IMG/VR virus record: IMGVR_UViG_3300024262_000015
Location: 1 to 64,000 of that record
Direction: 5' to 3' (one strand)
Length of the DNA stretch: 64,000 nucleotides
Source of the DNA: a virus
The notes below the pieces were generated by a model. The model made no database searches and was not told the origin of the DNA. It worked only from the letters and a program-made list of their open reading frames with translations. How positions within the stretch are numbered: the stretch's first letter is position 1; each line of letters starts with the position of its first letter. The translations under genes were made by a program, and so were the position numbers. Of the stretch, positions 1-64,000 are shown in pieces.

Positions 1-1098
1 CTTTTGACCAACAGTAGGAGCGGCCGACCCTATCCAAGTAGAAACGTCAACAGGAAGAAGAGTTCCGGATCCATCTCCTTGGACTGTTAAAACTCCTCCA
101 ACTGGAGAGCCAGCCGTACCTGCACCGACAACCAAAGGCCTTCCGCTTGTGTCAGATAAAATTGAACGTGTTAATCCACCACCATCAACCGCTCCAATTT
201 GAACGGGTGCAGAAGTAGTAGCGTAACCATCTTCATCTGCTCCTACTACTTGTTGATTTCCATCGACATCAGTAAGGAATGTTCTTATTGAACCAGCTCC
301 ATCTACGCCGCCTACAAAAACGGGATTGTCAACAGGAGAAGATCCTACCGTGTTAAATCCAGCTACATTAAGGCAGCCATGTGAATCTACATTAACTGGA
401 CGAATAACAGGAGAGCCGCTTTGATCGGTACCACCCATTCTAACGGGAGCTTCTGTGGGGGCGGCACCTACAGCATCTGGGCCCCGAACATTCATAGCGC
501 TCTGGTCCGAAGAAACAACAACTGGTAAAGAGGCAGTCATTGTCTTTTGGCCAACAGTGGGAGCGGCAGAGCCAATCCATTGAGCTATATTGTTATCTAA
601 TAAGGTTCCTCCAGAAACCCCTTGGATGCTTAAAACTCCTCCATCTGGGGTTCCTGCTATTCCGGCTCCCACAGCAATTTGTCTACGGGAACTATCTACA
701 GCCGGATCAGTAACTTTCCATTTATTAACGAGAGAAACATAAACTCCAGTAAATGAAGGAGTGGTTCCGCCCATTGTCCACGAAACACGCACACTAGAAC
801 TAGCATCCATTCGTAGGATAACAGTTTCATTCCCAGCCGCAGATATTACTGTAGAGGACTGAATAGCTCCTATTAAAGTTTCGCCATCACCTAAATCTAT
901 TTGTTGAAGGTCAAATTGGATAGTAGGACTGCCGCCTGTAGGGGTGCCAACTATGTTAATGGCAAGAACTGCATTAGGTGATCCAATATTTTCATAATCT
1001 GTATATCCATCAACCGTAAGAGTGGCGTTGGACTGTACGGTCCTCACATCTGTATCCGGATTAGAATATGGATTACCTACAATGACAACTTCAGACAT
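1..1098 (-). CDS. Repeat-rich virion/tail protein, C-terminus cut by window edge
   Basis: The minus-strand frame is open from an ATG at 1098-1096 to base 1 (366 residues, no stop). An AGGA about 5 bases before the ATG supports the start. The protein is rich in Gly, Val, Thr, Ser and Asp and looks beta-structured. A 43-residue block (VGAG...GGVL..QG...GTLL...WIGSAAPTVGQK) occurs twice, at 544-672 and 1-129, exactly 543 bases apart, with 29 of 43 residues identical by eye. Shorter units of the type P-V-x-(I/V)-G-x-V-D-G-x-G lie between. The phrase VGQKTM.ASLPVV.SSDQSA is familiar from many phage structural proteins, so a tail-fibre, baseplate or head-decoration role is likely. The exact role is unknown. 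It is transcribed away from all main modules here. Confidence 0.75.
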   Translation of the reverse strand, partial: MSEVVIVGNPYSNPDTDVRTVQSNATLTVDGYTDYENIGSPNAVLAINIVGTPTGGSPTIQFDLQQIDLGDGETLIGAIQSSTVISAAGNETVILRMDASSSVRVSWTMGGTTPSFTGVYVSLVNKWKVTDPAVDSSRRQIAVGAGIAGTPDGGVLSIQGVSGGTLLDNNIAQWIGSAAPTVGQKTMTASLPVVVSSDQSAMNVRGPDAVGAAPTEAPVRMGGTDQSGSPVIRPVNVDSHGCLNVAGFNTVGSSPVDNPVFVGGVDGAGSIRTFLTDVDGNQQVVGADEDGYATTSAPVQIGAVDGGGLTRSILSDTSGRPLVVGAGTAGSPVGGVLTVQGDGSGTLLPVDVSTWIGSAAPTVGQK

Positions 1099-1131
1099 TA
1101 GTTCCTAGCTTAAACACAAAATATTAGAAGG

Positions 1132-1160
1132 TTAACGCCCCTAAACCAAACTATTATAAT
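1132..1160 (+). promoter_or_regulatory. Sigma70-like promoter in the divergent intergenic region
   Basis: A TTAACG (1132-1137, 4 of 6 to TTGACA) is followed by a 17-base spacer and a perfect TATAAT (1155-1160). The gene at 1225 starts about 60 bases downstream. The -10 lies in the palindrome ATTATAAT (1153-1160), so the same bases also read TATAAT towards the minus-strand gene, but no good -35 is visible on that side. Confidence 0.5.
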
Positions 1161-1224
1161 AATGGTAAAAAAGTCATCGAAAGAAAAAATAGCTATAGTC
1201 TTTTTAATGTGATAGAATAATAGG

Positions 1225-2067
1225 ATGAGTAAATGGCGCCCCTCACCAGATTCAGGACTATATGTCATCCCCGATATCCATGGGGAATGGGGTCTTTTAC
1301 AAAATGTTCTTAAAAGGATTCTTCCCCTAAGAAAGAATAAGCAAATAGAAGACAGGGTAGTTCTTCTAGGAAATTTTATAGGGCGAAGTAATAAATCATT
1401 AACTTTACTAAAAGAACTAATTAAAATAAAAGAAAAATATCCTGATAGATTTACATTTGTACTAGGAGAAAATGAATGGAGGTTTAGAGAAGTGTTACTT
1501 AATCCGTCAGCCAAAACCTATATAGAATGGATAGAAAAGGGAGGAGGGCTATCAATGCTTTCTTCTTATATTGAAGAAAATGAAATCTCTGTATCCCATC
1601 CAATGGAAATTGACCATTACCGGTTACAATCCTTAGTTCCAGAAGAGCACAAAAGATTTATTTTTTCTTTGGTTCCCTTTGCTGAAATAGATAATTATAT
1701 ATTCGTTCACAAAGGCTGCGACCCTCTTTCTCCCTTACAAGATCAAAACGTTTCCTCTTTAGTTTTGGATCAGGGTCTTTGGGAATTGGCCTATGAAACA
1801 ACCGAAACCTTTACTCAAAAAACAGTGGTCATGGGAGGACATAAGGTTGGCCCTTGGATTTCGCCTAGCGTTATTATGTTAGATGGTTCTTCTCAAAATA
1901 GATTGCCAGTTATGGAGCTTAATTCTTTTTCTGTTTATGAAGCCAGAAAAGGACAAAATAGAATGGTGAAATTAGATGCTAGAGTTCCTAAAGGTAGTGG
2001 TTACAAATTAATTAGCGGATTTAATAAACGATTTGGAAAGAATAAAGATAAGATTTTAGATATTTAA
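1225..2067 (+). CDS. Calcineurin-like metallophosphoesterase with altered metal-binding motifs
   Basis: The 280-residue protein follows the PPP/PrpA-type layout. It has PDIHG at residues 16-20, a GDxxDRG-like site at 49-55, a GNHE-like site at 81-84, then FVHKG and GGHK near the later metal-binding histidines. Key residues are changed. GDxVDRG reads GNFIGRS (the bridging Asp is Asn50 and the second Asp is Gly), and GNHE reads GENE. D17, H19 and the late His residues remain. Family enzymes remove phosphate from Ser/Thr/Tyr or cleave small phosphodiesters. This copy may be inactive, use altered metal binding, or act as a binding protein. It is the first gene of the plus-strand region, behind the promoter at 1132-1160, and its end overlaps the convergent gene by 4 bases. 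Confidence 0.7.
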   Translation: MSKWRPSPDSGLYVIPDIHGEWGLLQNVLKRILPLRKNKQIEDRVVLLGNFIGRSNKSLTLLKELIKIKEKYPDRFTFVLGENEWRFREVLLNPSAKTYIEWIEKGGGLSMLSSYIEENEISVSHPMEIDHYRLQSLVPEEHKRFIFSLVPFAEIDNYIFVHKGCDPLSPLQDQNVSSLVLDQGLWELAYETTETFTQKTVVMGGHKVGPWISPSVIMLDGSSQNRLPVMELNSFSVYEARKGQNRMVKLDARVPKGSGYKLISGFNKRFGKNKDKILDI

Positions 2068-2465
2068 TCTAGTTTAGAAAACTGTTCTGCTATTTGATTA
2101 GATAGAGGAACAAAATTATCTGCCAATTCTTCATAAAGAACCCATTCTTTATTTAGTAATATAAAGCATTTTTTGTAACAACTTTGTCCGATCATTGAAT
2201 AAACTGTTTTATGTTGTTGAGCCGCTTCAGGAAAAACAGATGAAAGAAAAAAAATCCAGTCACCCAATTTTTGATACCCTGCAAAATTCATTTGTGCTTG
2301 GGCTTGGATAAACCGCAAAGTTACGCTATCCTTAGAGTAGTCGTCTTGAGCATGGATATATTGAGATAAAACACCTTCAATATATGGTCCTAGCTCTCTA
2401 GTTTCAGTTTTAATTTGAGACGTTAATTGGCGGAATAGGTCCTTAAGTTTAGTCGAGCACAACAC
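2064..2465 (-). CDS. Hypothetical protein on the minus strand (133 aa)
   Basis: This is the only complete minus-strand gene of the window, convergent with and overlapping the phosphoesterase stop by 4 bases. The start is either GTG at 2465 or TTG at 2462; no clear Shine-Dalgarno sequence is seen, so it is uncertain. The protein is mostly helical. Its central part (a YQKLGDWIFFLSSVFPE-like stretch followed by YSMIGQSCY) recalls, from memory, a family of small uncharacterised bacterial helical proteins with an LGD...SGFFPE...YY..MG.SAY pattern. That resemblance is unverified. No function is proposed. Coding status is inferred from length and protein-like composition. Confidence 0.5.
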   Translation of the reverse strand: MLCSTKLKDLFRQLTSQIKTETRELGPYIEGVLSQYIHAQDDYSKDSVTLRFIQAQAQMNFAGYQKLGDWIFFLSSVFPEAAQQHKTVYSMIGQSCYKKCFILLNKEWVLYEELADNFVPLSNQIAEQFSKLD

Positions 2466-2503
2466 AGATTAATACGGTTCTAGCGGTATTGATTCATTTT
2501 ACT

Positions 2504-2704
2504 ATGAAGACCTTTGCAATCAATATCCTTAATGAGGTGGCCGAAGAATGTGAGAAAAAGCTAATTAAATCCAGTACACAAGACAGGGCTATTTTCTTAA
2601 ATAAGGTATCTCAAGAGTTAACAGAAATTGTAGAAGGACTATCAAAAAATGGGAGTAAGTTTAGTAATAGTAGAATCCCCGGCCAAAGCAAAGACAATAA
2701 ATAA
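2504..2704 (+). CDS. Small hypothetical protein (66 aa) overlapping topA
   Basis: A 66-residue frame from ATG 2504 (MKTFAINILN...) ends 56 bases inside topA. It has one predicted helical region rich in Glu and Lys, and a basic tail that is simply the shifted reading of the topA start. An upstream in-frame TTG at 2489 is less likely. Position directly before topA on the same strand suggests translational coupling. Function is unknown, and the long overlap leaves some doubt that it is real. Confidence 0.45.
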   Translation: MKTFAINILNEVAEECEKKLIKSSTQDRAIFLNKVSQELTEIVEGLSKNGSKFSNSRIPGQSKDNK

Positions 2705-4796
2705 TTACTTAGGAAAAGATTTTGTTGTTCGTCCTACCTTTGGGCACCTAGTAGATTTAGAAAAATCTGGTCCTCTTAATATTGGGGTAAATATATTAAA
2801 AGGATTTAAGCCTAAGTACAAAGTTATTCCAGATAAAGAAGATAAGCTAAGAACGATTCTGTCTTGGGTAAAAAAAGTTGATGCCATCTATCTAGCTACA
2901 GATCCAGATAGAGAAGGAGAGGCAATAGCTTTTCATGTTTACGATAAGATTAAGAAACAAACTTCTGTACCAATTAAAAGATTAGAGTTTAAAGAAATAA
3001 CCAAATCTGGAATCCAAGAGGCTTTTAAAAATGTGAGAGATTTAGATGCTAATCTTTATGACGCACAGCAAGCTCGTAGAATAATTGATAGGCTTGTGGG
3101 TTTCATGACCTATCCTTTTCTTAAGAATGAGCTAGGGAAAAAGTTTTCAGCAGGAAGAGTTCAGTCCGTTGCTCTCAAGCTTGTTGTAGAAAGAGAACGA
3201 GAAATTGAAGACTTCGATTTAAAAACTTTTTATAGGATAGCAGTTGAGCTTAAAAAGAATAAAGACAAGATCATTGCAAAGATAGATAAGAAGCTTGATG
3301 AAGATGAAAGCAAATCTCTTGAAAAGGAACTCAAGACATCTACATTTAAAGTTAGTCAGATAAAAAAGAGTACAAAAAAAATCCCTCCATCTCCACCTTT
3401 AACAACTCCCAAACTTCAACAAATGAGTTCTGGCAGGTTTAAAATGAGCGTGGAAAAAACTATGAAAGTAGCCCAGACATTGTATGAAAGAGGGCTGATT
3501 ACTTATATGAGAACTGACTCTGTTAGTTCTTCTCCAGAAGCTATTACTAATGCTAGAGATTGGTTGGGTAAAAATAATTTCCTTTATCCAACTAAACCAA
3601 ATACTTATAAGAATAAAAACTCTTTAGCTCAAGAAGGCCATGAAGCTATCCGCCCAACTTTTATGGGTTGTACTTCAGAGTCTATGCAGGGCACTCCGGA
3701 TGAAAAAAAGATTTATGGTCTCATCTGGGAAAGCTTTATAACCAGCCAAATGAACCCGGCTATTTTTGATTTAGTCAATGCCCAAATTACAGCGTCTTCT
3801 GGAACCATACTAATGGCTTCAGGAAAGACCTTAAGAGATCCGGGATGGCTTAAGCTAGGAAAACAGGATGCAAAAGATAAATCCGTAACTCTTCCTCCTC
3901 TTTCTAAGAATGATATCTTAGATTTAGTCAAAGTAAATAGAGAACAAAAAACTACCCTGCCTCCTGCTAGATATAATGAGGGATCTTTAGTTAAGGTTCT
4001 AGAAGAAAAAGGAGTTGGAAGGCCGTCTACTTACGGAGCCATTATGACAAAGCTTAGTAAGTATTCAGATAAGAAGAGGAACGTTTTATCTCCCAAAGAA
4101 GATTCCTATAAATTAATTGATCTTTTAGAAGAGCACTTTTCTTTTATGGAAACTGCCTATACTAAAAAGATGGAGGAGCAGCTAGATAAAGTAGCTGCAG
4201 GAAAGCTAACTTACTTAAATATGATGTCCACATTTTTTGAAGGATTTAGAAAAGAATTAAGACACGCTTATTATACTAAGTATCCTTATGGAGGAAGAGA
4301 CTGTGAACATTGTGGTCTTCCAATGATTTTGCGTCATGGCAGTTATGGCTTTTATGTTTCATGTTCTGGCTTTCCAAGTTGTCAAAACATGGTCAGCGCA
4401 AAGCTAGAGGGCGAAAAAATAATTGAAGTAAATGAGCATGATATAATTGAAGGTATAGCCTGTCCCCTCTGTGAATCAGCTATGGTCCGCAAAGATGGAT
4501 TATGGGGTCCGTTTTATTGCTGTAAAAAATATCCGAGGTGTTATGGAAAAAGAAAAATGCCCTCTGGAATCAAATGCTCTAAATGTCGAGAACATGATTT
4601 ATACTTTACCTTATATGATGGAAACCCTAAGCTTCTATGTTTGGGCTTCCCTAAATGCTCTCACATAGAAGATTTGCCAGATGAGTTTAAGATTAATTGG
4701 GTAAATCCTGCCGTTTGGGGAGTAGCTGAAAAGAATAAGGTAGTAGAAAAATTTATGTTCAAACCTAAATTGGGCAAAGCTTCAAAAGTCAGCTAA
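2649..4796 (+). CDS. topA: DNA topoisomerase I (type IA)
   Basis: The enzyme relaxes negatively supercoiled DNA by transient cleavage of one strand. The 715-residue protein has the full bacterial TopA layout. The Toprim domain begins with VIVESPAKAKTI at the N-terminus and carries DPDREGE (85-91). The active-site tyrosine is Tyr286 in GLITYMRTDS. Downstream, the GRPSTYG motif is present. Three C-terminal four-cysteine zinc modules follow (CEHCG...CSGFPSC, CPLCE...CKKYPRC, CSKC...CLGFPKC). Length is close to the shorter bacterial enzymes. Start is ATG 2649. A complete TopA with zinc tail is unusual in a phage, where type II enzymes are more common. It probably manages supercoiling during DnaE-type replication. 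Confidence 0.95.
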   Translation: MGVSLVIVESPAKAKTINNYLGKDFVVRPTFGHLVDLEKSGPLNIGVNILKGFKPKYKVIPDKEDKLRTILSWVKKVDAIYLATDPDREGEAIAFHVYDKIKKQTSVPIKRLEFKEITKSGIQEAFKNVRDLDANLYDAQQARRIIDRLVGFMTYPFLKNELGKKFSAGRVQSVALKLVVEREREIEDFDLKTFYRIAVELKKNKDKIIAKIDKKLDEDESKSLEKELKTSTFKVSQIKKSTKKIPPSPPLTTPKLQQMSSGRFKMSVEKTMKVAQTLYERGLITYMRTDSVSSSPEAITNARDWLGKNNFLYPTKPNTYKNKNSLAQEGHEAIRPTFMGCTSESMQGTPDEKKIYGLIWESFITSQMNPAIFDLVNAQITASSGTILMASGKTLRDPGWLKLGKQDAKDKSVTLPPLSKNDILDLVKVNREQKTTLPPARYNEGSLVKVLEEKGVGRPSTYGAIMTKLSKYSDKKRNVLSPKEDSYKLIDLLEEHFSFMETAYTKKMEEQLDKVAAGKLTYLNMMSTFFEGFRKELRHAYYTKYPYGGRDCEHCGLPMILRHGSYGFYVSCSGFPSCQNMVSAKLEGEKIIEVNEHDIIEGIACPLCESAMVRKDGLWGPFYCCKKYPRCYGKRKMPSGIKCSKCREHDLYFTLYDGNPKLLCLGFPKCSHIEDLPDEFKINWVNPAVWGVAEKNKVVEKFMFKPKLGKASKVS

Positions 4797-4831
4797 GATG
4801 GGGATATATTAATCTCTATGGAGGCCCTATT

Positions 4832-5194
4832 TTGGTAAGTAGTATTATGAGTTACAAGGAAAAGCTTCGCGAATATGACCTAAAGCCTGCTGTAGTTAGG
4901 CCATTAGAAGTAGTTGTGGAAGGGAATAATTTTGAAGATGCTTTTAGAAAATTTAAAGCTATGTTTCAAAACGAAAAAGTAATCAGTGAAATTAAAAAAC
5001 GCGAGTTTTACGAAAAGCCCTCTGAGAAGAAACGGCGCAAAACCCGAGAGGCCATGGAGCGCAAATGGTTTTTAGAATTGCGTGATAAAATGATTAAGAA
5101 TGGCGAGTGGGAAAAGCGTATGAAAAAGAAAGACCAGCGCCGAAAAGAAAAGGTAGCTAAACGTCAGAACTCAAAGGATGATTATGGATTCTAA
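4832..5194 (+). CDS. rpsU: Ribosomal protein bS21 homologue with extended ends
   Basis: bS21 sits on the small ribosomal subunit near the anti-Shine-Dalgarno end of 16S rRNA and helps select mRNA starts. The core here matches the family: V.GNNFEDAFRKFK, then EIKKREFYEKPSEKKRRK and a basic helix. Bacterial bS21 is about 70 residues; this one is 120, with about 20 extra residues at the N-terminus and a Lys/Arg-rich C-terminal tail. The start is taken as TTG 4832 because GGAGG (4820-4824) lies 7 bases upstream; ATG 4847 is the alternative. Phage bS21 genes are known from some large phages and are thought to bias host ribosomes to phage mRNA. That role is inferred here. Confidence 0.88.
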   Translation: MVSSIMSYKEKLREYDLKPAVVRPLEVVVEGNNFEDAFRKFKAMFQNEKVISEIKKREFYEKPSEKKRRKTREAMERKWFLELRDKMIKNGEWEKRMKKKDQRRKEKVAKRQNSKDDYGF

Positions 5195-5861
5195 AAATAG
5201 AGGCGTTATTCCCAGTTACTATCCCAGTGGTGGAATAGAGCCCGAATATCAGCGCCTTAATGTAACACCTGCCAGAAGCATTCCTTTTAAAGGCCCCGCG
5301 CAGCAAGAAGAGATAACGCGTCGAGGTGGTGGCATTAGGGTTAATCGCCAGCCCTCCCCTCAAAAGTTCGTCCAAGCCAATGAAGAATACCAACAGCCAT
5401 CTCAAAATCGGCCGGTTGAGCCAATTCATGAATTCCATTCTGTTGGAGGAGAGGATCAGCGTGCAATTCCTATGCAACGACCTCCAGAATGGGCAGCAGA
5501 AGAGCGGCCATCATTAAGTGATGATGATTTAAAACAAATGTTAAATGATGAACAACAACCAAGATACCGAGAGGCTCCACCACCCGCCCAACCTCTCCAC
5601 ATTGGTAATGAAAATGAGATGTGGAAAGACAAGAAGGTTGGGAACAGATTAGACCAATCATCGGGTGCTGAGCTTCTTCTTAATTTAGAGCCAGGAGAAC
5701 ATTGTTTATTGGTCAAATCATCACCATTTGAACGTTCTCAAAATCTACAGTGGCTTTTAGAAGAGGGCCAAAGATTGTTGCTTAGCGGCCAATGCCAACT
5801 AGATGATCTTTCTATTTATACCAAAGTAGCTTTGGATTTTGGTTTGGTAATTAAGACATGA
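5184..5861 (+). CDS. Hypothetical Pro/Gln-rich protein (225 aa)
   Basis: The first two thirds are low in order and rich in Pro, Gln, Arg and Glu. The last 70 residues look folded (AELLLNLEPGEHCLLVKSSP followed by a helical part). ATG 5184 has AAAGG 5 bases upstream and is preferred to ATG 5178. The gene overlaps the bS21 end by 11 bases and the next gene by ATGA, so the three are probably one transcript. The function is not recognised. Confidence 0.7.
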   Translation: MDSKNRGVIPSYYPSGGIEPEYQRLNVTPARSIPFKGPAQQEEITRRGGGIRVNRQPSPQKFVQANEEYQQPSQNRPVEPIHEFHSVGGEDQRAIPMQRPPEWAAEERPSLSDDDLKQMLNDEQQPRYREAPPPAQPLHIGNENEMWKDKKVGNRLDQSSGAELLLNLEPGEHCLLVKSSPFERSQNLQWLLEEGQRLLLSGQCQLDDLSIYTKVALDFGLVIKT

Positions 5862-6148
5862 AAAGTTTAGGAAGCTTTTGCTTAAGTCAAATTATCCCTG
5901 CCAATGGAGTTGTGGCAGTCTTTGATATTTCTGAAGAAGAAGTAGAGACTCTGCCAGTTATTTGTTGGGGATTAATCATGAATCAAGACGGGTCAAAAAT
6001 CATGGGCATGGTTTTAGGGGAAGATAAAAAAAAGCTCATATCCGTTGAAGAAAGAGGAAAGTTTTTAAACTATGAACTTATGGAGTGGGGCTTAGACTTT
6101 GGTGAAGAGGGAGACGATATTGATGAAGAAGAGGGTTCTTTAAATTGA
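5858..6148 (+). CDS. Hypothetical acidic protein (96 aa)
   Basis: A small acidic protein that starts at an ATGA overlap with the gene before it and ends in a run of Asp/Glu. The N-terminal half looks like a small beta domain (SQIIPANGVVAVFDI). No motif is recognised. Tight spacing on both sides supports translational coupling in one operon. Confidence 0.65.
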   Translation: MKSLGSFCLSQIIPANGVVAVFDISEEEVETLPVICWGLIMNQDGSKIMGMVLGEDKKKLISVEERGKFLNYELMEWGLDFGEEGDDIDEEEGSLN

Positions 6149-6807
6149 AAACTCGTAGTTTAGAAGAAGTTGTTATTTCATTAGAAGGAAAAGTAAGTAA
6201 AACGCTTGCCCTATATTCTAATATGGATAATAATATTAAAGTTCTTTTAAACCAAATTAATCAAATTAATCAAACGCTTCAAGAGCCATTAACTGAAATG
6301 GAGGCTCAACAGTTTACTCAATCCCGCCCTCAAATGCCTGCCGAAAAGATCGCTCAACGTATAGAAGCTTTACCTCCAGAAGATTTTAAGAACCCTAATG
6401 CTATGGAAGGCTTTAAAGTTGGTTTTGAGCCCACTGACTTTGATGATGAGGGCAACCCCATTCTTCAGGAAGTAGCAGTACCCAAAGGCAATAGAAGGGG
6501 GGAAAGAAAGCTTGAAGGAGGGGCGCCACGAGTTGCCGTTTCTCAAAGAATAGTTTTCCCTAATGGCGACCCTCTTTTCTTAGGGGCGGTCTCTATAAAG
6601 GATTCTTCGGGAACAATATTAAGACAAACCCGTACCAATTCTCAAGGACGATGGGTAGCAGGATTAAGCCCCGGAGAATATTCAATTCAGATATCTAAAA
6701 GGGGTGGGGAAGACGGATCTCCAGAAGTAGAGCTAAAATATTCAATTAACGTTCCTGTCTCCAAAAAACCTGTAGAGTTTCCTTCTCCTCAATTGGAGGA
6801 GGGATGA
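6145..6807 (+). CDS. Coiled-coil protein with carboxypeptidase-regulatory/Ig-like domain
   Basis: The start is TTG 6145 with GAGGG 9 bases upstream, overlapping the preceding stop. Residues about 10-50 form a likely coiled coil (repeated NQINQ). Residues about 140-205 resemble a carboxypeptidase-regulatory-like or Ig-like beta sandwich (VSIKDSSGTIL...TNSQGRWVAGLSPGEYSI). Such domains are frequent in phage surface proteins and mediate weak binding. A virion role is possible, but the gene sits in the early/replication half. The function is unknown. Confidence 0.65.
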   Translation: MKTRSLEEVVISLEGKVSKTLALYSNMDNNIKVLLNQINQINQTLQEPLTEMEAQQFTQSRPQMPAEKIAQRIEALPPEDFKNPNAMEGFKVGFEPTDFDDEGNPILQEVAVPKGNRRGERKLEGGAPRVAVSQRIVFPNGDPLFLGAVSIKDSSGTILRQTRTNSQGRWVAGLSPGEYSIQISKRGGEDGSPEVELKYSINVPVSKKPVEFPSPQLEEG

Positions 6808-7166
6808 CACTTGTACTTGCATCTTATTTCGAGCCAGAAAATCATGGACCCGGAAGAAAGATAGGCGTTTCGATTAATAAGCCTGAAGAAGGATCGTGTG
6901 AATTTCGCTTCGACCCATTTGTTCCTAATGCAGATGTGTTTTGGGAATATCACAAAACAAAACAGACAGATCCTTTAGCTGGCAAAAAATTTTCTGATGC
7001 TTATAAAAAACAATTAGACGAATTTCTTGAGGTAGCTTCAAAAGAAGATCTGCCTTTTGAAGATGGCGATACTCTTTTGTCTTATGAACGTAAGGGACAT
7101 CTATCTTATAGAACCATTCTAGCCATCTATTTAGAAAAATTAGGCTATGAAGTAGAACAAAGATAG
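6804..7166 (+). CDS. Hypothetical protein (120 aa)
   Basis: It overlaps the previous gene by ATGA, with GGAGGAGGG just before the start. The protein is a single globular-looking alpha/beta domain. It begins LVLASYFEPENHGPGRKIGVSI, a pattern faintly like small uncharacterised DUF488-type proteins, but the similarity is too weak to name. No catalytic motif is seen. Confidence 0.65.
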   Translation: MTLVLASYFEPENHGPGRKIGVSINKPEEGSCEFRFDPFVPNADVFWEYHKTKQTDPLAGKKFSDAYKKQLDEFLEVASKEDLPFEDGDTLLSYERKGHLSYRTILAIYLEKLGYEVEQR

Positions 7167-7188
7167 CTATAAAACCTAATTTGTTTCT

Positions 7189-7560
7189 ATGGAAGATACA
7201 CGATTTGAAGACCCAAAATTTCTTAAATGGGCTTTTGCTGTTAAGAAACGAGATGGGTTTGTTTGCAAAATTTGTGGATTAAAAAACGTTGAATTAAACT
7301 CCCACCATTTAAATGCATGGGATACGTACGAGAGCCAACGTTATGATGTAAAAAATGGCATTTGCATTTGTGTTTATCACCACCAGCACTTTCATGATGC
7401 GTATGGGTATGGCGGAAATACAGAAGAACAGTTTGGTGAATATTATGATACCTGCAAGCTAATCCATAAGAGCGCGGCATTGCACTTTATATCAGATGAG
7501 CTAACCTCTGAGTTGGAGGTGCTCGATGGATATACCGAAGATTCAATTTCTGTGGCGTGA
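7189..7560 (+). CDS. HNH endonuclease
   Basis: A free-standing HNH nuclease of 123 residues. After VKKRDGFVCKICG (first zinc CxxC) comes LNSHHLNAW, the HH active-site strand, then NGICICVYHHQHFHD with the structural Cys and the final His residues of the beta-beta-alpha-metal fold. Such phage genes often act as homing endonucleases that cut related phages; a packaging role is a less likely alternative here. It overlaps the dUTPase by 35 bases, so it is fully integrated in the operon and not an obvious recent insert. Confidence 0.85.
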   Translation: MEDTRFEDPKFLKWAFAVKKRDGFVCKICGLKNVELNSHHLNAWDTYESQRYDVKNGICICVYHHQHFHDAYGYGGNTEEQFGEYYDTCKLIHKSAALHFISDELTSELEVLDGYTEDSISVA

Positions 7561-7999
7561 AGATTTAGACTCCAGTTTTTTACCAACCAAAAGCGAACCA
7601 CAAGCTGCTGGATGGGATGTAAAAGCCGCAGAAGGAGTTTGGTTAAAAGAATATGATACTCAATTAATAGATATAGGAATCCGCTCTATCTTACCAGAAG
7701 GATGGTATTTAGAGCTACGACCCCGCTCTAGTACATTTTATAAGAAACATATTAATTGTTTATATGGAATCATTGACTCCTCTTATCGACAGTCTATTAA
7801 GCTTGCTTGCCAATACATTCCTCCATCAGCTTTTTCTCGCAGCACTTATGTGGAAAGAGGAGAACGTATTGCTCAGCTAATTCCAAGAAGAATAGAAAGC
7901 TTTGAGATTTCTGCAATAAGCAGTGAGGCATTTGATTCTTACTGTGAAAACGAAGAAAATGAGCGCAAAGGCGGCTTTGGCAGTTCGGGAGATCGGTGA
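7526..7999 (+). CDS. dut: dUTP diphosphatase (trimeric dUTPase)
   Basis: It hydrolyses dUTP to dUMP and pyrophosphate, which keeps uracil out of phage DNA and feeds dTMP synthesis. All five family motifs are present in order: AAGWDV (27-32), RPRSS (65-69), GIIDSSYR (81-88, normally GxIDxxYRG), GERIAQLI (112-119) and RKGGFGSSG (147-155). The length of 157 is typical. ATG 7526 has GGAGG (7514-7518) 7 bases upstream, which fixes the start inside the HNH gene. The TGA stop overlaps the next GTG start. Confidence 0.95.
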   Translation: MDIPKIQFLWREDLDSSFLPTKSEPQAAGWDVKAAEGVWLKEYDTQLIDIGIRSILPEGWYLELRPRSSTFYKKHINCLYGIIDSSYRQSIKLACQYIPPSAFSRSTYVERGERIAQLIPRRIESFEISAISSEAFDSYCENEENERKGGFGSSGDR

Positions 8000-8319
8000 T
8001 AAACTTGGGCATGGGCTGGGGAATGGATCTCTTAACTCGTAAGCAATTCTTTGATAACCGTCATGTTTTTGAGGATGAAGACATTGATCTCCTTAAAGAA
8101 CGTTGGCCAGAAATTTCTTTTAATAATATTCCTTTAGCTTGGGTTTTCCAGCTAGATGAGTTTCTTTGTAAAACCAAATATTCTTCATCCATAACTGAAA
8201 TAAGACAAGAGTTTGGGGAGGTTATTGTTCTTGGTGAACTCAATACTAAATTAAAAACGCGCATCCACGAATTAGAGGCCCAGACTTATTTAGTAGATTG
8301 GGATTTACATATGCAATAA
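7996..8319 (+). CDS. Hypothetical protein (107 aa)
   Basis: It starts at GTG 7996 inside the dUTPase stop, with GGGAG 4 bases upstream; in-frame ATG codons at 8011 and 8023 are alternatives. The product is a small alpha-rich protein with no recognised motif. Coupling to dut suggests the same transcript, but no function follows from this. Confidence 0.6.
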   Translation: MINLGMGWGMDLLTRKQFFDNRHVFEDEDIDLLKERWPEISFNNIPLAWVFQLDEFLCKTKYSSSITEIRQEFGEVIVLGELNTKLKTRIHELEAQTYLVDWDLHMQ

Positions 8320-8332
8320 TTAACATAAAGAT

Positions 8333-9337
8333 ATGGAAAGTTTGAACGCTCAATACCAGCGCCTTTTAAATAAAATTGCAAAATTAGAGAATCAAGAAGC
8401 TTTAATCAAAAGAGCTTTCATGAAAACGGCATCTCCTCCGGGCATTGATGAGGTAGCCTATCTTCAAAGAGTTATTCCTTTAGTAGCCAAGGAAATGAAG
8501 AAGATGGCAGAAACAGCCGAACTATCAGATTACGATAAGGAAGAGCTTTTAGAAATGATTTATTGGATGGAAGGTGTCGGCACGGTTGATGGCAAATGGG
8601 GAGCTAAACTAAATGAAACCATTTCCGGACTTATGGGTGCTTTTGATATTTTAGGACTTCCTACTAATGGTCTTGGGGAAATGCATTATGATTTCAAGCG
8701 TGATCCAAAAGATAAACAAATTAAATCTGCTAACGATTATTTGAATATGCTTAAGCCTTTTACTTCTAAAATGGGCAGCGGCTGGAAAAGAGGGCTTCCG
8801 AAAGCTACAAAGAAGCCAAAAGGAAAAGCTTTTGCGCCTGGTAAAGAGCATGACCACAAGCCCTCTGAAAGAGACTTGGCCGAATATCCTGATGAACAAC
8901 TATCAAGCCAAGCACCAGAAGGATGGATGGATGAACAACTATCAAGTCAAGAACCAGAAGAAAAAGGAAGCTCTCTTATAAAGGGGGGCTGGAGTGGTGG
9001 CCCGCTTCCTTGGACAGAATTAGTGGAAAAAATACTTGAAGACTTACGCGGGGCTAATCGGTTGTCCAAAGAAATAGCAGAAATAGGATATCGTACAAAA
9101 GCCAGCCATCCCTTTGGAGGCTATATGCGTCCTGATCCACTAGATACACCAGGAAGAACATCTGATGCCCGGCGATCTAATCCCACAGCCAGTCGAAAGA
9201 CAATTGAAAAAATATTTATGGATAGACTTGGGTTGACCAAAGAAGAAGCTAAATTTTATAGTGGTAATCTTAAATCTTATATGTCCGGGGGGAGGGAGTG
9301 GCCTCAAGCGGAAGATGATTACTTTCCGGATCGTTAA
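8333..9337 (+). CDS. Hypothetical protein with linker repeat (334 aa)
   Basis: An N-terminal helical region (residues 1-160) begins with a short coiled coil and an IKRAFMKTASPP segment that resembles segments in several head proteins further on. A charged linker follows with an imperfect repeat of DEQLSSQ(A/E)PE (coding bases about 8890-8965). The C-terminal part (LTKEEAKFYSGNLKSYMSGG) looks folded. It may be a virion protein placed outside the head module. This is inference; no family is recognised. Confidence 0.65.
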   Translation: MESLNAQYQRLLNKIAKLENQEALIKRAFMKTASPPGIDEVAYLQRVIPLVAKEMKKMAETAELSDYDKEELLEMIYWMEGVGTVDGKWGAKLNETISGLMGAFDILGLPTNGLGEMHYDFKRDPKDKQIKSANDYLNMLKPFTSKMGSGWKRGLPKATKKPKGKAFAPGKEHDHKPSERDLAEYPDEQLSSQAPEGWMDEQLSSQEPEEKGSSLIKGGWSGGPLPWTELVEKILEDLRGANRLSKEIAEIGYRTKASHPFGGYMRPDPLDTPGRTSDARRSNPTASRKTIEKIFMDRLGLTKEEAKFYSGNLKSYMSGGREWPQAEDDYFPDR

Positions 9338-9348
9338 GAAACTGATAT

Positions 9349-9364
9349 AGACCTAAAGAGGTCT
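9349..9364 (+). promoter_or_regulatory. Short hairpin covering the ribosome binding site of the next gene
   Basis: AGACCT (9349-9354) and AGGTCT (9359-9364) form a 6-bp stem with loop AAAG. The Shine-Dalgarno AGAGG (9357-9361) lies in the loop and 3' arm, and the ATG follows 2 bases later. It could damp initiation, but a 6-bp hairpin can also arise by chance. Confidence 0.25.
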
Positions 9365-9365
9365 C

Positions 9366-10331
9366 ATGAGTTGGAAATGGAAAGCTTTATTTGCCGGGCT
9401 AATTGTTCTAGCATTTGGTACATTAATTTTTATAATCAAAGCCCAGTTTGATCTTATTGATAAGCAACAAACATTGCAAGAGTCTGTAATCCAAATGAAA
9501 GAGCTTCAGGATGGTTGGATAAGAAGCTCTTCCAGATATGTAACTAAGAAAGACTTAAACGGCTTTGCTAATGAACTGGGTGTTGATCTTGATCCCATTC
9601 AGAAAGACATCAAGAAGCTTAACGCTGAGATGAAAGGTCTTTCTTATGTTGTAGCCAAGACTAAAGGAATTAAAATAGTTGAAGTTCCATCAACCTCTGA
9701 AACTCCAAGAGAAAATCCTCCAGAAGATGTAGAAGACAAATATGGCTATCTAACCTCTACCCAGAAGCTAGAGCTTAAAGAGCCTCTCGGAGATAAGGCC
9801 GCTCCTGTAGGGTCCGTAGAGTTTAAGGCCTGGAAAGAAAAACCTTGGTCGGCAGAAATTTTGGCTCGTGAATACTCATCTACTACGGTTCTAAGCCGCA
9901 ATGAAGAGGGGCGTGCTATTGTAAATAACAAGCTCCAAGTAAAGGTGGGAGAAGAGATTTATGACATTCCTATTACACAAGGTGAGGTCGCTGAAGTCTT
10001 TCCTGAGTCTTCTTTTAGATTTAATCCAAGGCTTTTTATTGCTATTGATGGTGGAATCTATTTTAATAATGTTCGGGGAGAGATAACTCCTAATTTACAG
10101 ATGGCCCTTTTTTCTTACGGCAAACATAAGAGAGCATCAGATTGGACGTTCTTAGGATTAGGAGGCGGTTATGCTACTCAAGAAAATAATCTCGCTTTTA
10201 TTCTTTCTCCTGTCCGATATAACATCAGCAATTTTGTTCCTTATACCGAGAACTTATTCTTTGGTCCGTCGCTTACTGTAGATCTTAGTGGAAACTTTGC
10301 GTTGCTAGGAGGAATTGGAGTAGGGCTATGA
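9366..10331 (+). CDS. Membrane-anchored protein with beta-rich C-terminus
   Basis: Residues about 7-25 form one hydrophobic helix (ALFAGLIVLAFGTLIFII) right after a short basic N-terminus, so the protein is probably anchored in the inner membrane with the bulk outside. Residues 30-105 look like a coiled coil. The C-terminal 110 residues alternate hydrophobic and small residues and end in a Gly-rich strand (LSGNFALLGGIGVGL), as in small outer-membrane-type barrels. A spanin-like or envelope role is one reading. It overlaps by ATGA a small two-helix membrane protein, so the two may work together. Confidence 0.6.
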   Translation: MSWKWKALFAGLIVLAFGTLIFIIKAQFDLIDKQQTLQESVIQMKELQDGWIRSSSRYVTKKDLNGFANELGVDLDPIQKDIKKLNAEMKGLSYVVAKTKGIKIVEVPSTSETPRENPPEDVEDKYGYLTSTQKLELKEPLGDKAAPVGSVEFKAWKEKPWSAEILAREYSSTTVLSRNEEGRAIVNNKLQVKVGEEIYDIPITQGEVAEVFPESSFRFNPRLFIAIDGGIYFNNVRGEITPNLQMALFSYGKHKRASDWTFLGLGGGYATQENNLAFILSPVRYNISNFVPYTENLFFGPSLTVDLSGNFALLGGIGVGL

Positions 10332-10537
10332 TAAATGCTATACTAATTTTTGTTATAGGAACCTGTTTTCCAATAAGTTTTTATTCTTTCTTTGTAGGCC
10401 TATTATGTTTACAAGTTGGACAAGATTTCGAAACCTTTCACTCCAATCACCTTAGTTGCGTAGGCTTTTTTTACTTTTGCCTTTCGGTTCTATTTTTTAC
10501 CTTGGCAACAAGCGCATTTGTTCCACTCCTGCTTTGA
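10328..10537 (+). CDS. Small two-helix membrane protein, possibly holin-like
   Basis: The 69-residue product has two hydrophobic segments (about residues 3-28 and 44-67) and almost no charge. It is coupled by ATGA to the single-pass protein upstream. Size and topology fit a small holin or accessory membrane protein, but no endolysin gene is adjacent. The lysis role is only a guess. Confidence 0.5.
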   Translation: MINAILIFVIGTCFPISFYSFFVGLLCLQVGQDFETFHSNHLSCVGFFYFCLSVLFFTLATSAFVPLLL

Positions 10538-10600
10538 TAAAGTGGGTATTGATAATCTGGCATACTATAGTAAGCTAAACCAACATGAGGAGTTTCCAAC

Positions 10601-10756
10601 ATGAGCAGAAAAGATAATAACTTTGAACAATTGCACCTCTACTTGGAAGAGAGCTACCTTTTAATCCCTCCAACTGAAGAAAAAAAGCGAAACGAAGAGG
10701 CAGAAAAGGATAGTGGCATAACCATCATTGAAGTTTGGAGCGACCCAGAAGAATGA
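10601..10756 (+). CDS. Small hypothetical protein (51 aa) before the deformylase
   Basis: ATG 10601 follows TGAGGAG (10586-10592) and opens a 51-codon frame (MSRKDNNFEQ...VWSDPEE) that ends in an ATGA overlap with the deformylase start. The product is strongly charged, with a Lys/Glu centre. The clear start signal and coupling support a real gene; the function is unknown. The 63 bases between 10538 and 10600 contain no convincing -10/-35 pair. Confidence 0.6.
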   Translation: MSRKDNNFEQLHLYLEESYLLIPPTEEKKRNEEAEKDSGITIIEVWSDPEE

Positions 10757-11310
10757 TAATAACTGACGAAGCCCTCCTTCGGGTTGAGAGCGTTCCAGTT
10801 CTCCCCGAGGAGATAGGGCCTTTAAGGGATCAGCTAGAGCGCGAACTTATTCGTTCTGCCGCTAGAGGTCATGAAGGGGTTGGTTTGGCTGCCGTTCAAA
10901 TTGGCATTCCTCAACAGATGGCTATTGTAAGAACAAAAGACTATTCTGTTGATCTAATTAATTGCGAAATAGTTAAAGGATATGACAAAGCTATTTTTGA
11001 AAATGAAGGTTGTTTAAGTTTTCCTGGCCGATTTGAAAGAACTTGGAGATATCAGGAAATTCACATTAATAACAATGCTGAGCCTAAAAACAAAGAGTTT
11101 GTTGCAAGAGGATTTTTAGCTGTAATTTGTCAACATGAATTAGACCATCTTGATGGGCGCCTTTTGCCTGATGTTGCTATCCCTTCTTTAAATTTAAACC
11201 CGGAAAATTTAAATAAGACAGTTTTTAAAAGAGAAAAAAGAAGACCTAATGAACTCTGTTTTTGTGGATCAAGTGTTAAATTCAAGCGCTGTTGTGGTAT
11301 AAAAAGATAA
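10753..11310 (+). CDS. def: Peptide deformylase fused to a C-terminal SEC-C zinc motif
   Basis: The enzyme removes the formyl group from the first Met of new proteins as they leave the ribosome. The three deformylase motifs are intact: GVGLAAVQIG (42-51), EGCLS (85-89, metal Cys87) and HELDH (128-132, metal His residues and catalytic Glu). Unusually, residues 164-182 form a SEC-C motif (RPNELCFCGSSVKFKRCCG, Cys169, 171, 180, 181), the small zinc knuckle at the end of SecA and other proteins. SEC-C of SecA binds SecB and is reported to bind ribosomes. ATG 10753 (ATGA overlap) is preferred over an upstream in-frame TTG at 10735. Phage deformylases are known; this fusion is uncommon as far as I recall. 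Confidence 0.92.
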   Translation: MIITDEALLRVESVPVLPEEIGPLRDQLERELIRSAARGHEGVGLAAVQIGIPQQMAIVRTKDYSVDLINCEIVKGYDKAIFENEGCLSFPGRFERTWRYQEIHINNNAEPKNKEFVARGFLAVICQHELDHLDGRLLPDVAIPSLNLNPENLNKTVFKREKRRPNELCFCGSSVKFKRCCGIKR

Positions 11311-11314
11311 GAAC

Positions 11315-11617
11315 ATGAGAAGTAAAGTTACTGTGTATAAGTTTGGAGCAACTTGGTGTGGTCCATGTAAGGTTTTGGACACTAAGTTTTATAAGGTTTC
11401 CCAAGAGTTTCCCGAAGTTACTGTAATTGCTCTTGATGTAGAGCAGGATGCAAAACTGGCAAAACAACATAAGATAAGGTCAGTACCTACGGTTATATTC
11501 TTAGATGAAGGAAAAGAGGTAGAGAGGCTAGTAGGAGCGGTTCTTACTGGTCCTTTACGTAAGGCCTTCAAAACCCTCCAAGAAAGGCTAGATAATGTCA
11601 CGACCGACGACCAGTAA
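11315..11617 (+). CDS. trxA: Thioredoxin
   Basis: A small thioredoxin-fold protein of 100 residues with the active site WCGPC (Cys15 and Cys18) and cis-Pro58 in SVPT. It reduces disulfides and can feed electrons to a ribonucleotide reductase; in T7 the host thioredoxin is a polymerase clamp. No ribonucleotide reductase is in the window. It lies 4 bases after the deformylase and overlaps the next gene by 23 bases. Confidence 0.93.
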   Translation: MRSKVTVYKFGATWCGPCKVLDTKFYKVSQEFPEVTVIALDVEQDAKLAKQHKIRSVPTVIFLDEGKEVERLVGAVLTGPLRKAFKTLQERLDNVTTDDQ

Positions 11618-11885
11618 AAGCGAACCAAAAGAGCTTTGGGGAGCAATTAAAAACCAGAGTGTAAATATGTTTGGCCTTCCCGGTCAGACCTTAGAGGCTC
11701 ACATTACCGACCATAAGATTGTTGGAGATAAGCTTTATTTGCATCTCAAATCTACTGCTGCTTTGCGGGCTGTAGAAGAATCGGTTGCTAAAGTTCCACC
11801 ACCCGCTGGACAAAAATATGACGTACTACCTTTGGGCAGTGGCAACAATGAGGTTATGATAAGGCTCATTGAAGAAGAAGAATAA
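11595..11885 (+). CDS. Hypothetical protein (96 aa)
   Basis: It begins inside trxA at ATG 11595, with AGAAAGG about 10 bases upstream. The product has a short basic N-terminus and a small alpha/beta domain (TLEAHITDHKIVGDKLYLHL). It is not recognised. The frame is kept because it continues 268 bases beyond trxA in the only open plus frame. Confidence 0.6.
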   Translation: MSRPTTSKSEPKELWGAIKNQSVNMFGLPGQTLEAHITDHKIVGDKLYLHLKSTAALRAVEESVAKVPPPAGQKYDVLPLGSGNNEVMIRLIEEEE

Positions 11886-11894
11886 AATTCCAAT

Positions 11895-12350
11895 GTGGAT
11901 GACAAAAATCAAAACATCTATCTTGTCTTAGGTTGTTTCGGAAGACGGGATGAAGACTTCATTAGTTGTGCGGGCGTTAGTAATAAAATTCTTATTATTG
12001 ATGAACGGTTGCAGCATATAGATGAAATATCTGAATACTTTGAAGGTCTTCGCTTATTTGACAGGCCCGTGTTTGATTTGAACGCAATTCGCCATGTTTT
12101 ATTTAACATGCAGGAGCGTTATGCGCAAGGACCACAGCCTTTATGGCGTCAAAATAAGTTTCATTTGTTAGAGAAATTTGTTTTAGATCATCGGGCTTGT
12201 GGCAATTTTATTAGACTGGTTGTTGATGGTCCTGACGAAATTGCTCCATCCTTAGAACAAAAGGTTCGTATTCCTGGTACTCCTCAATCTTTGGTTCCTT
12301 TAACTGAGCCAACTCGGTTTGAACTCAAAATGGTTCGGAATCGTAGATAA
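11895..12350 (+). CDS. Hypothetical protein (151 aa)
   Basis: The apparent start is GTG 11895; no good Shine-Dalgarno sequence is visible, so the start is uncertain. The product begins with a beta strand (NIYLVLGCFGRRDEDF) that looks like the first strand of an alpha/beta fold. No nucleotide-binding or catalytic motif is clear. It lies in the operon of small unknown genes between trxA and the primase zinc-finger gene. Confidence 0.6.
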   Translation: MDDKNQNIYLVLGCFGRRDEDFISCAGVSNKILIIDERLQHIDEISEYFEGLRLFDRPVFDLNAIRHVLFNMQERYAQGPQPLWRQNKFHLLEKFVLDHRACGNFIRLVVDGPDEIAPSLEQKVRIPGTPQSLVPLTEPTRFELKMVRNRR

Positions 12351-12375
12351 TCTCTTACTACATTATCATTTAGAT

Positions 12376-12660
12376 ATGACTGAAAACGAAAAGCTTTATC
12401 ATGAAATCTATGAAAAGCTTCAACAATCTCGTCGGAAAAAGTTTATGCATCTCATGTCCAAGCTTGATGCGGGGCAATATGATTCTTGGCAACCGGTATT
12501 AAATAGAATGTACCAGCTTTATTCTACTGAAAGAGATAGGTATTTGAGTCAAATGGCATATCTTCATGGGCCTAGGCCACACTATATTAGCCCATTAGAT
12601 AGAGGAACTTATAATTACGGTTATGCTGATATTGGTCAGCTTATGGGAGACCCACAATGA
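12376..12660 (+). CDS. Hypothetical protein (94 aa)
   Basis: ATG 12376 gives a 94-residue protein; an upstream TTG at 12319 would extend it into the preceding gene. It is helical and rich in Tyr, Arg and Lys, with a Gly/Tyr-rich C-terminus. It overlaps the next gene by ATGA. No family is recognised. Confidence 0.6.
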   Translation: MTENEKLYHEIYEKLQQSRRKKFMHLMSKLDAGQYDSWQPVLNRMYQLYSTERDRYLSQMAYLHGPRPHYISPLDRGTYNYGYADIGQLMGDPQ

Positions 12661-13046
12661 GAACTATTTCAAATAAGGTTGCGTCACAGCTAGCTCTTCA
12701 AAAAGATGAAGCTAATGAATTAGGATTAACGAAGGTTGCTTCTTTTATAGATAAAGAATTAACCGCTCCAACTAGGGATAGTGATCAGCTTTATTCTTAC
12801 TCACAAGAAGAGCTTTATAGTGATATTGAATCTAAATTAGCGGAAGCTACTGTGAGGATTTGTGACTACTTCAATGTAGCTCCAGATTCGCGTCAAGTTC
12901 ATGATTTAGTAGAAGATATGAAGTCTCAATTGTTTTTTGAAGTAAAAGCTATGACAGGAGTAGAAGATGGTATTGGTCCTTATGAGCCATTAATTGTTGG
13001 GGAAAGACGAGAAGAGACTGCTATAACTATTAGTGAAGATGACTAA
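12657..13046 (+). CDS. Hypothetical acidic helical protein (129 aa)
   Basis: It is coupled by ATGA to its upstream neighbour. The protein is helical throughout, with an acidic C-terminal tail (TISEDD), and no motif is recognised. It is part of a tight set of overlapping small genes leading to the primase zinc-finger gene. Confidence 0.6.
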   Translation: MRTISNKVASQLALQKDEANELGLTKVASFIDKELTAPTRDSDQLYSYSQEELYSDIESKLAEATVRICDYFNVAPDSRQVHDLVEDMKSQLFFEVKAMTGVEDGIGPYEPLIVGERREETAITISEDD

Positions 13047-13503
13047 TGTAAATAAAAAAGCTTTTAATGATGACGAGCCGCTTCCCGATGGTACCCGCGC
13101 TTTAAGATTGGATAATAAAAAGTCTCGTTTTCGGCCCCCTCCAAGCAATGAGCCGCCTGATTATAATTTTGAGGAGCGGGCAAATGCATTAGCTCAAAAG
13201 ATTCAGGCAAGAAACCATAAGGGAATTGAGCTAGCTTCTCAATTTATGGAACTCATGAAGTCAAAAATACTTGATGAGAACCGAAGCAAATTGGCCAACC
13301 AAAGCGAGGGAGATCTTAGAAAGCAACTCATTAGCTGGCTTGTAGAAATTAATAATGATGAAGACGAAGAGCTAGATGGAATGGGCTCTGCTGGAGTTAT
13401 TACGCTTCTTCTTAAGACATTTTTTGTCCAAAGAGATAGAATCAATAGTCTTGAGTTTAGGCTAGCTTCATTAGAAAAGGAGCTAGGCGTTGAAAAACAA
13501 TAG
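13039..13503 (+). CDS. Hypothetical protein with C-terminal coiled coil (154 aa)
   Basis: Start is ATG 13039, with GTG 13033 as alternative; both overlap the preceding gene. A disordered Pro/Arg-rich N-terminus (residues 10-45) leads into helices and a final leucine-patterned coiled coil (INSLEFRLASLEKEL). It may oligomerise or serve as an adaptor. The function is not known. Confidence 0.6.
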   Translation: MTNVNKKAFNDDEPLPDGTRALRLDNKKSRFRPPPSNEPPDYNFEERANALAQKIQARNHKGIELASQFMELMKSKILDENRSKLANQSEGDLRKQLISWLVEINNDEDEELDGMGSAGVITLLLKTFFVQRDRINSLEFRLASLEKELGVEKQ

Positions 13504-13669
13504 TGATTTCGAGCGCCTCATTCAATGGATAGCCAACGAAAAAGAGGCCTTCTCCCAGTATAAGATTTTATGTGCTAAATATGGAGTGCCATGCGATCCG
13601 ATAGTCATAGCGGTCCACAAGGGGCGCTTAGAGGTAATGGAGATGTTTTCCAGAAACTCCTATCCTTAG
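13490..13669 (+). CDS. Small protein (59 aa) with TTG start, upstream of the primase zinc-finger gene
   Basis: TTG 13490 stands 7 bases after a perfect AAGGAG (13477-13482) and opens a 59-codon frame (MKNNSDFERLIQWI...) ending at TAG 13667-13669. It fills the otherwise empty space between the neighbouring genes and overlaps both. The product has a mixed helical composition (KEAFSQYKILCAKYGVPCDP). The function is unknown, but the start signal is among the best in the window. Confidence 0.6.
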   Translation: MKNNSDFERLIQWIANEKEAFSQYKILCAKYGVPCDPIVIAVHKGRLEVMEMFSRNSYP

Positions 13670-14142
13670 GATCCAATTTAACTCTTTTTAAGACACTCGC
13701 GCTTTATGGTATTCATTTAAAGCCGTCTAAAAGAGAATGGAGTCACCCAATTCGTTGTCCTTTTGATGAACACAAAGGTGGAAAAGAAAACACTTCTTCT
13801 TTTGGGTATAATTTTAATAAAGATTATTTTAATTGTTTTGGATGCGGCTCTGGAGGTGGAGTTGTTGAATTCATTTCTAAAAAAGAAGGTATCCCTAAAC
13901 AGGTAGTTCGAGATCGTTTACGCGGTAGGCTTTCGATTACCAATATTGTTTCTCCCAATTTAGATATACACCTAATAAAATTAGCTAATTGGTTACGTTC
14001 CCAAAATCAGACTGAGGACCTTCAAAAGGTTTTGTGGTGGTTCGATTCGTATCTGGACCAGGGCGAAAGCTTGGAGGAAGAAGAACTGTGCGCTAGAATA
14101 GCAAAGGTCTATCAAGTGTTGGAGGATAACCTTGACAAATAA
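13591..14142 (+). CDS. DnaG-type primase, CHC2 zinc-finger half
   Basis: Residues 52-105 are the DnaG zinc-binding domain that recognises the priming site: HPIRCPFDEHKG then YFNCFGCGSGGGVVEFI, with the C-x4-H-x20-C-x2-C set Cys56, His61, Cys82 and Cys85. No Toprim catalytic domain follows; the remaining 80 residues are helical. The matching catalytic half is the separate gene at 31665-32462. The start is ATG 13591, with GGAG 4 bases upstream, inside the small preceding gene. The split implies that the two products form one primase. Confidence 0.88.
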   Translation: MRSDSHSGPQGALRGNGDVFQKLLSLGSNLTLFKTLALYGIHLKPSKREWSHPIRCPFDEHKGGKENTSSFGYNFNKDYFNCFGCGSGGGVVEFISKKEGIPKQVVRDRLRGRLSITNIVSPNLDIHLIKLANWLRSQNQTEDLQKVLWWFDSYLDQGESLEEEELCARIAKVYQVLEDNLDK

Positions 14143-15319
14143 GTTTATGGTTCTGGGAGACGTACATATCGGCCAAGGATTAAGTCTTGGCAAGCCCGGA
14201 ACTTTAGGTGCTTTAAATAGCCGTATAGAAGATCAGAAAAATCTCTTAACGTTCACCTTGAAAAAGGCCATTGAGCTAAATATTTCTTCTTTATTTTTAA
14301 CTGGCGATATCTTTGAAGAAGCCAAGCCCCATCCTCAGTTAATTAAACTCTTTCTAGAGTGGGTTAAAGAGTGTGAGAGCGCTGCAATAGATCTTCATAT
14401 TGTTGTAGGCAATCATGACATAATTAGGACTGGGGCATTTACACAATCAGCCCTAGAAATAATACCCACATTAAAGCTGAATAACATTCACGTTTATAAA
14501 GATCCTTCGCAAATTGAGTATAAGGATGTGGTTTTTACTCTTCTTCCATTTAGAGATAGAAGAATGTATGATAAGGACACTCCTCAATTGGCTCTTAAAC
14601 AATTAATCAAAGATCTTCCTAAGCCTCAAAAAGGTAAAACAAATATAATTGTAGGCCATTTGACTTTAGATGGTTCTATTCCTGTTGGTCATGAAATAGA
14701 CTCAAACTTAAACGAAATCTTTTGTCCTATGACCATGTTTAAAGGGTTTGATTATGTAGTAATGGGCCACATACATAACTTTCAAATCTTAGAAAATGAC
14801 CCTTTCATTTTCCATCTAGGAAGTATGGATCGTTCAAACTTTAGTAAGACCGAAATGAACGGCCAAAAATATCTCGCAGTTTTTGATTTCGCAAGCAAAA
14901 AGCATTTAGACTTTATCCCTTTACCTGTTCGTCCTCTAAAAAAAATTCTAATTGATATCCCTAAGGATAAAGAATTCACTACCGAATATGTATTAGACGC
15001 TTTAAACAATGAAGACCTTGAAAATTGCTTATTAAATTTAGAGATTAAAATATCAAGTACTCAACCGGAAGTAAACAAAGATATTGTGATGAACTTTCTA
15101 TCTTCTAAAAAGGTTTTTCACACTCCAAAATTTTCTCAGTCCCGTTCTATTCTTGTAGTTCAAGAAGATGCAGTTGTTTTAGAAAAGCAAACCTCTCCTA
15201 AGCAGGGAGTAGAAAAGTTTCTGGAAACTTTCTCTACGGAAATGGATCTTTCTGCTGAAGATGTTGAGAGAGTTATGGAACTAGCCAATGACTGTATTAT
15301 GGAGCTTGAAACTCTTTAG
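14132..15319 (+). CDS. sbcD: SbcD/Mre11-type nuclease subunit (T4 gp47-like)
   Basis: This manganese-dependent nuclease pairs with the SbcC/gp46 ATPase to process DNA ends for recombination-dependent replication. Phosphoesterase motifs are complete: GDVHIG (Asp10, His12), TGDIFE (Asp59), GNHD (Asn94, His95), GHLTLD (His176) and GHIH (His213, His215). Length 395 fits SbcD. TTG 14132 has GGAGG (14121-14125) 6 bases upstream and is chosen; ATG 14147 is possible. It is followed at once by sbcC. Confidence 0.93.
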   Translation: MTNKFMVLGDVHIGQGLSLGKPGTLGALNSRIEDQKNLLTFTLKKAIELNISSLFLTGDIFEEAKPHPQLIKLFLEWVKECESAAIDLHIVVGNHDIIRTGAFTQSALEIIPTLKLNNIHVYKDPSQIEYKDVVFTLLPFRDRRMYDKDTPQLALKQLIKDLPKPQKGKTNIIVGHLTLDGSIPVGHEIDSNLNEIFCPMTMFKGFDYVVMGHIHNFQILENDPFIFHLGSMDRSNFSKTEMNGQKYLAVFDFASKKHLDFIPLPVRPLKKILIDIPKDKEFTTEYVLDALNNEDLENCLLNLEIKISSTQPEVNKDIVMNFLSSKKVFHTPKFSQSRSILVVQEDAVVLEKQTSPKQGVEKFLETFSTEMDLSAEDVERVMELANDCIMELETL

Positions 15320-15351
15320 TCTTAAATGGCTCACTCACAGGAGAAGACACT

Positions 15352-17493
15352 ATGAAGCCTGATAGATTGGTTTTGAAAAATTTTATGAGTCACGAGCTAA
15401 GTGACATTGATTGTGGACTATTTAATAGCGCTCTCATTGTTGCTAAAGAAAAAGGTGATGATGCAAAATCTAATGCGGTGGGTAAGTCTACAATATTTCA
15501 TGCTTTAGAATATGCTCTTTATGGAACCTATCCTACGGAGCTTCTAGAACAAATCGTTAGAGATGGAGCCGACAAGTGCACCGTAGAACTCATTTTCCAA
15601 AATCAGGGAGAGCACCTCAAGGTACTTAGAGGACGCTCAGCCAAGGGGCGCTCAGACCTTCGTTTATGGCGTTTGGTAGCGGGCAAGTGGGTATCGATAT
15701 CTGAGCGCACAATGCCTGATACAGATAAGAAGCTGGCTGGCATTCTAGGGATTTCTCAAAAGGCATTCCGATATTCTGTCATGTATGGACAGAATGATAT
15801 CTCAGCTTTAGCTTCTGCAAAGAAGCCTGAACATAGGAAAGAGATATTAAAAGAGCCATTGCAATTAGCTATCTATTCTAAACTAGAAAAGGCTGCCAAA
15901 AAGAAAATGGCCGATTCTAAGACAGAGCTTATTACAATTACAGGCACTACAGCTTTGCTAGGAAGACCGGATTTAGAACGCAAAGATTCAGAGATTGATC
16001 TAAAAGACATTAAAATAAAAATCGAAACAGTATCTAATAAGATTACAAAAATTGATTCTGCCCTGACTAGTGATAAGGCTTTATATATTTCATTGTCATC
16101 CTCATTAACTAATAAAAGCAAACAGATACAAGAAAAATATCATGAAACAAATGAGCGAATTAAAACTGTAAGCGTAGAGTTAACTACAAAAAAAACATCT
16201 CTTGTTTCCAGTATAAAAGATTTGAATACGGCTTCAGGTAAATTAGAAATAATCCAAATTGAACTTCAGCAAATTAAAGATACCCGAGAAAAGTGCGTCC
16301 CAGACACAGCTTCTAAGAAGAAATTAGAGAGCAAACTATCTCAGGCTGAACAAGATTATATAAATGGTAAAGAAATTATTGCTAAATTAGAAAGCAAAAT
16401 CTCTGATCTTGAAAACGTATTGCCCCATGAAGAAACTTGCACTCATTGCTTTCAAAAGATAACTGAAGAATATAGAAAAGAATTTCGTCAATTTAGAGAA
16501 GAACAAATTCAAAAACTAACCGTCAAATATAACTCTTTAAAAGAAAGTGTTGATAGTTGTAAAGAAAAAAAATTAGATATAAAGAAAAGGATCGCAGAAT
16601 ATATAGCTTTGGAAAATAAATATAACGATTTAAATTATCAGATAGAACTCAAAGCTGGTGCTATAATTAACTTAAATGAACATATCCAATATCTTGCAAG
16701 TCACAATAAGGATATTAAAAATGAAGCCGATATTCTAGAGAGCAGTTATCAAAAATTAAAAGAGGCGTCTAAGTCTTTTGAAGTTCAGTTAGCTAAAGAC
16801 CCTGAAAAGGAAACTTCTAAAAAAATCATAGATCTAAGTACTCGGATCACTAAAGGAGAGGGAACTCTAGAAAAGTATCAAGAAGTATTAAACGATCTTA
16901 AAGGAACAAAGACTGCGTTAACCTCTCGTATTGAAAAACTTAAGCTAGATGAAAATAAAATTCAAAATCTTATTAAAAAAACTAAAGATCTTAAGCACAC
17001 AATTCATTTACAGAAGATAGTGGTACAAGCTTTTGGTCCATCAGGAGTTCCAGCATTAATGATCCGTTCTATTCTCGATGAGCTTCAATGGGAATCTAAT
17101 GCTGTTTTACAAAGCTTGCGTCCTGAAATGGAGATTAACTTCTCAGCTAATCTTGATATGTCTTATCAAATACGAGGAGCAACTAGGGTTTACGACCAGC
17201 TTTCCGGTGGCCAAAAGGTATATGTAGCACTCAGTTTAAAAATGGCTTTGTCTAAAATCATCCAACGCAAAGTAGGGGTAGATATTGGGATATTGGCTTT
17301 GGATGAGGTTGATCAAAGTTTAGATAAAGCTGGGGTAGAAGCCTTTGCCGAGGTAATTAAAAGATGGGAAAAAGATTTTAAGATTTTTGTTATCACTCAT
17401 AATGATTCATTAAAAGACAAGTTTAGTCACGCCATTTTGGTTGAAGGAGATGGCAATGGAACATCTAGTGCTCAGGTAGTTAATAACTGGTAA
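15352..17493 (+). CDS. sbcC: SbcC/Rad50-type ATPase subunit (T4 gp46-like)
   Basis: An SMC-like ATPase that bridges DNA ends and drives the nuclease encoded just upstream. The P-loop is slightly unusual (KSNAVGKST, residues 39-47, lacking the usual first Gly and the NG pair). A long coiled coil is broken by a zinc hook CTHC (Cys363, Cys366). The ABC signature LSGGQK (617-622) and Walker B ILALDE (647-652) close the ATPase. The length of 713 is like phage gp46 proteins with added coil. Shine-Dalgarno AGGAG stands upstream of ATG 15352. Confidence 0.95.
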   Translation: MKPDRLVLKNFMSHELSDIDCGLFNSALIVAKEKGDDAKSNAVGKSTIFHALEYALYGTYPTELLEQIVRDGADKCTVELIFQNQGEHLKVLRGRSAKGRSDLRLWRLVAGKWVSISERTMPDTDKKLAGILGISQKAFRYSVMYGQNDISALASAKKPEHRKEILKEPLQLAIYSKLEKAAKKKMADSKTELITITGTTALLGRPDLERKDSEIDLKDIKIKIETVSNKITKIDSALTSDKALYISLSSSLTNKSKQIQEKYHETNERIKTVSVELTTKKTSLVSSIKDLNTASGKLEIIQIELQQIKDTREKCVPDTASKKKLESKLSQAEQDYINGKEIIAKLESKISDLENVLPHEETCTHCFQKITEEYRKEFRQFREEQIQKLTVKYNSLKESVDSCKEKKLDIKKRIAEYIALENKYNDLNYQIELKAGAIINLNEHIQYLASHNKDIKNEADILESSYQKLKEASKSFEVQLAKDPEKETSKKIIDLSTRITKGEGTLEKYQEVLNDLKGTKTALTSRIEKLKLDENKIQNLIKKTKDLKHTIHLQKIVVQAFGPSGVPALMIRSILDELQWESNAVLQSLRPEMEINFSANLDMSYQIRGATRVYDQLSGGQKVYVALSLKMALSKIIQRKVGVDIGILALDEVDQSLDKAGVEAFAEVIKRWEKDFKIFVITHNDSLKDKFSHAILVEGDGNGTSSAQVVNNW

Positions 17494-17497
17494 AATT

Positions 17498-18127
17498 ATG
17501 TTAATAGGAATAGCTGGAGCCAAACAACATGGTAAGGATACTTTTGCAGACTTTATTTGCAAATACAATCCTGAGTTTAAAAAAACAGCTTTTGCTTTAA
17601 AGCTTAAGCTCCTAGCATCTAAAATTTTTGGTCTAAGGTTAGAGCTATTCAATAATCCTCGTCTTAAGGACAAGCCATTTAGTCACGACCCCATTGATAT
17701 GGACACTTTTTTACCAGCTATGGAGGTCTTTACAGGTCTATCTATGTCTCGGGAAGGCTTAACTGCTTTTAATCCAAGACAAGTGTTACAGCAATTTGGA
17801 TCAACCTATTGTAAAAAATATTATCCTAATTATTGGATTGATAGTGTTTTTAATTCTTATAAAGAAGGAGATAATTTAATAATTTCTGATGTACGCTTTC
17901 CCGATGAATTAGCCTCTATTAAAAGCAGAGGAGGAATTATAATAAAAATAATTCGCACCGACATAAAGTGTGACGATTCCCATATTTCAGAGTCTTATAT
18001 TGAAGACTTACCTTCCGATATTACAATAAGAGTGAAAACTGGAGAATTAGGTTTGCTTAAGGATAAGGCAAAGAGTATTTTTAATTTAGGGAAAGAATTG
18101 CATTTAGATAAATGCAATTATCCTTAG
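17498..18127 (+). CDS. Deoxynucleoside monophosphate kinase (T4 gp1-like)
   Basis: It phosphorylates dNMPs to dNDPs for phage DNA synthesis. The P-loop is GAKQHGKDT (7-15), in the G-x-x-x-x-G-K-D form typical of phage dNMP kinases. FNPRQVLQQFGS and NLIISDVRFPDE further on match the family's substrate and Asp-Arg sites. At 209 residues it is slightly short of T4 gp1. It follows sbcC by 4 bases and overlaps the next frame by 16 bases. Confidence 0.85.
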   Translation: MLIGIAGAKQHGKDTFADFICKYNPEFKKTAFALKLKLLASKIFGLRLELFNNPRLKDKPFSHDPIDMDTFLPAMEVFTGLSMSREGLTAFNPRQVLQQFGSTYCKKYYPNYWIDSVFNSYKEGDNLIISDVRFPDELASIKSRGGIIIKIIRTDIKCDDSHISESYIEDLPSDITIRVKTGELGLLKDKAKSIFNLGKELHLDKCNYP

Positions 18128-18405
18128 ACCCCTATATAACGCTATTAGAAGCGGAAGGAGAAGAGCGACTTTACCGTCGTGTTCTAGGGGATATAATTAT
18201 TAATTGCGATGAAGAATTTCCAGAACTTGGATTATTAACTAGAAGCGATAAGTTTTTTGCTTTATTCAGAAAAACTGGAGAAGAAAAGTTTTTTAAGACG
18301 GGAAAAATTCTAAGGAGAGCAGCGCATAAGCTTTATAGGGAGAGAAGAAGGACATTTGATAATTATCCAACTTTAAAAGACTTTTTAGATATTATTAAGG
18401 AGTAA
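18112..18405 (+). CDS. Hypothetical helical protein (97 aa)
   Basis: It starts inside the dNMP kinase gene at ATG 18112 and ends directly at the GTG of the next gene. The protein is helical, with a basic patch (KILRRAAHKLYRERRR) that could bind nucleic acid. No family is recognised. Confidence 0.6.
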   Translation: MQLSLDPYITLLEAEGEERLYRRVLGDIIINCDEEFPELGLLTRSDKFFALFRKTGEEKFFKTGKILRRAAHKLYRERRRTFDNYPTLKDFLDIIKE

Positions 18406-19389
18406 GTGGCAGTAATAAGTTTAAGTATCATAGATGGCGATTATGAAATCGTTGCCGGAACACCAGCGTTTGTAAGCTTTACAACCAATGTTCCTGCTAC
18501 AGTTTTTTATACTTTAGATGGTACAGAGCCTACAACTTCCTCATTAGTAGCAGTGGGAGATGTTTTCTTACCAACTACCGGCCTTTTAGTTCATTTAAAG
18601 GTTTTTGCTACTAATGGCACGGATACTTCTCCAATTATCGAAAAATGCTACGGCACTACAATAGCTTTTAACAGAAGACCACATGATACAGTTAAGGGTT
18701 TAAATACTGGCTTTCCCCCATCAGCACCCTATCCTTTTGGTTCCTTTAGCCAACCAAGGGGCGTTTATGGCAATACTGGGGGCCTAACAATCAAAAGCGC
18801 CAATGTAGAAGGGGTTCCGGATGGTTTTGATGCCGATGGAAACCCTGGAGCCTTTACAAATAAGCCATTTACGATTGAAAATTATGAAATAATCTTCTCA
18901 GAAACCAATCAAGCCGGAGAATATGGACGAGGTATAGGAAATTTGCCCTCTGAAACCTTCGTTATTCCTCCTCGCGTCAACCCTCCCGAAGAGTCAGAAA
19001 CCAACTCCCCATTTTTTAATCCTAAAGCTTTGGTTATTTACCAAGATGGAACAAAGCCATCTTTTGACCCGGCTATAGAGCCTATGATGCGCCACTCTTT
19101 TAGCCTTATGAACCCAGAGCGAGTAAGAGATGGAAACTATTTTTTTACTACTGGATTGGATGGAAATACGCCCACTGCTAATACTACCAAATCAATGTAC
19201 AATCCAAAAGATAATACAATGATTTATTATTATAGGGATAGAGATACTAATAGATGGATAATATCAAAAACTAAATTTGTATCTAAAGATCCGGGTTTGT
19301 TTAATTTAGGTGCTGTGGTATTTGGCAGGTTCAAAGATGCGCGCTATGTTTATCCTTGGGTAACTTACCTCTACAACAAGTTAGCATAA
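18406..19389 (+). CDS. Probable virion protein with chitobiase-like beta domain
   Basis: The start is GTG 18406, touching the previous stop, with AAGGAG (18397-18402) upstream. Residues about 1-85 look like a chitobiase/beta-hexosaminidase C-terminal type Ig-like domain (PATVFYTLDGTEPTTSS). The rest is Gly/Pro/Asn-rich and beta-like. Such domains decorate tails or capsids and can bind sugars. Its place among replication genes is odd for a structural protein. Virion location is inferred. Confidence 0.65.
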   Translation: MAVISLSIIDGDYEIVAGTPAFVSFTTNVPATVFYTLDGTEPTTSSLVAVGDVFLPTTGLLVHLKVFATNGTDTSPIIEKCYGTTIAFNRRPHDTVKGLNTGFPPSAPYPFGSFSQPRGVYGNTGGLTIKSANVEGVPDGFDADGNPGAFTNKPFTIENYEIIFSETNQAGEYGRGIGNLPSETFVIPPRVNPPEESETNSPFFNPKALVIYQDGTKPSFDPAIEPMMRHSFSLMNPERVRDGNYFFTTGLDGNTPTANTTKSMYNPKDNTMIYYYRDRDTNRWIISKTKFVSKDPGLFNLGAVVFGRFKDARYVYPWVTYLYNKLA

Positions 19390-20210
19390 TGCACGCACAT
19401 ATAATCCAAAAAAAAGCCGAGTCTAAAGCTGATCTGCCATTATCGGTTAGCAAAGTAAAAACGTTTGAAGATTGTAAGGCCAAGTATAAGTATAATTATA
19501 TTGAAAAGTTACCAAGGAAAACATGGGACTTCCATGTTTTTGGACAATTTGTTCATGCGGTTTTAGAAGATTATCATAAAGAAGTCATGGAAGGCACAAC
19601 GGAATGGCCTCATGAAATAATGAGTAGGGCTTTTAATTACAGACGAAAGCGGTATAAGTCCTTAAAGCCTCCCCAAATTAAAGAAGGTTGGGAGATAGTT
19701 AATAATTATCTCAAACAAATAAGCAGCCACCACCCCAATGTAATGGCTGTAGAGCGTCACTTTTACATCGATGTTGACCAGTCGGTTTTAGTTAATGGTT
19801 TTATTGATCGCATTGATTTAGACGATGATGGCATCTTGCATGTTGCGGACTATAAAACAACCAAAAATAAAAAGTATTTAAAAGATTTTTTCCAGCTAAT
19901 CACTTATGCATGGCTTTTAATGTTAGAAGATCCATCTATCGAAATGGTTCGCGGGTCTTTTATCTTATTACGTCATAATTCAGAATGGCTAACTAGAGAA
20001 ATTAGGAGGGAGGATGTAGAGATTGTTTCAGAAAAATACCTGAAACGTGCAGCCGAGATAAGAACAGAAAAACTTTGGCGTACATCTCCTTCTCCTTTGT
20101 GTAACTTTTGTGATTTTCTTAGCAATTGCAAAGATGGTCGTCAATTTGTTAGCCGCTTAGGCAAAAATCGGAGCAATCCTACGCCACTATATGGAAAGCA
20201 ATCCTGGTGA
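19389..20210 (+). CDS. RecB/Cas4-family PD-(D/E)XK nuclease with Fe-S cluster cysteines
   Basis: The nuclease core has the RecB-family order: GQFVHAVLEDYH with His56, GFIDRID with Asp140, VADYKTTK (Asp154, Lys156) and the QLITY motif (Gln169, Tyr173). Cys29 at the N-terminus and Cys238, Cys241 and Cys247 at the C-terminus match the four-cysteine 4Fe-4S cage of AddB and Cas4. Length is 273. There is no CRISPR array or other cas gene here, so a recombination or DNA-processing role with SbcCD is more likely than spacer acquisition. Start is ATG 19389 at a TAATG overlap. Confidence 0.9.
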   Translation: MHAHIIQKKAESKADLPLSVSKVKTFEDCKAKYKYNYIEKLPRKTWDFHVFGQFVHAVLEDYHKEVMEGTTEWPHEIMSRAFNYRRKRYKSLKPPQIKEGWEIVNNYLKQISSHHPNVMAVERHFYIDVDQSVLVNGFIDRIDLDDDGILHVADYKTTKNKKYLKDFFQLITYAWLLMLEDPSIEMVRGSFILLRHNSEWLTREIRREDVEIVSEKYLKRAAEIRTEKLWRTSPSPLCNFCDFLSNCKDGRQFVSRLGKNRSNPTPLYGKQSW

Positions 20211-20213
20211 GCG

Positions 20214-20405
20214 ATGACAAAAAAAACAGAGAAACGTGTCTTATTAGACGCTATTGAATTTTGGCAAGGCTTTTTAGAAGGCATCAACTGGAGTTTGGCA
20301 AACCCTTCTGAAACTGCTAAAGAAAGAATACTAGATGTAGAGGTATTAATTGATGAATACCGGTCTCGTCTAAAACAAACTAGTTCACGGAGGAGAAAGA
20401 AATGA
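20214..20405 (+). CDS. Small hypothetical protein (63 aa)
   Basis: A short helical protein with a basic tail (SSRRRKK) between the RecB-like nuclease and trigger factor. Its end overlaps the trigger factor ATG by 4 bases, and its last codons contain that gene's AGGAG. The function is unknown; the basic tail might contact RNA or DNA. Confidence 0.6.
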   Translation: MTKKTEKRVLLDAIEFWQGFLEGINWSLANPSETAKERILDVEVLIDEYRSRLKQTSSRRRKK

Positions 20406-21655
20406 GAGTTGAAACGCAAGATTTAGGAGATTCATCGTTTTTGTTTCTCTATGAGGCAGACCCCGAGGTAGTAGAAGAAAAACTTGAAACTGCTATCGAC
20501 CAATTTAAAGACGTAGATATCCCTGGGTTCCGAAAAGGTAAGGCCACACCAAACGCAATTCGAGTTCATAAGAAAAAAGAAATTGATCAATTGGTAAAAC
20601 AAGAGCTTGCGGTTCAGGCGTATGATGAGATTCTGTATGACACAGGAATGAAGGTTGTAGGATCTCCACACTTTACAGAAGTAAAATTAACCGGTAAAAA
20701 GTTTAGTTGTAAAATGGCTGTTGTCAAACGGCCCGAATTTGAGTTAGTTGATTTAAAAGAGCTAGTCATCCCTCCTCTAGAAATACCTGAACAAGATTTG
20801 GAAAATACTTTAGATGTTCTCTGTCATCGCCATGGCTCTCTTAATCCGTTTGGGGAAGAAGATGTGGTAGGAGAAGGAGACAAATTAACTTTAGATATAT
20901 CTTATACGATTGACGAGGAAGAAACAGTCCTAGATTCACAGCCCTATGATGTTGGCTCCCAAGGCTATCCGGGTTTAGATGATGAGATAATCGGAATGAA
21001 GATTAATGAAGAAAAGGAATATACATTTAATAATGGCGGAAAGGACTATGCTTTTAAAGTTAAAGTTAAAATGGGATTAAAAAATGTCCCGGCTGATTTA
21101 GATGATGAATTAGCTAAGAAATATAAATTAGAAAATGTTGAACAATTAATTGGGGAAGTAGAAAAATCTCAAACAGCTTATAACAATAAAAAGCAGGCCA
21201 TGTATCAACGCACTGAAACCGCTCAATGGCTAGTTAACCATCATGAGTTTGAAGTTCCTGCTTCCCTTATCCTTGAGGAAACCAAAGTCTTTGCTGCTCG
21301 AAACGGGTTAGAGATAGCAAGCCTGGGAGAAGAAGAAATGAAGACCGTTGCATCAGAAGCGTGCAACTCTGTAAAATTAGCGCTAGTCTTAGAGGCAGTC
21401 AGAGAAGATCATCCGGAGAGCTTCTTGTCCGATCAAGAGGCGATCCAAGGATTAGCGGGAAGAGCAAAAGAAATGGGTCAAGATCCCCAGAAAACTATTA
21501 CTCTTTTGCAACAACGAGGGTTTCTAGCCTCGTCCCTTCAATCCGTTAAGGATGAATATACTCTTCATTGGATAACAACATTTACAAATAACGAGGTAAG
21601 AAATGTCCAAGTGCCCCGAGAACTTCCCCCCGAAGTGGTTCAAGAAACTAAGTGA
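20402..21655 (+). CDS. tig: Trigger factor (ribosome-associated chaperone)
   Basis: Trigger factor sits at the ribosome exit tunnel and shields new chains. The N-terminal ribosome-binding signature is present as GFRKGKATP (42-50; family GFRxGxxP). An FKBP-like prolyl isomerase domain follows (about 150-240: GEGDKLTLDISYTI...GLDDEIIGMKINEEKEYTF), then a helical chaperone C-domain. The length of 417 is close to bacterial trigger factors (about 430), so all three domains are kept. The start ATG 20402 has AGGAG 7 bases upstream. A near-full-length trigger factor in a phage is rare. Together with bS21 and deformylase it suggests control of phage protein maturation. Confidence 0.9.
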   Translation: MRVETQDLGDSSFLFLYEADPEVVEEKLETAIDQFKDVDIPGFRKGKATPNAIRVHKKKEIDQLVKQELAVQAYDEILYDTGMKVVGSPHFTEVKLTGKKFSCKMAVVKRPEFELVDLKELVIPPLEIPEQDLENTLDVLCHRHGSLNPFGEEDVVGEGDKLTLDISYTIDEEETVLDSQPYDVGSQGYPGLDDEIIGMKINEEKEYTFNNGGKDYAFKVKVKMGLKNVPADLDDELAKKYKLENVEQLIGEVEKSQTAYNNKKQAMYQRTETAQWLVNHHEFEVPASLILEETKVFAARNGLEIASLGEEEMKTVASEACNSVKLALVLEAVREDHPESFLSDQEAIQGLAGRAKEMGQDPQKTITLLQQRGFLASSLQSVKDEYTLHWITTFTNNEVRNVQVPRELPPEVVQETK

Positions 21656-21887
21656 TGATTTTGTAACAAGTGTAGAAACTCTATCATCCGAAGAAATAGA
21701 AAAAACCGTTCTAAAAGCTGAAGGCGTCATATCTGATACAGAAAAGGAAATGAGTGAAGACGCCAAACTCAATACTCTTAAGGAGGATGTTAAGTTTCTA
21801 AGCACTGGATATAAGGATGTCATCAGCGCAGAAAAGGCAAAGACCAAATATTGTCTTCACGTAATGAGGCTTAGAGGCTTGCGGTGA
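21603..21887 (+). CDS. Hypothetical helical protein (94 aa)
   Basis: It starts inside trigger factor (53-base overlap), with AACGAGG upstream. It is fully helical, with a pattern SKCPENFPPKWFKKL then KLNTLKEDVKFLSTGYKD..SAEKAKTKY. From memory, similar short helical proteins occur in other large phages, but no function is known. Confidence 0.6.
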   Translation: MSKCPENFPPKWFKKLSDDFVTSVETLSSEEIEKTVLKAEGVISDTEKEMSEDAKLNTLKEDVKFLSTGYKDVISAEKAKTKYCLHVMRLRGLR

Positions 21888-22168
21888 TAACAAAAACAGC
21901 AGTTAAATCCTGCTGTGGGTCTGTGGGCTACACTTTAACTTTGTCCAAGGCTCTTCAAAAAACCCACTTATCGGTATTTGCTGGTGCCGGCTATGGCCTT
22001 TCTCCGGCTTATACTAAAAGTGGGGTTTTTTATGTCCAAAAAAAGGGCATTGCTGCCACTGGAGTCTTCGGAATGCGGAGGCTCCAGGTTAGGTGCAGTA
22101 GCAAAAAAATATGCGACTCGTTGGTTCAAGAATTAGAAACGCTTTTAGTTAAGGTTTTACATGGATAA
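21884..22168 (+). CDS. Hypothetical protein (94 aa)
   Basis: The start is GTG 21884, overlapping the previous TGA. It has several Cys and Gly residues (SCCGSVGYT, QVRCSSKKICDS), a beta-rich first part and a C-terminal helix. No zinc motif is convincing. The end overlaps the next gene by 8 bases. Confidence 0.55.
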   Translation: MITKTAVKSCCGSVGYTLTLSKALQKTHLSVFAGAGYGLSPAYTKSGVFYVQKKGIAATGVFGMRRLQVRCSSKKICDSLVQELETLLVKVLHG

Positions 22169-22535
22169 GATATTAGAATTAGTTAATAACCTTCCTCGTG
22201 CAGGTCAGGTAGATTCTTTATCTGAATATTGTAGGAAACAAACCGAAACACCTGTTTATAAACAGCTTAATATGGTAGTTTCTAATTCTTCTTTTGGTCT
22301 TAAACATCTTCGTGAAGTAATTACTTATCTAATAGATTTAGATGAGTCTGTAGCTTTAACTAATAATACCGACCAAAAATTGGTTTTATGCCTTTTATTG
22401 CTTGCTGATTACGATAAACCCACTTTAAGCTGGGCCACGCAGGCGCTTCATGGGACCAATCATTTTTGGGCCTCTTGTGTTTCCAAATCCCTTGTTCTGA
22501 GTCAATATGTAAAGGAGGAGGCGCCCAAAGTATGA
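22161..22535 (+). CDS. Hypothetical helical protein (124 aa)
   Basis: It is coupled to the polymerase gene by an ATGA overlap, and the polymerase's AAAGGAGGAG lies in its last codons. The product is all helical and Leu-rich. It might be a polymerase-associated factor because of the coupling; nothing in the sequence proves this. Confidence 0.6.
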   Translation: MDKILELVNNLPRAGQVDSLSEYCRKQTETPVYKQLNMVVSNSSFGLKHLREVITYLIDLDESVALTNNTDQKLVLCLLLLADYDKPTLSWATQALHGTNHFWASCVSKSLVLSQYVKEEAPKV

Positions 22536-25500
22536 GCTTTGTATCGCTACATAGCCGGACCTTTTTTTCTATCCTTCGAGCCCTATCATCACCGGAAGCC
22601 CTTTTTCAAAAGGCTAAAGAGTTAAATCAATCAGCTATAGCTATTACAGATTATTGTTCGGCTGCAGGAATGGCCGATGCTCTTCAGGAAAGTAAAAAGA
22701 CTGGAGTAAAGCTAATACCAGGGGTTGAGCTAAATTTCGTTCCTGTTATTTCCGAGGAGCAATCAAAAGATTATAGAACTCTGGTTTTTCTGGCTAAGAA
22801 TGAACAGGGATACAAAAATCTTTTATGTTTAATTAAAAAAGGTTTTGATAATCATGTTAGTGCGTTTAAGAAAGCTGTTCCTCAAACTACTTGGGAACAC
22901 TTAGAAGAATTTAAAGAGGGTTTGATTTGTTTAAGTGGAGATGGGCAAGGATATATATCTCAGCTTTTGATGGCACGAGAAACTGATCTAGCAACAACTG
23001 CAGCCCTCAAATTAAAATCTATTTTTAAAGATGATTTTTATATTGAGCTTAACCCCTCTTCTCTAAGAAGACTGGACAACCCTTGGTCTGGACCAATTGA
23101 CCAAAACTTTATCAATCGCAAGCTAAAAACTCTAGCTATTGAAAATGATCTTCAATGGGTTATTACCCCTACAACATTTTATACTACTCCAGAAGAGTTT
23201 GAGCTTCATGATGTTCTGTTAGCTATTAATTGTGGACACCCTAAGTTTGTTCAATCTAGATTAAAATTTAATACAAACGATTTCTACCTTCAATCTGAAG
23301 AACAAACTAAAAACTTTTTCCTCCGTCATAAATCCTTTTGGGGAGAAAGCTTCATTCAAAAAGGGATAGCCAACACTCAGATTATTGCTGATCGGTGTGG
23401 TTCGGCTGAGTATGTAGACCCCAAATATAGCAATCCATCAGGTAAAGAACTTCCAGTCTTTCCTGTAGAAAAGCAAAAAGACTATGAGCTTTTTGCACAT
23501 TGGAGAAAAAAGCTAAAGCCTCCAGGAAAATTAGATACCGATTACTTAAAATTTAAATGTATTAGAAAACTAATTTCTTTGGGCATTAGAGATCTTACAC
23601 CTTATAAAAAAAGATTGGAAGAAGAACTTGAAGTATTAGATTATAAAGGGTTTTGTTCTTACATGCTAATTGTAAGTGACTTCATGAGAGAGGCCAATGA
23701 TCGGGGCGTAAAAACTGGGCCAGGCCGAGGGTCAGTAGGCGGATCTTTGATTGGTTACTTGTCCGGCCTTCATAGGTTGGACCCGCTAAAATATGGATTA
23801 ATCTTTGAGCGATTCATTAATAAGTACAAAGAAGCCTACCCGGATGCGGATCAAGATATTGCTCCTTCAGGACGCGGGTACATTAAAGCTTACCTAGAAG
23901 ATCTTTATGGGGCTAATAATGTTGCTAACGTTAGTAATATTAATACGATTACTCCCAAAGTTTACGCTAGGGACATTTCTCGTTCTTGCCAATTTGGGGG
24001 AGATCGAGGGGCTGCCGTATATATAGGAGACCAAATTGCTAGCTCTATCCCTGATTCTGCCCATACTTTTGAACAAGCCTTTATTGAATCATTCTTATTT
24101 AGGGAGTTTTGTGAAAAGTATCCAGAGCTTGTAGAATACAAAGATTTATGTGGCCTTCCTAGAGCATGGGGCACACACGCTGGTGGATTTATTATAGGAG
24201 CCAGATCTCTAGTAGGATTGGTTCCAGTACGAAGAGATAATGATGGCAACTTAGTTTTGGAATATGATAAAGTCCGCGCTGAAGCTAATGGGTTAGTTAA
24301 AATAGATATTTTAGGGCTTACTACTCTAGACATCATTTCTCATACCCATGAATTAATCAAAGAGCAAGGCAAGCCCTTACCTCCCTCTCCGTTGCCCCTT
24401 AATGATCCTGAAGCCTATAAACTAATTAGTAAAGGCAAAACCGAATGCGTGTTCCAATTAAATGGGGCAGCGGTTCATTTATGTAAAAAGATTAAACCAA
24501 AAAACATTGAAGAAATTTCAATTATTAATACTTTAGTTCGTCCAGCAGCAAAAGATATTCAAGACGATTTCATTGCAACCAAGGATGGAAAAAAGAAAGT
24601 AGAACTTTTACATCCTCTTTTGGAACGAGCCTTTAAAGAGACTTACGGATTTGGCCTTTATGAAGAGTGTTTAATGGTCATTGCAGAAGATGTAGCAGGG
24701 TGGGATCTTAATGATGCTGATGCACTTAGGAAGCTCACGAAAGAAAAAGGAAAGAACCCTGAAAAGGTTAAAAAGTGGAAAGAAGATTTTATTGAGGGAG
24801 CGGTTAAAAATAAAAATCTTTCTCAAAAAGACGGGGAATTTATTTGGGACGAGGTAGTAGCCAAATTCGGAGCCTATTCATTTAATCATAGCCACTCTAT
24901 TGCCTACTCACTTACCTCCTATGAAACCGCTTATCTAAAAGCTCATTACTTTCTAGAGTTTTTGGTTTCCAATCTCAAGTTTAACCTTGCTTCAGCCAGC
25001 CCAAAAGCTGAAGGAACGGTTTTAGCGATTAAGAAAGAGCTACGACTTGGGGGGATAAACATTTTGCCTCCTGATATTAACTCTTCAGAAAATGGCTATA
25101 AAATTATTGATGACAAAACAATCCTTATGGGTCTGGACTCAATAAAGTTCGTTGGAAAACCAGCCCAGGAACAAATTCTTTTGCATCGACCATTCTCCTC
25201 ATTAGAAGATCTTTTAATGAGAACGGAAGGTCGTAAGCTTAGGATGCCCGCCATTCAAGCTCTTGCAGCTAGTGGAGCGCTACGATCTTTTAATCAAACA
25301 CGAAAAGAATTGTTTTTATATAGTGGAGATTTTAAAAAGAAACTTGCTTCTTATGACAAGAGAACGCTTCTTAACCAAACAGGATTTCATTATCCATGGC
25401 CTGAGACAGAAGAATGGACCGAAGTAGAACAGTATGGGTTGGAAAAACATTTTCTAGGAGAAGGTCTTTCTGCCAATGCCAAACGCCTTTATCCAGGCTT

Positions 25501-26098
25501 CTTTGAAGGGCCAGGAATGGAGGAAGGAGACGAGCTAGAGTTTTCTCTTTTGGGCAATGTGTTTCCTTACAAAAAGCGTCATTCGGTTCTTAAAGCAGAT
25601 AGAAAAGCTAATAGTCATAAAATAGATAGCTCAACTAATCCACCAGGCCTTAAGGGAATTCTTACTCAGTTTTACAGCTTCCGAGTTAAAAATCCAGATA
25701 GCTCTATATTTGGAGAAGAAATGGCCAGAGGTATTTTAGAGGATATTTGGGGCAACGAACTTATATTACTAGTCTTCCCTGAAGCTTTAGGCCGAGCGAG
25801 AGAGACTATTAGAAAACTGTCTAGAGGAGAGTCGTCACTAGATTCAGATCGTTTGGCTCTTTTAGTAGAAGGCACCTTTCAACATGAGGGCTCAACAGGC
25901 CAAATATTTATTTTAGAAGATATAGTAGACTTTAAAGAAGAACCACAAAAACCATCCGATAAAGACCTGAAAGCCCAAAAAGTAATTATGAAGATTGCAC
26001 CACCTAGGAAAAGAGTTAAACAATATACCAAAGAACAATTAAAAGAGCAACTGGAATTAGAAATGGTTGAACAAGGTTTCTCATTAGAAAAGTCTTAA
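22532..26098 (+). CDS. dnaE: DNA polymerase III alpha subunit-like replicative polymerase (DnaE type)
   Basis: This C-family polymerase (1188 residues) probably copies the phage genome. The core motifs are clear: GPGRGSVGGSLIGYLSG, PDADQD with catalytic Asp438 and Asp440, THAGGFIIG, KIDILGL with Asp592, and SFNHSHSIAYSLTSYETAYLKAHY. A HhH-like tail follows. The N-terminal PHP domain is degenerate: the usual LHTHSEYS reads LHSRTFFS and the usual TDHG reads TDYC, so PHP proofreading is probably lost. No exonuclease motif is seen, so proofreading would need another protein. ATG 22532 with AAAGGAGGAG upstream is the start. Confidence 0.95.
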   Translation: MSFVSLHSRTFFSILRALSSPEALFQKAKELNQSAIAITDYCSAAGMADALQESKKTGVKLIPGVELNFVPVISEEQSKDYRTLVFLAKNEQGYKNLLCLIKKGFDNHVSAFKKAVPQTTWEHLEEFKEGLICLSGDGQGYISQLLMARETDLATTAALKLKSIFKDDFYIELNPSSLRRLDNPWSGPIDQNFINRKLKTLAIENDLQWVITPTTFYTTPEEFELHDVLLAINCGHPKFVQSRLKFNTNDFYLQSEEQTKNFFLRHKSFWGESFIQKGIANTQIIADRCGSAEYVDPKYSNPSGKELPVFPVEKQKDYELFAHWRKKLKPPGKLDTDYLKFKCIRKLISLGIRDLTPYKKRLEEELEVLDYKGFCSYMLIVSDFMREANDRGVKTGPGRGSVGGSLIGYLSGLHRLDPLKYGLIFERFINKYKEAYPDADQDIAPSGRGYIKAYLEDLYGANNVANVSNINTITPKVYARDISRSCQFGGDRGAAVYIGDQIASSIPDSAHTFEQAFIESFLFREFCEKYPELVEYKDLCGLPRAWGTHAGGFIIGARSLVGLVPVRRDNDGNLVLEYDKVRAEANGLVKIDILGLTTLDIISHTHELIKEQGKPLPPSPLPLNDPEAYKLISKGKTECVFQLNGAAVHLCKKIKPKNIEEISIINTLVRPAAKDIQDDFIATKDGKKKVELLHPLLERAFKETYGFGLYEECLMVIAEDVAGWDLNDADALRKLTKEKGKNPEKVKKWKEDFIEGAVKNKNLSQKDGEFIWDEVVAKFGAYSFNHSHSIAYSLTSYETAYLKAHYFLEFLVSNLKFNLASASPKAEGTVLAIKKELRLGGINILPPDINSSENGYKIIDDKTILMGLDSIKFVGKPAQEQILLHRPFSSLEDLLMRTEGRKLRMPAIQALAASGALRSFNQTRKELFLYSGDFKKKLASYDKRTLLNQTGFHYPWPETEEWTEVEQYGLEKHFLGEGLSANAKRLYPGFFEGPGMEEGDELEFSLLGNVFPYKKRHSVLKADRKANSHKIDSSTNPPGLKGILTQFYSFRVKNPDSSIFGEEMARGILEDIWGNELILLVFPEALGRARETIRKLSRGESSLDSDRLALLVEGTFQHEGSTGQIFILEDIVDFKEEPQKPSDKDLKAQKVIMKIAPPRKRVKQYTKEQLKEQLELEMVEQGFSLEKS

Positions 26099-26107
26099 GG
26101 AAAAATT

Positions 26108-26860
26108 ATGATATGCCAAAACTGTTCTGTAGAAATACCTCCAGCTTGGGTTGCAGCTATTGCGTCTAACCAATGCCCAGCTTGTTCAGGGCCTATTATG
26201 GATGATGCCGCCCAAGCTCTGATGGAGGGTTTAGCTACGGCATTAAAACAAATGCCCAATAACCCTCAAGGAATAGCGGGATGGATTCTTAGCAACTTCC
26301 AAGTGCGTCAAATTGGCGACGCTCTGCCTGTAGATCATTTTCATGGAGACCGCCCACCTCAAGAACATCAGGCTCAAGCGGCTAATCCAAATTATCCATC
26401 TAGTCATCAACGATACTTGGGAAATAAACATGAGGCCACCAAAGGAATCCAGGCCACCAATGCTAAACTTGCACACTTAGCTCAATCCATTCAAGGAAAC
26501 CAAAATAGCATGTATGGTGGGGAAGAAGAAGAGTTAAATGTCACAGAAGATTTTGATCCTTCTGGTCCTAGTAAAGCCGATATTGAAGCTGCTGCAGAAT
26601 TAATGGGAACATCTCTACCTAGAAACAGGGAAGGTCAGTCCTCTCCACCAGTTAAATTAAAAGATCTTTTAGCATCTCAAGCGGGTGCCCTAGTTAATCC
26701 AAATGCTAAATCTTTAACTTCAGAAGAAATAAGCCAACTAGAAGCAATTAAGGACCGAGGATCTAATGAGTCAGATGCTCTTATGAAGGAACGAATGAAA
26801 AGGGTTAGTGCTCAAAAAAACTTCGATATGGGAACGGGAAGCTTTAGGAGATCAGAATGA
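26108..26860 (+). CDS. Hypothetical protein with N-terminal zinc ribbon (250 aa)
   Basis: Residues 3-26 form a two-knuckle zinc ribbon (CQNC...CPAC). The rest is Gln/Pro/Ser-rich and likely disordered, with a helical segment near 155-215. It sits 9 bases after the polymerase and overlaps the next gene by ATGA. It could be a replication accessory or DNA/RNA-binding protein. This is inference from zinc ribbon and location. Confidence 0.6.
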   Translation: MICQNCSVEIPPAWVAAIASNQCPACSGPIMDDAAQALMEGLATALKQMPNNPQGIAGWILSNFQVRQIGDALPVDHFHGDRPPQEHQAQAANPNYPSSHQRYLGNKHEATKGIQATNAKLAHLAQSIQGNQNSMYGGEEEELNVTEDFDPSGPSKADIEAAAELMGTSLPRNREGQSSPPVKLKDLLASQAGALVNPNAKSLTSEEISQLEAIKDRGSNESDALMKERMKRVSAQKNFDMGTGSFRRSE

Positions 26861-27225
26861 GCGTCCACTCTATTAAAATAATTGATAATAAACGTATTTT
26901 ATTAACTAATGATGAGTGGAAGTTTTATAAAAGTTTATGCAAAGCTTATGAAACAGATAACCAAAGAGGCGAAGAATTCTTTAAAGAACATTTCGAAACA
27001 AATAAACATGGTATACTAACCTTTGTTCGTCCTCCTCATAAAAGATATTCTAGCCTGGAAATTTATACTTTTCTAGTTTCTATCATGATTAACCAGCACT
27101 TGCGACTCATGCAAAGCCAGGTTGACACTCTTATAAAGGAAGCCACAAAAAAATATGGCGAAATTGTGGAGCAAGTCACTCAGAGTGCTAAACTAGCTGA
27201 GACCCCACCCCACAAGGAGAAATAA
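26857..27225 (+). CDS. Hypothetical protein (122 aa)
   Basis: A mixed alpha/beta N-terminus is followed by a C-terminal helix (LRLMQSQVDTLIKEATKKY). It lies between the zinc-ribbon protein and the coiled-coil gene before recA, in one tightly packed transcript. No motif is recognised. Confidence 0.6.
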   Translation: MSVHSIKIIDNKRILLTNDEWKFYKSLCKAYETDNQRGEEFFKEHFETNKHGILTFVRPPHKRYSSLEIYTFLVSIMINQHLRLMQSQVDTLIKEATKKYGEIVEQVTQSAKLAETPPHKEK

Positions 27226-27226
27226 T

Positions 27227-27682
27227 GTGGCTTTAAAAGATATCGAGAAAGCGTTTGAAGAGCAGGTCAAAGCTATTACTGAAGAAACGGATTCATTTTA
27301 CAAAGGAGTTAGCAACCCTGATGATGCAAAGAAGGTAGCGCTCTTATGTTTGAAAGCTAAATATAACGGAAATCTCCTGGTTAACCAAGCAGAGTATCGA
27401 GCCAAATGCATTAAGCGAGATATTGAGTTTGTTAAAACTGATACCTATTCTAAAATCCGCAAAGACTCTACAACTAAAATGACCGAGGCTACTGTAAATA
27501 ATGAAGTCATGATGGCAAAAGAGGTTAGAGAAACAATCTCCTCACACCTTAAACATGAAAAGGATGCTAAAAATTATCATGGCTTAATGGACTGGATCCA
27601 AGAAACCCACTTAACTTTTCGTCAGTTCTCTAAACAAGAAGACATGGCTAGGGAACGAATTGAGCAAAGTAAAAAACTATGA
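27227..27682 (+). CDS. Coiled-coil protein upstream of the recombinase (151 aa)
   Basis: The start is GTG 27227 with AAGGAG upstream. The product is nearly all helical and charged (KDSTTKMTEATVNNEVMMAK). Phage genes of this size and style directly before RecA/UvsX or SSB genes are sometimes recombination mediators, so that is a plausible role, but I see no diagnostic motif. It overlaps recA by ATGA. Confidence 0.6.
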   Translation: MALKDIEKAFEEQVKAITEETDSFYKGVSNPDDAKKVALLCLKAKYNGNLLVNQAEYRAKCIKRDIEFVKTDTYSKIRKDSTTKMTEATVNNEVMMAKEVRETISSHLKHEKDAKNYHGLMDWIQETHLTFRQFSKQEDMARERIEQSKKL

Positions 27683-28605
27683 TTGATGTTAGTGCTTTAG
27701 TAGCTTCTGTTAAAGGAAGATACAGCAAAAAAGAACAAGGTCTGGCCACAGCTATTACCTTAGGAAATGAGCTTTATCTTCCTACCCATGATGATGCTTT
27801 TGTCTTGGCTAGTGGTTTTCCTTTTTGGCAAGAACTAACTGGCCTTAAAGGTATCCCGTTTGGTAGGATAGTTCAGTTTTCTGGGCGTCCTGATTCCGGA
27901 AAGAGCACTATGGCCTGCCTTTTTATGAAGGCAGCACAGGAACAAGGAGTGCTTGTTGTTCTGTGGGATGCCGAAAAGAAGTTTGATTCTAAACGCCTTG
28001 CAAAGATGGGCGGTAAACCAGATGAGATTTTGGTATGCCGCTCTAAGCTTATTCAAGAGGGTATGAAACAATTTACCTTTGCTATTCAAGAAGCTAAAAA
28101 AATAGATCCTAAAGTAAAGATTTTATTTGTTTGGGACTCTGTAGCTGCCAGTCTTAATGCTTTAGAGTCTGAAGAAAAAGAAGACTGGTCTAATCAGCCT
28201 GGTGTTCAAGCTAAAGAAGTTAATCGAGTTTGTAAAAGAATAAACCAATTAATGGAAAAGTATCGAGATCCTGATACGGGAGAAGATACGATGTGTGCCA
28301 TTGCCGTTAATCAAGTTTATAAGAACATCGGAAGTGTAGGGGTTGTAGAAAAGGGTGGAGAGGGGCTATTCTATGCTTGCAGTCTTATTCTTCAACTAAC
28401 CCGCAAAAAAGATTTGGTGCGTCAGCGAAAAGGCAAATCCATGAAGTACGGAATTTTGTCTAAAGCTAAGGTTAAAAAGAACCATTTGTTTGACGCAGAC
28501 GAATGCGTGGCTACACTAGATATAGTTGTATCCGCCAAAACAATAGAGTTAGGCGAAGAAGTTAAACAACGTGCCGACATAACCGAAGAGGAAGATAATG
28601 AATAA
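27679..28605 (+). CDS. uvsX: RecA/UvsX-like recombinase
   Basis: It forms filaments on single-stranded DNA and pairs homologous strands, which allows recombination-dependent replication with gp46/47. Residues 69-77 are Walker A (GRPDSGKST), Glu99 in LWDAEKK is the likely catalytic Glu, and Asp153 in ILFVWDSVA is Walker B. The L2-like GGEGLFYACSLILQL follows, and the C-terminus is acidic. Length 308 is shorter than RecA (about 350), as in many phage recombinases. The last bases overlap the next gene. Confidence 0.9.
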   Translation: MIDVSALVASVKGRYSKKEQGLATAITLGNELYLPTHDDAFVLASGFPFWQELTGLKGIPFGRIVQFSGRPDSGKSTMACLFMKAAQEQGVLVVLWDAEKKFDSKRLAKMGGKPDEILVCRSKLIQEGMKQFTFAIQEAKKIDPKVKILFVWDSVAASLNALESEEKEDWSNQPGVQAKEVNRVCKRINQLMEKYRDPDTGEDTMCAIAVNQVYKNIGSVGVVEKGGEGLFYACSLILQLTRKKDLVRQRKGKSMKYGILSKAKVKKNHLFDADECVATLDIVVSAKTIELGEEVKQRADITEEEDNE

Positions 28606-28915
28606 CCCAGCAAAAGAAGCAGCCAAAGCTGTTTATCTAATAAAAACAGAAGACCCAACAGAAAAAAAGGGAGTGGTTTATTACCGCTCTCAAGACGTAG
28701 AAAATCGAGGGACTTTTATTTCCCTTCGAGGCTCATTAATCGATGAGAAGGCTGTAGCTGATGTATTAGCCAATCCCCTAAATGAAATTGGGGAAGAGAT
28801 TAATGTTGAGCTACCTTTAAGCAGAGTTATTTCAATTCGAAATGCTACTTACTCAGGTACAAAGACAACAAAGCGCAAAGCAATCTTGCGCTCTGAAGGT
28901 GGACAAATCCTTTAA
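28598..28915 (+). CDS. Hypothetical protein between uvsX and ssb (105 aa)
   Basis: A small, mostly beta protein (GVVYYRSQDVENRGTFISL...INVELPLSRVISIRNA) with a basic C-terminus. It is placed between recombinase and probable SSB in one transcript, so a role in strand exchange is conceivable, but no motif is known to me. Confidence 0.6.
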   Translation: MNNPAKEAAKAVYLIKTEDPTEKKGVVYYRSQDVENRGTFISLRGSLIDEKAVADVLANPLNEIGEEINVELPLSRVISIRNATYSGTKTTKRKAILRSEGGQIL

Positions 28916-28928
28916 GGAGAAAAAGACA

Positions 28929-29612
28929 ATGGTGAAATTTGGATTATCAAGCTGGGGCGGCAATGGGCAGGCTAAAAAACAAAACACTGGGGAACGAATT
29001 CCGTTTCTCAAAACTAAGAATGGTAATAACCTCATTAGAATTGTAACTGGCCCTTATGTTCAACAACAAGCCTGGGTAGTAAACGCCAATACGGGTAAAA
29101 AAATGCCTATTCGTAGTGCTGTTAATGACTGCCCTCTCAGGGAAGCGGGCATTGAAATTGACGAAAAAAGTCTTGTTGGGGTTCTAATGCGTCCTTCAAT
29201 TAATGATCCAGAAGGAAAGTCTTCTCTGGGAATCCTGACCCTCTCTCCTGGTCTCAAACGTCAAATCGATGACCTTGTAGAAGAAGAAGGCTACGAGGAT
29301 ATCACGTCCTATGATATCAACATTAAACGCAAAGACGGCGAAGTTCCGGCAAACTTTTATAAGGTTCTTCCACGGCCTGTGAAAGCTCTTTCGGATGAAG
29401 ATGAAACCATGCTTGAAGGAAGACGAGAAGATCTCCTGAACACCCTGGAGCGCATCACTACGCCTCTTTCTGTTGATGAGGTACGAGAGCAGATGATCAA
29501 GGCTGGAATTAAGCCTGGCTCCTCTCAGTCTAAGCCCAAGGAAGAAACTTCTTTCATTCCTCCTAAGGCCGATTCAGATGATGATGATATATATAATTTT
29601 GAACCCGCGTGA
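28929..29612 (+). CDS. ssb: Probable single-stranded DNA-binding protein
   Basis: ATG 28929 with AAGGAG (28913-28918) upstream gives 227 residues. Three signs support an SSB. It lies directly after the recombinase. The N-terminal part (NNLIRIVTGPYVQQQAWVV...CPLRE) resembles the OB-type core of phage SSBs. A Pro/Lys-rich linker ends in a very acidic tip (DSDDDDIYNFEPA), as in T4 gp32 and bacterial SSB, where the tip recruits partners. It is the last gene before a strong terminator. The assignment rests on context and tail. Confidence 0.7.
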   Translation: MVKFGLSSWGGNGQAKKQNTGERIPFLKTKNGNNLIRIVTGPYVQQQAWVVNANTGKKMPIRSAVNDCPLREAGIEIDEKSLVGVLMRPSINDPEGKSSLGILTLSPGLKRQIDDLVEEEGYEDITSYDINIKRKDGEVPANFYKVLPRPVKALSDEDETMLEGRREDLLNTLERITTPLSVDEVREQMIKAGIKPGSSQSKPKEETSFIPPKADSDDDDIYNFEPA

Positions 29613-29661
29613 TCCTTGTGCAGTAGACTGTGCCTTAACTTAGTTGTAATGGGTGGGGGAG

Positions 29662-29694
29662 TCCCGCCTGGGTTAAACCAGGCGGGATTTTTTT
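29662..29694 (+). terminator. Rho-independent terminator after ssb
   Basis: TCCCGCCTGG (29662-29671) pairs perfectly with CCAGGCGGGA (29678-29687) around loop GTTAAA, followed by seven T (29688-29694). It should end the replication transcript, 13 bases before the ruvC start. It is the clearest terminator in the window. Confidence 0.92.
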
Positions 29695-29707
29695 GTAGGC
29701 AGTTTCC

Positions 29708-30295
29708 ATGAAAATACTTGGCCTTGATGTGAGTTCTACAACCATTGGAGTGGCTTTATTAGACTGCAATTCTAAAAAAGCTACGCTGGTTGTGGGATCC
29801 TATTACAAGCCCCCAAAAGGAAAAAGAACAATTTATGAACGCCTATCTGAAACCAAAGCATCAGTAAAAAAATGGGTAGACGGGTATCAACCAGACTTTA
29901 TAGTTATTGAAGATATCTTATTATATATGGGAGGAAAAAAGGGCAGAAGAAAGTCTAATGCCCAAACAATTACCACCCTAGCTATTTGGAATAGGATGGT
30001 AGGCCTGACCTCTTTTGAGGCTTCTGGGAAGAATCCCTATTTGTTATCAGTGGAAGAAATACGCAAAATCCTTAAGCTCGATAAACACATACCTAAAAAA
30101 GAAGAGATGCCTGAATTGGTAGCAAAACATCTAGGAATGGACTTTCCTTGGGTTAAGTATTATAATATAAAAAAAAAGCTAGCTAATCGTAAAGAAAACT
30201 TTGATATAGCTGACGCTGTAGCGGTGGCTTTAGCTTTTTATAAAAAAGGGATGAATGATGACGGGTTCGCAGGCTTTCCAGGTTTTAGGAATTGA
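29708..30295 (+). CDS. ruvC: RuvC-like Holliday junction resolvase
   Basis: An RNase H-fold endonuclease that cuts four-way junctions before packaging. The acidic residues fit RuvC: Asp7 in GLDVSSTTIG, Glu68 in VIEDI, and Asp166/Asp169 in FDIADAVAVALAF. It is longer (195) than bacterial RuvC (about 170) because of an insert near 75-85. It starts just after the terminator and overlaps dnaJ by 41 bases. No promoter is visible in the 13-base gap, so readthrough or the unusual leader may drive it. Confidence 0.88.
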   Translation: MKILGLDVSSTTIGVALLDCNSKKATLVVGSYYKPPKGKRTIYERLSETKASVKKWVDGYQPDFIVIEDILLYMGGKKGRRKSNAQTITTLAIWNRMVGLTSFEASGKNPYLLSVEEIRKILKLDKHIPKKEEMPELVAKHLGMDFPWVKYYNIKKKLANRKENFDIADAVAVALAFYKKGMNDDGFAGFPGFRN

Positions 30296-31190
30296 TTCCT
30301 CTGCCTCTCCAGAAGAAATTAAAAAAGCCTTCAGAAAGAAGGCTGCTATATTACATCCTGATAGAAATAAGGCAGAAAATGCCGAAGATCAATTTAAAGA
30401 ATTAAATGAAGCTTATAGAGTGGCCTCGGCCCCTCCTGAAGCCTTTGGGATGAAGGACTTTTTTCAAAACGAAGGAGACTTTGCTTATAACGTTGAAGAT
30501 GTTTTTCGACAGTTTTTTGATCCTCCACAAGGCAATGATACGAAGCGTGTACGGTTTTGGAGCCAATCTCAAAGGCCCACCAAGATAGGTCTCACGCTTG
30601 AAGAGGCCGCAAACGGATGCAGAAAATCCGTTTCACTTCCTGGTACCCAATGTGAAAAGTGCCATGGTTCCGGACAAGAAGCCAGACACCAAGAGTGTCA
30701 GAGATGTGGAGGAAAAGGAAAGCAAGGAGAGCATTATTGCGCTACGTGTTCAGGACAAGGCCAAGTAGCTTATAGGGCTCGCTGTAGTGAATGCGTAAAC
30801 CAAAAGGGGTCTACTGTGGAAATAAACTTTCCCTCAGGAATTAGTCAGGGTTGGAAAGTACAAATTAATGGGCAGGTGGTTGTAGTCTACTTGTTACCCC
30901 ACTCTGAATTAAAAACTGACGGAGTAAATATTTTCTCTGTTTGTGAACTTACTTTACTGGAAGCATTAAAAGGTTGCACTAAAGAAGTTAAAACAGTCAA
31001 GGGAAAAAAGAAACTAAAGATCCCAGAGAGAAGAAAACAAGGAGATGATGTTGTTGCTTTTGAGCTAGGGTTAACTAAACAAGGCAAACATATCTTTAAG
31101 ATGGATATAGTTTATCCAGAAGATTTATCTAAAGTTATAGAGGCTTTAGAGAGTGATAGTTTAAACAAAGAGGAAAAAGATGGCATTTAG
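30255..31190 (+). CDS. dnaJ: DnaJ-type co-chaperone
   Basis: DnaJ delivers clients to DnaK (Hsp70) and stimulates its ATPase. The J domain spans residues about 5-60 with HPD at 34-36. After a short linker, four CxxC zinc repeats follow (CEKCHGSG, CQRCGGKG, CATCSGQG, CSECVNQKG), then a client-binding C-domain. Length 311 is shorter than bacterial DnaJ (about 375) and the Gly/Phe region is reduced. No dnaK is in the window, so it presumably works with the host DnaK for phage protein folding. Start is ATG 30255 inside ruvC. Confidence 0.93.
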   Translation: MMTGSQAFQVLGIDSSASPEEIKKAFRKKAAILHPDRNKAENAEDQFKELNEAYRVASAPPEAFGMKDFFQNEGDFAYNVEDVFRQFFDPPQGNDTKRVRFWSQSQRPTKIGLTLEEAANGCRKSVSLPGTQCEKCHGSGQEARHQECQRCGGKGKQGEHYCATCSGQGQVAYRARCSECVNQKGSTVEINFPSGISQGWKVQINGQVVVVYLLPHSELKTDGVNIFSVCELTLLEALKGCTKEVKTVKGKKKLKIPERRKQGDDVVAFELGLTKQGKHIFKMDIVYPEDLSKVIEALESDSLNKEEKDGI

Positions 31191-31668
31191 GATTTATTGT
31201 TCGAATATGGTAGAAGGAAAAAGGTGTAACAAGGAAATGGAGCCCACCATAGATCCTGCTACTGATGTTGTTTTTTGCGATTGTGGTAAAGAGTTAGAAG
31301 ACCAAGACGCCATCACCGTTTTCGCTCGCCGCCAAATGAAGGTTCTCAAACAAACCAATGTTCATGCTAAAATGCAAGCCAAAGTAAAGCAAAGCAATGA
31401 ATTCCTGGAAAAAATTCGAGAACGCCAAAAGCAGGCTTCAAAAGCGGCCAATCCTCAACGCCCTAAGTTTACCTCAGATGCTGATATTAATCAGTTTGCA
31501 GCACCTACCGAAGCTGCAGTTCCATTAGCAGACCTTAAGACCTTCCTAAATAATGATGTTAATGTAATTTCTTCCGAGCAGGTAGAACAAGAAAGTCTAG
31601 ATACTCCGTTACCTTCCGAAGAACGACCTTCTTTTGTAATTCCCCGCTCCAAAGGTTCTAATGAATGA
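31180..31668 (+). CDS. Hypothetical protein with N-terminal cysteine knuckle (162 aa)
   Basis: Residues 8-35 have a cysteine pattern (YCSNM...RCNKE...FCDCGKEL) that could hold zinc. A charged helix and a disordered Pro/Ser tail follow. It overlaps both dnaJ and the Toprim gene. The function is unknown. Confidence 0.6.
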   Translation: MAFRIYCSNMVEGKRCNKEMEPTIDPATDVVFCDCGKELEDQDAITVFARRQMKVLKQTNVHAKMQAKVKQSNEFLEKIRERQKQASKAANPQRPKFTSDADINQFAAPTEAAVPLADLKTFLNNDVNVISSEQVEQESLDTPLPSEERPSFVIPRSKGSNE

Positions 31669-32462
31669 ACGGCTTTGACACCATAATTGAAGGAGCAAAT
31701 TATATTCTCTATAATGATGAAAGCGCAAAATCAGCATTAGAATATTTAGATAAAAGAATTCCTAGGTCTATACAAAGAACCTTTAAGTTTGGATTCCTTC
31801 CATTATTTAAAGACCGAAAAACAATATTATCATTAGTAAGTCAACAAGACCTAGAAGAGTCTAAGATTTTTGTAAATTACAATAATGAATGGAGGAGCAT
31901 ATTTGATACCCATCAGCTTGTATTCCCTTACTCTAATTGTTTTGGAGAAACATTAGGAATAGTCGGACGAACGTTATTAAGCCAAAAGATTCAGAAAGAT
32001 CGTAAAATATCTAAATACAAAAACTCATTTAATTTATTAAAATTCCTTCATTTATTTGGCTTAGATAAAGCTATTCCAGAAATAATAAAAACCAATAATG
32101 TTTTTATTGTAGAGGGCCAGTTTGATGCCATGACCTGTATTAAAGAAGGCCTGACAAACACGGTTGCTTTAGGAGGGTCAAAAATAAGTATAATTCAATT
32201 TTTTAAACTATTAAGATATACAAACAACCTTTCTTTTATTTTAGATAATGATAATGCGGGCCATGAGGCAACAAATAAAATCAGGGAGAAATTTGGGTCT
32301 TCAGCTAACATTCGCTTCATTAATTTGCCTGCTGGATATAAAGATATTGATGAATGTTTAAGAAAATATAATAAAAAAGATAGCTTTATCGCCTTTCTTA
32401 AGAGCTTGCAACAAGGAGAAAATGAAAAAGAATCGTTCAGATCGTTATCAAAATATGTTTAA
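31665..32462 (+). CDS. DnaG-type primase, Toprim catalytic half
   Basis: This is the catalytic core of a DnaG primase without the zinc finger. The N-terminal part (SALEYLDKRIPRSIQRTFKFGFLP) matches the DnaG RNA-polymerase-domain start. The Toprim domain follows with Glu150 in FIVEGQFDAM and Asp194/Asp196 in FILDNDNAGHEAT. The zinc-finger half is at 13591-14142. It overlaps the previous gene by ATGA and the sigma-like gene by 41 bases. No helicase-interaction domain is seen at the C-terminus. Confidence 0.9.
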   Translation: MNGFDTIIEGANYILYNDESAKSALEYLDKRIPRSIQRTFKFGFLPLFKDRKTILSLVSQQDLEESKIFVNYNNEWRSIFDTHQLVFPYSNCFGETLGIVGRTLLSQKIQKDRKISKYKNSFNLLKFLHLFGLDKAIPEIIKTNNVFIVEGQFDAMTCIKEGLTNTVALGGSKISIIQFFKLLRYTNNLSFILDNDNAGHEATNKIREKFGSSANIRFINLPAGYKDIDECLRKYNKKDSFIAFLKSLQQGENEKESFRSLSKYV

Positions 32463-32856
32463 TGAAATCTCCTATAGCCAAGAAATGTTGGCTGACTTTG
32501 CAATAGAAGCAGGCCTCACTGCTAAATTAAATTCTTATAATGAAGCATTGCTTGAATTAAAATCTCAATTACGGCGAGAACTTTGGCGGCTGGTAGATAC
32601 AGCGTTGACTCCTCGACAACGGCAAGTAATTAGACTTTATGCCCAAGGCTATACTCAGACGGAGATAGCTAAAATGCTTAATGTAAATCAGTCTAGCATT
32701 ACCAAATCTATCAATGGAAATTGTGATTACAGAAATGGAAAAAAGGTTTACGGTGGTGCTAGAAAAAAACTTAGGAAGTTAGCAGAAAAAGATCAAAAGA
32801 TTCAAGGACTAATTAAAAAGATGGTAGAACTGTCTGATGACGATATTTACTCCTAA
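32422..32856 (+). CDS. Sigma-70 region-4-like helix-turn-helix protein
   Basis: The C-terminal half carries a typical region-4/LuxR-type HTH (LTPRQRQVIRLYAQGYTQTEIAKMLNVNQSSITKSI, split around residues 63-97). The N-terminal 55 residues are helical, and there is no region 2, so it is not a full sigma factor. In T4, small partial-sigma proteins (gp55) direct late transcription. A similar role is possible because the head module begins directly downstream. It overlaps the primase gene by 41 bases. Alternative: a plain DNA-binding repressor. Confidence 0.7.
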   Translation: MKKNRSDRYQNMFNEISYSQEMLADFAIEAGLTAKLNSYNEALLELKSQLRRELWRLVDTALTPRQRQVIRLYAQGYTQTEIAKMLNVNQSSITKSINGNCDYRNGKKVYGGARKKLRKLAEKDQKIQGLIKKMVELSDDDIYS

Positions 32857-32867
32857 AAAGCTAATTA

Positions 32868-32919
32868 TTGTAAGGCTACAGGAAGAGCTATATATACGTA
32901 ATATAGATACATATAAATG
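32868..32919 (+). promoter_or_regulatory. Candidate promoter(s) before the head module
   Basis: The 124-base gap before 32981 holds TTGTAA (32868-32873), a 17-base spacer and TATATA (32891-32896), a fair sigma70-like pair. It also holds TATAAATG (32912-32919), one base from the T4 late promoter core TATAAATA. Either could start transcription of the head genes. AT-rich chance matches cannot be excluded. Confidence 0.35.
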
Positions 32920-32980
32920 CAGGGCTTAGGAATAACACAGCATAACAAATGATTCCGGCCTTTTACATGTTGAGGGACAA

Positions 32981-33469
32981 ATGACGCGAATTGTAGGAAG
33001 CGATTTCGAACTAAAAGATTTTGAACAGTTGAATAATAAGATCCACAAAAAAGCATACCGGCTAGAGGATGTTAAGGATAAGATTGAAAAAGTTGCTTTT
33101 GATGTCGTCCGATTTAAAGAGGACGATGATATCAACAACCTTTGGATAGTTCAGTCTACTGATGATGGGGATGTCATCGTGGGGTTATATGAAGACGCCA
33201 AGCTTCCTGAAAAAAAGGCTTCAGAACATGGGTGGTCTGCAGTCCCAGATAATAAAGGTAAAGAAATTAATATTTATTACCGAGGCGAGCCCATTCATAA
33301 AGTACTTCCTTCTAACTTAGGCGTTCCCTCTCATGAAGTTCATACTCTCTCAACTTCAATCAAAAGAAACTTGCAAAAAAGCGCCTCCTATCGAAAATCT
33401 CTTTTAGCAGCGCTTCCCCTACCCACTCAACAGCGTTTCGTTCGGAAGTACCCGGAACTAAAGGAATAG
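32981..33469 (+). CDS. Hypothetical protein, first gene of the head module (162 aa)
   Basis: It starts at ATG 32981 after AGGGAC. The product is alpha/beta with a run of acidic residues in the middle (VRFKEDDDINNLWIVQSTDDGDVIVGLYED) and a helical basic C-terminus. The placement suggests a virion protein. No family is recognised. Confidence 0.65.
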   Translation: MTRIVGSDFELKDFEQLNNKIHKKAYRLEDVKDKIEKVAFDVVRFKEDDDINNLWIVQSTDDGDVIVGLYEDAKLPEKKASEHGWSAVPDNKGKEINIYYRGEPIHKVLPSNLGVPSHEVHTLSTSIKRNLQKSASYRKSLLAALPLPTQQRFVRKYPELKE

Positions 33470-33471
33470 GA

Positions 33472-35082
33472 ATGAATTTTAATGAGTTAAAAGGTGCTCT
33501 TTCAAGCTTGGCTACTGCTTTAGACAGTTCTGAAAAATTCTTTGCTGGAGCATTAGCACAACGAGCCAAAACCGCTGCATTAAAAGACCCTACCGATAGT
33601 TCGGTTTGTACGGCAGCAAAAGTTCTAGGAGATTGGGCTCAGAAAAAGCCTCTTATTACTCGTGCAGAGCTTAACAAGATTTATGACTCTCTTTATTCAA
33701 ATGGAACTGAATTAGGAGAGATTTTTAAACAAGAGCTTAAGCGGCCCGAGCTTCCTGAACCTACCCGAGCAAAACATGCAGAAGAGGAAGTTTACCTTAC
33801 TCAAGCTAATGCTAATACGGGCGATCCTCTTTTAGTCAATGCCTTACAGTCTTTATTGGATAATGAAACGCCACGTTTTTATTCAAAAGATATGGAAAAG
33901 CAAGCTCAGCGCGCCTGCTTAAATAAGCTCAGCAAAATTGCGGTTTACCCAAAAGACATTTCAGTTTTTATTGGTAGCCCAGATTGTATAATTTGTTCTG
34001 CAGCTTTTGAAACCCCTAAAGGAGTGGCTCATGCTTTAGTTCCAGTTCAGTTTAAAGAGAGCATGGCAATTCCTCCCAACATGTTTTTTTCACCAGTAGG
34101 TTTTGTTGACCTAGATAAAAGAGCAATTGATAACCACGTAAGAGCTACAGGGGGAAAATCATATAAGGTAGATGGTAAGCACCTTCTTAAAGTAATTGCT
34201 ACCGCCTCTTCTCCACTTCAAAAGCCTTTAAATAAAGTTGCATTAGCAGCTTATCAAATGAAAACCCAACAAGGCCAACAGACCATGAGTGGAGATTTGG
34301 TTTATGCGTCCATAGATGAACCAGTCCAAGAGATCACTCCTGCTTTTGATTTAAATCAAGAAGAGCTTACGTTTCAAGAACGGCTTAATACGCCAATTGG
34401 AATTGCTCAACATCTTCATGGTAAGCAAATTGTTGAAGCCGCTTATAATTCAGTTTTAAATAAATTAGCTCTTTATAAGTACAGCAATCCTCAAATCTCT
34501 TTGCAAAATGTAAAAGAAGACTCACTAGAGTTTGCTGTTTCTTTGGATGGCAATCAGGGAGTTTTAGTTCCTGTTAAGGTTTCTAATGGACTAGTTGTTC
34601 CTCCAAAAATTGCCATAGCTTCGGGCAAAATTGCAGCCTTTACTCCTGGTGGGCTAAGGCAACTCACTGCTGGAAAAACTGACGGCAGAGTAATGGCAAA
34701 AGCCTCTGCTGCTTATGGATCAAAGCCTCAAGAAGTCTTTGGGCTTTTTGAGAAAGCACTCTTAGAAAATAAAATATCTGTGGCTGAAGAACTCATTAAT
34801 GTTCTATCTACTCAGGATATTGGACTTTACCGCCAAGCTGTAAAGAAGATAGGCAAACATTTTTCTGGAGAACTGGTTAAAGAAGCCTCCGAAGAATCCA
34901 TTACTAAATGCTCTTTTGTTATGAACCACGCTCATTCTACTGAATCTTTGTGTGGACACTTGAATTTGCCTTTAACCAAAGTATACCAAGATGATAATGG
35001 TGATTGCCGGCCTCTTTATCGAAAAGGCATGAAAGACGCAACTGACCCTGTAGCTTTCATTAATTATCGGATGTATCTTTAA
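33472..35082 (+). CDS. Probable virion protein with internal duplication (536 aa)
   Basis: Two weakly similar units are visible: residues 150-215 (LNKLSKIAVYPKDISV...ALVPVQFKESMAIPPNM) and 329-395 (LNKLALYKYSNPQISL...LVPVKVSNGLVVPPKI). Each has LNKL, a beta segment and the LVPV...PP step. The rest is helical. The gene lies in the head module, 2 bases after its neighbour. A structural role is inferred; the family is unknown. Confidence 0.65.
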   Translation: MNFNELKGALSSLATALDSSEKFFAGALAQRAKTAALKDPTDSSVCTAAKVLGDWAQKKPLITRAELNKIYDSLYSNGTELGEIFKQELKRPELPEPTRAKHAEEEVYLTQANANTGDPLLVNALQSLLDNETPRFYSKDMEKQAQRACLNKLSKIAVYPKDISVFIGSPDCIICSAAFETPKGVAHALVPVQFKESMAIPPNMFFSPVGFVDLDKRAIDNHVRATGGKSYKVDGKHLLKVIATASSPLQKPLNKVALAAYQMKTQQGQQTMSGDLVYASIDEPVQEITPAFDLNQEELTFQERLNTPIGIAQHLHGKQIVEAAYNSVLNKLALYKYSNPQISLQNVKEDSLEFAVSLDGNQGVLVPVKVSNGLVVPPKIAIASGKIAAFTPGGLRQLTAGKTDGRVMAKASAAYGSKPQEVFGLFEKALLENKISVAEELINVLSTQDIGLYRQAVKKIGKHFSGELVKEASEESITKCSFVMNHAHSTESLCGHLNLPLTKVYQDDNGDCRPLYRKGMKDATDPVAFINYRMYL

Positions 35083-35089
35083 AGGAAAC

Positions 35090-36433
35090 ATGAACGAAGC
35101 ATCTCATAAATTGTTAGAACTCGCCCGTGCTGTAAGAACAGAGTCTTCCAAAATCTTAGCTGAAGCTGAAGGAAGTTCTGAATACCCAACTCTATTAGCC
35201 TCCTTGGCTTCTTCCGTAGACTTTTTGGAAGAGCAAGCTGCTAGTCTGGGCCCAAAAACTTCCGCTAAAGAGCGCCTAGATGCTCTGGTAGCATTGGCCA
35301 ATGTCTTTGATGAAAGCCGTGATACCGTCTTAATGAAGTATGCTGCTGTTTTAGATGATATAATTCTTGAAGAGGGTTTAAAAAAAAAAGAGGCGCAGTA
35401 TAGCAAATATAACTTCCCCGAAGGATTTAACCAACTTAAAGAACGATTAGAAAAAGAAAAGGTCCAAAAGCCGGCCGCTAATGACTGGGAGGCTATAGAT
35501 AAAATTCGCCACACCGATAGAACTCAAGAAAGAGAAAATAACTACGGTGGCGCTTATAAAAAGCAAGTTGATTTCGAACGTCATCCAGAAAAAGTTAAAA
35601 AGCAATATGAGGAGCAGGTCTTAAATTATCGACCCCTCCAAATGCCTTTAAGCACTCGCACCTGTCCTGATCATCCTGGTGCTCAAATGATGCGTGTAGC
35701 GGACAATACCTACCAGTGCTCTCTTGATCATCGTATCTATCCCTGGCAACAAGGATTTGTGACCTATAAGGGCAATGTCGTTCCTGGTGGTGATTTAGCT
35801 AACCAAATTAAAGATTGGGATTCAGGAGTGGGTCATTACCTCTTTCAAACCCGTGAATCTAAGTTAACGAGCGCTTCAGATATAAGTAGTCCTTTTACTA
35901 AAAAAGCTAACGAAGTCACACCAGAACAGGCATCTAAAGCTTGGGAAGATCTTAAGCCGGGCATTAAAGGAGTTGATAATGTCCAAACAAAAATTGATAT
36001 TGTACAAAAATTTTTGGACCAAAACAAAGGAGAAGGTCACAGGATTAATTTAGATATTGCTTCGGTAGATGATTCAGATAAAGAACTAGAAGAAGAATCC
36101 CTTTCTATGGAACAATATGTTTATCTAACTAATACAGGCAAAGAAGTTCTTAAAGAAGGTGAAACCGAAGAAAAGTTTCCTGATACACCTGCGATTAGGG
36201 CCATGGAGGATCATGGGTGGAAAATGAGTCTAGAAGGACTCATTGATATTTTAAATGATAATAAACCTAAAGACTATCCAGAATATAATGAGGCCAAAAT
36301 TACTGAAGAACTTAATGGACGCAGAGAAGACGATCCATTCTTCACTTTCGGGCCTAATCCAGATGAAGGGGAAAAAGAAAGCTCAGAAACAAGAGCCAAG
36401 AAAGACAGAGATGCCGAGGAGGGCGTTTGGTAG
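35090..36433 (+). CDS. Probable virion protein with zinc-knuckle-like segment (447 aa)
   Basis: A helical N-terminus (1-100) and a charged linker precede a small motif at about residues 200-225 (TCPDHPGAQMM...QCSLDH), which could bind zinc through two Cys and two His. The C-terminal third is acidic and helical. AAGGA precedes ATG 35090. Its end carries the Shine-Dalgarno of the next gene. The function is unknown. Confidence 0.65.
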   Translation: MNEASHKLLELARAVRTESSKILAEAEGSSEYPTLLASLASSVDFLEEQAASLGPKTSAKERLDALVALANVFDESRDTVLMKYAAVLDDIILEEGLKKKEAQYSKYNFPEGFNQLKERLEKEKVQKPAANDWEAIDKIRHTDRTQERENNYGGAYKKQVDFERHPEKVKKQYEEQVLNYRPLQMPLSTRTCPDHPGAQMMRVADNTYQCSLDHRIYPWQQGFVTYKGNVVPGGDLANQIKDWDSGVGHYLFQTRESKLTSASDISSPFTKKANEVTPEQASKAWEDLKPGIKGVDNVQTKIDIVQKFLDQNKGEGHRINLDIASVDDSDKELEEESLSMEQYVYLTNTGKEVLKEGETEEKFPDTPAIRAMEDHGWKMSLEGLIDILNDNKPKDYPEYNEAKITEELNGRREDDPFFTFGPNPDEGEKESSETRAKKDRDAEEGVW

Positions 36434-37176
36434 ATGTTGGAAAATTTACTAAAATTCTCAGGCACCCACAAAAAGATTATATACTAAGCGAGCTTCTGAG
36501 CGGTACTTCTCCAGAAAAAGTTAGCGAATTCTTAAGCGTTAAATATTCCGGAGATAAATCTAGAATTGTAGGCAAATCCCTTCTCAGAGAGTTTAGGGAT
36601 GACCACCTTGATCAATATAAATTTCTTAAAAAGGTTATTAAAGGTAGTGCCGAATACGACCGCAACTTAGCAGAATCACTACTCAAAAATGATGTCTGGA
36701 AAACGCGCTTAGCCAGCTTTGTTGATGATGAACTAGATATCAAAAAGAAGACTGTTGATCTAATTAAAATAGTCGAAAGCCGTGTAGAACAGGTCTTTGA
36801 TAAAATTCAACAAGACCCTGGAAATTACAAGGGCGACTATGTTTTAATTAAATGGTTTGAGCTATTATTTAATGCTTTAGAGAAATTAGATAAGTTTGTT
36901 AATGGAGCGGGTGATACTATCATACAAAATAACATAACGGTTCAGATGGTTGAGCAACATTCATTGGCCTTTCAAAAAGCTATTACTGAAGTTCTTACAG
37001 AGTTTGATCCTGTCATATCTACACAATTTTTAGATCTTTTAGCCACCAAGTTACAGACCCTGGCTCCTCCTCAAATAGAAGCACCTGTCCAGCATAATTT
37101 GACAATTGAAGAGAAACGTAAGGAATTAAATAAGGTTATAGCCACCTTTGAGGATGAAGAAAATGAGGAAGATTAA
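36427..37176 (+). CDS. HTH/coiled-coil protein, candidate small terminase-like protein
   Basis: TTG 36427 overlaps the previous stop and has GAGGAGGG just upstream. Residues about 10-60 look like a helix-turn-helix (YILSELLSGTSPEKVSEFL...SLLREFRDDH), followed by long helices and an acidic end. This arrangement occurs in phage small terminase subunits, which recognise the packaging site, and terL lies 6 kb downstream in the same transcript. The call is a hypothesis; no specific motif proves it. Confidence 0.5.
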   Translation: MVDVGKFTKILRHPQKDYILSELLSGTSPEKVSEFLSVKYSGDKSRIVGKSLLREFRDDHLDQYKFLKKVIKGSAEYDRNLAESLLKNDVWKTRLASFVDDELDIKKKTVDLIKIVESRVEQVFDKIQQDPGNYKGDYVLIKWFELLFNALEKLDKFVNGAGDTIIQNNITVQMVEQHSLAFQKAITEVLTEFDPVISTQFLDLLATKLQTLAPPQIEAPVQHNLTIEEKRKELNKVIATFEDEENEED

Positions 37177-39280
37177 TGATTATTTCAATAAGCAAATGGA
37201 AGCTCATGGGCCTTCCCTTCCTCGACATCTGTTAGAATCTTTTACGAGAGAGGCAGAAGTAATGTCTGAATTGGGAGTTAAGTGCCCAGAAGACCAGTCT
37301 CTTTATTTTGCTTTATCTCAACACGTTCCAGTTATTTTAAAAGAAATTGCAGCCGGGAACTTTGAAAAACAAGTAGCTAATTGTATTTGTGATGTTTTTC
37401 AAAAAAGAAAAGAACTTCCATTAAATAACTTAAGAGAATGGTTTTATTCCGTATCTAAAGTAGGAGACAAGCTAGGCATACCACTAAATTCAGGGGCAAA
37501 ACAGCTTCTTATAAGTGGGCCAACATTGCAAACAAAAAAGGAAATGATGGACAAAACAGCTTACCCTCAAGGCTCCATAGGAAAATATGTTCCTCCTCCC
37601 TATAATGTTTATAAGTGGGTTGAAGCCAGTCAGTCCTTACACATTCTAACCACCAAAATAGGCTTTAATGATGCGTTCGCCCAAGTTACTCAAGCTTGGA
37701 AAAATGATGAAATAGAAAGCTTTCAATACTGGCTAAGATTTTATGGCTCTGGCGAAGAAGTAAAGTACAAACTAGCTCAAGCCCAAATTCCTATAAACCA
37801 ATTGCGAAGTTCTCTACCACCCTCTACCATTTATCCTCCTCACATTCAGTCCCAGCAAGCAGCCCCGGCCCCCTCTTGTGTTATTGAACATACCCCTAAT
37901 GCTCGACCAATGTCTCCCGTACAGGTACAGTCTTTACGAGTTAAGATTGAAAACCAACGTCAGAAAATAATAAGTCGCTTAAATGCAGCCGAACGTTTGC
38001 TTACTACTCCTGAAGGCCAAATTTTTTGTGGAAACAGTTTAGGAGAGTGTTTAAAAATTCTCCATGAACTTAAACTTAAAATTCAAACGGCCCAAAAAAT
38101 AAGCGTGTCTTCAACTTTATTTGAAGATTTCATTTATCGAACAGCTAATTTATTAAAAGCCTCTGGACGCCCTAAGCTAGGTAACTTTTTTGTTAAAGTA
38201 GCACAAGCCCAAATTCCTGCCTCGCCTCCAGATGCAGCCCCTCCCTCAGACCCAGCAGCCACACCTGCTGGCCCTGGTATGGACGCCACCTTTCCTCCTA
38301 TGGAAGGAGACATGGGGCTAGAAGGAGAGGGTGCCTTTGCAGATGAGGAGCCAATGGATAAGGCACCTTCGGAATCTGAGGAAGAAAGCAAAAGCGATGT
38401 AGCCTCTAATACTAAAGGTGCTAATAAAGAGTTTTTTGCCAATCTTGAATCAGGTCCGGATATGTCTTTGCTTGATGACGAAGATACTCCCAGAAAACGC
38501 CATAAAAAAGCTGATATCGAAGTTACGGCTCAAGCTTTATTGCCCGGCCAAACCCAAAATGTTCCAACCCCTGTTCCTGCACGCGCCCCTCTTGCTGCAC
38601 CCGCTCCCCCACCGGACATTCAGGTTTCTGCACCGGCCGAAGAGGTTGTGGTTACTGAAACGGCTCCACTCCCCGGTGAAGAAGAAATAGTCGTAACAGA
38701 AACTCCTCCTGGTGAAGTAGATGAAGCTTTAGAGGCGGTTCTTTCTTCGGTTACTATTGAAGACGTACTTGAACGATTAGAAGAAGTCGAAGGAGAATTT
38801 AAACGTCGCGACACTGCAAGAAAACTTTCTATTATCGATCTTATGATGAATCGTCTTGGGATTGTTGGATTCTTCCCATCTTTAGGAGAATCAATGGGCA
38901 AGGCTTTAGAAGCAAACCAATACATCAGCACTCGCCTAGAAGACATCACCTCTCGTATCCGGGCTGCTGTAGAAGAAACTCAACAAACAGGACACCAGCC
39001 AAAGGTTCTTACTCCAGAAGCTAAAGCCTTGAGAAAAGAGTTCGATAGACAAGATGATATTGCTAACCTTCGACGTGAAAAGCGCCGAGCAAAAGAAGAT
39101 AAAAAGCTGTTGGGACCCGAAGCCGGACCCACAATGGAACAGCTTCAATCTGAACTTGCTCAACCCCTTAATGTAGAGGCCCCACCCGCTCCTCCAATTA
39201 ATCCCGGTGAACATGTGGCAACAGTTCCAATGACCGCTGCCCAAATAGCTCCACCGCCTGCACCAGTACCAGGAGCATAA
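37163..39280 (+). CDS. Large Pro/Ala/Glu-rich virion protein with repeated KxAQAQIP motif
   Basis: ATG 37163 gives 705 residues (in-frame ATG 37154 possible). Helical domains at 1-200 and 250-345 are separated by proline-rich linkers. K-(L/V)-AQAQIP occurs twice, at 203-210 and 345-352, each time exactly where a folded part meets a Pro-rich linker. Residues 355-530 are very acidic and Pro/Ala-rich, then comes a coiled coil. This looks like a head-core, scaffold or minor capsid protein, and the repeated motif may be a processing or docking site. Confidence 0.65.
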   Translation: MRKINDYFNKQMEAHGPSLPRHLLESFTREAEVMSELGVKCPEDQSLYFALSQHVPVILKEIAAGNFEKQVANCICDVFQKRKELPLNNLREWFYSVSKVGDKLGIPLNSGAKQLLISGPTLQTKKEMMDKTAYPQGSIGKYVPPPYNVYKWVEASQSLHILTTKIGFNDAFAQVTQAWKNDEIESFQYWLRFYGSGEEVKYKLAQAQIPINQLRSSLPPSTIYPPHIQSQQAAPAPSCVIEHTPNARPMSPVQVQSLRVKIENQRQKIISRLNAAERLLTTPEGQIFCGNSLGECLKILHELKLKIQTAQKISVSSTLFEDFIYRTANLLKASGRPKLGNFFVKVAQAQIPASPPDAAPPSDPAATPAGPGMDATFPPMEGDMGLEGEGAFADEEPMDKAPSESEEESKSDVASNTKGANKEFFANLESGPDMSLLDDEDTPRKRHKKADIEVTAQALLPGQTQNVPTPVPARAPLAAPAPPPDIQVSAPAEEVVVTETAPLPGEEEIVVTETPPGEVDEALEAVLSSVTIEDVLERLEEVEGEFKRRDTARKLSIIDLMMNRLGIVGFFPSLGESMGKALEANQYISTRLEDITSRIRAAVEETQQTGHQPKVLTPEAKALRKEFDRQDDIANLRREKRRAKEDKKLLGPEAGPTMEQLQSELAQPLNVEAPPAPPINPGEHVATVPMTAAQIAPPPAPVPGA

Positions 39281-40015
39281 ATGGATATCCGGTCTCTTCT
39301 ATCGACCATTGAAAGCACGGCACAAGAAGAGCAAACAGGAACTCCCTATATAGTAGGTGGGCTTCCTAGAGACCGTGTTTTAAACCGCTCAGAAGTTATT
39401 AAAGATATTGATATTACTACTGGAGATGCGTCGGTTCGAAGATTAGGCCGTGAAATATTTAGAGATCTAAGGCCTTTAGGAGCATCTTTTGAATCCTTTC
39501 CAGACACTCATTCTACAATTAAAGTTGGAGATATAAGCATTGATTTCTCCAGTAATTTAATTAACCCAGATGCAGGGTGGCTTCTTAGAGGGCGCGGAAT
39601 AAAAAACCCAACCTCTATGGAACTAGAACTTTACAGCAGAGACTTTACTTGCAACACCCTTCTCATGAGCCTAGATTTAAGAACCATTAAAGACGTAACT
39701 GAAGAAGCGATTCCAGATATTAATGCTCGTCTTTTAAAAACCTGCCTGCCTCCTCAATACACTCTGGGCTCTGATCCAAGACGTATCATAAGAGCAATTT
39801 ACTTATCATCTAAATTAGATTTCACTTTAGACCCGGTTATGGTTAGATGGATTCAGGCACATCCAGAAGAAATATCTAAAGATGTAAAGCCAGGTTTCGT
39901 TGATGGGGTTTTAGGAAGAGCACTTAGCTATAACCGCGCCAATACCGAAGCTCTTTTAGATGAGCTTGGAGTATGGAAATACATTCCCTCTTTAGAAGAT
40001 TTGGAGCTTCGATGA
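39281..40015 (+). CDS. CCA-adding/poly(A)-polymerase-like nucleotidyltransferase
   Basis: The head domain of class II tRNA nucleotidyltransferases is visible: GGLPRD (26-31, family GGxVRD), DIDITT (42-47, catalytic Asp42 and Asp44), IDFSS with a third Asp88, RDFTCNTLL (120-128, family RRDFTxNA) and DPRRIIRAIYLSSKLDF (165-181). Bacterial enzymes are 400 residues or more; this one has 244 and lacks the body and tail, so tRNA recognition is probably altered. It adds nucleotides to RNA 3' ends in known relatives. It sits inside the head module, starting directly after the previous stop. Confidence 0.8.
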   Translation: MDIRSLLSTIESTAQEEQTGTPYIVGGLPRDRVLNRSEVIKDIDITTGDASVRRLGREIFRDLRPLGASFESFPDTHSTIKVGDISIDFSSNLINPDAGWLLRGRGIKNPTSMELELYSRDFTCNTLLMSLDLRTIKDVTEEAIPDINARLLKTCLPPQYTLGSDPRRIIRAIYLSSKLDFTLDPVMVRWIQAHPEEISKDVKPGFVDGVLGRALSYNRANTEALLDELGVWKYIPSLEDLELR

Positions 40016-40200
40016 GTCATCCAAAATCTAGACCACTTATGTTTTTTGATAACTATGATATGGCTCCAACTTCAACTGGACCAGGGGTGGGCCTATATTC
40101 GGGTAACATGGGAAAGTACAAAAGTGTTAAACAATTCTTAAAGCACAAAAAACTTTCTGAGCTTTCTCTTATCTTCATGAAGGCGGCTAATGGTTTGTAA
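40012..40200 (+). CDS. Small hypothetical protein (62 aa)
   Basis: ATG 40012 overlaps the nucleotidyltransferase stop (ATGA). The product is a short Pro/Gly-rich then basic helical protein (KYKSVKQFLKHKKLSEL). It overlaps the next gene by 11 bases. The function is unknown. Confidence 0.6.
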   Translation: MSHPKSRPLMFFDNYDMAPTSTGPGVGLYSGNMGKYKSVKQFLKHKKLSELSLIFMKAANGL

Positions 40201-40708
40201 AAAAAAATTAGTAAAACTTGCAGTCATAAGAAAGAATCATGAAGACGGATGTCCTTTTGGTTTAGATATTCCTATGGGATGCGAGGCTGCTGGTCAATGG
40301 ATTGATAGACTGGCTCCATTAGATGCGCTTCCAGATCTCACTGAAGAAGAGAAAACACAAGTTAAAGATCAAAACTTAAGACTTGTGGTGTGGGGAATTA
40401 TGCAAAGTGGACCGGCTTCTTGTAGATATGCCGGACAGCTTCTACCTCAATTTAACGGTGTGCAATGTACCTATGGAAGCACTGTCCCTGGTGAAAAGGG
40501 CAATGTCCCACTTAGAGGCACGCCTTATTTTGCAAGAATTATGAGTGGGATCGGATTAGATTCCCTTTATAATGTCCCAATGGGGTTTTATTCTGATAAC
40601 ACAATGCGTAACGGATATTATGCGCAGTATTCCTTGCAAGGAAGTTGTAAGTTAGAGGATGATATACTAGTTAAAGAAGGAGAAGATGAAAAACTCAAGT
40701 CTAAATAA
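40190..40708 (+). CDS. Hypothetical cysteine-containing protein (172 aa)
   Basis: It starts MVCKKKLVKLAVIRKN and contains GCPFGLDIPMGCEAAG. Five Cys are spread over the protein, but no regular zinc pattern is seen. It appears globular and is transcribed with the head genes. No family is recognised. Confidence 0.6.
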   Translation: MVCKKKLVKLAVIRKNHEDGCPFGLDIPMGCEAAGQWIDRLAPLDALPDLTEEEKTQVKDQNLRLVVWGIMQSGPASCRYAGQLLPQFNGVQCTYGSTVPGEKGNVPLRGTPYFARIMSGIGLDSLYNVPMGFYSDNTMRNGYYAQYSLQGSCKLEDDILVKEGEDEKLKSK

Positions 40709-40988
40709 GTGGATAATTTATAAAGTTACATGTATCCCTTCTCAAAAAATATATGTAGGGCTTGGGGGTAAAGCAAAGAGTCCTGAATCTATTAAAAAAA
40801 TGGTTGAATCTTCAAAAAAAACAAGAGAAATTAATCGTTATAAACCTCGGAAAAAACCGGTTTATTTATCTATAGAATATAAACAGGATATAAAGACAGC
40901 TTTCCACCAAGGACAGTTTCAAACCATCTTAGCCAAAAAGTATAGAGTTACACAGGCTACTATAAGTAAAATTGTTTCCATTCCTTAG
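40686..40988 (+). pseudogene. Remnant of a GIY-YIG homing endonuclease
   Basis: Residues 9-26 (WIIYKVTCIPSQKIYVG) match the first two strands of a GIY-YIG nuclease. The catalytic middle with its Arg and Glu is missing: after four residues the frame goes into a NUMOD3-like DNA-binding repeat (SPESIKKMVESSKK, 32-45). A C-terminal HTH follows (YRVTQATISKIV). So about 100 residues keep the DNA-binding parts but not the nuclease core. It may be a decayed homing gene or a domesticated DNA-binding protein. AAGGAG precedes ATG 40686. Confidence 0.6.
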
Positions 40989-41026
40989 GAGCTACCAATA
41001 AAGCAGAATAACTTTAAGGAAAACTT

Positions 41027-41881
41027 ATGCCTAGTCACCCCGGAATCCCTGCTCGTCCCCCAAACACTGCGCCTCGTGCTCCTGCTGCACCCAGATTTCC
41101 AGGTGCCGATTTAAACAATCTTGTAGTTTTGGAAGGGCCTCCAGCGGCACCTGACAACAATAATCTTTTGGTTGTTCAAGAGTCCGCTACTCAACCCAAA
41201 TCTCTACCTGGAGAAAGGTCTGGAGAGCTTTCTGTTGATGAAGATTCCGAAATTGTTTTAGATGAAGATATTTGGAATTGGAAAGAAAATGGTTTAGGTG
41301 GGTTTTTGAAATGGGTAGCTAATCGTTTAGAGACTGTACCGGCTCATGATGGAAAAAAAACTACAGGTCTTGAAAGAGCCATTGCTTATTTTGAGAGAAT
41401 AAACAAAGAGATTACAGGAGCAATGCAGCAAGATTTTAGAAATCAAATCAATACTGCTGAAGCTGAAGTTTACAGAGACCAAGTGGAAGATGGTCTTGAG
41501 AGCCTACTTAAGCGTTTAAATCAAGTAAGAAAATCTAAATTTAAGCGGTACCGAAGAAATGATAATCAGCCTGAAGGCATTGTAAAGGAAGCAGCCGGGT
41601 CAACAGCTATTCATGGTATTATTGTAACGGTCCCTCTTATCATTTCTCGAATTGCTCGGGTATGTATTAACGGAACTGTAGCCTCTGGTCATAGCATTGA
41701 GGATAGTTTTTGGCGTCTTTCAGAAAAATATGAACTCACCAAAAGAGAACGTGCTGAGCTTGAACAGCTTCTAGCGGATATGGGCTATTGGATCCGAAGA
41801 GATAGAGGCTACCTTCTTGATGAAGATATCGTGCCCTCCTCTGTTGATAAATTCGACTGGCAGAGCAACGTAAACAGTTAG
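41027..41881 (+). CDS. Probable virion protein (284 aa)
   Basis: The first 55 residues are a Pro/Ala-rich disordered segment, followed by an acidic stretch and a helical domain (LERAIAYFERINKEITGAMQ...). The C-terminal part is a winged-helix-like region (SFWRLSEKYELTKRERAELEQLL). AAGGA stands upstream of ATG 41027. The function is unknown; context suggests packaging or head assembly. Confidence 0.6.
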   Translation: MPSHPGIPARPPNTAPRAPAAPRFPGADLNNLVVLEGPPAAPDNNNLLVVQESATQPKSLPGERSGELSVDEDSEIVLDEDIWNWKENGLGGFLKWVANRLETVPAHDGKKTTGLERAIAYFERINKEITGAMQQDFRNQINTAEAEVYRDQVEDGLESLLKRLNQVRKSKFKRYRRNDNQPEGIVKEAAGSTAIHGIIVTVPLIISRIARVCINGTVASGHSIEDSFWRLSEKYELTKRERAELEQLLADMGYWIRRDRGYLLDEDIVPSSVDKFDWQSNVNS

Positions 41882-41913
41882 AGTGATGGATAAGAATATT
41901 TAGGGAGGAACTA

Positions 41914-43056
41914 ATGGTTAGAGGTGGAGGAAAATTTTATCGGGCTCATGGTGGAGAACACGAGCGAGATCAGGAACAGGCTGATTGGCTTAAGTCTTTT
42001 GCTAATGAATGGGGCAAAACATCTACAGTTCCTAGAAATGCTGTTGAAGTAGCACGAAACCGCAACCAACCCTTACCTCTTACAACCCAAATTCAAAACA
42101 GTTTAAACCCCTCATCTCGTCCTAAGTTTAATAGTGTGGACGATGTTGTTTCTCATTATCGAGATGCTGTAGGAATGGATGATTTAGGAACCAAAACAGC
42201 AGAGTACCGTACCGATCATAACGAGAACCCATTAGTTCCCAATGAATTTCCTTATTTAGAGGACACATGGGATAAAATAATTGAAAACAACTGGGGACTT
42301 AGAAAATCAGACATATTAAACGATCCTTATCTTAAAGACCAAAACGAAGAAGAGCTTGACTCATGGTGGAAAAATTGGATGGAACCCTATTTTAATACTG
42401 ATGAAGATGATAATTTTGTTTACTTAAACCAATTGGGCAAAGAAAAGGTTCTTGATGCTTATCATAAGGCACAACAAAAGCCTTCAAGAAAACCAAAAGA
42501 AAAGGATGTTGAACCAGCAGAATCGTATTTGGGTGCGCCGTTTTTGGAAGAACAAGATCATCTATATCCCGAAGAACCATGGACAAACGAGGATGAGATG
42601 TCGCCGTATAAGAACGCCAGCGAAGACGAGCGAAGTAGATTGAAGATCTCTTCTGTTTTCACTCTTGCTAAAGCCAACAAAATCAAAAGGCTTGCTCAAG
42701 AGATCACTAGTAAAAAAAAAAATCTACTTGAACCAACAAACCTAGGGCCTCCAAAGCTTTTTATTGAGCTACCTGATGTTGAGAGATTTGTTATTAATAT
42801 AATTGAAACCAATCCCCGTATTCAAATTCCTGCCATTCTTCATTCTATTAAAGAAGTTTTTGGAATTGATGGGGTAGATGAGTCTCAATTAAACGATGAA
42901 CATCTAGCCAAAGTTTTAAACGCTCTTCTAATTTCTAACCATAAGCCAACTTTTAATAACTATACGCAACTAGGACGCGGAGTAGGACTGTCGGATCCTG
43001 ATAGCGGAAAAGTAGACAATCCCTTTGCTTCCCTTATGCCTGAACGTATTAGTTAG
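41914..43056 (+). CDS. Probable virion protein upstream of terL (380 aa)
   Basis: GGGAGG stands 5 bases before ATG 41914. The protein is hydrophilic, with a disordered centre rich in Pro, Lys and Glu (210-260), and a folded C-terminus that includes a small helical domain (DVERFVINIIETNPRIQIPAI). It lies 7 bases upstream of terL. Its role is not recognised. Confidence 0.6.
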   Translation: MVRGGGKFYRAHGGEHERDQEQADWLKSFANEWGKTSTVPRNAVEVARNRNQPLPLTTQIQNSLNPSSRPKFNSVDDVVSHYRDAVGMDDLGTKTAEYRTDHNENPLVPNEFPYLEDTWDKIIENNWGLRKSDILNDPYLKDQNEEELDSWWKNWMEPYFNTDEDDNFVYLNQLGKEKVLDAYHKAQQKPSRKPKEKDVEPAESYLGAPFLEEQDHLYPEEPWTNEDEMSPYKNASEDERSRLKISSVFTLAKANKIKRLAQEITSKKKNLLEPTNLGPPKLFIELPDVERFVINIIETNPRIQIPAILHSIKEVFGIDGVDESQLNDEHLAKVLNALLISNHKPTFNNYTQLGRGVGLSDPDSGKVDNPFASLMPERIS

Positions 43057-43063
43057 AGATTAG

Positions 43064-44911
43064 ATGGCAAAAAATAATGGTCTTAATATATTTGAAGAGT
43101 TTAAAGATAAACTGCTCAATATAGATCCCGTTTCTTATGCTGAACGAAATCTAAAGCTAGACGGGGAAAAATTTAGGATCAGTGGTAACGGGTACAAGCC
43201 CTTTGCAGATATCTATAGATACATAGGAATTCAAGCTTTACGCCGAGATTCTAAACCCATTGTCTTAGTTAAAGGAAGACAGGTGGGAGCTACTACAATG
43301 GCGGTCAACCTTGAATGCTACTTTGCTACCTGTGGACTTTTTGGAACCGCAGACAATCCTCCTGTTCGTATTTTTCATTTATTTCCTAGCCTTCCTTTAG
43401 CTGCTGGGTTCTCTAAGCAGAAGTTAGATGCAACAATTAAATTTGCTGTTGATTCCGGCTTAAAAGATAAAAGAGGAAGAACGCTAAGTATCATTGAATC
43501 CAAATTAGATAAAAGCACCCCCGCCAATGATACTCAACACTTTAAACGCTTTCTTAATGGATCTGAAATTTGGCTCGACTCCACCGGTCTAGATGGAGAC
43601 AGAATTCGTGGTCGTACCGGAGATATAGCGCTCTTTGATGAAGTGCAGGATATGAGCGCCAAAGCTTTAGGTGCAGTAGGAAAGATTTTATCCCAGTCTC
43701 ATTACGGTCCTATTGGTCAAGGAATTCAGGTCTTTTTCGGAACACCTAAACAAAAAGGAACCGCATATTTTAATCTTTGGAGAGCCAGTAGCCAGCAATA
43801 TTATTATTTACGCTGTGGCAAATGCAAAGAGCTTTTCCCCCTTTATCGCCCTGATGTTAAGTGGGAAGATGTTTGGCTTTATGGATACATAGTTAAATGC
43901 GGAGAGTGCGGTCATGAACAAGATAAGAGACAAGCAGCAGAAGATGGATGTTGGGTCGCATTAAATCCTGACGCTGATGAATCTGACTATATTGGTTATC
44001 ATATTAATCAACTTTACATTCCTACCTTTACTAAAGAAGTAATTCTAAAACAGAAGCCCGAAAATCATCCCACTAATACTGAGATGACTTACCAAAATGA
44101 AGTACTAGGAGAGTTTTATGATGGTGAAAGCGGGCTCATTACAGCACAAGAATTAGAAGAAAAGTGTGCAGATAAAGATAGATATTTCAGAAAAGAAATA
44201 ACAATTCATGAAGGCCATAAGGTCTATGCAGGATTTGACTGGGGACAAAAAGGTGAATGGAGTCAACTATCCGGAACTCAAAAGGGCCAGTCATATAGTT
44301 GTGCCGTTATCTTAAGCTCCATAGGCCCACAGCTTTTTAATGTAGAATTTGCTACTCGGTTAAAGAAAACCGACCCCGCTTATAAAGAAGAAGTGGTAGA
44401 GGAACTATTCAAACGTTACTCAATTAGTCATGCTGTTGGAGATATCGGGGATGCTCATGACTTAACTCATACATTACAGAAAAAATTTGGGGAACAATTT
44501 ATCGCCTCTAGAGCAGTAGCAAAATTAAATGGGCACGTAAAGTTTGACGACAGCATTTTCCCAAAAGAAATAAGATTTGAAAAAGATTATTATATATCAG
44601 AACTTGTAGGTCTTCTCAGAAAAGGAGCAATTAGATTTCCTTACGGAGATTATGATAAAATTTTCTGGCTTATTACTCATTGTACTTCCATGGATATTAA
44701 AGTCACTAAAGACAGATCCGGAGACCCAGTACGTAGATTTGTTAAAGGAACCTCACCTAATGATGGTTTTATGGCCCTTTTAAACGCATACCTAGCATGG
44801 AAGTTTGATGTTACCCAAAGGTTCGCTATCGCTAATCCTCAAAACATGGATTTTACAGCGCCCACTAAAAGAGCTAGAATACCTGCAATAGTTGGTCACG
44901 TAAAATTCTAA
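43064..44911 (+). CDS. terL: Terminase large subunit (packaging ATPase and nuclease, GpA-like)
   Basis: The motor pumps DNA into the prohead and cuts it at the end. The ATPase shows a deviant Walker A (KGRQVGATT, 70-78; no canonical Lys before Thr) and Walker B (IALFDE, 188-193). A zinc knuckle is inserted (Cys251, Cys254, Cys279, Cys282), as in lambda GpA-type terminases. The RNase H-like nuclease has Asp392 (GFDWGQ), the GDIGDAHD stretch and Asp567 (NDGFMALLNAYLAW). The length of 615 is normal. It starts 7 bases after its neighbour and is followed by the portal gene. Confidence 0.93.
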   Translation: MAKNNGLNIFEEFKDKLLNIDPVSYAERNLKLDGEKFRISGNGYKPFADIYRYIGIQALRRDSKPIVLVKGRQVGATTMAVNLECYFATCGLFGTADNPPVRIFHLFPSLPLAAGFSKQKLDATIKFAVDSGLKDKRGRTLSIIESKLDKSTPANDTQHFKRFLNGSEIWLDSTGLDGDRIRGRTGDIALFDEVQDMSAKALGAVGKILSQSHYGPIGQGIQVFFGTPKQKGTAYFNLWRASSQQYYYLRCGKCKELFPLYRPDVKWEDVWLYGYIVKCGECGHEQDKRQAAEDGCWVALNPDADESDYIGYHINQLYIPTFTKEVILKQKPENHPTNTEMTYQNEVLGEFYDGESGLITAQELEEKCADKDRYFRKEITIHEGHKVYAGFDWGQKGEWSQLSGTQKGQSYSCAVILSSIGPQLFNVEFATRLKKTDPAYKEEVVEELFKRYSISHAVGDIGDAHDLTHTLQKKFGEQFIASRAVAKLNGHVKFDDSIFPKEIRFEKDYYISELVGLLRKGAIRFPYGDYDKIFWLITHCTSMDIKVTKDRSGDPVRRFVKGTSPNDGFMALLNAYLAWKFDVTQRFAIANPQNMDFTAPTKRARIPAIVGHVKF

Positions 44912-44970
44912 AATTAACATATATAGATAGCGAGATATATGTTTAATAAACCCTTCTCCCTAGGACGTAA

Positions 44971-47900
44971 GTGAATAAGAAATTTATCATCAAAAACACC
45001 AGCCGTGCAGAAGAGCTTTTAGAGAGCCGAAACACTACCCCTCCCTCTATCTCTCCTAAAATGGCTAAAGGAGTAAGCGACCACCGAAGAGAAGAGCTTC
45101 ATGACCAAGTTCTTAATGGTCAATATTCAGATGGAGGGGGTAGAGCTAAACCTATGTCCTCTATTTCCGACGAGCCAACTCTTGCTAGTGCCGTCAGGGG
45201 AAGCAGCGAAGGCCTACTGAAGCTCGCACAAGGATCAGGAGGAGGAGTAGTTGGAAAAGGTGGTCAGGGCTTTAGAGGAAGCGCTGGAGATACAGTCCGT
45301 CAAGGGCCTGAGGTTTATTCTCCTCTCTGGCTTAACAGTAACCTTAACCTTCCACGAGATAGAGCTACCCTTAATGCTTGGGCCCGATCTTTCTTCGCGC
45401 TTAACCCCATAGTACAAAACGCAATTAGTCTTCACTCCACTTATCCCATCTCTAAATTAAATATTAAATGTAAAAACCAAAAGGTAGAGGCCTTCTTCCA
45501 AGATATGGCAGAAGAAATGGATCTTCTTAATAAGTGTATCCAAATTGCTCAAGAATTCTGGGTTGTTGGTGAGGCCTTCCCCTATATGGAACTAGATGAG
45601 CGCCAAGGAAAATGGAGCCGCATCATTATTCAAAATCCAGATTATATTGTTGTCAAGCAGTCTGTCATTGCTGGAGAACCAATCATTAGCCTCCGTCCAG
45701 ATGAAAACTTGCGCCGAGTAGTATTTTCTAATAACCCCGTAGACCTTCAACAACGTAAACAATTAGATCCAACCATCATTGATCACGTTAAAAGAAGCGA
45801 AAACATCCCTCTTAATAACTTCTACATTTCTCATCTAGCTCGTAAAATCAGCCCGTATGAGGTCCGAGGAACAAGCATCATCGTTTCCTGCTTCCGTGAC
45901 TTAATGCTTTTTGACTTGCTTCGAGAGTCAAAATTTGCGCAAGCTTACAACATGATTAACCCTCTGACTCTTGTTAAAATTGGTGGAGCAGAATTCAAGC
46001 CCAACCCCACAGACCTTGAAGCTTGGCGAGAGGTCTTTGAATGTCATGATGAAGAAACCGAAGTCCTAACTGACCAAGGCTTCATGAAATTCGATGAAGT
46101 AATTGAATACCAAGAAGCTATGGATGGGACCACTGGAATGTCTCAAATCACCTGGAAACGACCAAAGCCCGGAATTAAGATTGCTTGCTTTAATCCAGAT
46201 ACTGAAGAACTAGAATATCACTTCCCAGATGCCGCCCATATTTATGATTATGACGGGGAGATGTATCATTTTGCTAATGACAAGATGGATATCAAGGTTA
46301 CCCCCAATCATAAAATGTGGGTACAAAGAAAAAGATTTAAAGGAACTACAGGTAAAGGAAAGAAACGAGAATCCTGGTGGGGAGAATGGGAAGCCATCGA
46401 GGCTAAGGATGTTAAGTTAGCGGACAGGCGTTTTCGTTCAAAAATTAACTGGAAGGGAAACGATGAGATTAAAGAGGTGGAAATTAAAGGAAATAAAGTT
46501 CCTATCGAGCTTTATTTAGAATTTTTAGGATACCTTTTAAGTGAAGGCTGTGTCTTTAATGATGACTCTCATTGTATGCTTACACTAGCTCAAACTACAA
46601 CAGTAAAGAATAAAGGGGCCAATCCTTTTTATCCAAAAATGAAAAAATGTTTAGAAAGTTTTGCTGAAATCTTTCAAGCTCGTGTAGGACATTCCTTTAG
46701 AAAAGAAGGAGAAACGACACAAGAATTATGGACGGGTCGTTTATCCCATCGCAATTTAGTATCTTTTTTTGAAGATGAAATCGGCACCGGACAAAGCGCG
46801 AAATCTTGGGAAAAATATATCCCGAGATGGATTTTAAATCTCAGCCCACGTCTTCTAAACATCCTTCTTTCAGCGTTATTAGCTGGAGATGGAAGCGCTT
46901 TTGAAAGACCAAAAAATAAAAGTTTAACAGGTTATTTTTACTATTCTACCTCTAAACAATTGGCTGATGATGTTTATGAAGTAGCGTATAAATGCGACTT
47001 TGTTCCAACCATGTTTAAACGAGATGATGAAAGATATCTCTATACTTATGGTTCTACAAAAGAAGAGCGCTCTACTCCAAGGAAAACTCCACGAAGAGTG
47101 TTGTATACGGTTCAATGGAGCAATTCTCATATAGGTGAGTTTCCTCTATTGAACAAAAACATTATAGACCCTCGCACAAAAATTCGCCGCCCACTTCTAA
47201 CTAATCCTCATTATTCAGGGAAGGTTTGGTGCTTTTCTACACCTACAGGGTTTATGATAACTCGTAGAAACAATAAGGTAACAGTCCAGCAACAGAGCGC
47301 CCAATATGACCGAGACTTCAAAATATTCACACATGACCAAGTGGCTGTAGAAAGAGTAGGATATGCATCAGGGATTTATGATACTTCTGCAGACATTACT
47401 CAAATCATAAAAGAAATTTACATTGGGCTAATGGTTCCCAGTGTAATCATGGATGGCAGTGACACAACCTATGCAACTGGCAGTGTGGCTCTTGATGTTT
47501 TGCGTCAGCGTTATTTGTCTTTTCGAGAGATGATGACGCTTTGGTTACGGCGTAAAGTGTTTGCTCCTATTTCTAAACTACAAAACTTTTATGAGTATAG
47601 GGAGGGAAAAAAAGAATTAATTATTCCTGACGTTGATTGGAACCACATGTCTCTATTTGACATGAATGATTACATCAGCAACCTTATCAATCTTTTGGGT
47701 ACGGAACCAGGAAAAGAAAAGGTTTCAATTCATACGGTTTATCGTTCTTTGGGTCTAAATTATGAAGATGAAGATCGTAAGCTAAGGTATGAAAGTGTAC
47801 AAAGAACAATCCGCAATAAGGAAACAGAAGCACTTGACAACTATTCATTAAATGAGCTTAGAGCGTTTGGTCCTGGGGATGAGGTAGACGATAGAAATAA

Positions 47901-47988
47901 GAAGGTGCCGGGCGAAACTTCTGAGGGAAATGACGAAGGAGAAGCAGGTGGAGGAGGGTTACCGTCTATGGATGACGCGCCAATGTAA
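44971..47988 (+). CDS. Portal protein precursor interrupted by an intein
   Basis: The portal ring is the DNA gate of the capsid and the docking site of the terminase. The start is GTG 44971 with TAGGA upstream. The 1005-residue precursor holds an intein at residues 358-775 (46042-47295). Splicing would leave a 587-residue portal joining ...WREVFE to SAQYDRDF.... After the junction the text resembles portal proteins (KIFTHDQVAVERVGY, then YIGLMVPSVIMDGSDTTYATGS). The N-terminal 80 residues are disordered and contain a KLAQ motif at 84-87. Assignment as portal also rests on its place right after terL. Confidence 0.88.
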   Translation: MNKKFIIKNTSRAEELLESRNTTPPSISPKMAKGVSDHRREELHDQVLNGQYSDGGGRAKPMSSISDEPTLASAVRGSSEGLLKLAQGSGGGVVGKGGQGFRGSAGDTVRQGPEVYSPLWLNSNLNLPRDRATLNAWARSFFALNPIVQNAISLHSTYPISKLNIKCKNQKVEAFFQDMAEEMDLLNKCIQIAQEFWVVGEAFPYMELDERQGKWSRIIIQNPDYIVVKQSVIAGEPIISLRPDENLRRVVFSNNPVDLQQRKQLDPTIIDHVKRSENIPLNNFYISHLARKISPYEVRGTSIIVSCFRDLMLFDLLRESKFAQAYNMINPLTLVKIGGAEFKPNPTDLEAWREVFECHDEETEVLTDQGFMKFDEVIEYQEAMDGTTGMSQITWKRPKPGIKIACFNPDTEELEYHFPDAAHIYDYDGEMYHFANDKMDIKVTPNHKMWVQRKRFKGTTGKGKKRESWWGEWEAIEAKDVKLADRRFRSKINWKGNDEIKEVEIKGNKVPIELYLEFLGYLLSEGCVFNDDSHCMLTLAQTTTVKNKGANPFYPKMKKCLESFAEIFQARVGHSFRKEGETTQELWTGRLSHRNLVSFFEDEIGTGQSAKSWEKYIPRWILNLSPRLLNILLSALLAGDGSAFERPKNKSLTGYFYYSTSKQLADDVYEVAYKCDFVPTMFKRDDERYLYTYGSTKEERSTPRKTPRRVLYTVQWSNSHIGEFPLLNKNIIDPRTKIRRPLLTNPHYSGKVWCFSTPTGFMITRRNNKVTVQQQSAQYDRDFKIFTHDQVAVERVGYASGIYDTSADITQIIKEIYIGLMVPSVIMDGSDTTYATGSVALDVLRQRYLSFREMMTLWLRRKVFAPISKLQNFYEYREGKKELIIPDVDWNHMSLFDMNDYISNLINLLGTEPGKEKVSIHTVYRSLGLNYEDEDRKLRYESVQRTIRNKETEALDNYSLNELRAFGPGDEVDDRNKKVPGETSEGNDEGEAGGGGLPSMDDAPM
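46042..47295 (+). mobile_element. LAGLIDADG intein in the portal gene with Gln C-terminus
   Basis: The 418-residue intein starts with Cys358 (CHDEETEVLTDQG, block A), has TPNH (block B) and two LAGLIDADG-like motifs, FLGYLLSEG and LLSALLAGDG, each with its acidic catalytic residue. Block F is VWCFSTPTGFMITRRNN. The C-terminal end is unusual: in place of His-Asn before the nucleophile it reads VQQQ followed by Ser776. Gln-ended inteins are known but rare, and the missing penultimate His is also uncommon. The acidic residues imply a working homing nuclease. Confidence 0.9.
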
Positions 47989-48028
47989 TGAATATTTTGG
48001 TGTAAAAAGTATTAGGAGAAGTCTGCCA

Positions 48029-51000
48029 ATGAACCCTCAAGATCTACATAAACGCGCTGAAGTATTCTTAAAACTTGCTCAGACCCTAGAGCCTACCCAA
48101 ACGAATCTTCTGGGTCGTGGTTGGGAATCATTAACCGGAAAATCTCCTAGGTTAACAATGTTTCAGGCCATCCGAGATAAGATACCGCTTTTCTTTCCTG
48201 GTACTGAAAGGGCGCGGCTTTATAGAGAATTACAAACCGTAGATAATGCTATACGCAAAGGTCCATTAGAAGCGGGCAAAGCAGGATCAACTAAAGGAGC
48301 AACGGATTTAAGAGATTTGCTTCGTTCTGCTAAGGAATCTTTAAATGGTGGTTATTACTTAACTGAAGTTGGTGTTATTAAAAGAATTGGTGATATTATA
48401 GGCGCCATAGCTGAAAAAGCAACCGAGCTTCAAGGGTTGCGCGATGAAATTTTAGGTGACTTTTATGGAAGTCCGGGAGAGGCAGATCAAACTGAGGTTT
48501 TAGAAACTTTAGAAGAGATTCGTACTCCAGCACAAGTTAAGAAGAACAGAAGAAAGAAAAGTGATTTAGAGATAGAGGCTGAGCTTTTAAAAGAAGCTCA
48601 GTTATTTGATTATTTTTCCCAACGACAGAGGGATCGTAGAAGGCTTGATAAACTAGATAGGTCGCGCAGACTTCAGATGAAAGCTCTCTATGATGATGCG
48701 GCTCGGGCAGTAGATCAAACTATTGGTCTTCTTAAGGATCTTGGGTCTGATAGGGCAGGCGGTGAGATTACAGATTACTTAAACAAAGCTAGAAGATTTA
48801 ATAGCATTCATAACACTTTAGAAAACCAAATTTCTCAACGATATAATGCGGGTGCTGGTACGCCTGGAGGGTCAGTAAAAGAAATGGCTGATCGTCAAAG
48901 GGATGCTTTAGAACAAGAAATAAAGAGGGCCAAAGAAAAAGAAAAAGCAGATGAGGCACAGCGTAAAAAGGATGCAGAAGAATTTAATGAAAGTTCCCCA
49001 GAAGCCCAAGCGGCAGCAGTTAATCAAGCTGTAAACGAAGCCGAGTCGGATGTTGAGACAGATATTGATGACCTTGATGCCGAATTTCCTTATACTCAAT
49101 CTGATAAAGAATGGGCAAAAGATCTTAAAAAATATTTAAAAGAAAATGGTGTTGATAAGAAAGCGCGCAAAAATATCATAAGCGATATGATAACTCAGGT
49201 TCGCTCAACGGGTGACGCCATGGAGGCATTAGTAACAGAATATATAGAATTTAATGAAGAAAGAAAAGCCGAACAAGACGCTGCTATCATTGCTGAACTT
49301 CAAAAAAAGACTGATGAAGAAAATAAAGCACAAGAGGCGGCAGAAAAGGCAGCGGCCAAAGCTAAGCCTACTAACCCTCGTCCCAAGCCTAAAGATCAAG
49401 ATGAGTTAAAAGAACAAATAGAAAGTTTCTGGAAAGACATTGAAGCTATTGAAGAGACAGATCCAAAAAAGCACAGAGAGGCTTTCTTAGTTGCTGCTAA
49501 AAATTATGAACCTGTAGTTTGGCGCGAATGGGAACGAGTTCAAAACGCTCTTCCTGGATTCCAAACATCAACATCTATAGCTCCGTTTCCTGGCTGGGAT
49601 GCGGTTGAAAAAGGAGCCCAAGACCTTAAAGCAAAACAGGATGCTGCTGATAAAGCCGAGGCCGAGGCAGCAGCGGGAACTCTAGAGCCTACGGTAGAAA
49701 CTGTAGAAACCGCTGATGAGGATACGGCTACAGGAACAGGGGTTGCCGAAGAAAGTATCGTTGAAGAACCGCCCGTTCCTGCTCCCCTTTATCAACAGCT
49801 TGAACAAATGTGGAACCAAATTCGTGATGCTGAAATTGCTAATCCACAAGAAAAATTCTACGATTACTCTAAAAACAATTTCCAAGAAAACATTATTAAT
49901 CCTATTACCTCCGCATTTCCAAAAACCGTTGTAAATAAATTTGTAGAACTTGCGTCCAAAAATCGAGGACGTAATGGCACTCTTAACCCTTATCCTTTAA
50001 ATGCCGAAGGTGAGCCCAAAACTCCAGAAGAGATAGCGGCTGAGACTGTAGTTCCAGAAGTCGAACCGGAGACAGATGTAACAGAAGAAGACGTAACAGA
50101 AGAAGACGTAACAGAAGAAGATGTAACAGAAGAAGATGTAACAGAAGAAGATGTAACAGAAGAAGATGTAACGAGCGAGGTATCTCCCGTAGTCGATCCT
50201 ATTGTTCTTAACTCTGAGCTTTATAATACAATTATTTCTAACCCTGAGTACTTTAGTAATTTTACTGAAGAAAAAGGACAAGAAGCAGTTAGAGTTATGA
50301 ACGAGCTTGTAGAAAGTGCTGAAGGAGAAGATTCTTATTTAACCGACATTGAAGCTTTTCTAAACGAAACTTATGATAGAGATATTGATGAAGCTATTCG
50401 TACGTTAGAAATTGCTTTATCCAACGCCGGCCCCCAACCACAAATAGAAGCTCTGGAAGATGAAGGCGCTGAAAAAACAGGTCCCGAAGATAAGTTTATT
50501 CCGCTAGCTCAACATCAATTGGCAGGCCCTTTAGAAATGGGTATAAATGAAAATCATATTTGGATGAACAACGATATTGATTTTCTAGAACAAGGTTTTA
50601 CGGCTTCTGAAGAAGACATTCAGGCTTTAGCTTTAGACGCCATTACGGAAGCTAACATTGACCCGGAGGATCTTGATGATACCTCTTCGTTGACCTTAGA
50701 GTTTGAGGTTCCTGGACCTGACGGCAACCTTCTTTCTATGACCCTAGACCTAATTAAAACTCAAAATAGGGCTGGACAAGAAATTATTGCGATAACTAAT
50801 TTTACAGAAGAGGGAGTAGCAGAAGCAGAAACAATTATTGAGCCTTTTGATCCTGCTAAAAAAGAAATAACTCCTCTTTCTGAAGGAGTTAAAGAAGGCC
50901 ATTTATGGAAAGAGCCTAGTCTTTCAATTCCAGGCCGAACACCAGCAGCATCGATAAAAGCTTTCCCTGCTTTTGTGCGTGCAATTGCTTACGGACTTAA

Positions 51001-51886
51001 CGCTTTAGGCCCTCTAGAAATAGATAAACTAACATCTCTTGACATTGTATTGACTAGAGGGGACAAGAAGATCCCATTTGAAGTTTTAGTTACTCCTAAA
51101 ATCAAAGATGGAAAAGAAATAGTTGTTGTTGAGGCCATTGAAAGTCCAGTAGCCTCCACGCCATTGGAAGCAGCGGAACCAGAACCAGAACCAGAATCGG
51201 TTCAATCGGAAGAAGAAAAATTAAAAGATAAACCTACACCGGTCGCTACACCAAAAGCACAGCCCTTTACTGGATTTACTGTAGAGGACATTATTTGGCC
51301 TGAACCTGAAGCTACAATTGACCCAGTAATTATGCCAATGTACGAAGCTAATGCCCCTGCAATAATTAATGGTATTACTGCTTATATTATTGGGGACCGA
51401 TTTGTAACACCAACAGGACGCCAACCCAAACTTGGACAAAGAAAAATTAACGTCGAAGACAGGCTGAGAGTTACAGTAAATATTGTAGCTGATGAACAGG
51501 GAAATAGAAAAATTCAAATAGTTAATGTTTCTGGAACCCCTGTTAAACAAGTCAGAAAACCTAAAGAAACAGTTAACATTTTAGGGACCCCAGTGAAACG
51601 ACGCCAAAAGGAACATTCGGAAGAAGTTGAAAAAGCTTCCCCGGAAAAAACCCCTTCTCAGAAAGTCACCCCAGAGGCTCCACCAAAAGAAGAGCCTGCA
51701 AAGACCACACCAGAAGCTGTCTCAGAGGTGGCTGAAGTGGCTGAAGAATCAAGCGGAACCCAAACAGAGACAGAGGTCAAAACGGAGAAGGAGACGTACA
51801 ATCCTGATCCTGCTTCTCTTTTAATAGATGACCCCAATGTTCCTTCTTCTGAAGACGCAGGTCCCGCCCAAGGAAAGCTCTTTTAG
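48029..51886 (+). CDS. Very large acidic virion protein with DVTEE repeats (1285 aa)
   Basis: ATG 48029 has TAGGAG upstream. The protein is dominated by charged, Ala/Glu/Lys-rich helix and linkers. A KLAQ motif is at 15-18. A block of six 15-base repeats encoding DVTEE lies at 50075-50164. Small folded beta segments recur in the C-terminal half (GPLEMGINENHIWMNNDIDF; SLTLEFEVPGPDG; FTGFTVEDIIWPEPE). The last 100 residues are Pro/Lys/Glu-rich. Location between portal and lysozyme-like protein suggests a structural or internal head protein. No enzyme motif is seen. Confidence 0.65.
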   Translation: MNPQDLHKRAEVFLKLAQTLEPTQTNLLGRGWESLTGKSPRLTMFQAIRDKIPLFFPGTERARLYRELQTVDNAIRKGPLEAGKAGSTKGATDLRDLLRSAKESLNGGYYLTEVGVIKRIGDIIGAIAEKATELQGLRDEILGDFYGSPGEADQTEVLETLEEIRTPAQVKKNRRKKSDLEIEAELLKEAQLFDYFSQRQRDRRRLDKLDRSRRLQMKALYDDAARAVDQTIGLLKDLGSDRAGGEITDYLNKARRFNSIHNTLENQISQRYNAGAGTPGGSVKEMADRQRDALEQEIKRAKEKEKADEAQRKKDAEEFNESSPEAQAAAVNQAVNEAESDVETDIDDLDAEFPYTQSDKEWAKDLKKYLKENGVDKKARKNIISDMITQVRSTGDAMEALVTEYIEFNEERKAEQDAAIIAELQKKTDEENKAQEAAEKAAAKAKPTNPRPKPKDQDELKEQIESFWKDIEAIEETDPKKHREAFLVAAKNYEPVVWREWERVQNALPGFQTSTSIAPFPGWDAVEKGAQDLKAKQDAADKAEAEAAAGTLEPTVETVETADEDTATGTGVAEESIVEEPPVPAPLYQQLEQMWNQIRDAEIANPQEKFYDYSKNNFQENIINPITSAFPKTVVNKFVELASKNRGRNGTLNPYPLNAEGEPKTPEEIAAETVVPEVEPETDVTEEDVTEEDVTEEDVTEEDVTEEDVTEEDVTSEVSPVVDPIVLNSELYNTIISNPEYFSNFTEEKGQEAVRVMNELVESAEGEDSYLTDIEAFLNETYDRDIDEAIRTLEIALSNAGPQPQIEALEDEGAEKTGPEDKFIPLAQHQLAGPLEMGINENHIWMNNDIDFLEQGFTASEEDIQALALDAITEANIDPEDLDDTSSLTLEFEVPGPDGNLLSMTLDLIKTQNRAGQEIIAITNFTEEGVAEAETIIEPFDPAKKEITPLSEGVKEGHLWKEPSLSIPGRTPAASIKAFPAFVRAIAYGLNALGPLEIDKLTSLDIVLTRGDKKIPFEVLVTPKIKDGKEIVVVEAIESPVASTPLEAAEPEPEPESVQSEEEKLKDKPTPVATPKAQPFTGFTVEDIIWPEPEATIDPVIMPMYEANAPAIINGITAYIIGDRFVTPTGRQPKLGQRKINVEDRLRVTVNIVADEQGNRKIQIVNVSGTPVKQVRKPKETVNILGTPVKRRQKEHSEEVEKASPEKTPSQKVTPEAPPKEEPAKTTPEAVSEVAEVAEESSGTQTETEVKTEKETYNPDPASLLIDDPNVPSSEDAGPAQGKLF
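50075..50172 (+). repeat. Tandem 15-bp repeat (GAYGTAACAGAAGAA) x6 plus a partial copy
   Basis: Units start at 50075, 50090, 50105, 50120, 50135 and 50150, with a partial one at 50165. They differ only by C/T at the third base. The repeat encodes (DVTEE)n inside the 1285-residue protein and probably changes copy number by slippage. The reverse strand is also open here, but that is a by-product of the repeat. Confidence 0.9.
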
Positions 51887-51893
51887 GAGATTT

Positions 51894-54188
51894 ATGAATG
51901 AAAAAGAGCAATGGATAAAGTGGGCAGCCGAAGATTTAAACAATACCTCCGATGATGATATTGTTAAAATGGCCGGAGTTATACGGCGCTTCAAAAACTG
52001 GTGGAGAGTTTTATTTAGTCCAGAATATCGAAGAGATCTAACGGACTTAGAACGAGAAAGCGCACAGTTTTTGGAAAGCATGGATGTCTTAGGGAAAAAC
52101 ATTATTCCTAAGCTTCAATCGGCTATTAAAGATAAAGACACAGAGGACTACCGGTTTTATATAACTGAACTTAGAAAATACGTTCCTGTTCTTCAAAAGC
52201 AATTAGCCAATCTTGGATCTTCCACCGAGTCAGCCATCGCAAATGTTCCTGTAGATATGGGCAACATTGAAAAGGGCAAAATAACAAAAGTTTATCGTGT
52301 ATCTAGAGACGATTTAGAAGACCCAGAGATATTAGAAAAACTCGAAATACAACGAGAAGAAGCTGGTTTTGATATCCCCCTTAATATTAAAATAAATAAG
52401 GACTTTAATTCCTTTGATTGGATTCAGGATTTAGGTAGAGATAGTATTAAAATTCAACCAAAAGCGTTAAATCAATTAATATCTGACATCATAATAAATC
52501 TACCTATGCCAAGCGAACGAAAAGCTGCGCAAAGCTTTCTTCAAAAATATAAAAATACAGAACTTACAGAAGATATTAAAGATGCTGTGTGGGATGGAAC
52601 GCTATTAAGTGTAGAACATGCAACAGGAGAAAAAGGCAAACGTTCTGCTAATGATCTTTTTTACTATATTGATGCTACTTTAAAAATTGATCTCCCAGAT
52701 ATTCAAGTTACTTTGCCGGTAACATTTAGAGTTGAAGATCCCAGCCTTACCTCTAAACCTACAGGATTAGATGTAGTAAATATATTTAAGCAAACTGGGG
52801 CAGATATCAAATTTACTAACCCCGTCGCTCTTGAGCTTATTGTTGAAGAGGAGTCAGAGCCCAAATCACGCAGCAAAGGTAAAAGCAAAAGCAAAAGCAA
52901 AAGCAAAAGCAAAAGCAAAAGTGTTGATCTTCCTCAGACTTCGGAAGAAGGGAAGGAAGGAGAGGCAGGGGAGCAAGAAGATGACAAGAAGGAAGATGAT
53001 AAGAAGGAAGATGGTGGTGGTGTTGAATTAGAATTTGATGATGTGGCAATAGATGAAGCTGCTTTAGCAGAAAAGGCTCGGGGACGTGCTGAAGCTGGAG
53101 GGACCATCTTTGATTCGTTTCTTACAAAGCTAGGTCAACAAAATTTTTTAAACTACTTAAACCAGCCTGCTCCAAGCAAATCTGTAAACCAGCCTGCTCC
53201 AAGCAAATCTGTAAACCAGAAAGCTCCTATCTCTGAAAAAGAGGTGGTGGTTAAAGATAAAGAAGGAGATGCAGCGATAGGAACATTTAAAGGAGAGCTT
53301 GCGGTTTTTCTTCCAGACCAAACTAGAGTTGGAGGCACAAAAGCCTGGAGAAACAATAACCCTGGAAACTTACGTTTGCCTACTGCATGGAAATTTTATG
53401 GCGCTGTAGGACGTGGCGGAAACATGGCCATCTTTCCAAATTTAGAAGCGGGTCGAGAAGCCTTAGAAAAATATATTCAGGTTCAAGGCATTAACAAAAA
53501 CTTTACTATTGCTAATTTTATAAAAATGTACGCCCCTGCTGAAGATTCCAATGACCCGAAGAGCTATGCAGCGTCAGTAGCTAGAGATCTGGGAGTGTCA
53601 GTTAACGCCCCTTTAAAGGGTCTTAGTATACCTGAGATTGCCGATGCCATTACTAGAGTGGAAGGATGGAGGGCTGGCCAGGTGCTTGGACCTACAGCAC
53701 CAGATGAGCCAGCTTCTACTCAAGAACGTTGGGCTCAATTTGATAATGCTAAACAAAATAAGCTTTTGATTAATGAACTTAATTCTCTACAGAATTTTTT
53801 TACCCAAGCCTCACCGGATGAAAAGCGCTTTCAAAAAGAGTTAATTCGCAGATCGTTGCCAGAAACCATTATCTCTATAAAGATAGGATCTCCTGATTAT
53901 CCACCTTACGCTTTAAAGGTAGCTGACGTAACTCGTTCAGCTTTAAGAGAGGAGCTTGGGGCAGAAGTTTCCATTAAAGGTGAGCCCAAAAGCTTTATCA
54001 TTGAGGCCGCTCTTCATGGCAGTCCTTCAATTGTTAAGAACGCTGTGAAAGAAGTTTGCTTAAGTATAAGTAAAAATTTTAATACTTTAAAACCAATAAC
54101 TTTCAATATAAACAATAGTACCGAGTCAGATTTACCGCTTATTAACTACGAGGATATGGAATGGCAACTGAACAAACTAAGAAGCTAA
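51894..54188 (+). CDS. Virion protein with a lysozyme-like (NPGNLR) murein-hydrolase domain
   Basis: AGGAG stands 4 bases before ATG 51894 (764 residues). Helical and beta parts fill 1-330. Then come an acidic linker with a Ser-Lys repeat (about 52877-52920) and a duplicated NQPAPSKSV. Residues about 480-600 match a lysozyme-like domain of phage peptidoglycan hydrolases (AWRNNNPGNLR...AIFPNLEAGREAL...FIKMYAPA..DSNDPKSYA...RVEGW). Such domains open the cell wall during DNA entry. The C-terminal 150 residues are a separate domain. The enzyme call is by motif memory and position. Confidence 0.72.
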   Translation: MNEKEQWIKWAAEDLNNTSDDDIVKMAGVIRRFKNWWRVLFSPEYRRDLTDLERESAQFLESMDVLGKNIIPKLQSAIKDKDTEDYRFYITELRKYVPVLQKQLANLGSSTESAIANVPVDMGNIEKGKITKVYRVSRDDLEDPEILEKLEIQREEAGFDIPLNIKINKDFNSFDWIQDLGRDSIKIQPKALNQLISDIIINLPMPSERKAAQSFLQKYKNTELTEDIKDAVWDGTLLSVEHATGEKGKRSANDLFYYIDATLKIDLPDIQVTLPVTFRVEDPSLTSKPTGLDVVNIFKQTGADIKFTNPVALELIVEEESEPKSRSKGKSKSKSKSKSKSKSVDLPQTSEEGKEGEAGEQEDDKKEDDKKEDGGGVELEFDDVAIDEAALAEKARGRAEAGGTIFDSFLTKLGQQNFLNYLNQPAPSKSVNQPAPSKSVNQKAPISEKEVVVKDKEGDAAIGTFKGELAVFLPDQTRVGGTKAWRNNNPGNLRLPTAWKFYGAVGRGGNMAIFPNLEAGREALEKYIQVQGINKNFTIANFIKMYAPAEDSNDPKSYAASVARDLGVSVNAPLKGLSIPEIADAITRVEGWRAGQVLGPTAPDEPASTQERWAQFDNAKQNKLLINELNSLQNFFTQASPDEKRFQKELIRRSLPETIISIKIGSPDYPPYALKVADVTRSALREELGAEVSIKGEPKSFIIEAALHGSPSIVKNAVKEVCLSISKNFNTLKPITFNINNSTESDLPLINYEDMEWQLNKLRS

Positions 54189-54484
54189 CAAGCTTTGCGG
54201 AAGTAGCAGGCTCTAGATACAATGGCATAATGGTTCATGTTTATTTTTCCGAAAGTGCAGGTCGAACTAAGTGGGAACAGTTCGATATTGAAGAAAAGAA
54301 TGTAGTTACAGGAAAAATTATAGGAGCGGCAGGAGATTGCTTGTTCTTAGAGTGGAAAGGTAAAAGCGGCGTTTCTGTAGAGGTTTGTTTAAATGGTCTC
54401 TTAATCGTGGGAATTGCTCCTTACTCTAAGGACCTACCGGAAATTTTTGCAGAGGCTTGGAAGCTTGACAGAACAAGGTCTTAA
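54161..54484 (+). CDS. Hypothetical protein (107 aa)
   Basis: It starts in the end of the lysozyme-like gene (28-base overlap) and shares its last base with the next ATG. The product looks like a small beta-barrel domain (IMVHVYFSES...KIIGAAGDCLFLEWKGKSGVSVEV). It could be a small decoration or adaptor protein. No family is recognised. Confidence 0.6.
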   Translation: MATEQTKKLTSFAEVAGSRYNGIMVHVYFSESAGRTKWEQFDIEEKNVVTGKIIGAAGDCLFLEWKGKSGVSVEVCLNGLLIVGIAPYSKDLPEIFAEAWKLDRTRS

Positions 54485-54771
54485 TGTTGGAGAAACTGAG
54501 AAAATTAGCTCAATCTCTTCGGGAGGCTGGGGAAAACGAGCTTGCTGATGGGGTTTGTTGTGCTTTTGCAGCGCTTAGTGGCCAAAAACGTCCCCAAGTA
54601 GACTTAACTTTCTCATCAGTTTTAAGAGACTTAAGAAAAAAATCCCCTGAAAACGTTCGACCGTTCCAAAAGTTATTTAAAGAAAAGTTTGATGAAGCGT
54701 TAATAGCAGAAATTGATGATCCAGAAGAAGCCGCCCTAATGGAGTGTATTGGAAAGGGTAATTTTGTCTAA
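54484..54771 (+). CDS. Small helical protein with KLAQ N-terminus (95 aa)
   Basis: A single helical domain starting MLEKLRKLAQSLREAG. The KLAQ segment (residues 7-10) resembles the segment found in the portal and two large head proteins. It overlaps the phosphatase start by 8 bases. The function is unknown; a head assembly role is suggested by context. Confidence 0.6.
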   Translation: MLEKLRKLAQSLREAGENELADGVCCAFAALSGQKRPQVDLTFSSVLRDLRKKSPENVRPFQKLFKEKFDEALIAEIDDPEEAALMECIGKGNFV

Positions 54772-55939
54772 ATTTCCTGTGCGCTTTTCTCAAGTGGACT
54801 CTAACCTTTTAAGGGGTGGCGAACCTAGTCCTAAGCATTTAGAGCTACTTAAGAAAATAGGAATTAAACGAATTGTGTCCTTAGATCAAGAAATTGGGGA
54901 GGAGATTGATCCATTTTGTAAAAAAAATAACATACAACATATTACATTACCACTACAAGATGGAGAAAGTTCTGCTGTTAAATTTTTGCCATTAGTTGCT
55001 AAAGCTCTAAATGATGTTCCAACCTATGTACATTGTCGCCTTGGTCGAGATCGTACTGGTATGGCTATAGCAATTTATAGAATGCTCGTTAATGGTTGGA
55101 GTCTTAAAGATGCTTTAACTGAGGCTAAAGGCTTTGGAATGGGCAATGGAATGTCCGATGAAGCGAGCAAAACCTTTTACGATGCAGTTAAAAGTTTTGG
55201 TCGAAGCGGAGAAGACATTAACAACGGCCTCTCTATTGTAGATATCCAAAGAGATGAATTTGCTTTTGATCAACGTCCTCCAGGCGTTGATGACCAATCT
55301 AAGGCTAATCCGCTGCTAAAATCACTGGCTCCTTACGGAAGCGCTGATAACTTTGGAGGAACAACCGAAATATATATAGACGAAGATCAAAGCAGCATGA
55401 CTTATCCGTATTGGAACAGTCCTCAAAAAGATAAATTATGGGATTTAACAAATAGAATTTATAAGTACTGCCAACCATCAGATGCATTAAGTAGAAATAA
55501 GCTTTGGTATGCCGATCCTGCTTCCGCTAAAGCTCATGCTGAAGGAAACTTAAAAAATGCTAAAATGTTTACAGCTTTAATTAGCCCCCTAGCTAAAGGA
55601 ATTACTCATCCTTCAAATGCCAATAAGCGTTTAGTTCATGATGCAATGTTCCAAGGTTATGATATTGTTTGTTTCGTTCCAATAATGGGAATAAAGGAGG
55701 CATTAGTAATTAACCCTACAGCCATAACTGATTTACAAAGCCCCCAAGAAAGAGAGGGAGAGGATGTAAATAACAACATGGGCATTCCTCTTCAGCCAGG
55801 GGTACAGAACTTTGCCCAATACAACGGGCTAGCTCAGTATAACTTTCCTGGAAGCTCTGCTGGAATGTCTGGGCTAATGGAGGGAGTCACTGGTGGGTTG
55901 GCTGGAGTAATGACTCTTCCATATGGTCTTAACTTTTAA
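54764..55939 (+). CDS. Dual-specificity/tyrosine phosphatase-like protein with C-terminal extension
   Basis: Residues 1-150 form a cysteine phosphatase: LQDGE with a possible general acid Asp66 and the P-loop VHCRLGRDRTG, HC-x5-R with Cys91 and Arg97. These enzymes remove phosphate from Tyr or Ser/Thr. The last 240 residues have no known motif and end in a Gly/Met/Leu-rich tail. TTG 54764 is chosen because AAAGGG stands 5 bases upstream; TTG 54749 is possible. It lies inside the head module between small structural-type genes, so it might be carried in the virion. That is inference. Confidence 0.82.
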   Translation: MSKFPVRFSQVDSNLLRGGEPSPKHLELLKKIGIKRIVSLDQEIGEEIDPFCKKNNIQHITLPLQDGESSAVKFLPLVAKALNDVPTYVHCRLGRDRTGMAIAIYRMLVNGWSLKDALTEAKGFGMGNGMSDEASKTFYDAVKSFGRSGEDINNGLSIVDIQRDEFAFDQRPPGVDDQSKANPLLKSLAPYGSADNFGGTTEIYIDEDQSSMTYPYWNSPQKDKLWDLTNRIYKYCQPSDALSRNKLWYADPASAKAHAEGNLKNAKMFTALISPLAKGITHPSNANKRLVHDAMFQGYDIVCFVPIMGIKEALVINPTAITDLQSPQEREGEDVNNNMGIPLQPGVQNFAQYNGLAQYNFPGSSAGMSGLMEGVTGGLAGVMTLPYGLNF

Positions 55940-55959
55940 GCAATAAGAAAACATTTTTA

Positions 55960-56583
55960 ATGATGATTAAACGCGCTTATTCTGTCCAAATGTCTTTTGA
56001 TATTCCTGATGAGCAAAAGAATATTGCCCTTCAAGCTAAAAGAGCCTTCGAAGAGGTCATAAGTCGTCTTCGAATTGCTAAGCGATATTTAAATAAAATC
56101 TACGAACCATTTTCAGACTTAAAAGAATCTGACCCGGATGAAATCTACCAACACCGTTTAGTTTTTAGACGATATAGAAATCAAGTAAAGGAATATTATC
56201 AAGAAGTTTTAGCTCAAATACAGAAGGCCACTCTTTTAATGACTTCATTTTCTAGTGATTTGGATGTAGTAGAAATGTTGGATTCGTTTGCAAATATTGT
56301 TCATTATTTAAAAGATGATGTAAATACTTTGCTTGGTGATTTCTCTCAATTACGTAATCCTAAATTCCCTGAACTTTTAACTAAAGACATAGATCAAATT
56401 AAAGAAGACACAGATGAGATAAAGGAAATATTAAATGATAGAGTTTTAGAATACTTAGACACTAATATTTTGGCAAAGAATTGGATTAGCGGTATAACAA
56501 ACGAAGAAAGTACTAAGTTGTTTGAAAACTCTCCACTAATCGTTGAGCTTTTCAAGGAACGACAAAAGGTGTTAGGAAAATAA
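55960..56583 (+). CDS. Hypothetical helical protein (207 aa)
   Basis: Two ATG codons (55960, 55963) open the gene; no strong Shine-Dalgarno is seen. The product starts IKRAYSVQMSF and is then almost all helix, with coiled-coil-like stretches. It precedes the protease/scaffold genes and overlaps a 50-residue frame by one base. A head core or assembly role is possible but unproven. Confidence 0.6.
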   Translation: MMIKRAYSVQMSFDIPDEQKNIALQAKRAFEEVISRLRIAKRYLNKIYEPFSDLKESDPDEIYQHRLVFRRYRNQVKEYYQEVLAQIQKATLLMTSFSSDLDVVEMLDSFANIVHYLKDDVNTLLGDFSQLRNPKFPELLTKDIDQIKEDTDEIKEILNDRVLEYLDTNILAKNWISGITNEESTKLFENSPLIVELFKERQKVLGK

Positions 56584-56735
56584 TGGGTTTCATTAAACGC
56601 TCTGAAGGTCAAATAAAGAAAGTTGTAAAGCTTGATACGACTGAAGAGCAAGTTCAAGAAAAATTAGACCACCTAAAAGAGTCTTTAGGTATGGCGGAAG
56701 ACGAGCCTAAAGAAGAGGAGCAAGGTGCTAATTAA
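56583..56735 (+). CDS. Small charged protein (50 aa) before the protease gene
   Basis: ATG 56583 overlaps the previous stop and runs 50 codons (MGFIKRSEGQIKKV...EEEQGAN). Its last codons contain GAGGAG (56714-56719), which serves the GTG start of the protease gene at 56725. The product is strongly charged and helical. Perfect coupling on both sides supports a real gene. Confidence 0.6.
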   Translation: MGFIKRSEGQIKKVVKLDTTEEQVQEKLDHLKESLGMAEDEPKEEEQGAN

Positions 56736-59700
56736 ACTTGGTGAAGCTCAAGAAATTAATCCGGCCTTTAAAAATGCTGATGAATTAGACCCTAATGCAG
56801 TTGAGGGCTCTACTGCCCAATATTTTAAGTCTTTTGGTGAAGGGAAAAGAATAGCCCCTAAAGCAAAAGATTTTCTTTATTTTACAGCCGTTATGATGCA
56901 TGCGGCCGAAGCTAGTTTGCTTGACGATCTTGGTACTTTTAAATGTGGTACAGACGGAAAGCCTTTAACTTCATATTGGGATAAAGGCGGGAACTCTTGG
57001 AAATGGGTTTGTTCTGATACTAACATCAAGCCTCTCAAAAATAATAATTGCTTCCCGCCTGGTACAAAAATATTGCTTGCTAATGGCTCTTCCAAAAATA
57101 TAGAAGATATTCAAGTAGGCGATGAGGTAATTACTCATAAAGGGCGCCCGCGAAAAGTACTAGAAACCTTTGTTACAGAGCATGATGGAGAGCTTTTAGA
57201 GTTAAAAATTAAAAACAATATATCTCTTTTTTGTACTTCAGAGCATCCATTTTATAATGTAGATTTTGATAATTTTAAAACCCAACGTCGTGGTTTAAAG
57301 CCCTTAACAGATAGGAAACGAAAAACCAACGGTGATTTTCAACCCACCTTTAAATTTACTCCTGCATCAAACTTGCAAGAAGGCGATCTATTAACATCTC
57401 CCCGTATTCATTTACACAAAGAAGCAAAAGATTTAAATCCTAATAGAGCTTTATTGTTAGGATATTTTGCTGCAGAAGGTTCTTTTTCTAAAAAATACGG
57501 TAAACGCCAATCGGCTGTCTTTACTTTAGGTATTACTGAAGAGGCAATTGCTGATACAATTAAAAATATTTTTGCCGAAGAGTTTCCAGAATGTTCAGTA
57601 CTTGTTACTCCCGAACCTTCTAGATCTGTAATTAGAATAACCGCTACAGGTCAAAATATAGCTGAGTATTTTTATCACTATGTAGGAGAATATTCAGATA
57701 GAAAGGTTCTCCATGAAAACCTTTGTTTCTCCTCTGATGAAAATAAAAAAGCTTTTCTCACTGGCTGGCTAGATGGAGATGGTTGTCTTTCTGATAATAA
57801 CAAGCTGGTAGGGATCACCACATCACCAGATCTTGCTTTTCAAGTACGTACCATTCTTCATTCATTAGGTATAAATAACTCCTTACGCCGCAATCTATCT
57901 CCCGGTAAAGTAACAATAAATAAACTTTATGGAGAATATGATGCAAAAGACCATTACAGAATTGAAATTTATGGAAATGGTTGGAAAGAAATTGGACTAG
58001 AAAAAACTAGTTCAAAATATGATTTTAGTTCTACAAAACTTTGTCAAGAAAGAAACTCCTTTACTCCCGATTATGGCCTTCATTATTTAAGAAAAATAAA
58101 TCGGATTCCATTTTCTGGGAAAGTTTATAATTTTGAGGTAGAAGAAGATCATTCATATTTGGCTGATAGCATCGCCGTACATAACTGTGATATATTTCCT
58201 GAAGAAGAATTGCTTCGAGCCCATAAAAAGTGGGTAGGAAAACCTTTGTGTTTAGACCACAAAAGCTCTTCGGTAGAAATGGTCCGAGGTATTATTGTAG
58301 ATACTTATTATGACCAAAAACATAAAAGAGTAGTTGGTCTTTGTGCTTTAGATAAAAAAAATTATCCTGATTTAGCTCGTCAAGTAGAGGCCGGATATTG
58401 CAATTCCGTCTCCATGGGCACCGCAGTAGGAAGAGCAATCTGTACTGATTGTGGGCGGGTAGCAAAGAGTGAACAAGAGCTTTGCGGCCACATGAAATCC
58501 AAAAGCTGTTACGGCGAAATCAATGTGGACCTAAATCCAATTGAGCTTTCTATAGTAGTTAATGGTGCAGATCCAAAAGCAAAAATTAAGCATATTATTG
58601 CAAGTCAATTAAGACAAGCCGAAAATCTGGACGCTGCACTAGCCGAAAAGATTTCTCAGGGCAAAGAAATTGATGATACAGAGCTAAAGGAGTTAAGGGA
58701 AGGATTACAGAGTTTGACCGATAAAGTTTCATCATTATTAGGAGATGAGCCTACTGATGAACAAAAACTTTATAATACAACAATCGGACCAACCAGATCT
58801 GTATCTTATATGACATCTCCTCAGGTAGAGCCAGCAGGCACCCTCGGAACAGTCATGAAATTTCCCGAACCTTTCCCAACGTATGCATCTCAAGTTACCA
58901 AGCATGAACTTACAGGACTTAAAAAGAAAATGGCTAAACTCCAAGGGAACTACCAAAAGCTAACAAACCAAGTTAAGGAATCAGAAATGTCGCAGCACAA
59001 AAAGGCTTACTTTCAGGGTGGGGGAGGCGTAAATGAGCCAGAACCCAATAAACAAGGACTACGGTATCCCAATACGGTAGATGCAAACTACATTCGGGAT
59101 CACGAAGATAAACAAATGGTGGGCCGTCCCCCGTTTCCCGGAGTAGGGCCTATTGATGGTCTTTATGGTGGAGGCCAGGAGCTAGAGCTTAAAAATCATC
59201 TCCAGCGTTTAGCGTCAGAAATTGAAGATCGAAAACTGCGCCGTGAAGCAGCCGCCAAACAAGCTGACAACAAACAGGCCTATTATCAAGGCGGCGGTGG
59301 TGTAAACGAGCCCGAGCCTAATAAGCCCGGCCTGCGTTATCCAAATACCGTGGACTACGAGTATATTCGAGACCATGAAGATAAACAAATGGTTGGGGCT
59401 CCTCCCTTTCCTGGAGTTGGCAACATTGATGGTCTTTACCCAGGCGATTTGCAACTAAAAGAAAAACTTCTTCGAGCAGAACTTAGTGCGCGTTTCATTA
59501 AAGCCTCTCTTCCTGATGGTAGTGCAGATCAAGGCGGCTCTCGATGGGATGTATACGCAAAGAGTGATGACAAGGATCATCTTATCCTAAGTGCTACGGT
59601 TAACGAGATCACAAAGGGAAATGCGACTTCTCTTTTTGAAACCGTTGCTACCCGCGACTTTGGTAAAAATCTAATCACTCAAATTCGTCGAGACGGCTTT

Positions 59701-61482
59701 GAGACAACGGCCGCGCGAATTAAACAAGCTCAGCCTGCTCCGGTTCAAGCTCCCGCTTTGGGACCATTGCCGGGACAAGCAGCCGGTCAGTTCCAGCCTC
59801 CTCCTGCGCCCCCTGCACCTGCTGGGCCGCCGGTAGGAGCTATGCCTGGAATGGATCCTGGTGCCATGGTCGGAATGGAAGGTCTAGAGGTTATTGAAGA
59901 GCCTCTAGCGGCTGGAGTTCCGGAAGAAACTATTGATCAATTAGCTTCAGAGGTTCGTGGGCTTGCTGAACAAACCGCACGTCGAGCATCAGATCTTGAA
60001 GAAGGAGTCATGGCTCTTACTGGTGAGGCTCCTGCTCTAGAAGAGGTGCCCCGTGCTGGTGAAGAGGAATTCCTGGAGGCAGAGGTTGGTCTGGAGCAGC
60101 CCACTGTGGCCTCGCTTCAAAGCATGCGCAAATCTCTTCATCATTGGATCCGTGAAGGAATGGAAGATGGAATTTCCCGGCTTAACAATCATACAAAAGA
60201 ACTGGAGATTGCATACAAAGTAGCTCGTAATAATTCTTCAGACTTTACCCCTCAAACCGGTCGTCATTTTGTTGGCCTAGTAAAAGAGGCTCTGGAGTCT
60301 GCTCATCGTTCTTTGGAGAGCACTGCTGATATCCAAGATGCGTTTAAAAAATATGCACATGGAACGGCTGGCCTTTTAAAGAGAGTAAAACAAGCTGCAG
60401 ACGTAGCCGAGGAGGAGATTCAAACCATGGACAAATATTCCGATGAACGGGATGCGCTTCTAATCGCTATCGCCGCAAAAAAGAAAAAGACCACAAAAAA
60501 GAAAGCGCCGTCTAAAAAGGGTAAATTGCCCCCTTGGCTTCAAAAGGATAAAAAAGATCTTGATGCCCAGGAACACGATGAAGATGGTGGCGAAGATGAT
60601 GCCGCTGATGGGCGATGTGGAGATAAAAACAGCGCTGCAATGAAACTAGAACTAGGACCTGATGCTCTAAAGGGTGCCAAGGTTACTACAGCCGCTCAGC
60701 TTGCTGCTCGTTATGACCTACAAACCAAAGAAGGTCGTGCCGCTTTCCGCTCTAAGTGTGCTCAAACTGGCATCAAATGGGCTCCGATTCTAGACGCCGC
60801 TCATCCCGATGGCTCTGCAGAACTTGAGTTCAAATTCCCTCATTCAACCATGAAAGGGGTAATGAACGATATCCGTGAGACTCATAAGAGAATGATGGAT
60901 GTTGTTGAAACCGAACCTAAATATGATCGTGACTCAGCACATGACGAAGGTGGAGATCGTAATACGGTATACGCCGCCAGTGATGCCCGAGATATTCATA
61001 AGATGGTTTCAGAAGGACGCCTTGATGCTTCAGAGGTAGATGGGTTGGCCGCTTTTGGTGTCGATCAAGAGGCCATTAATTACTATAAGAATTACTGGGC
61101 AGAAGCTGGGGATTCCGAAGCTACTGAGTTTGCTAAGCAACTAGTAGAAAATTATACGTCAGATAAGACCGCTCAAGATAACCAGGCAACGGAAGCTCGC
61201 CTAAAGAGAGCGTATGATTTGGCTTATGAAATGCGTGATAAAAGCATTATCGATAAAGAACAAATCCCAAATCAAGTTAAAGAAATCTTGTCTTGGAATG
61301 ATGAAGGTTACGAAAGTGTCAAGAAGATTGTTGCCAAACAATCAACCGGACAAACAAAAAATGCCATGCCTCAAGTGGGCTTTATGGACTCAGAAAAACT
61401 TATGCTTCCAACCCAAGAGGCTCCGCAAACCAGCGATCTAAAAGATTTGCTTAGCCAGTGTTTCGCCAATCGTCGCTACTAA
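56725..61482 (+). CDS. Capsid maturation protease-scaffold fusion interrupted by an intein
   Basis: GTG 56725 opens a 1585-residue precursor with an intein at residues 109-487 (57049-58185). Removing it joins ...IKPLKNNN to CDIFPEEELLRAHKKWVGKP. The joined text matches phage capsid maturation proteases: FPEEELL, GKPLCLDHKSS (catalytic-type His), RGIIVDTYYD, NSVSMGTAVG (catalytic-type Ser) and a CTDCG...CGHM zinc-like knuckle. The remaining 900 residues are scaffold-like: charged coils, two 55-residue repeats (59002-59166, 59275-59439), Pro-rich linkers and a helical C-terminus. Fusion of protease and scaffold would let the protein build and then clear the prohead core. The exact protease family is inferred. 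Confidence 0.82.
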   Translation: MLIKLGEAQEINPAFKNADELDPNAVEGSTAQYFKSFGEGKRIAPKAKDFLYFTAVMMHAAEASLLDDLGTFKCGTDGKPLTSYWDKGGNSWKWVCSDTNIKPLKNNNCFPPGTKILLANGSSKNIEDIQVGDEVITHKGRPRKVLETFVTEHDGELLELKIKNNISLFCTSEHPFYNVDFDNFKTQRRGLKPLTDRKRKTNGDFQPTFKFTPASNLQEGDLLTSPRIHLHKEAKDLNPNRALLLGYFAAEGSFSKKYGKRQSAVFTLGITEEAIADTIKNIFAEEFPECSVLVTPEPSRSVIRITATGQNIAEYFYHYVGEYSDRKVLHENLCFSSDENKKAFLTGWLDGDGCLSDNNKLVGITTSPDLAFQVRTILHSLGINNSLRRNLSPGKVTINKLYGEYDAKDHYRIEIYGNGWKEIGLEKTSSKYDFSSTKLCQERNSFTPDYGLHYLRKINRIPFSGKVYNFEVEEDHSYLADSIAVHNCDIFPEEELLRAHKKWVGKPLCLDHKSSSVEMVRGIIVDTYYDQKHKRVVGLCALDKKNYPDLARQVEAGYCNSVSMGTAVGRAICTDCGRVAKSEQELCGHMKSKSCYGEINVDLNPIELSIVVNGADPKAKIKHIIASQLRQAENLDAALAEKISQGKEIDDTELKELREGLQSLTDKVSSLLGDEPTDEQKLYNTTIGPTRSVSYMTSPQVEPAGTLGTVMKFPEPFPTYASQVTKHELTGLKKKMAKLQGNYQKLTNQVKESEMSQHKKAYFQGGGGVNEPEPNKQGLRYPNTVDANYIRDHEDKQMVGRPPFPGVGPIDGLYGGGQELELKNHLQRLASEIEDRKLRREAAAKQADNKQAYYQGGGGVNEPEPNKPGLRYPNTVDYEYIRDHEDKQMVGAPPFPGVGNIDGLYPGDLQLKEKLLRAELSARFIKASLPDGSADQGGSRWDVYAKSDDKDHLILSATVNEITKGNATSLFETVATRDFGKNLITQIRRDGFETTAARIKQAQPAPVQAPALGPLPGQAAGQFQPPPAPPAPAGPPVGAMPGMDPGAMVGMEGLEVIEEPLAAGVPEETIDQLASEVRGLAEQTARRASDLEEGVMALTGEAPALEEVPRAGEEEFLEAEVGLEQPTVASLQSMRKSLHHWIREGMEDGISRLNNHTKELEIAYKVARNNSSDFTPQTGRHFVGLVKEALESAHRSLESTADIQDAFKKYAHGTAGLLKRVKQAADVAEEEIQTMDKYSDERDALLIAIAAKKKKTTKKKAPSKKGKLPPWLQKDKKDLDAQEHDEDGGEDDAADGRCGDKNSAAMKLELGPDALKGAKVTTAAQLAARYDLQTKEGRAAFRSKCAQTGIKWAPILDAAHPDGSAELEFKFPHSTMKGVMNDIRETHKRMMDVVETEPKYDRDSAHDEGGDRNTVYAASDARDIHKMVSEGRLDASEVDGLAAFGVDQEAINYYKNYWAEAGDSEATEFAKQLVENYTSDKTAQDNQATEARLKRAYDLAYEMRDKSIIDKEQIPNQVKEILSWNDEGYESVKKIVAKQSTGQTKNAMPQVGFMDSEKLMLPTQEAPQTSDLKDLLSQCFANRRY
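57049..58185 (+). mobile_element. LAGLIDADG intein in the capsid protease gene
   Basis: A canonical class 1 intein of 379 residues: Cys109 start (CFPPGTKILLANG), block B TSEH, LAGLIDADG motifs LLLGYFAAEG and FLTGWLDGDG with acidic residues, block F GKVYNFEVEEDHSYLAD, and His-Asn at the end before Cys488. All splicing residues are present, so it should splice. The insertion lies about 20 residues before the catalytic-type His, so unspliced protein is probably inactive. Confidence 0.95.
59002..59166 (+). repeat. First copy of a 55-residue repeat in the protease-scaffold protein
   Basis: The unit begins KAYFQGGGGVNEPEPNK and ends PGVGPIDGLY. The second copy lies 273 bases downstream. By eye 48 of 55 residues agree, while many third codon positions differ. 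Confidence 0.9.
59275..59439 (+). repeat. Second copy of the 55-residue repeat
   Basis: The unit begins QAYYQGGGGVNEPEPNK and ends PGVGNIDGLY. Compared with the first copy, changes are mostly synonymous (for example the four Gly codons differ), so the protein sequence appears to be held by selection. Confidence 0.9.
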
Positions 61483-61502
61483 AAGAAGAAAAGGTCTCAA
61501 AA

Positions 61503-63710
61503 ATGTTCAGTGATAACGGTGATCAATACGCCGCCGAAATGGCCAAACTACTAGCCGCTCCCGAAACCCAAGCTCTGTTTGCTGCAGCACGTCGAAAAAC
61601 TGCCTCAGATACAGGACTAGGGAGGCTAAGTTTCGATAAAGTACTAAGCCACTTTATCACTGTAGCTGATTGGTGTGCTGACAATAAGCATGTGAGTCTT
61701 GCAAAGCGTCTTCTAACTCTAGGTATGAGCTTAGATAAAGAACACAGCGGAGCAAAAGACAGACATAAAGAAGCAGCCAGCTTTTTATCAGTAGCCAATG
61801 AACTAGACCGCCCTCTTAAGATTAGCTCTCTAAATGAAGCCGTTTACTGCATAGAAAAGTGTGCAGAATGGCTAGACGAATATACTCCAAATAAACTTGG
61901 AGCATATTCTGAAGAACTAGGCAAAATAGTTTCACTCGCTAAAATCGCCCAAGAAGTAGCAGAAGAAGAGATTTCCCTAACTCCCGATTCAGTCTTAATT
62001 GAAGAGGAGGTTATCACTGGCGACCCCGAAAAGGGCAGCGCTGACGCTCTCTATGGGGTTTTGTATCAAATGGCCCAGTACGCACACAAAAGGGGTCATA
62101 GCAATATTGGTGATAAAATAATTGATATTGCTAATGATTATGCAGACACTCAAGAAATGGATGATACTCAAAAGAAAATGATCCAGAAAGACTCGGCAAC
62201 AGTAGATAATGAAGAGGAATTTATGTCTGCTGCAGCAAAAGTTACTACAAAGATGCCTCTTGAAAGCGCTCATTTGCTTGATCACCATGATATGACCACT
62301 GGTAAAACAACTAACTCTTTAGCTACTTGGACCAAAGAAATGACTGGTAAAGACCTTTCAAACTCTGATGATCAAAACTGGCTTATGGCCTTTGAAGAAC
62401 TAGATGAAGAGGAAGAAGGTATGGATGACGATGGTGAAGAAGAGATGAGCTTTAGCGAAGAAGAGATGAGCTTTGGAGATGAGGATGAGGATGAGGACGA
62501 TGAAGATACCCTCAAGATTGAAGTCGAAGAAATCTCTGATGACCGCGCAAATATTGTTTTTGTAGGTGGCGGACGCTCTCTTCCTTATGAGTTAGATAAA
62601 GACGATGCTATGGGTCTTGCTGCTGCTCTTTGTGAAACCTTTGGAATGGACACAGGTCTTTTTGAGGGCGATGGTGAAGGCGATGAGACAGTAGACTATG
62701 ATCAAGAAGACTATGAAGGCGATAATGTCGTATCTATTAGTCTTATGGAAGAAGACGAAGATGACGAAGATGACGAAGTAGTAGAGCTAGACATGGAAGA
62801 GGCTGGAGGAGAAGGTGTTGCCGGAGCCCTCTCAGCTATCCTAAAAGAAGTTGGCGCTTCCGATAGGCTTCGAGAAAACCTCTATTCTTACGGTGCTAAA
62901 GAGAAAGAGAAAAAGAAGAAGAAGCCTAAAGCTAAAGATCGAGGGTATGTAGTTTTCAAAGCTACCGACAATGATGTAAATGATAACAAAAACCATTTCC
63001 CTCTTAACTCTGCTGGCCAAGCTCGCTCTGCCTTAAGCTATGCTAACGTTTATAAGAAATCTCCCCCTTGGTATGATGGTAGTCTTAAAAGCCTCCTAAA
63101 GAAGGTCGCAGATGCCGTAAAACGCCGCTCTAAGGAAAAAGGCTGGGGTATCGAGGTTAGCCCAGCGTCCTATAAACCTGGGGCTGCTAAAAAAAAAGGT
63201 AGCTTAAGCAATTATGGGCTAAGAAAAAGAGCAGAAGATGAAGATGATGAGCGTGATTCTATCCAAAAAGCTAAAGATAAAGAAGAAAGCTTAACTTTTG
63301 ATGAACGAAGAGAGAGGATGTGGAACGAAAGAGTTAGTGCTGGTAAATACCACCAATTATTCCAAGATTTAGATGCTGAAATTGTTACTCTTGCAAATCT
63401 TGGAGACGTTTTCGAAGGCAGGAGTGATAAATTTGTAACAAAAAAAAATATAAATCAAATAAGGGCGGCTGTAGACAAATCTAATGGGCGACTTTGGGAC
63501 TACTTTTATACAATTCTTCCTGGCCATCATAAAACTATCGGAACTCCAACGTGGCTTTTCTATAATTTAATGCCCAAAGAATTGAATCTTACTTACGATC
63601 ACGACAAACGTATGAAAGGCTTTTTAGAAAAAGCCATAGCAGTTATACAAAAAAACATTAATGAAAATGTTGAACTCTTAGAGAAAGAAGAAATAGCTTC
63701 TCTCTCTTAG
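61503..63710 (+). CDS. Acidic core/scaffold-like protein with a DUF6582-like domain
   Basis: ATG 61503 gives 735 residues. Residues 1-290 are helical with a KIAQ motif near 147. Residues about 300-460 are extremely acidic (long Asp/Glu runs), as in phage scaffold or DNA-mimic proteins. A small domain near 480-560 (GYVVFKATDNDVN...HFPLNSAGQARSALSYANVY...WYDGSLKSLLKKV) recalls a domain annotated DUF6582 in phage proteins, from memory only. The C-terminal part is helical. It follows the protease gene by 20 bases, which fits a prohead core protein. Confidence 0.65.
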   Translation: MFSDNGDQYAAEMAKLLAAPETQALFAAARRKTASDTGLGRLSFDKVLSHFITVADWCADNKHVSLAKRLLTLGMSLDKEHSGAKDRHKEAASFLSVANELDRPLKISSLNEAVYCIEKCAEWLDEYTPNKLGAYSEELGKIVSLAKIAQEVAEEEISLTPDSVLIEEEVITGDPEKGSADALYGVLYQMAQYAHKRGHSNIGDKIIDIANDYADTQEMDDTQKKMIQKDSATVDNEEEFMSAAAKVTTKMPLESAHLLDHHDMTTGKTTNSLATWTKEMTGKDLSNSDDQNWLMAFEELDEEEEGMDDDGEEEMSFSEEEMSFGDEDEDEDDEDTLKIEVEEISDDRANIVFVGGGRSLPYELDKDDAMGLAAALCETFGMDTGLFEGDGEGDETVDYDQEDYEGDNVVSISLMEEDEDDEDDEVVELDMEEAGGEGVAGALSAILKEVGASDRLRENLYSYGAKEKEKKKKKPKAKDRGYVVFKATDNDVNDNKNHFPLNSAGQARSALSYANVYKKSPPWYDGSLKSLLKKVADAVKRRSKEKGWGIEVSPASYKPGAAKKKGSLSNYGLRKRAEDEDDERDSIQKAKDKEESLTFDERRERMWNERVSAGKYHQLFQDLDAEIVTLANLGDVFEGRSDKFVTKKNINQIRAAVDKSNGRLWDYFYTILPGHHKTIGTPTWLFYNLMPKELNLTYDHDKRMKGFLEKAIAVIQKNINENVELLEKEEIASLS

Positions 63711-63744
63711 TTCCTAAAGGGGCGATTGAAGGACCAAAAGTCAA

Positions 63745-64000
63745 ATGATAAAACGCGCTGCCAACATTTCCCCTTTTGAAAAGCTTTGGCTCACCAAGAT
63801 GGGCGATGAAGCGGTAACTCAAATTGACGAAGGAGGGGGATCCGAAGCAGTGACCCAAATTGATGAAGGGACTTTTCCATCAGTTTTGGAAGAGTATAAA
63901 TGGCAAGAAACCGCTACCCATAATCCTGAGCTTCCTGAGCACACACAAGGCCAGCGTATAGCAAAAAAGTTTCGTACCCTCCTTCGCGATACAATGACCC
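63745..64000 (+). CDS. Start of the next head gene, possibly the major capsid protein (partial)
   Basis: ATG 63745 opens a frame that runs off the window (85 codons). It begins IKRAANISPFEKLW and has an EAVTQIDEG repeat (twice, 11-12 residues apart). In tailed phages the major capsid gene usually follows protease and scaffold genes, which is the only basis for the capsid guess. A GAAGGA stands about 12 bases upstream. Confidence 0.5.
   Translation, partial: MIKRAANISPFEKLWLTKMGDEAVTQIDEGGGSEAVTQIDEGTFPSVLEEYKWQETATHNPELPEHTQGQRIAKKFRTLLRDTMT

Follow-up and report, generated by a model that had tools for sequence, protein, structure and literature searches.

The window, i.e., the whole analysed stretch of 64,000 nucleotides from an IMG/VR virus record, carries genes for the small ribosomal subunit protein bS21, a peptide deformylase (PDF) with a C-terminal SEC-C module, trigger factor (TF) and DnaJ, which are interspersed with replication genes along 26 kb and are not adjacent to each other (Table 1). 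The initial annotation had proposed these four, together with a thioredoxin-fold protein, as a phage-encoded set acting on ribosomes and new proteins. The four genes proved to be real, being intact open reading frames whose products score above Pfam gathering cut-offs, and the thioredoxin-fold gene is likewise an open frame above its Pfam cut-off. Relatives, delimited by terminase similarity to the window, are giant phages with records of up to 480,000 bases, and the clade is one of very large, uncultured, myovirus-like phages. No named phage record fell within it, the best terminase match among 50,697 phage records having ~25% identity. Shine-Dalgarno motifs were found at 28% of the phage genes versus 4% in control stretches, and neither the window's record nor the blocks retrieved from relatives contained tRNA or tmRNA genes.

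Table 1. Genes of the region, with positions in the window and supporting matches
Feature	Position	Strand	Evidence and context
Type I DNA topoisomerase (TopA)	2649..4796	+	TIGR01051 E=1.5e-174; synteny; conserved left neighbour of bS21
bS21 (small ribosomal subunit protein)	4832..5194	+	PF01165 E=1.5e-17; TIGR00030 E=4e-16
Peptide deformylase with C-terminal SEC-C	10735..11310	+	PF01327 E=2.7e-25; PF02810 E=7e-7
Thioredoxin-fold protein	11315..11617	+	PF00085 E=6e-18; adjoins PDF
96-aa protein, family without Pfam match	11595..11885	+	homologues in 19 relatives
PD-(D/E)XK nuclease (Cas4/RecB-like)	19356..20210	+	PF12705 E=2.5e-30; conserved left neighbour of TF
Trigger factor	20402..21655	+	Trigger_N E=5e-18; Trigger_C E=8e-7; TIGR00115 E=8e-47
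DNA polymerase III alpha subunit	22466..26098	+	Pfam; conserved downstream of TF; uncertain start codon
DnaJ (type I-like)	30255..31190	+	J domain E=1e-16; DnaJ_C E=3e-15

The bS21 protein scored well above the curated cut-offs (Pfam, 63.5 bits versus 27; TIGR00030, 58.5 versus 28.95), matched the bS21 chains of solved ribosomes in a sequence search, and was found in all 26 large relatives. Its translation probably starts not at the ATG at 4847 but at the TTG at 4832, which is preceded at a distance of 7 nt by a GGAGG (4820-4824). The core is flanked by an N-terminal and a basic C-terminal extension, both of which are specific to the clade in the alignment. Over this core it is homologous to the bS21 of Pelagibacter phage HTVC008M, a member of another phage lineage in whose genome TF was searched for and not found. 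The HTVC008M protein enters E. coli 70S ribosomes and lowers in vitro translation to ~5% (PMC6375957), and so the clade's bS21 may be an inhibitor and not a helper. Blocking of the anti-Shine-Dalgarno sequence by bS21, as in Bacteroidia, was also considered and was rejected since phages of the clade use Shine-Dalgarno motifs.

The deformylase probably starts at the ATG at 10753, since the PDFs of relatives begin with MIIT. All of its catalytic motifs are kept (GVGLAAVQ, EGCLS and HELDH, for the patterns GxGLAAxQ, EGCLS and HExxH), and its predicted structure matches PDF structures. The protein is divergent, scoring 95.4 bits against TIGR00079 and thus under the equivalog cut-off of 103.95, though it passes the Pfam cut-off and has the motifs. 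Its SEC-C tail, CFCGSSVKFKRCC, fits the zinc motif CxCx8CC (or CxCx8HC); a SEC-C module is present in 18 of 20 PDFs, those of relatives G003 and G004 being the ones without it. In 19 aligned PDFs, the module sits after the least conserved linker of the protein, while three of its cysteines and two of its lysines are invariant. The counterpart of SEC-C in SecA binds 70S ribosomes near uL23 (PMC6620043). In a tree with the 79 nearest cellular PDFs, the phage PDFs formed one separate clade with 100/100 support; the cellular sequences came from many phyla, none grouping with the phage clade, and gave no host.

Trigger factor is full length, with ribosome-binding, PPIase-like and C-terminal chaperone domains, and its gene is preceded by a GGAGG ribosome-binding site. 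It reached 160 bits against TIGR00115, below the 180-bit equivalog cut-off of that model, and the profile covered residues 14-418 of E. coli TF. The predicted structure (pLDDT 89.5) had trigger factors as its best PDB matches, and showed FKBP-like strands at ~146-229 and a helical C-terminus; given that there is no Pfam FKBP match, the PPIase active site is uncertain. At ~22% identity, the phage protein shares with E. coli TF (PDB 1w26, 2vrh) its domains, their order and the docking loop GFRKGK, which occupies residues 42-47 of the phage TF and is part of the uL23-binding domain (PMC8185961); a difference is that the phage gene adjoins that of PolIII alpha. When the window TF alone was used as a query against viral contigs, no matches were obtained; with a TF family alignment as the query, 60 viral TF loci were recovered, in 59 of which TF lies beside the nuclease gene, i.e., between nuclease and PolIII, and in all of which PolIII alpha is downstream. 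The phage TFs have diverged widely, with only 28-36% identity to the window TF. Across 38 of them, which are ~30% identical to the window TF, G42 and R44 are invariant, and residues 39-48 are the most conserved of 408 ten-residue segments.

DnaJ has a J domain with the HPD motif (retained in 21 of 21 sequences), a G-rich linker, cysteine repeats and a C-terminal domain. Compared with the four CxxCxGxG repeats that are standard in type I DnaJ, it has three plus one altered CxxC, and the zinc domain falls below the Pfam cut-off. No HSP70 was found in 26 records of the clade, and therefore DnaJ must use the DnaK of the host.

Lack of co-occurrence among relatives had been set beforehand as a result that would refute the proposed set. 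The test gave no such refutation: bS21, PDF, TF and DnaJ were all present, as in the window, in 20 of 20 relatives whose records span the region, a count that includes near duplicates (e.g., G017 and G019) and does not stand for 20 independent events. In these relatives and the window the order TopA–bS21–PDF–Trx–SbcDC–nuclease–TF–PolIII alpha–RecA–DnaJ–primase was invariant, with deep divergence between the sequences. The same genes in the same order in every spanning record are more than chance. In addition, the distances of each of the four proteins correlated with those of PolIII alpha (bS21, r = 0.89; PDF, 0.89; TF, 0.97; DnaJ, 0.91). The four genes have descended vertically together with the replication genes and are ancestral core genes of the clade, not accidental cargo. 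In relatives G006, G009, G010, G011 and G029-G033, absences of genes coincided with contigs that stop before the expected position, while two relatives with distant terminases, G005 (terminase identity 33%, ~35 kb of upstream sequence available) and G007 (24%), have none of the four. The layout differs in G031, whose DnaJ is separated from the terminase by only ~3 kb.

Subsets of these genes are known elsewhere. As the initial annotation had stated, bS21 and PDF occur in phages, and we found this to be so for huge phages, where DnaJ occurs likewise. Huge phages, described as very large and uncultured, encode bS21 and peptide deformylase, and redirection of host translation was proposed for them (Al-Shayeb et al., 2020, PMC7162821). 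LR745206 (635 kb) is one of them; alongside bS21 and DnaJ it encodes a PDF that ends in a SEC-C tail of the type seen here, but the genes lie far apart, at ~39, 297 and 461 kb; TF, which the clade has, was not found in the five LR-series genomes searched. With PDF-SEC-C present also in this phage, which is unrelated to the clade, it seems that phages equip deformylase with a tether for the exit site. The PDF of Synechococcus phage S-SSM7 (PDB 3uwa/3uwb) has the same fold as that of the clade, its solved chain being ~148 residues long versus 191 for the window PDF with SEC-C. In Bacteroidetes phages, bS21 is conserved in clades of large myoviruses, and folding chaperones of these genomes are mentioned, while TF, PDF and DnaJ all go unnamed in the main text (Chen et al., 2022, PMC9723584); in those phages bS21 and late structural genes are transcribed together, in contrast to its place in the replication block here, and the use of Shine-Dalgarno signals is a further difference of the present clade.

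The initial annotation's expectation that the full set of four is absent from described phages held up in the searches, as genuine TF was found neither in the 50,697 phage records, nor in nine named phages, jumbo or other, that have DnaJ, PDF or bS21, nor among the BFVD predicted viral structures, and no earlier report of a phage TF was found in the open literature. A TF match in an Acinetobacter 'phage' record was rejected, since the record proved to be bacterial chromosome in which tig-clpP-clpX lies next to a TonB receptor, and so was the match of its sister record to the same gene; 15 other records with TF matches, unannotated and mostly short contigs, were judged as a group and set aside as probable bacterial contamination. 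PHROG 26774, of unknown function, matches the window TF, and PHROGs may thus already contain an unrecognised TF-like protein.

At the sequence level, the conserved docking features, namely the TF loop and SEC-C, give good support to the earlier proposal of action at the ribosome. We infer that the four proteins are incorporated into or dock on ribosomes, act jointly and benefit the phage, and we regard it as probable that they make up a phage copy of the protein-handling machinery, from initiation through folding, which keeps its capacity high. In such an infection the phage bS21 would be incorporated in the 30S platform, the SEC-C module would keep the deformylase at the exit region where it strips formyl groups, TF would dock at the tunnel exit and shield emerging chains, and DnaJ would pass unfolded proteins on to DnaK supplied by the host. 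Such an arrangement would probably serve to keep the capacity for initiation, deformylation and folding high and free of dependence on host supply while an infection produces hundreds of phage proteins. A further reading, which we hold only tentatively, is that a complete, co-evolved set of bS21, tethered deformylase and TF, present in the clade since its ancestor, would replace the host factors and give phage-dedicated ribosomes, with phage proteins in charge of initiation, N-terminal processing and folding, and that DnaJ would divert host DnaK to these ribosomes.

Co-inheritance alone proves no functional kit, because neighbouring core genes all co-inherit equally, and the linkage of each of the four genes to the other three is no tighter than to TopA, SbcCD or PolIII. 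This equal co-inheritance of the whole block, the lack of adjacency and the occurrence of bS21, PDF-SEC-C and DnaJ without TF in other huge phages favour independent auxiliary genes, each of which the clade's ancestor would have fixed for a reason of its own, and which would travel together only through vertical descent of the conserved replication block. We consider this possible but doubtful, since four proteins serving successive steps of one path, with zero losses in the 20 spanning records, exceed what is expected for loosely useful cargo.

In another alternative, DnaJ and TF of the clade would serve replication or assembly rather than translation: DnaJ would act with host DnaK in remodelling the replisome, as happens in phage lambda, TF would fold replication or capsid proteins after their release, and bS21 and PDF would be unrelated passengers; the absence of a phage HSP70, as in lambda, and the positions of DnaJ between RuvC and primase and of TF directly upstream of PolIII alpha, checked in relatives, fit this reading. 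We rate it as unlikely, since the strongest constraint on TF is at a ribosome-docking loop that would be superfluous for a free chaperone, and PDF carries a ribosome-targeting type of module of its own. Quite improbable is a conversion of ribosomes for selectivity, the strong form of what the initial annotation had proposed, with extended bS21 altering start-site choice and PDF-SEC-C and TF at the exit favouring phage messages and chains and disfavouring host proteins: the clade-specific bS21 extensions, the selectivity proposed for phage bS21 (PMC7162821; PMC9723584) and the strong effect of a foreign phage bS21 on E. coli ribosome activity (PMC6375957) speak for it, but the sequence gives no sign of discrimination between host and phage chains, and the phage genes use ordinary Shine-Dalgarno motifs, so that no distinct signal is evident.

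Phage takeover of translation has so far been discussed for initiation and tRNAs; the giant-phage clade adds genes for later stages, from deformylation where the chain leaves the tunnel, through the first chaperone at the ribosome, to the transfer to DnaK. Should the four proteins be found on ribosomes of infected cells, specialisation of ribosomes during infection would become directly testable by means of four defined proteins. In addition, the diverged phage TFs with their near-fixed docking loop form a natural series for the ribosome-binding requirements of TF.

The thioredoxin-fold protein fared differently. Although it has CGPC in the window, CxxC is lost in 14 of 19 homologues (the window counted), and thus a thioredoxin redox function cannot be generalised, and in most relatives the protein cannot be counted with the other four as an active oxidoreductase. 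The homologues of the 96-aa protein lie directly behind the thioredoxin-like gene in 19 relatives.

The full virus record is 139,564 bases long, with the window covering bases 1-64000. Genes for bS21, peptide deformylase (PDF) carrying SEC-C at its C-terminus, a thioredoxin-fold protein, trigger factor (TF) and DnaJ were found as uninterrupted open frames at the positions given by the initial annotation, and all four main families (bS21, PDF, TF and DnaJ) scored above Pfam cut-offs. The observation made there is correct, and the case for it is stronger than its reader knew. NCBIfam assigned matching families, with PDF, TF and DnaJ scoring under the strict equivalog thresholds, as expected of divergent proteins. 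The remainder of the record holds myovirus-like structural genes (identified by reading). Searches of the whole record for tRNA and tmRNA genes came up empty, as did an Rfam search at gathering scores.

Coordinates of the features discussed (L002 and L003, stretches of the record beyond the window; L356, a stretch of LR745206)
Feature	Position	Strand	Remark
bS21	window 4832-5194	+	
PDF with SEC-C	window 10735-11310	+	
Thioredoxin-fold protein	window 11315-11617		adjoins PDF
96-aa protein	window 11595-11885		no Pfam match; directly after the thioredoxin-like gene in 19 relatives
327-aa protein	window 18406-19389		chitobiase C-terminal-like domain (PF13290)
TF	window 20402-21655	+	
DnaJ	window 30255-31190	+	
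Capsid-like gene (by reading)	record about 75154-78898 (L002:11154-14898)		outside the window
Patatin-like fragment (by reading)	record 84337-84906 (L003)		
Class-V aminotransferase/cysteine desulfurase-like protein	record 84903-85976 (L003)		PF00266; adjoins patatin-like fragment
PDF of LR745206	L356:2986-3534		C-terminal SEC-C tail (CPCGSGKKYKKCC)

Relatives were gathered via terminase similarity rather than via the four genes, with one added via PDF. Profile searches of 31 large records detected TF in 22, bS21 in 20, PDF in 21 and DnaJ in 26, and all four families occurred together in each of the 20 records spanning the region (18 of them >100 kb). Where genes were missing, either the contig stops short of the expected place or the record is one of two with a distant terminase (33% and 24% identity) and none of the four. 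bS21 was also present in 26/26 of a second large-record set, partly picked by TF; the largest records in the clade reach 480.8 kb.

Gene order, identical across 20 compared regions within reach of each stretch and where genes are detected, runs TopA, bS21, PDF, thioredoxin-like protein, 96-aa protein, SbcD, SbcC, 327-aa protein, PD-(D/E)XK nuclease and TF, followed by small proteins, PolIII alpha, RecA, RuvC, DnaJ, primase and a sigma-like factor. In the 60 viral loci found with a TF alignment, TF has the nuclease ahead of it in 59 cases and PolIII alpha behind it in all 60. Pairwise distances correlated with those of PolIII alpha (bS21 and PDF, r = 0.89 each; DnaJ, r = 0.91; TF, r = 0.97), and the phage PDFs formed a single clade (100/100) on a long stem in a tree with the 79 nearest cellular PDFs. 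Together, these sequence comparisons indicate that the clade ancestor already had the four genes and passed them on vertically. Every other core gene of the block descends likewise, so co-inheritance by itself is no proof of joint function. The 327-aa protein, adjoining nuclease and TF, is likewise in the replication block of 20/20 relatives.

The TF profile spans residues 14 to 418 of E. coli TF, whose GFRKGK lines up with a conserved loop of the phage proteins. This docking loop (residues 39-48) is the most conserved of 408 windows across 38 phage TFs with 27-36% identity to the window protein; in two relatives (G012 and G022) the motif is seemingly missed, with G, R and the final K still present. 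The predicted TF model (pLDDT 89.5) matched PDB entries for trigger factor, among them TF on a translating ribosome (TM 0.61). PDF retains the catalytic motifs GxGLxxxQ, EGCLS and HExxH, and 18/20 PDFs carry the SEC-C tail, those of relatives G003 and G004 being the only ones without; none of the 79 cellular PDFs has a comparable tail. In a 19-sequence alignment the first three cysteines and two lysines of SEC-C are invariant and the preceding linker is the least conserved stretch of PDF. In SecA, the corresponding metal-binding domain attaches to 70S ribosomes close to uL23 (PMC6620043). bS21 has a core with N-terminal and C-terminal extensions, and a phage-encoded member of its family is known to enter ribosomes (PMC6375957). 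The TF docking loop, the SEC-C tail and the bS21 family thus make action at the ribosome and on nascent chains likely, which upholds that part of the initial interpretation; its other part, a conversion of ribosomes towards selective use of phage mRNAs, is a possibility that found no support in the sequence. Phage genes have Shine-Dalgarno motifs, with 5-mers at 28% of them compared with 4% in control stretches.

The DnaJ HPD motif is present in 21/21 proteins, and since HSP70 was not found in 26 large records, the phage DnaJ must work with host DnaK. The set would cover successive points of protein production, with bS21 at initiation, PDF in N-terminal deformylation, TF in first folding at the exit and DnaJ in hand-over to DnaK. 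A phage of several hundred kilobases might in this way maintain its own supply of the four proteins during host gene shut-down, and we infer capacity and independence as the simplest reading of the set. The main rival suggested is that TF and DnaJ serve replication or assembly, given that TF adjoins PolIII alpha and DnaJ adjoins primase.

bS21 and PDF are already established in huge phages (PMC7162821, PMC9723584), and Agrobacterium phage Atu_ph07 has an annotated DnaJ gene. The unrelated 635-kb huge phage LR745206 encodes bS21, PDF with a SEC-C tail and DnaJ, but widely separated and without TF; PDF-SEC-C is therefore not unique to the window's clade, the tail in LR745206 being apparently an independent fusion. 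TF is the new element among phage-borne translation genes. It was not found in nine named phages by profile search or in BFVD by structure search (nothing with E below 0.001), none was reported when it was sought among Southern Ocean viruses (PMC8407431), and no paper in the open, non-preprint literature searched mentions huge phages together with trigger factor. The one open paper joining jumbo phage and trigger factor concerns DNA base modification, and TF matches in named phage records were set aside as probable contamination. One unannotated PHROG matches TF. No terminase relative above about 25% identity to the window's was found among phage records.

The thioredoxin-fold protein has CxxC only in the window, G003, G004, G012 and G020 (a further relative), so redox activity is not clade-wide; its retention though CxxC is mostly lost suggests a non-redox role. 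Elsewhere in the record, two insertions apparently break the capsid-like gene into at least three pieces; LAGLIDADG_2 endonucleases (E=1e-23 and 5e-38) are encoded in both, and at the end of each lies a structure resembling a group I intron (Rfam RF00028, E=1e-5 and 3e-10, under the gathering score).
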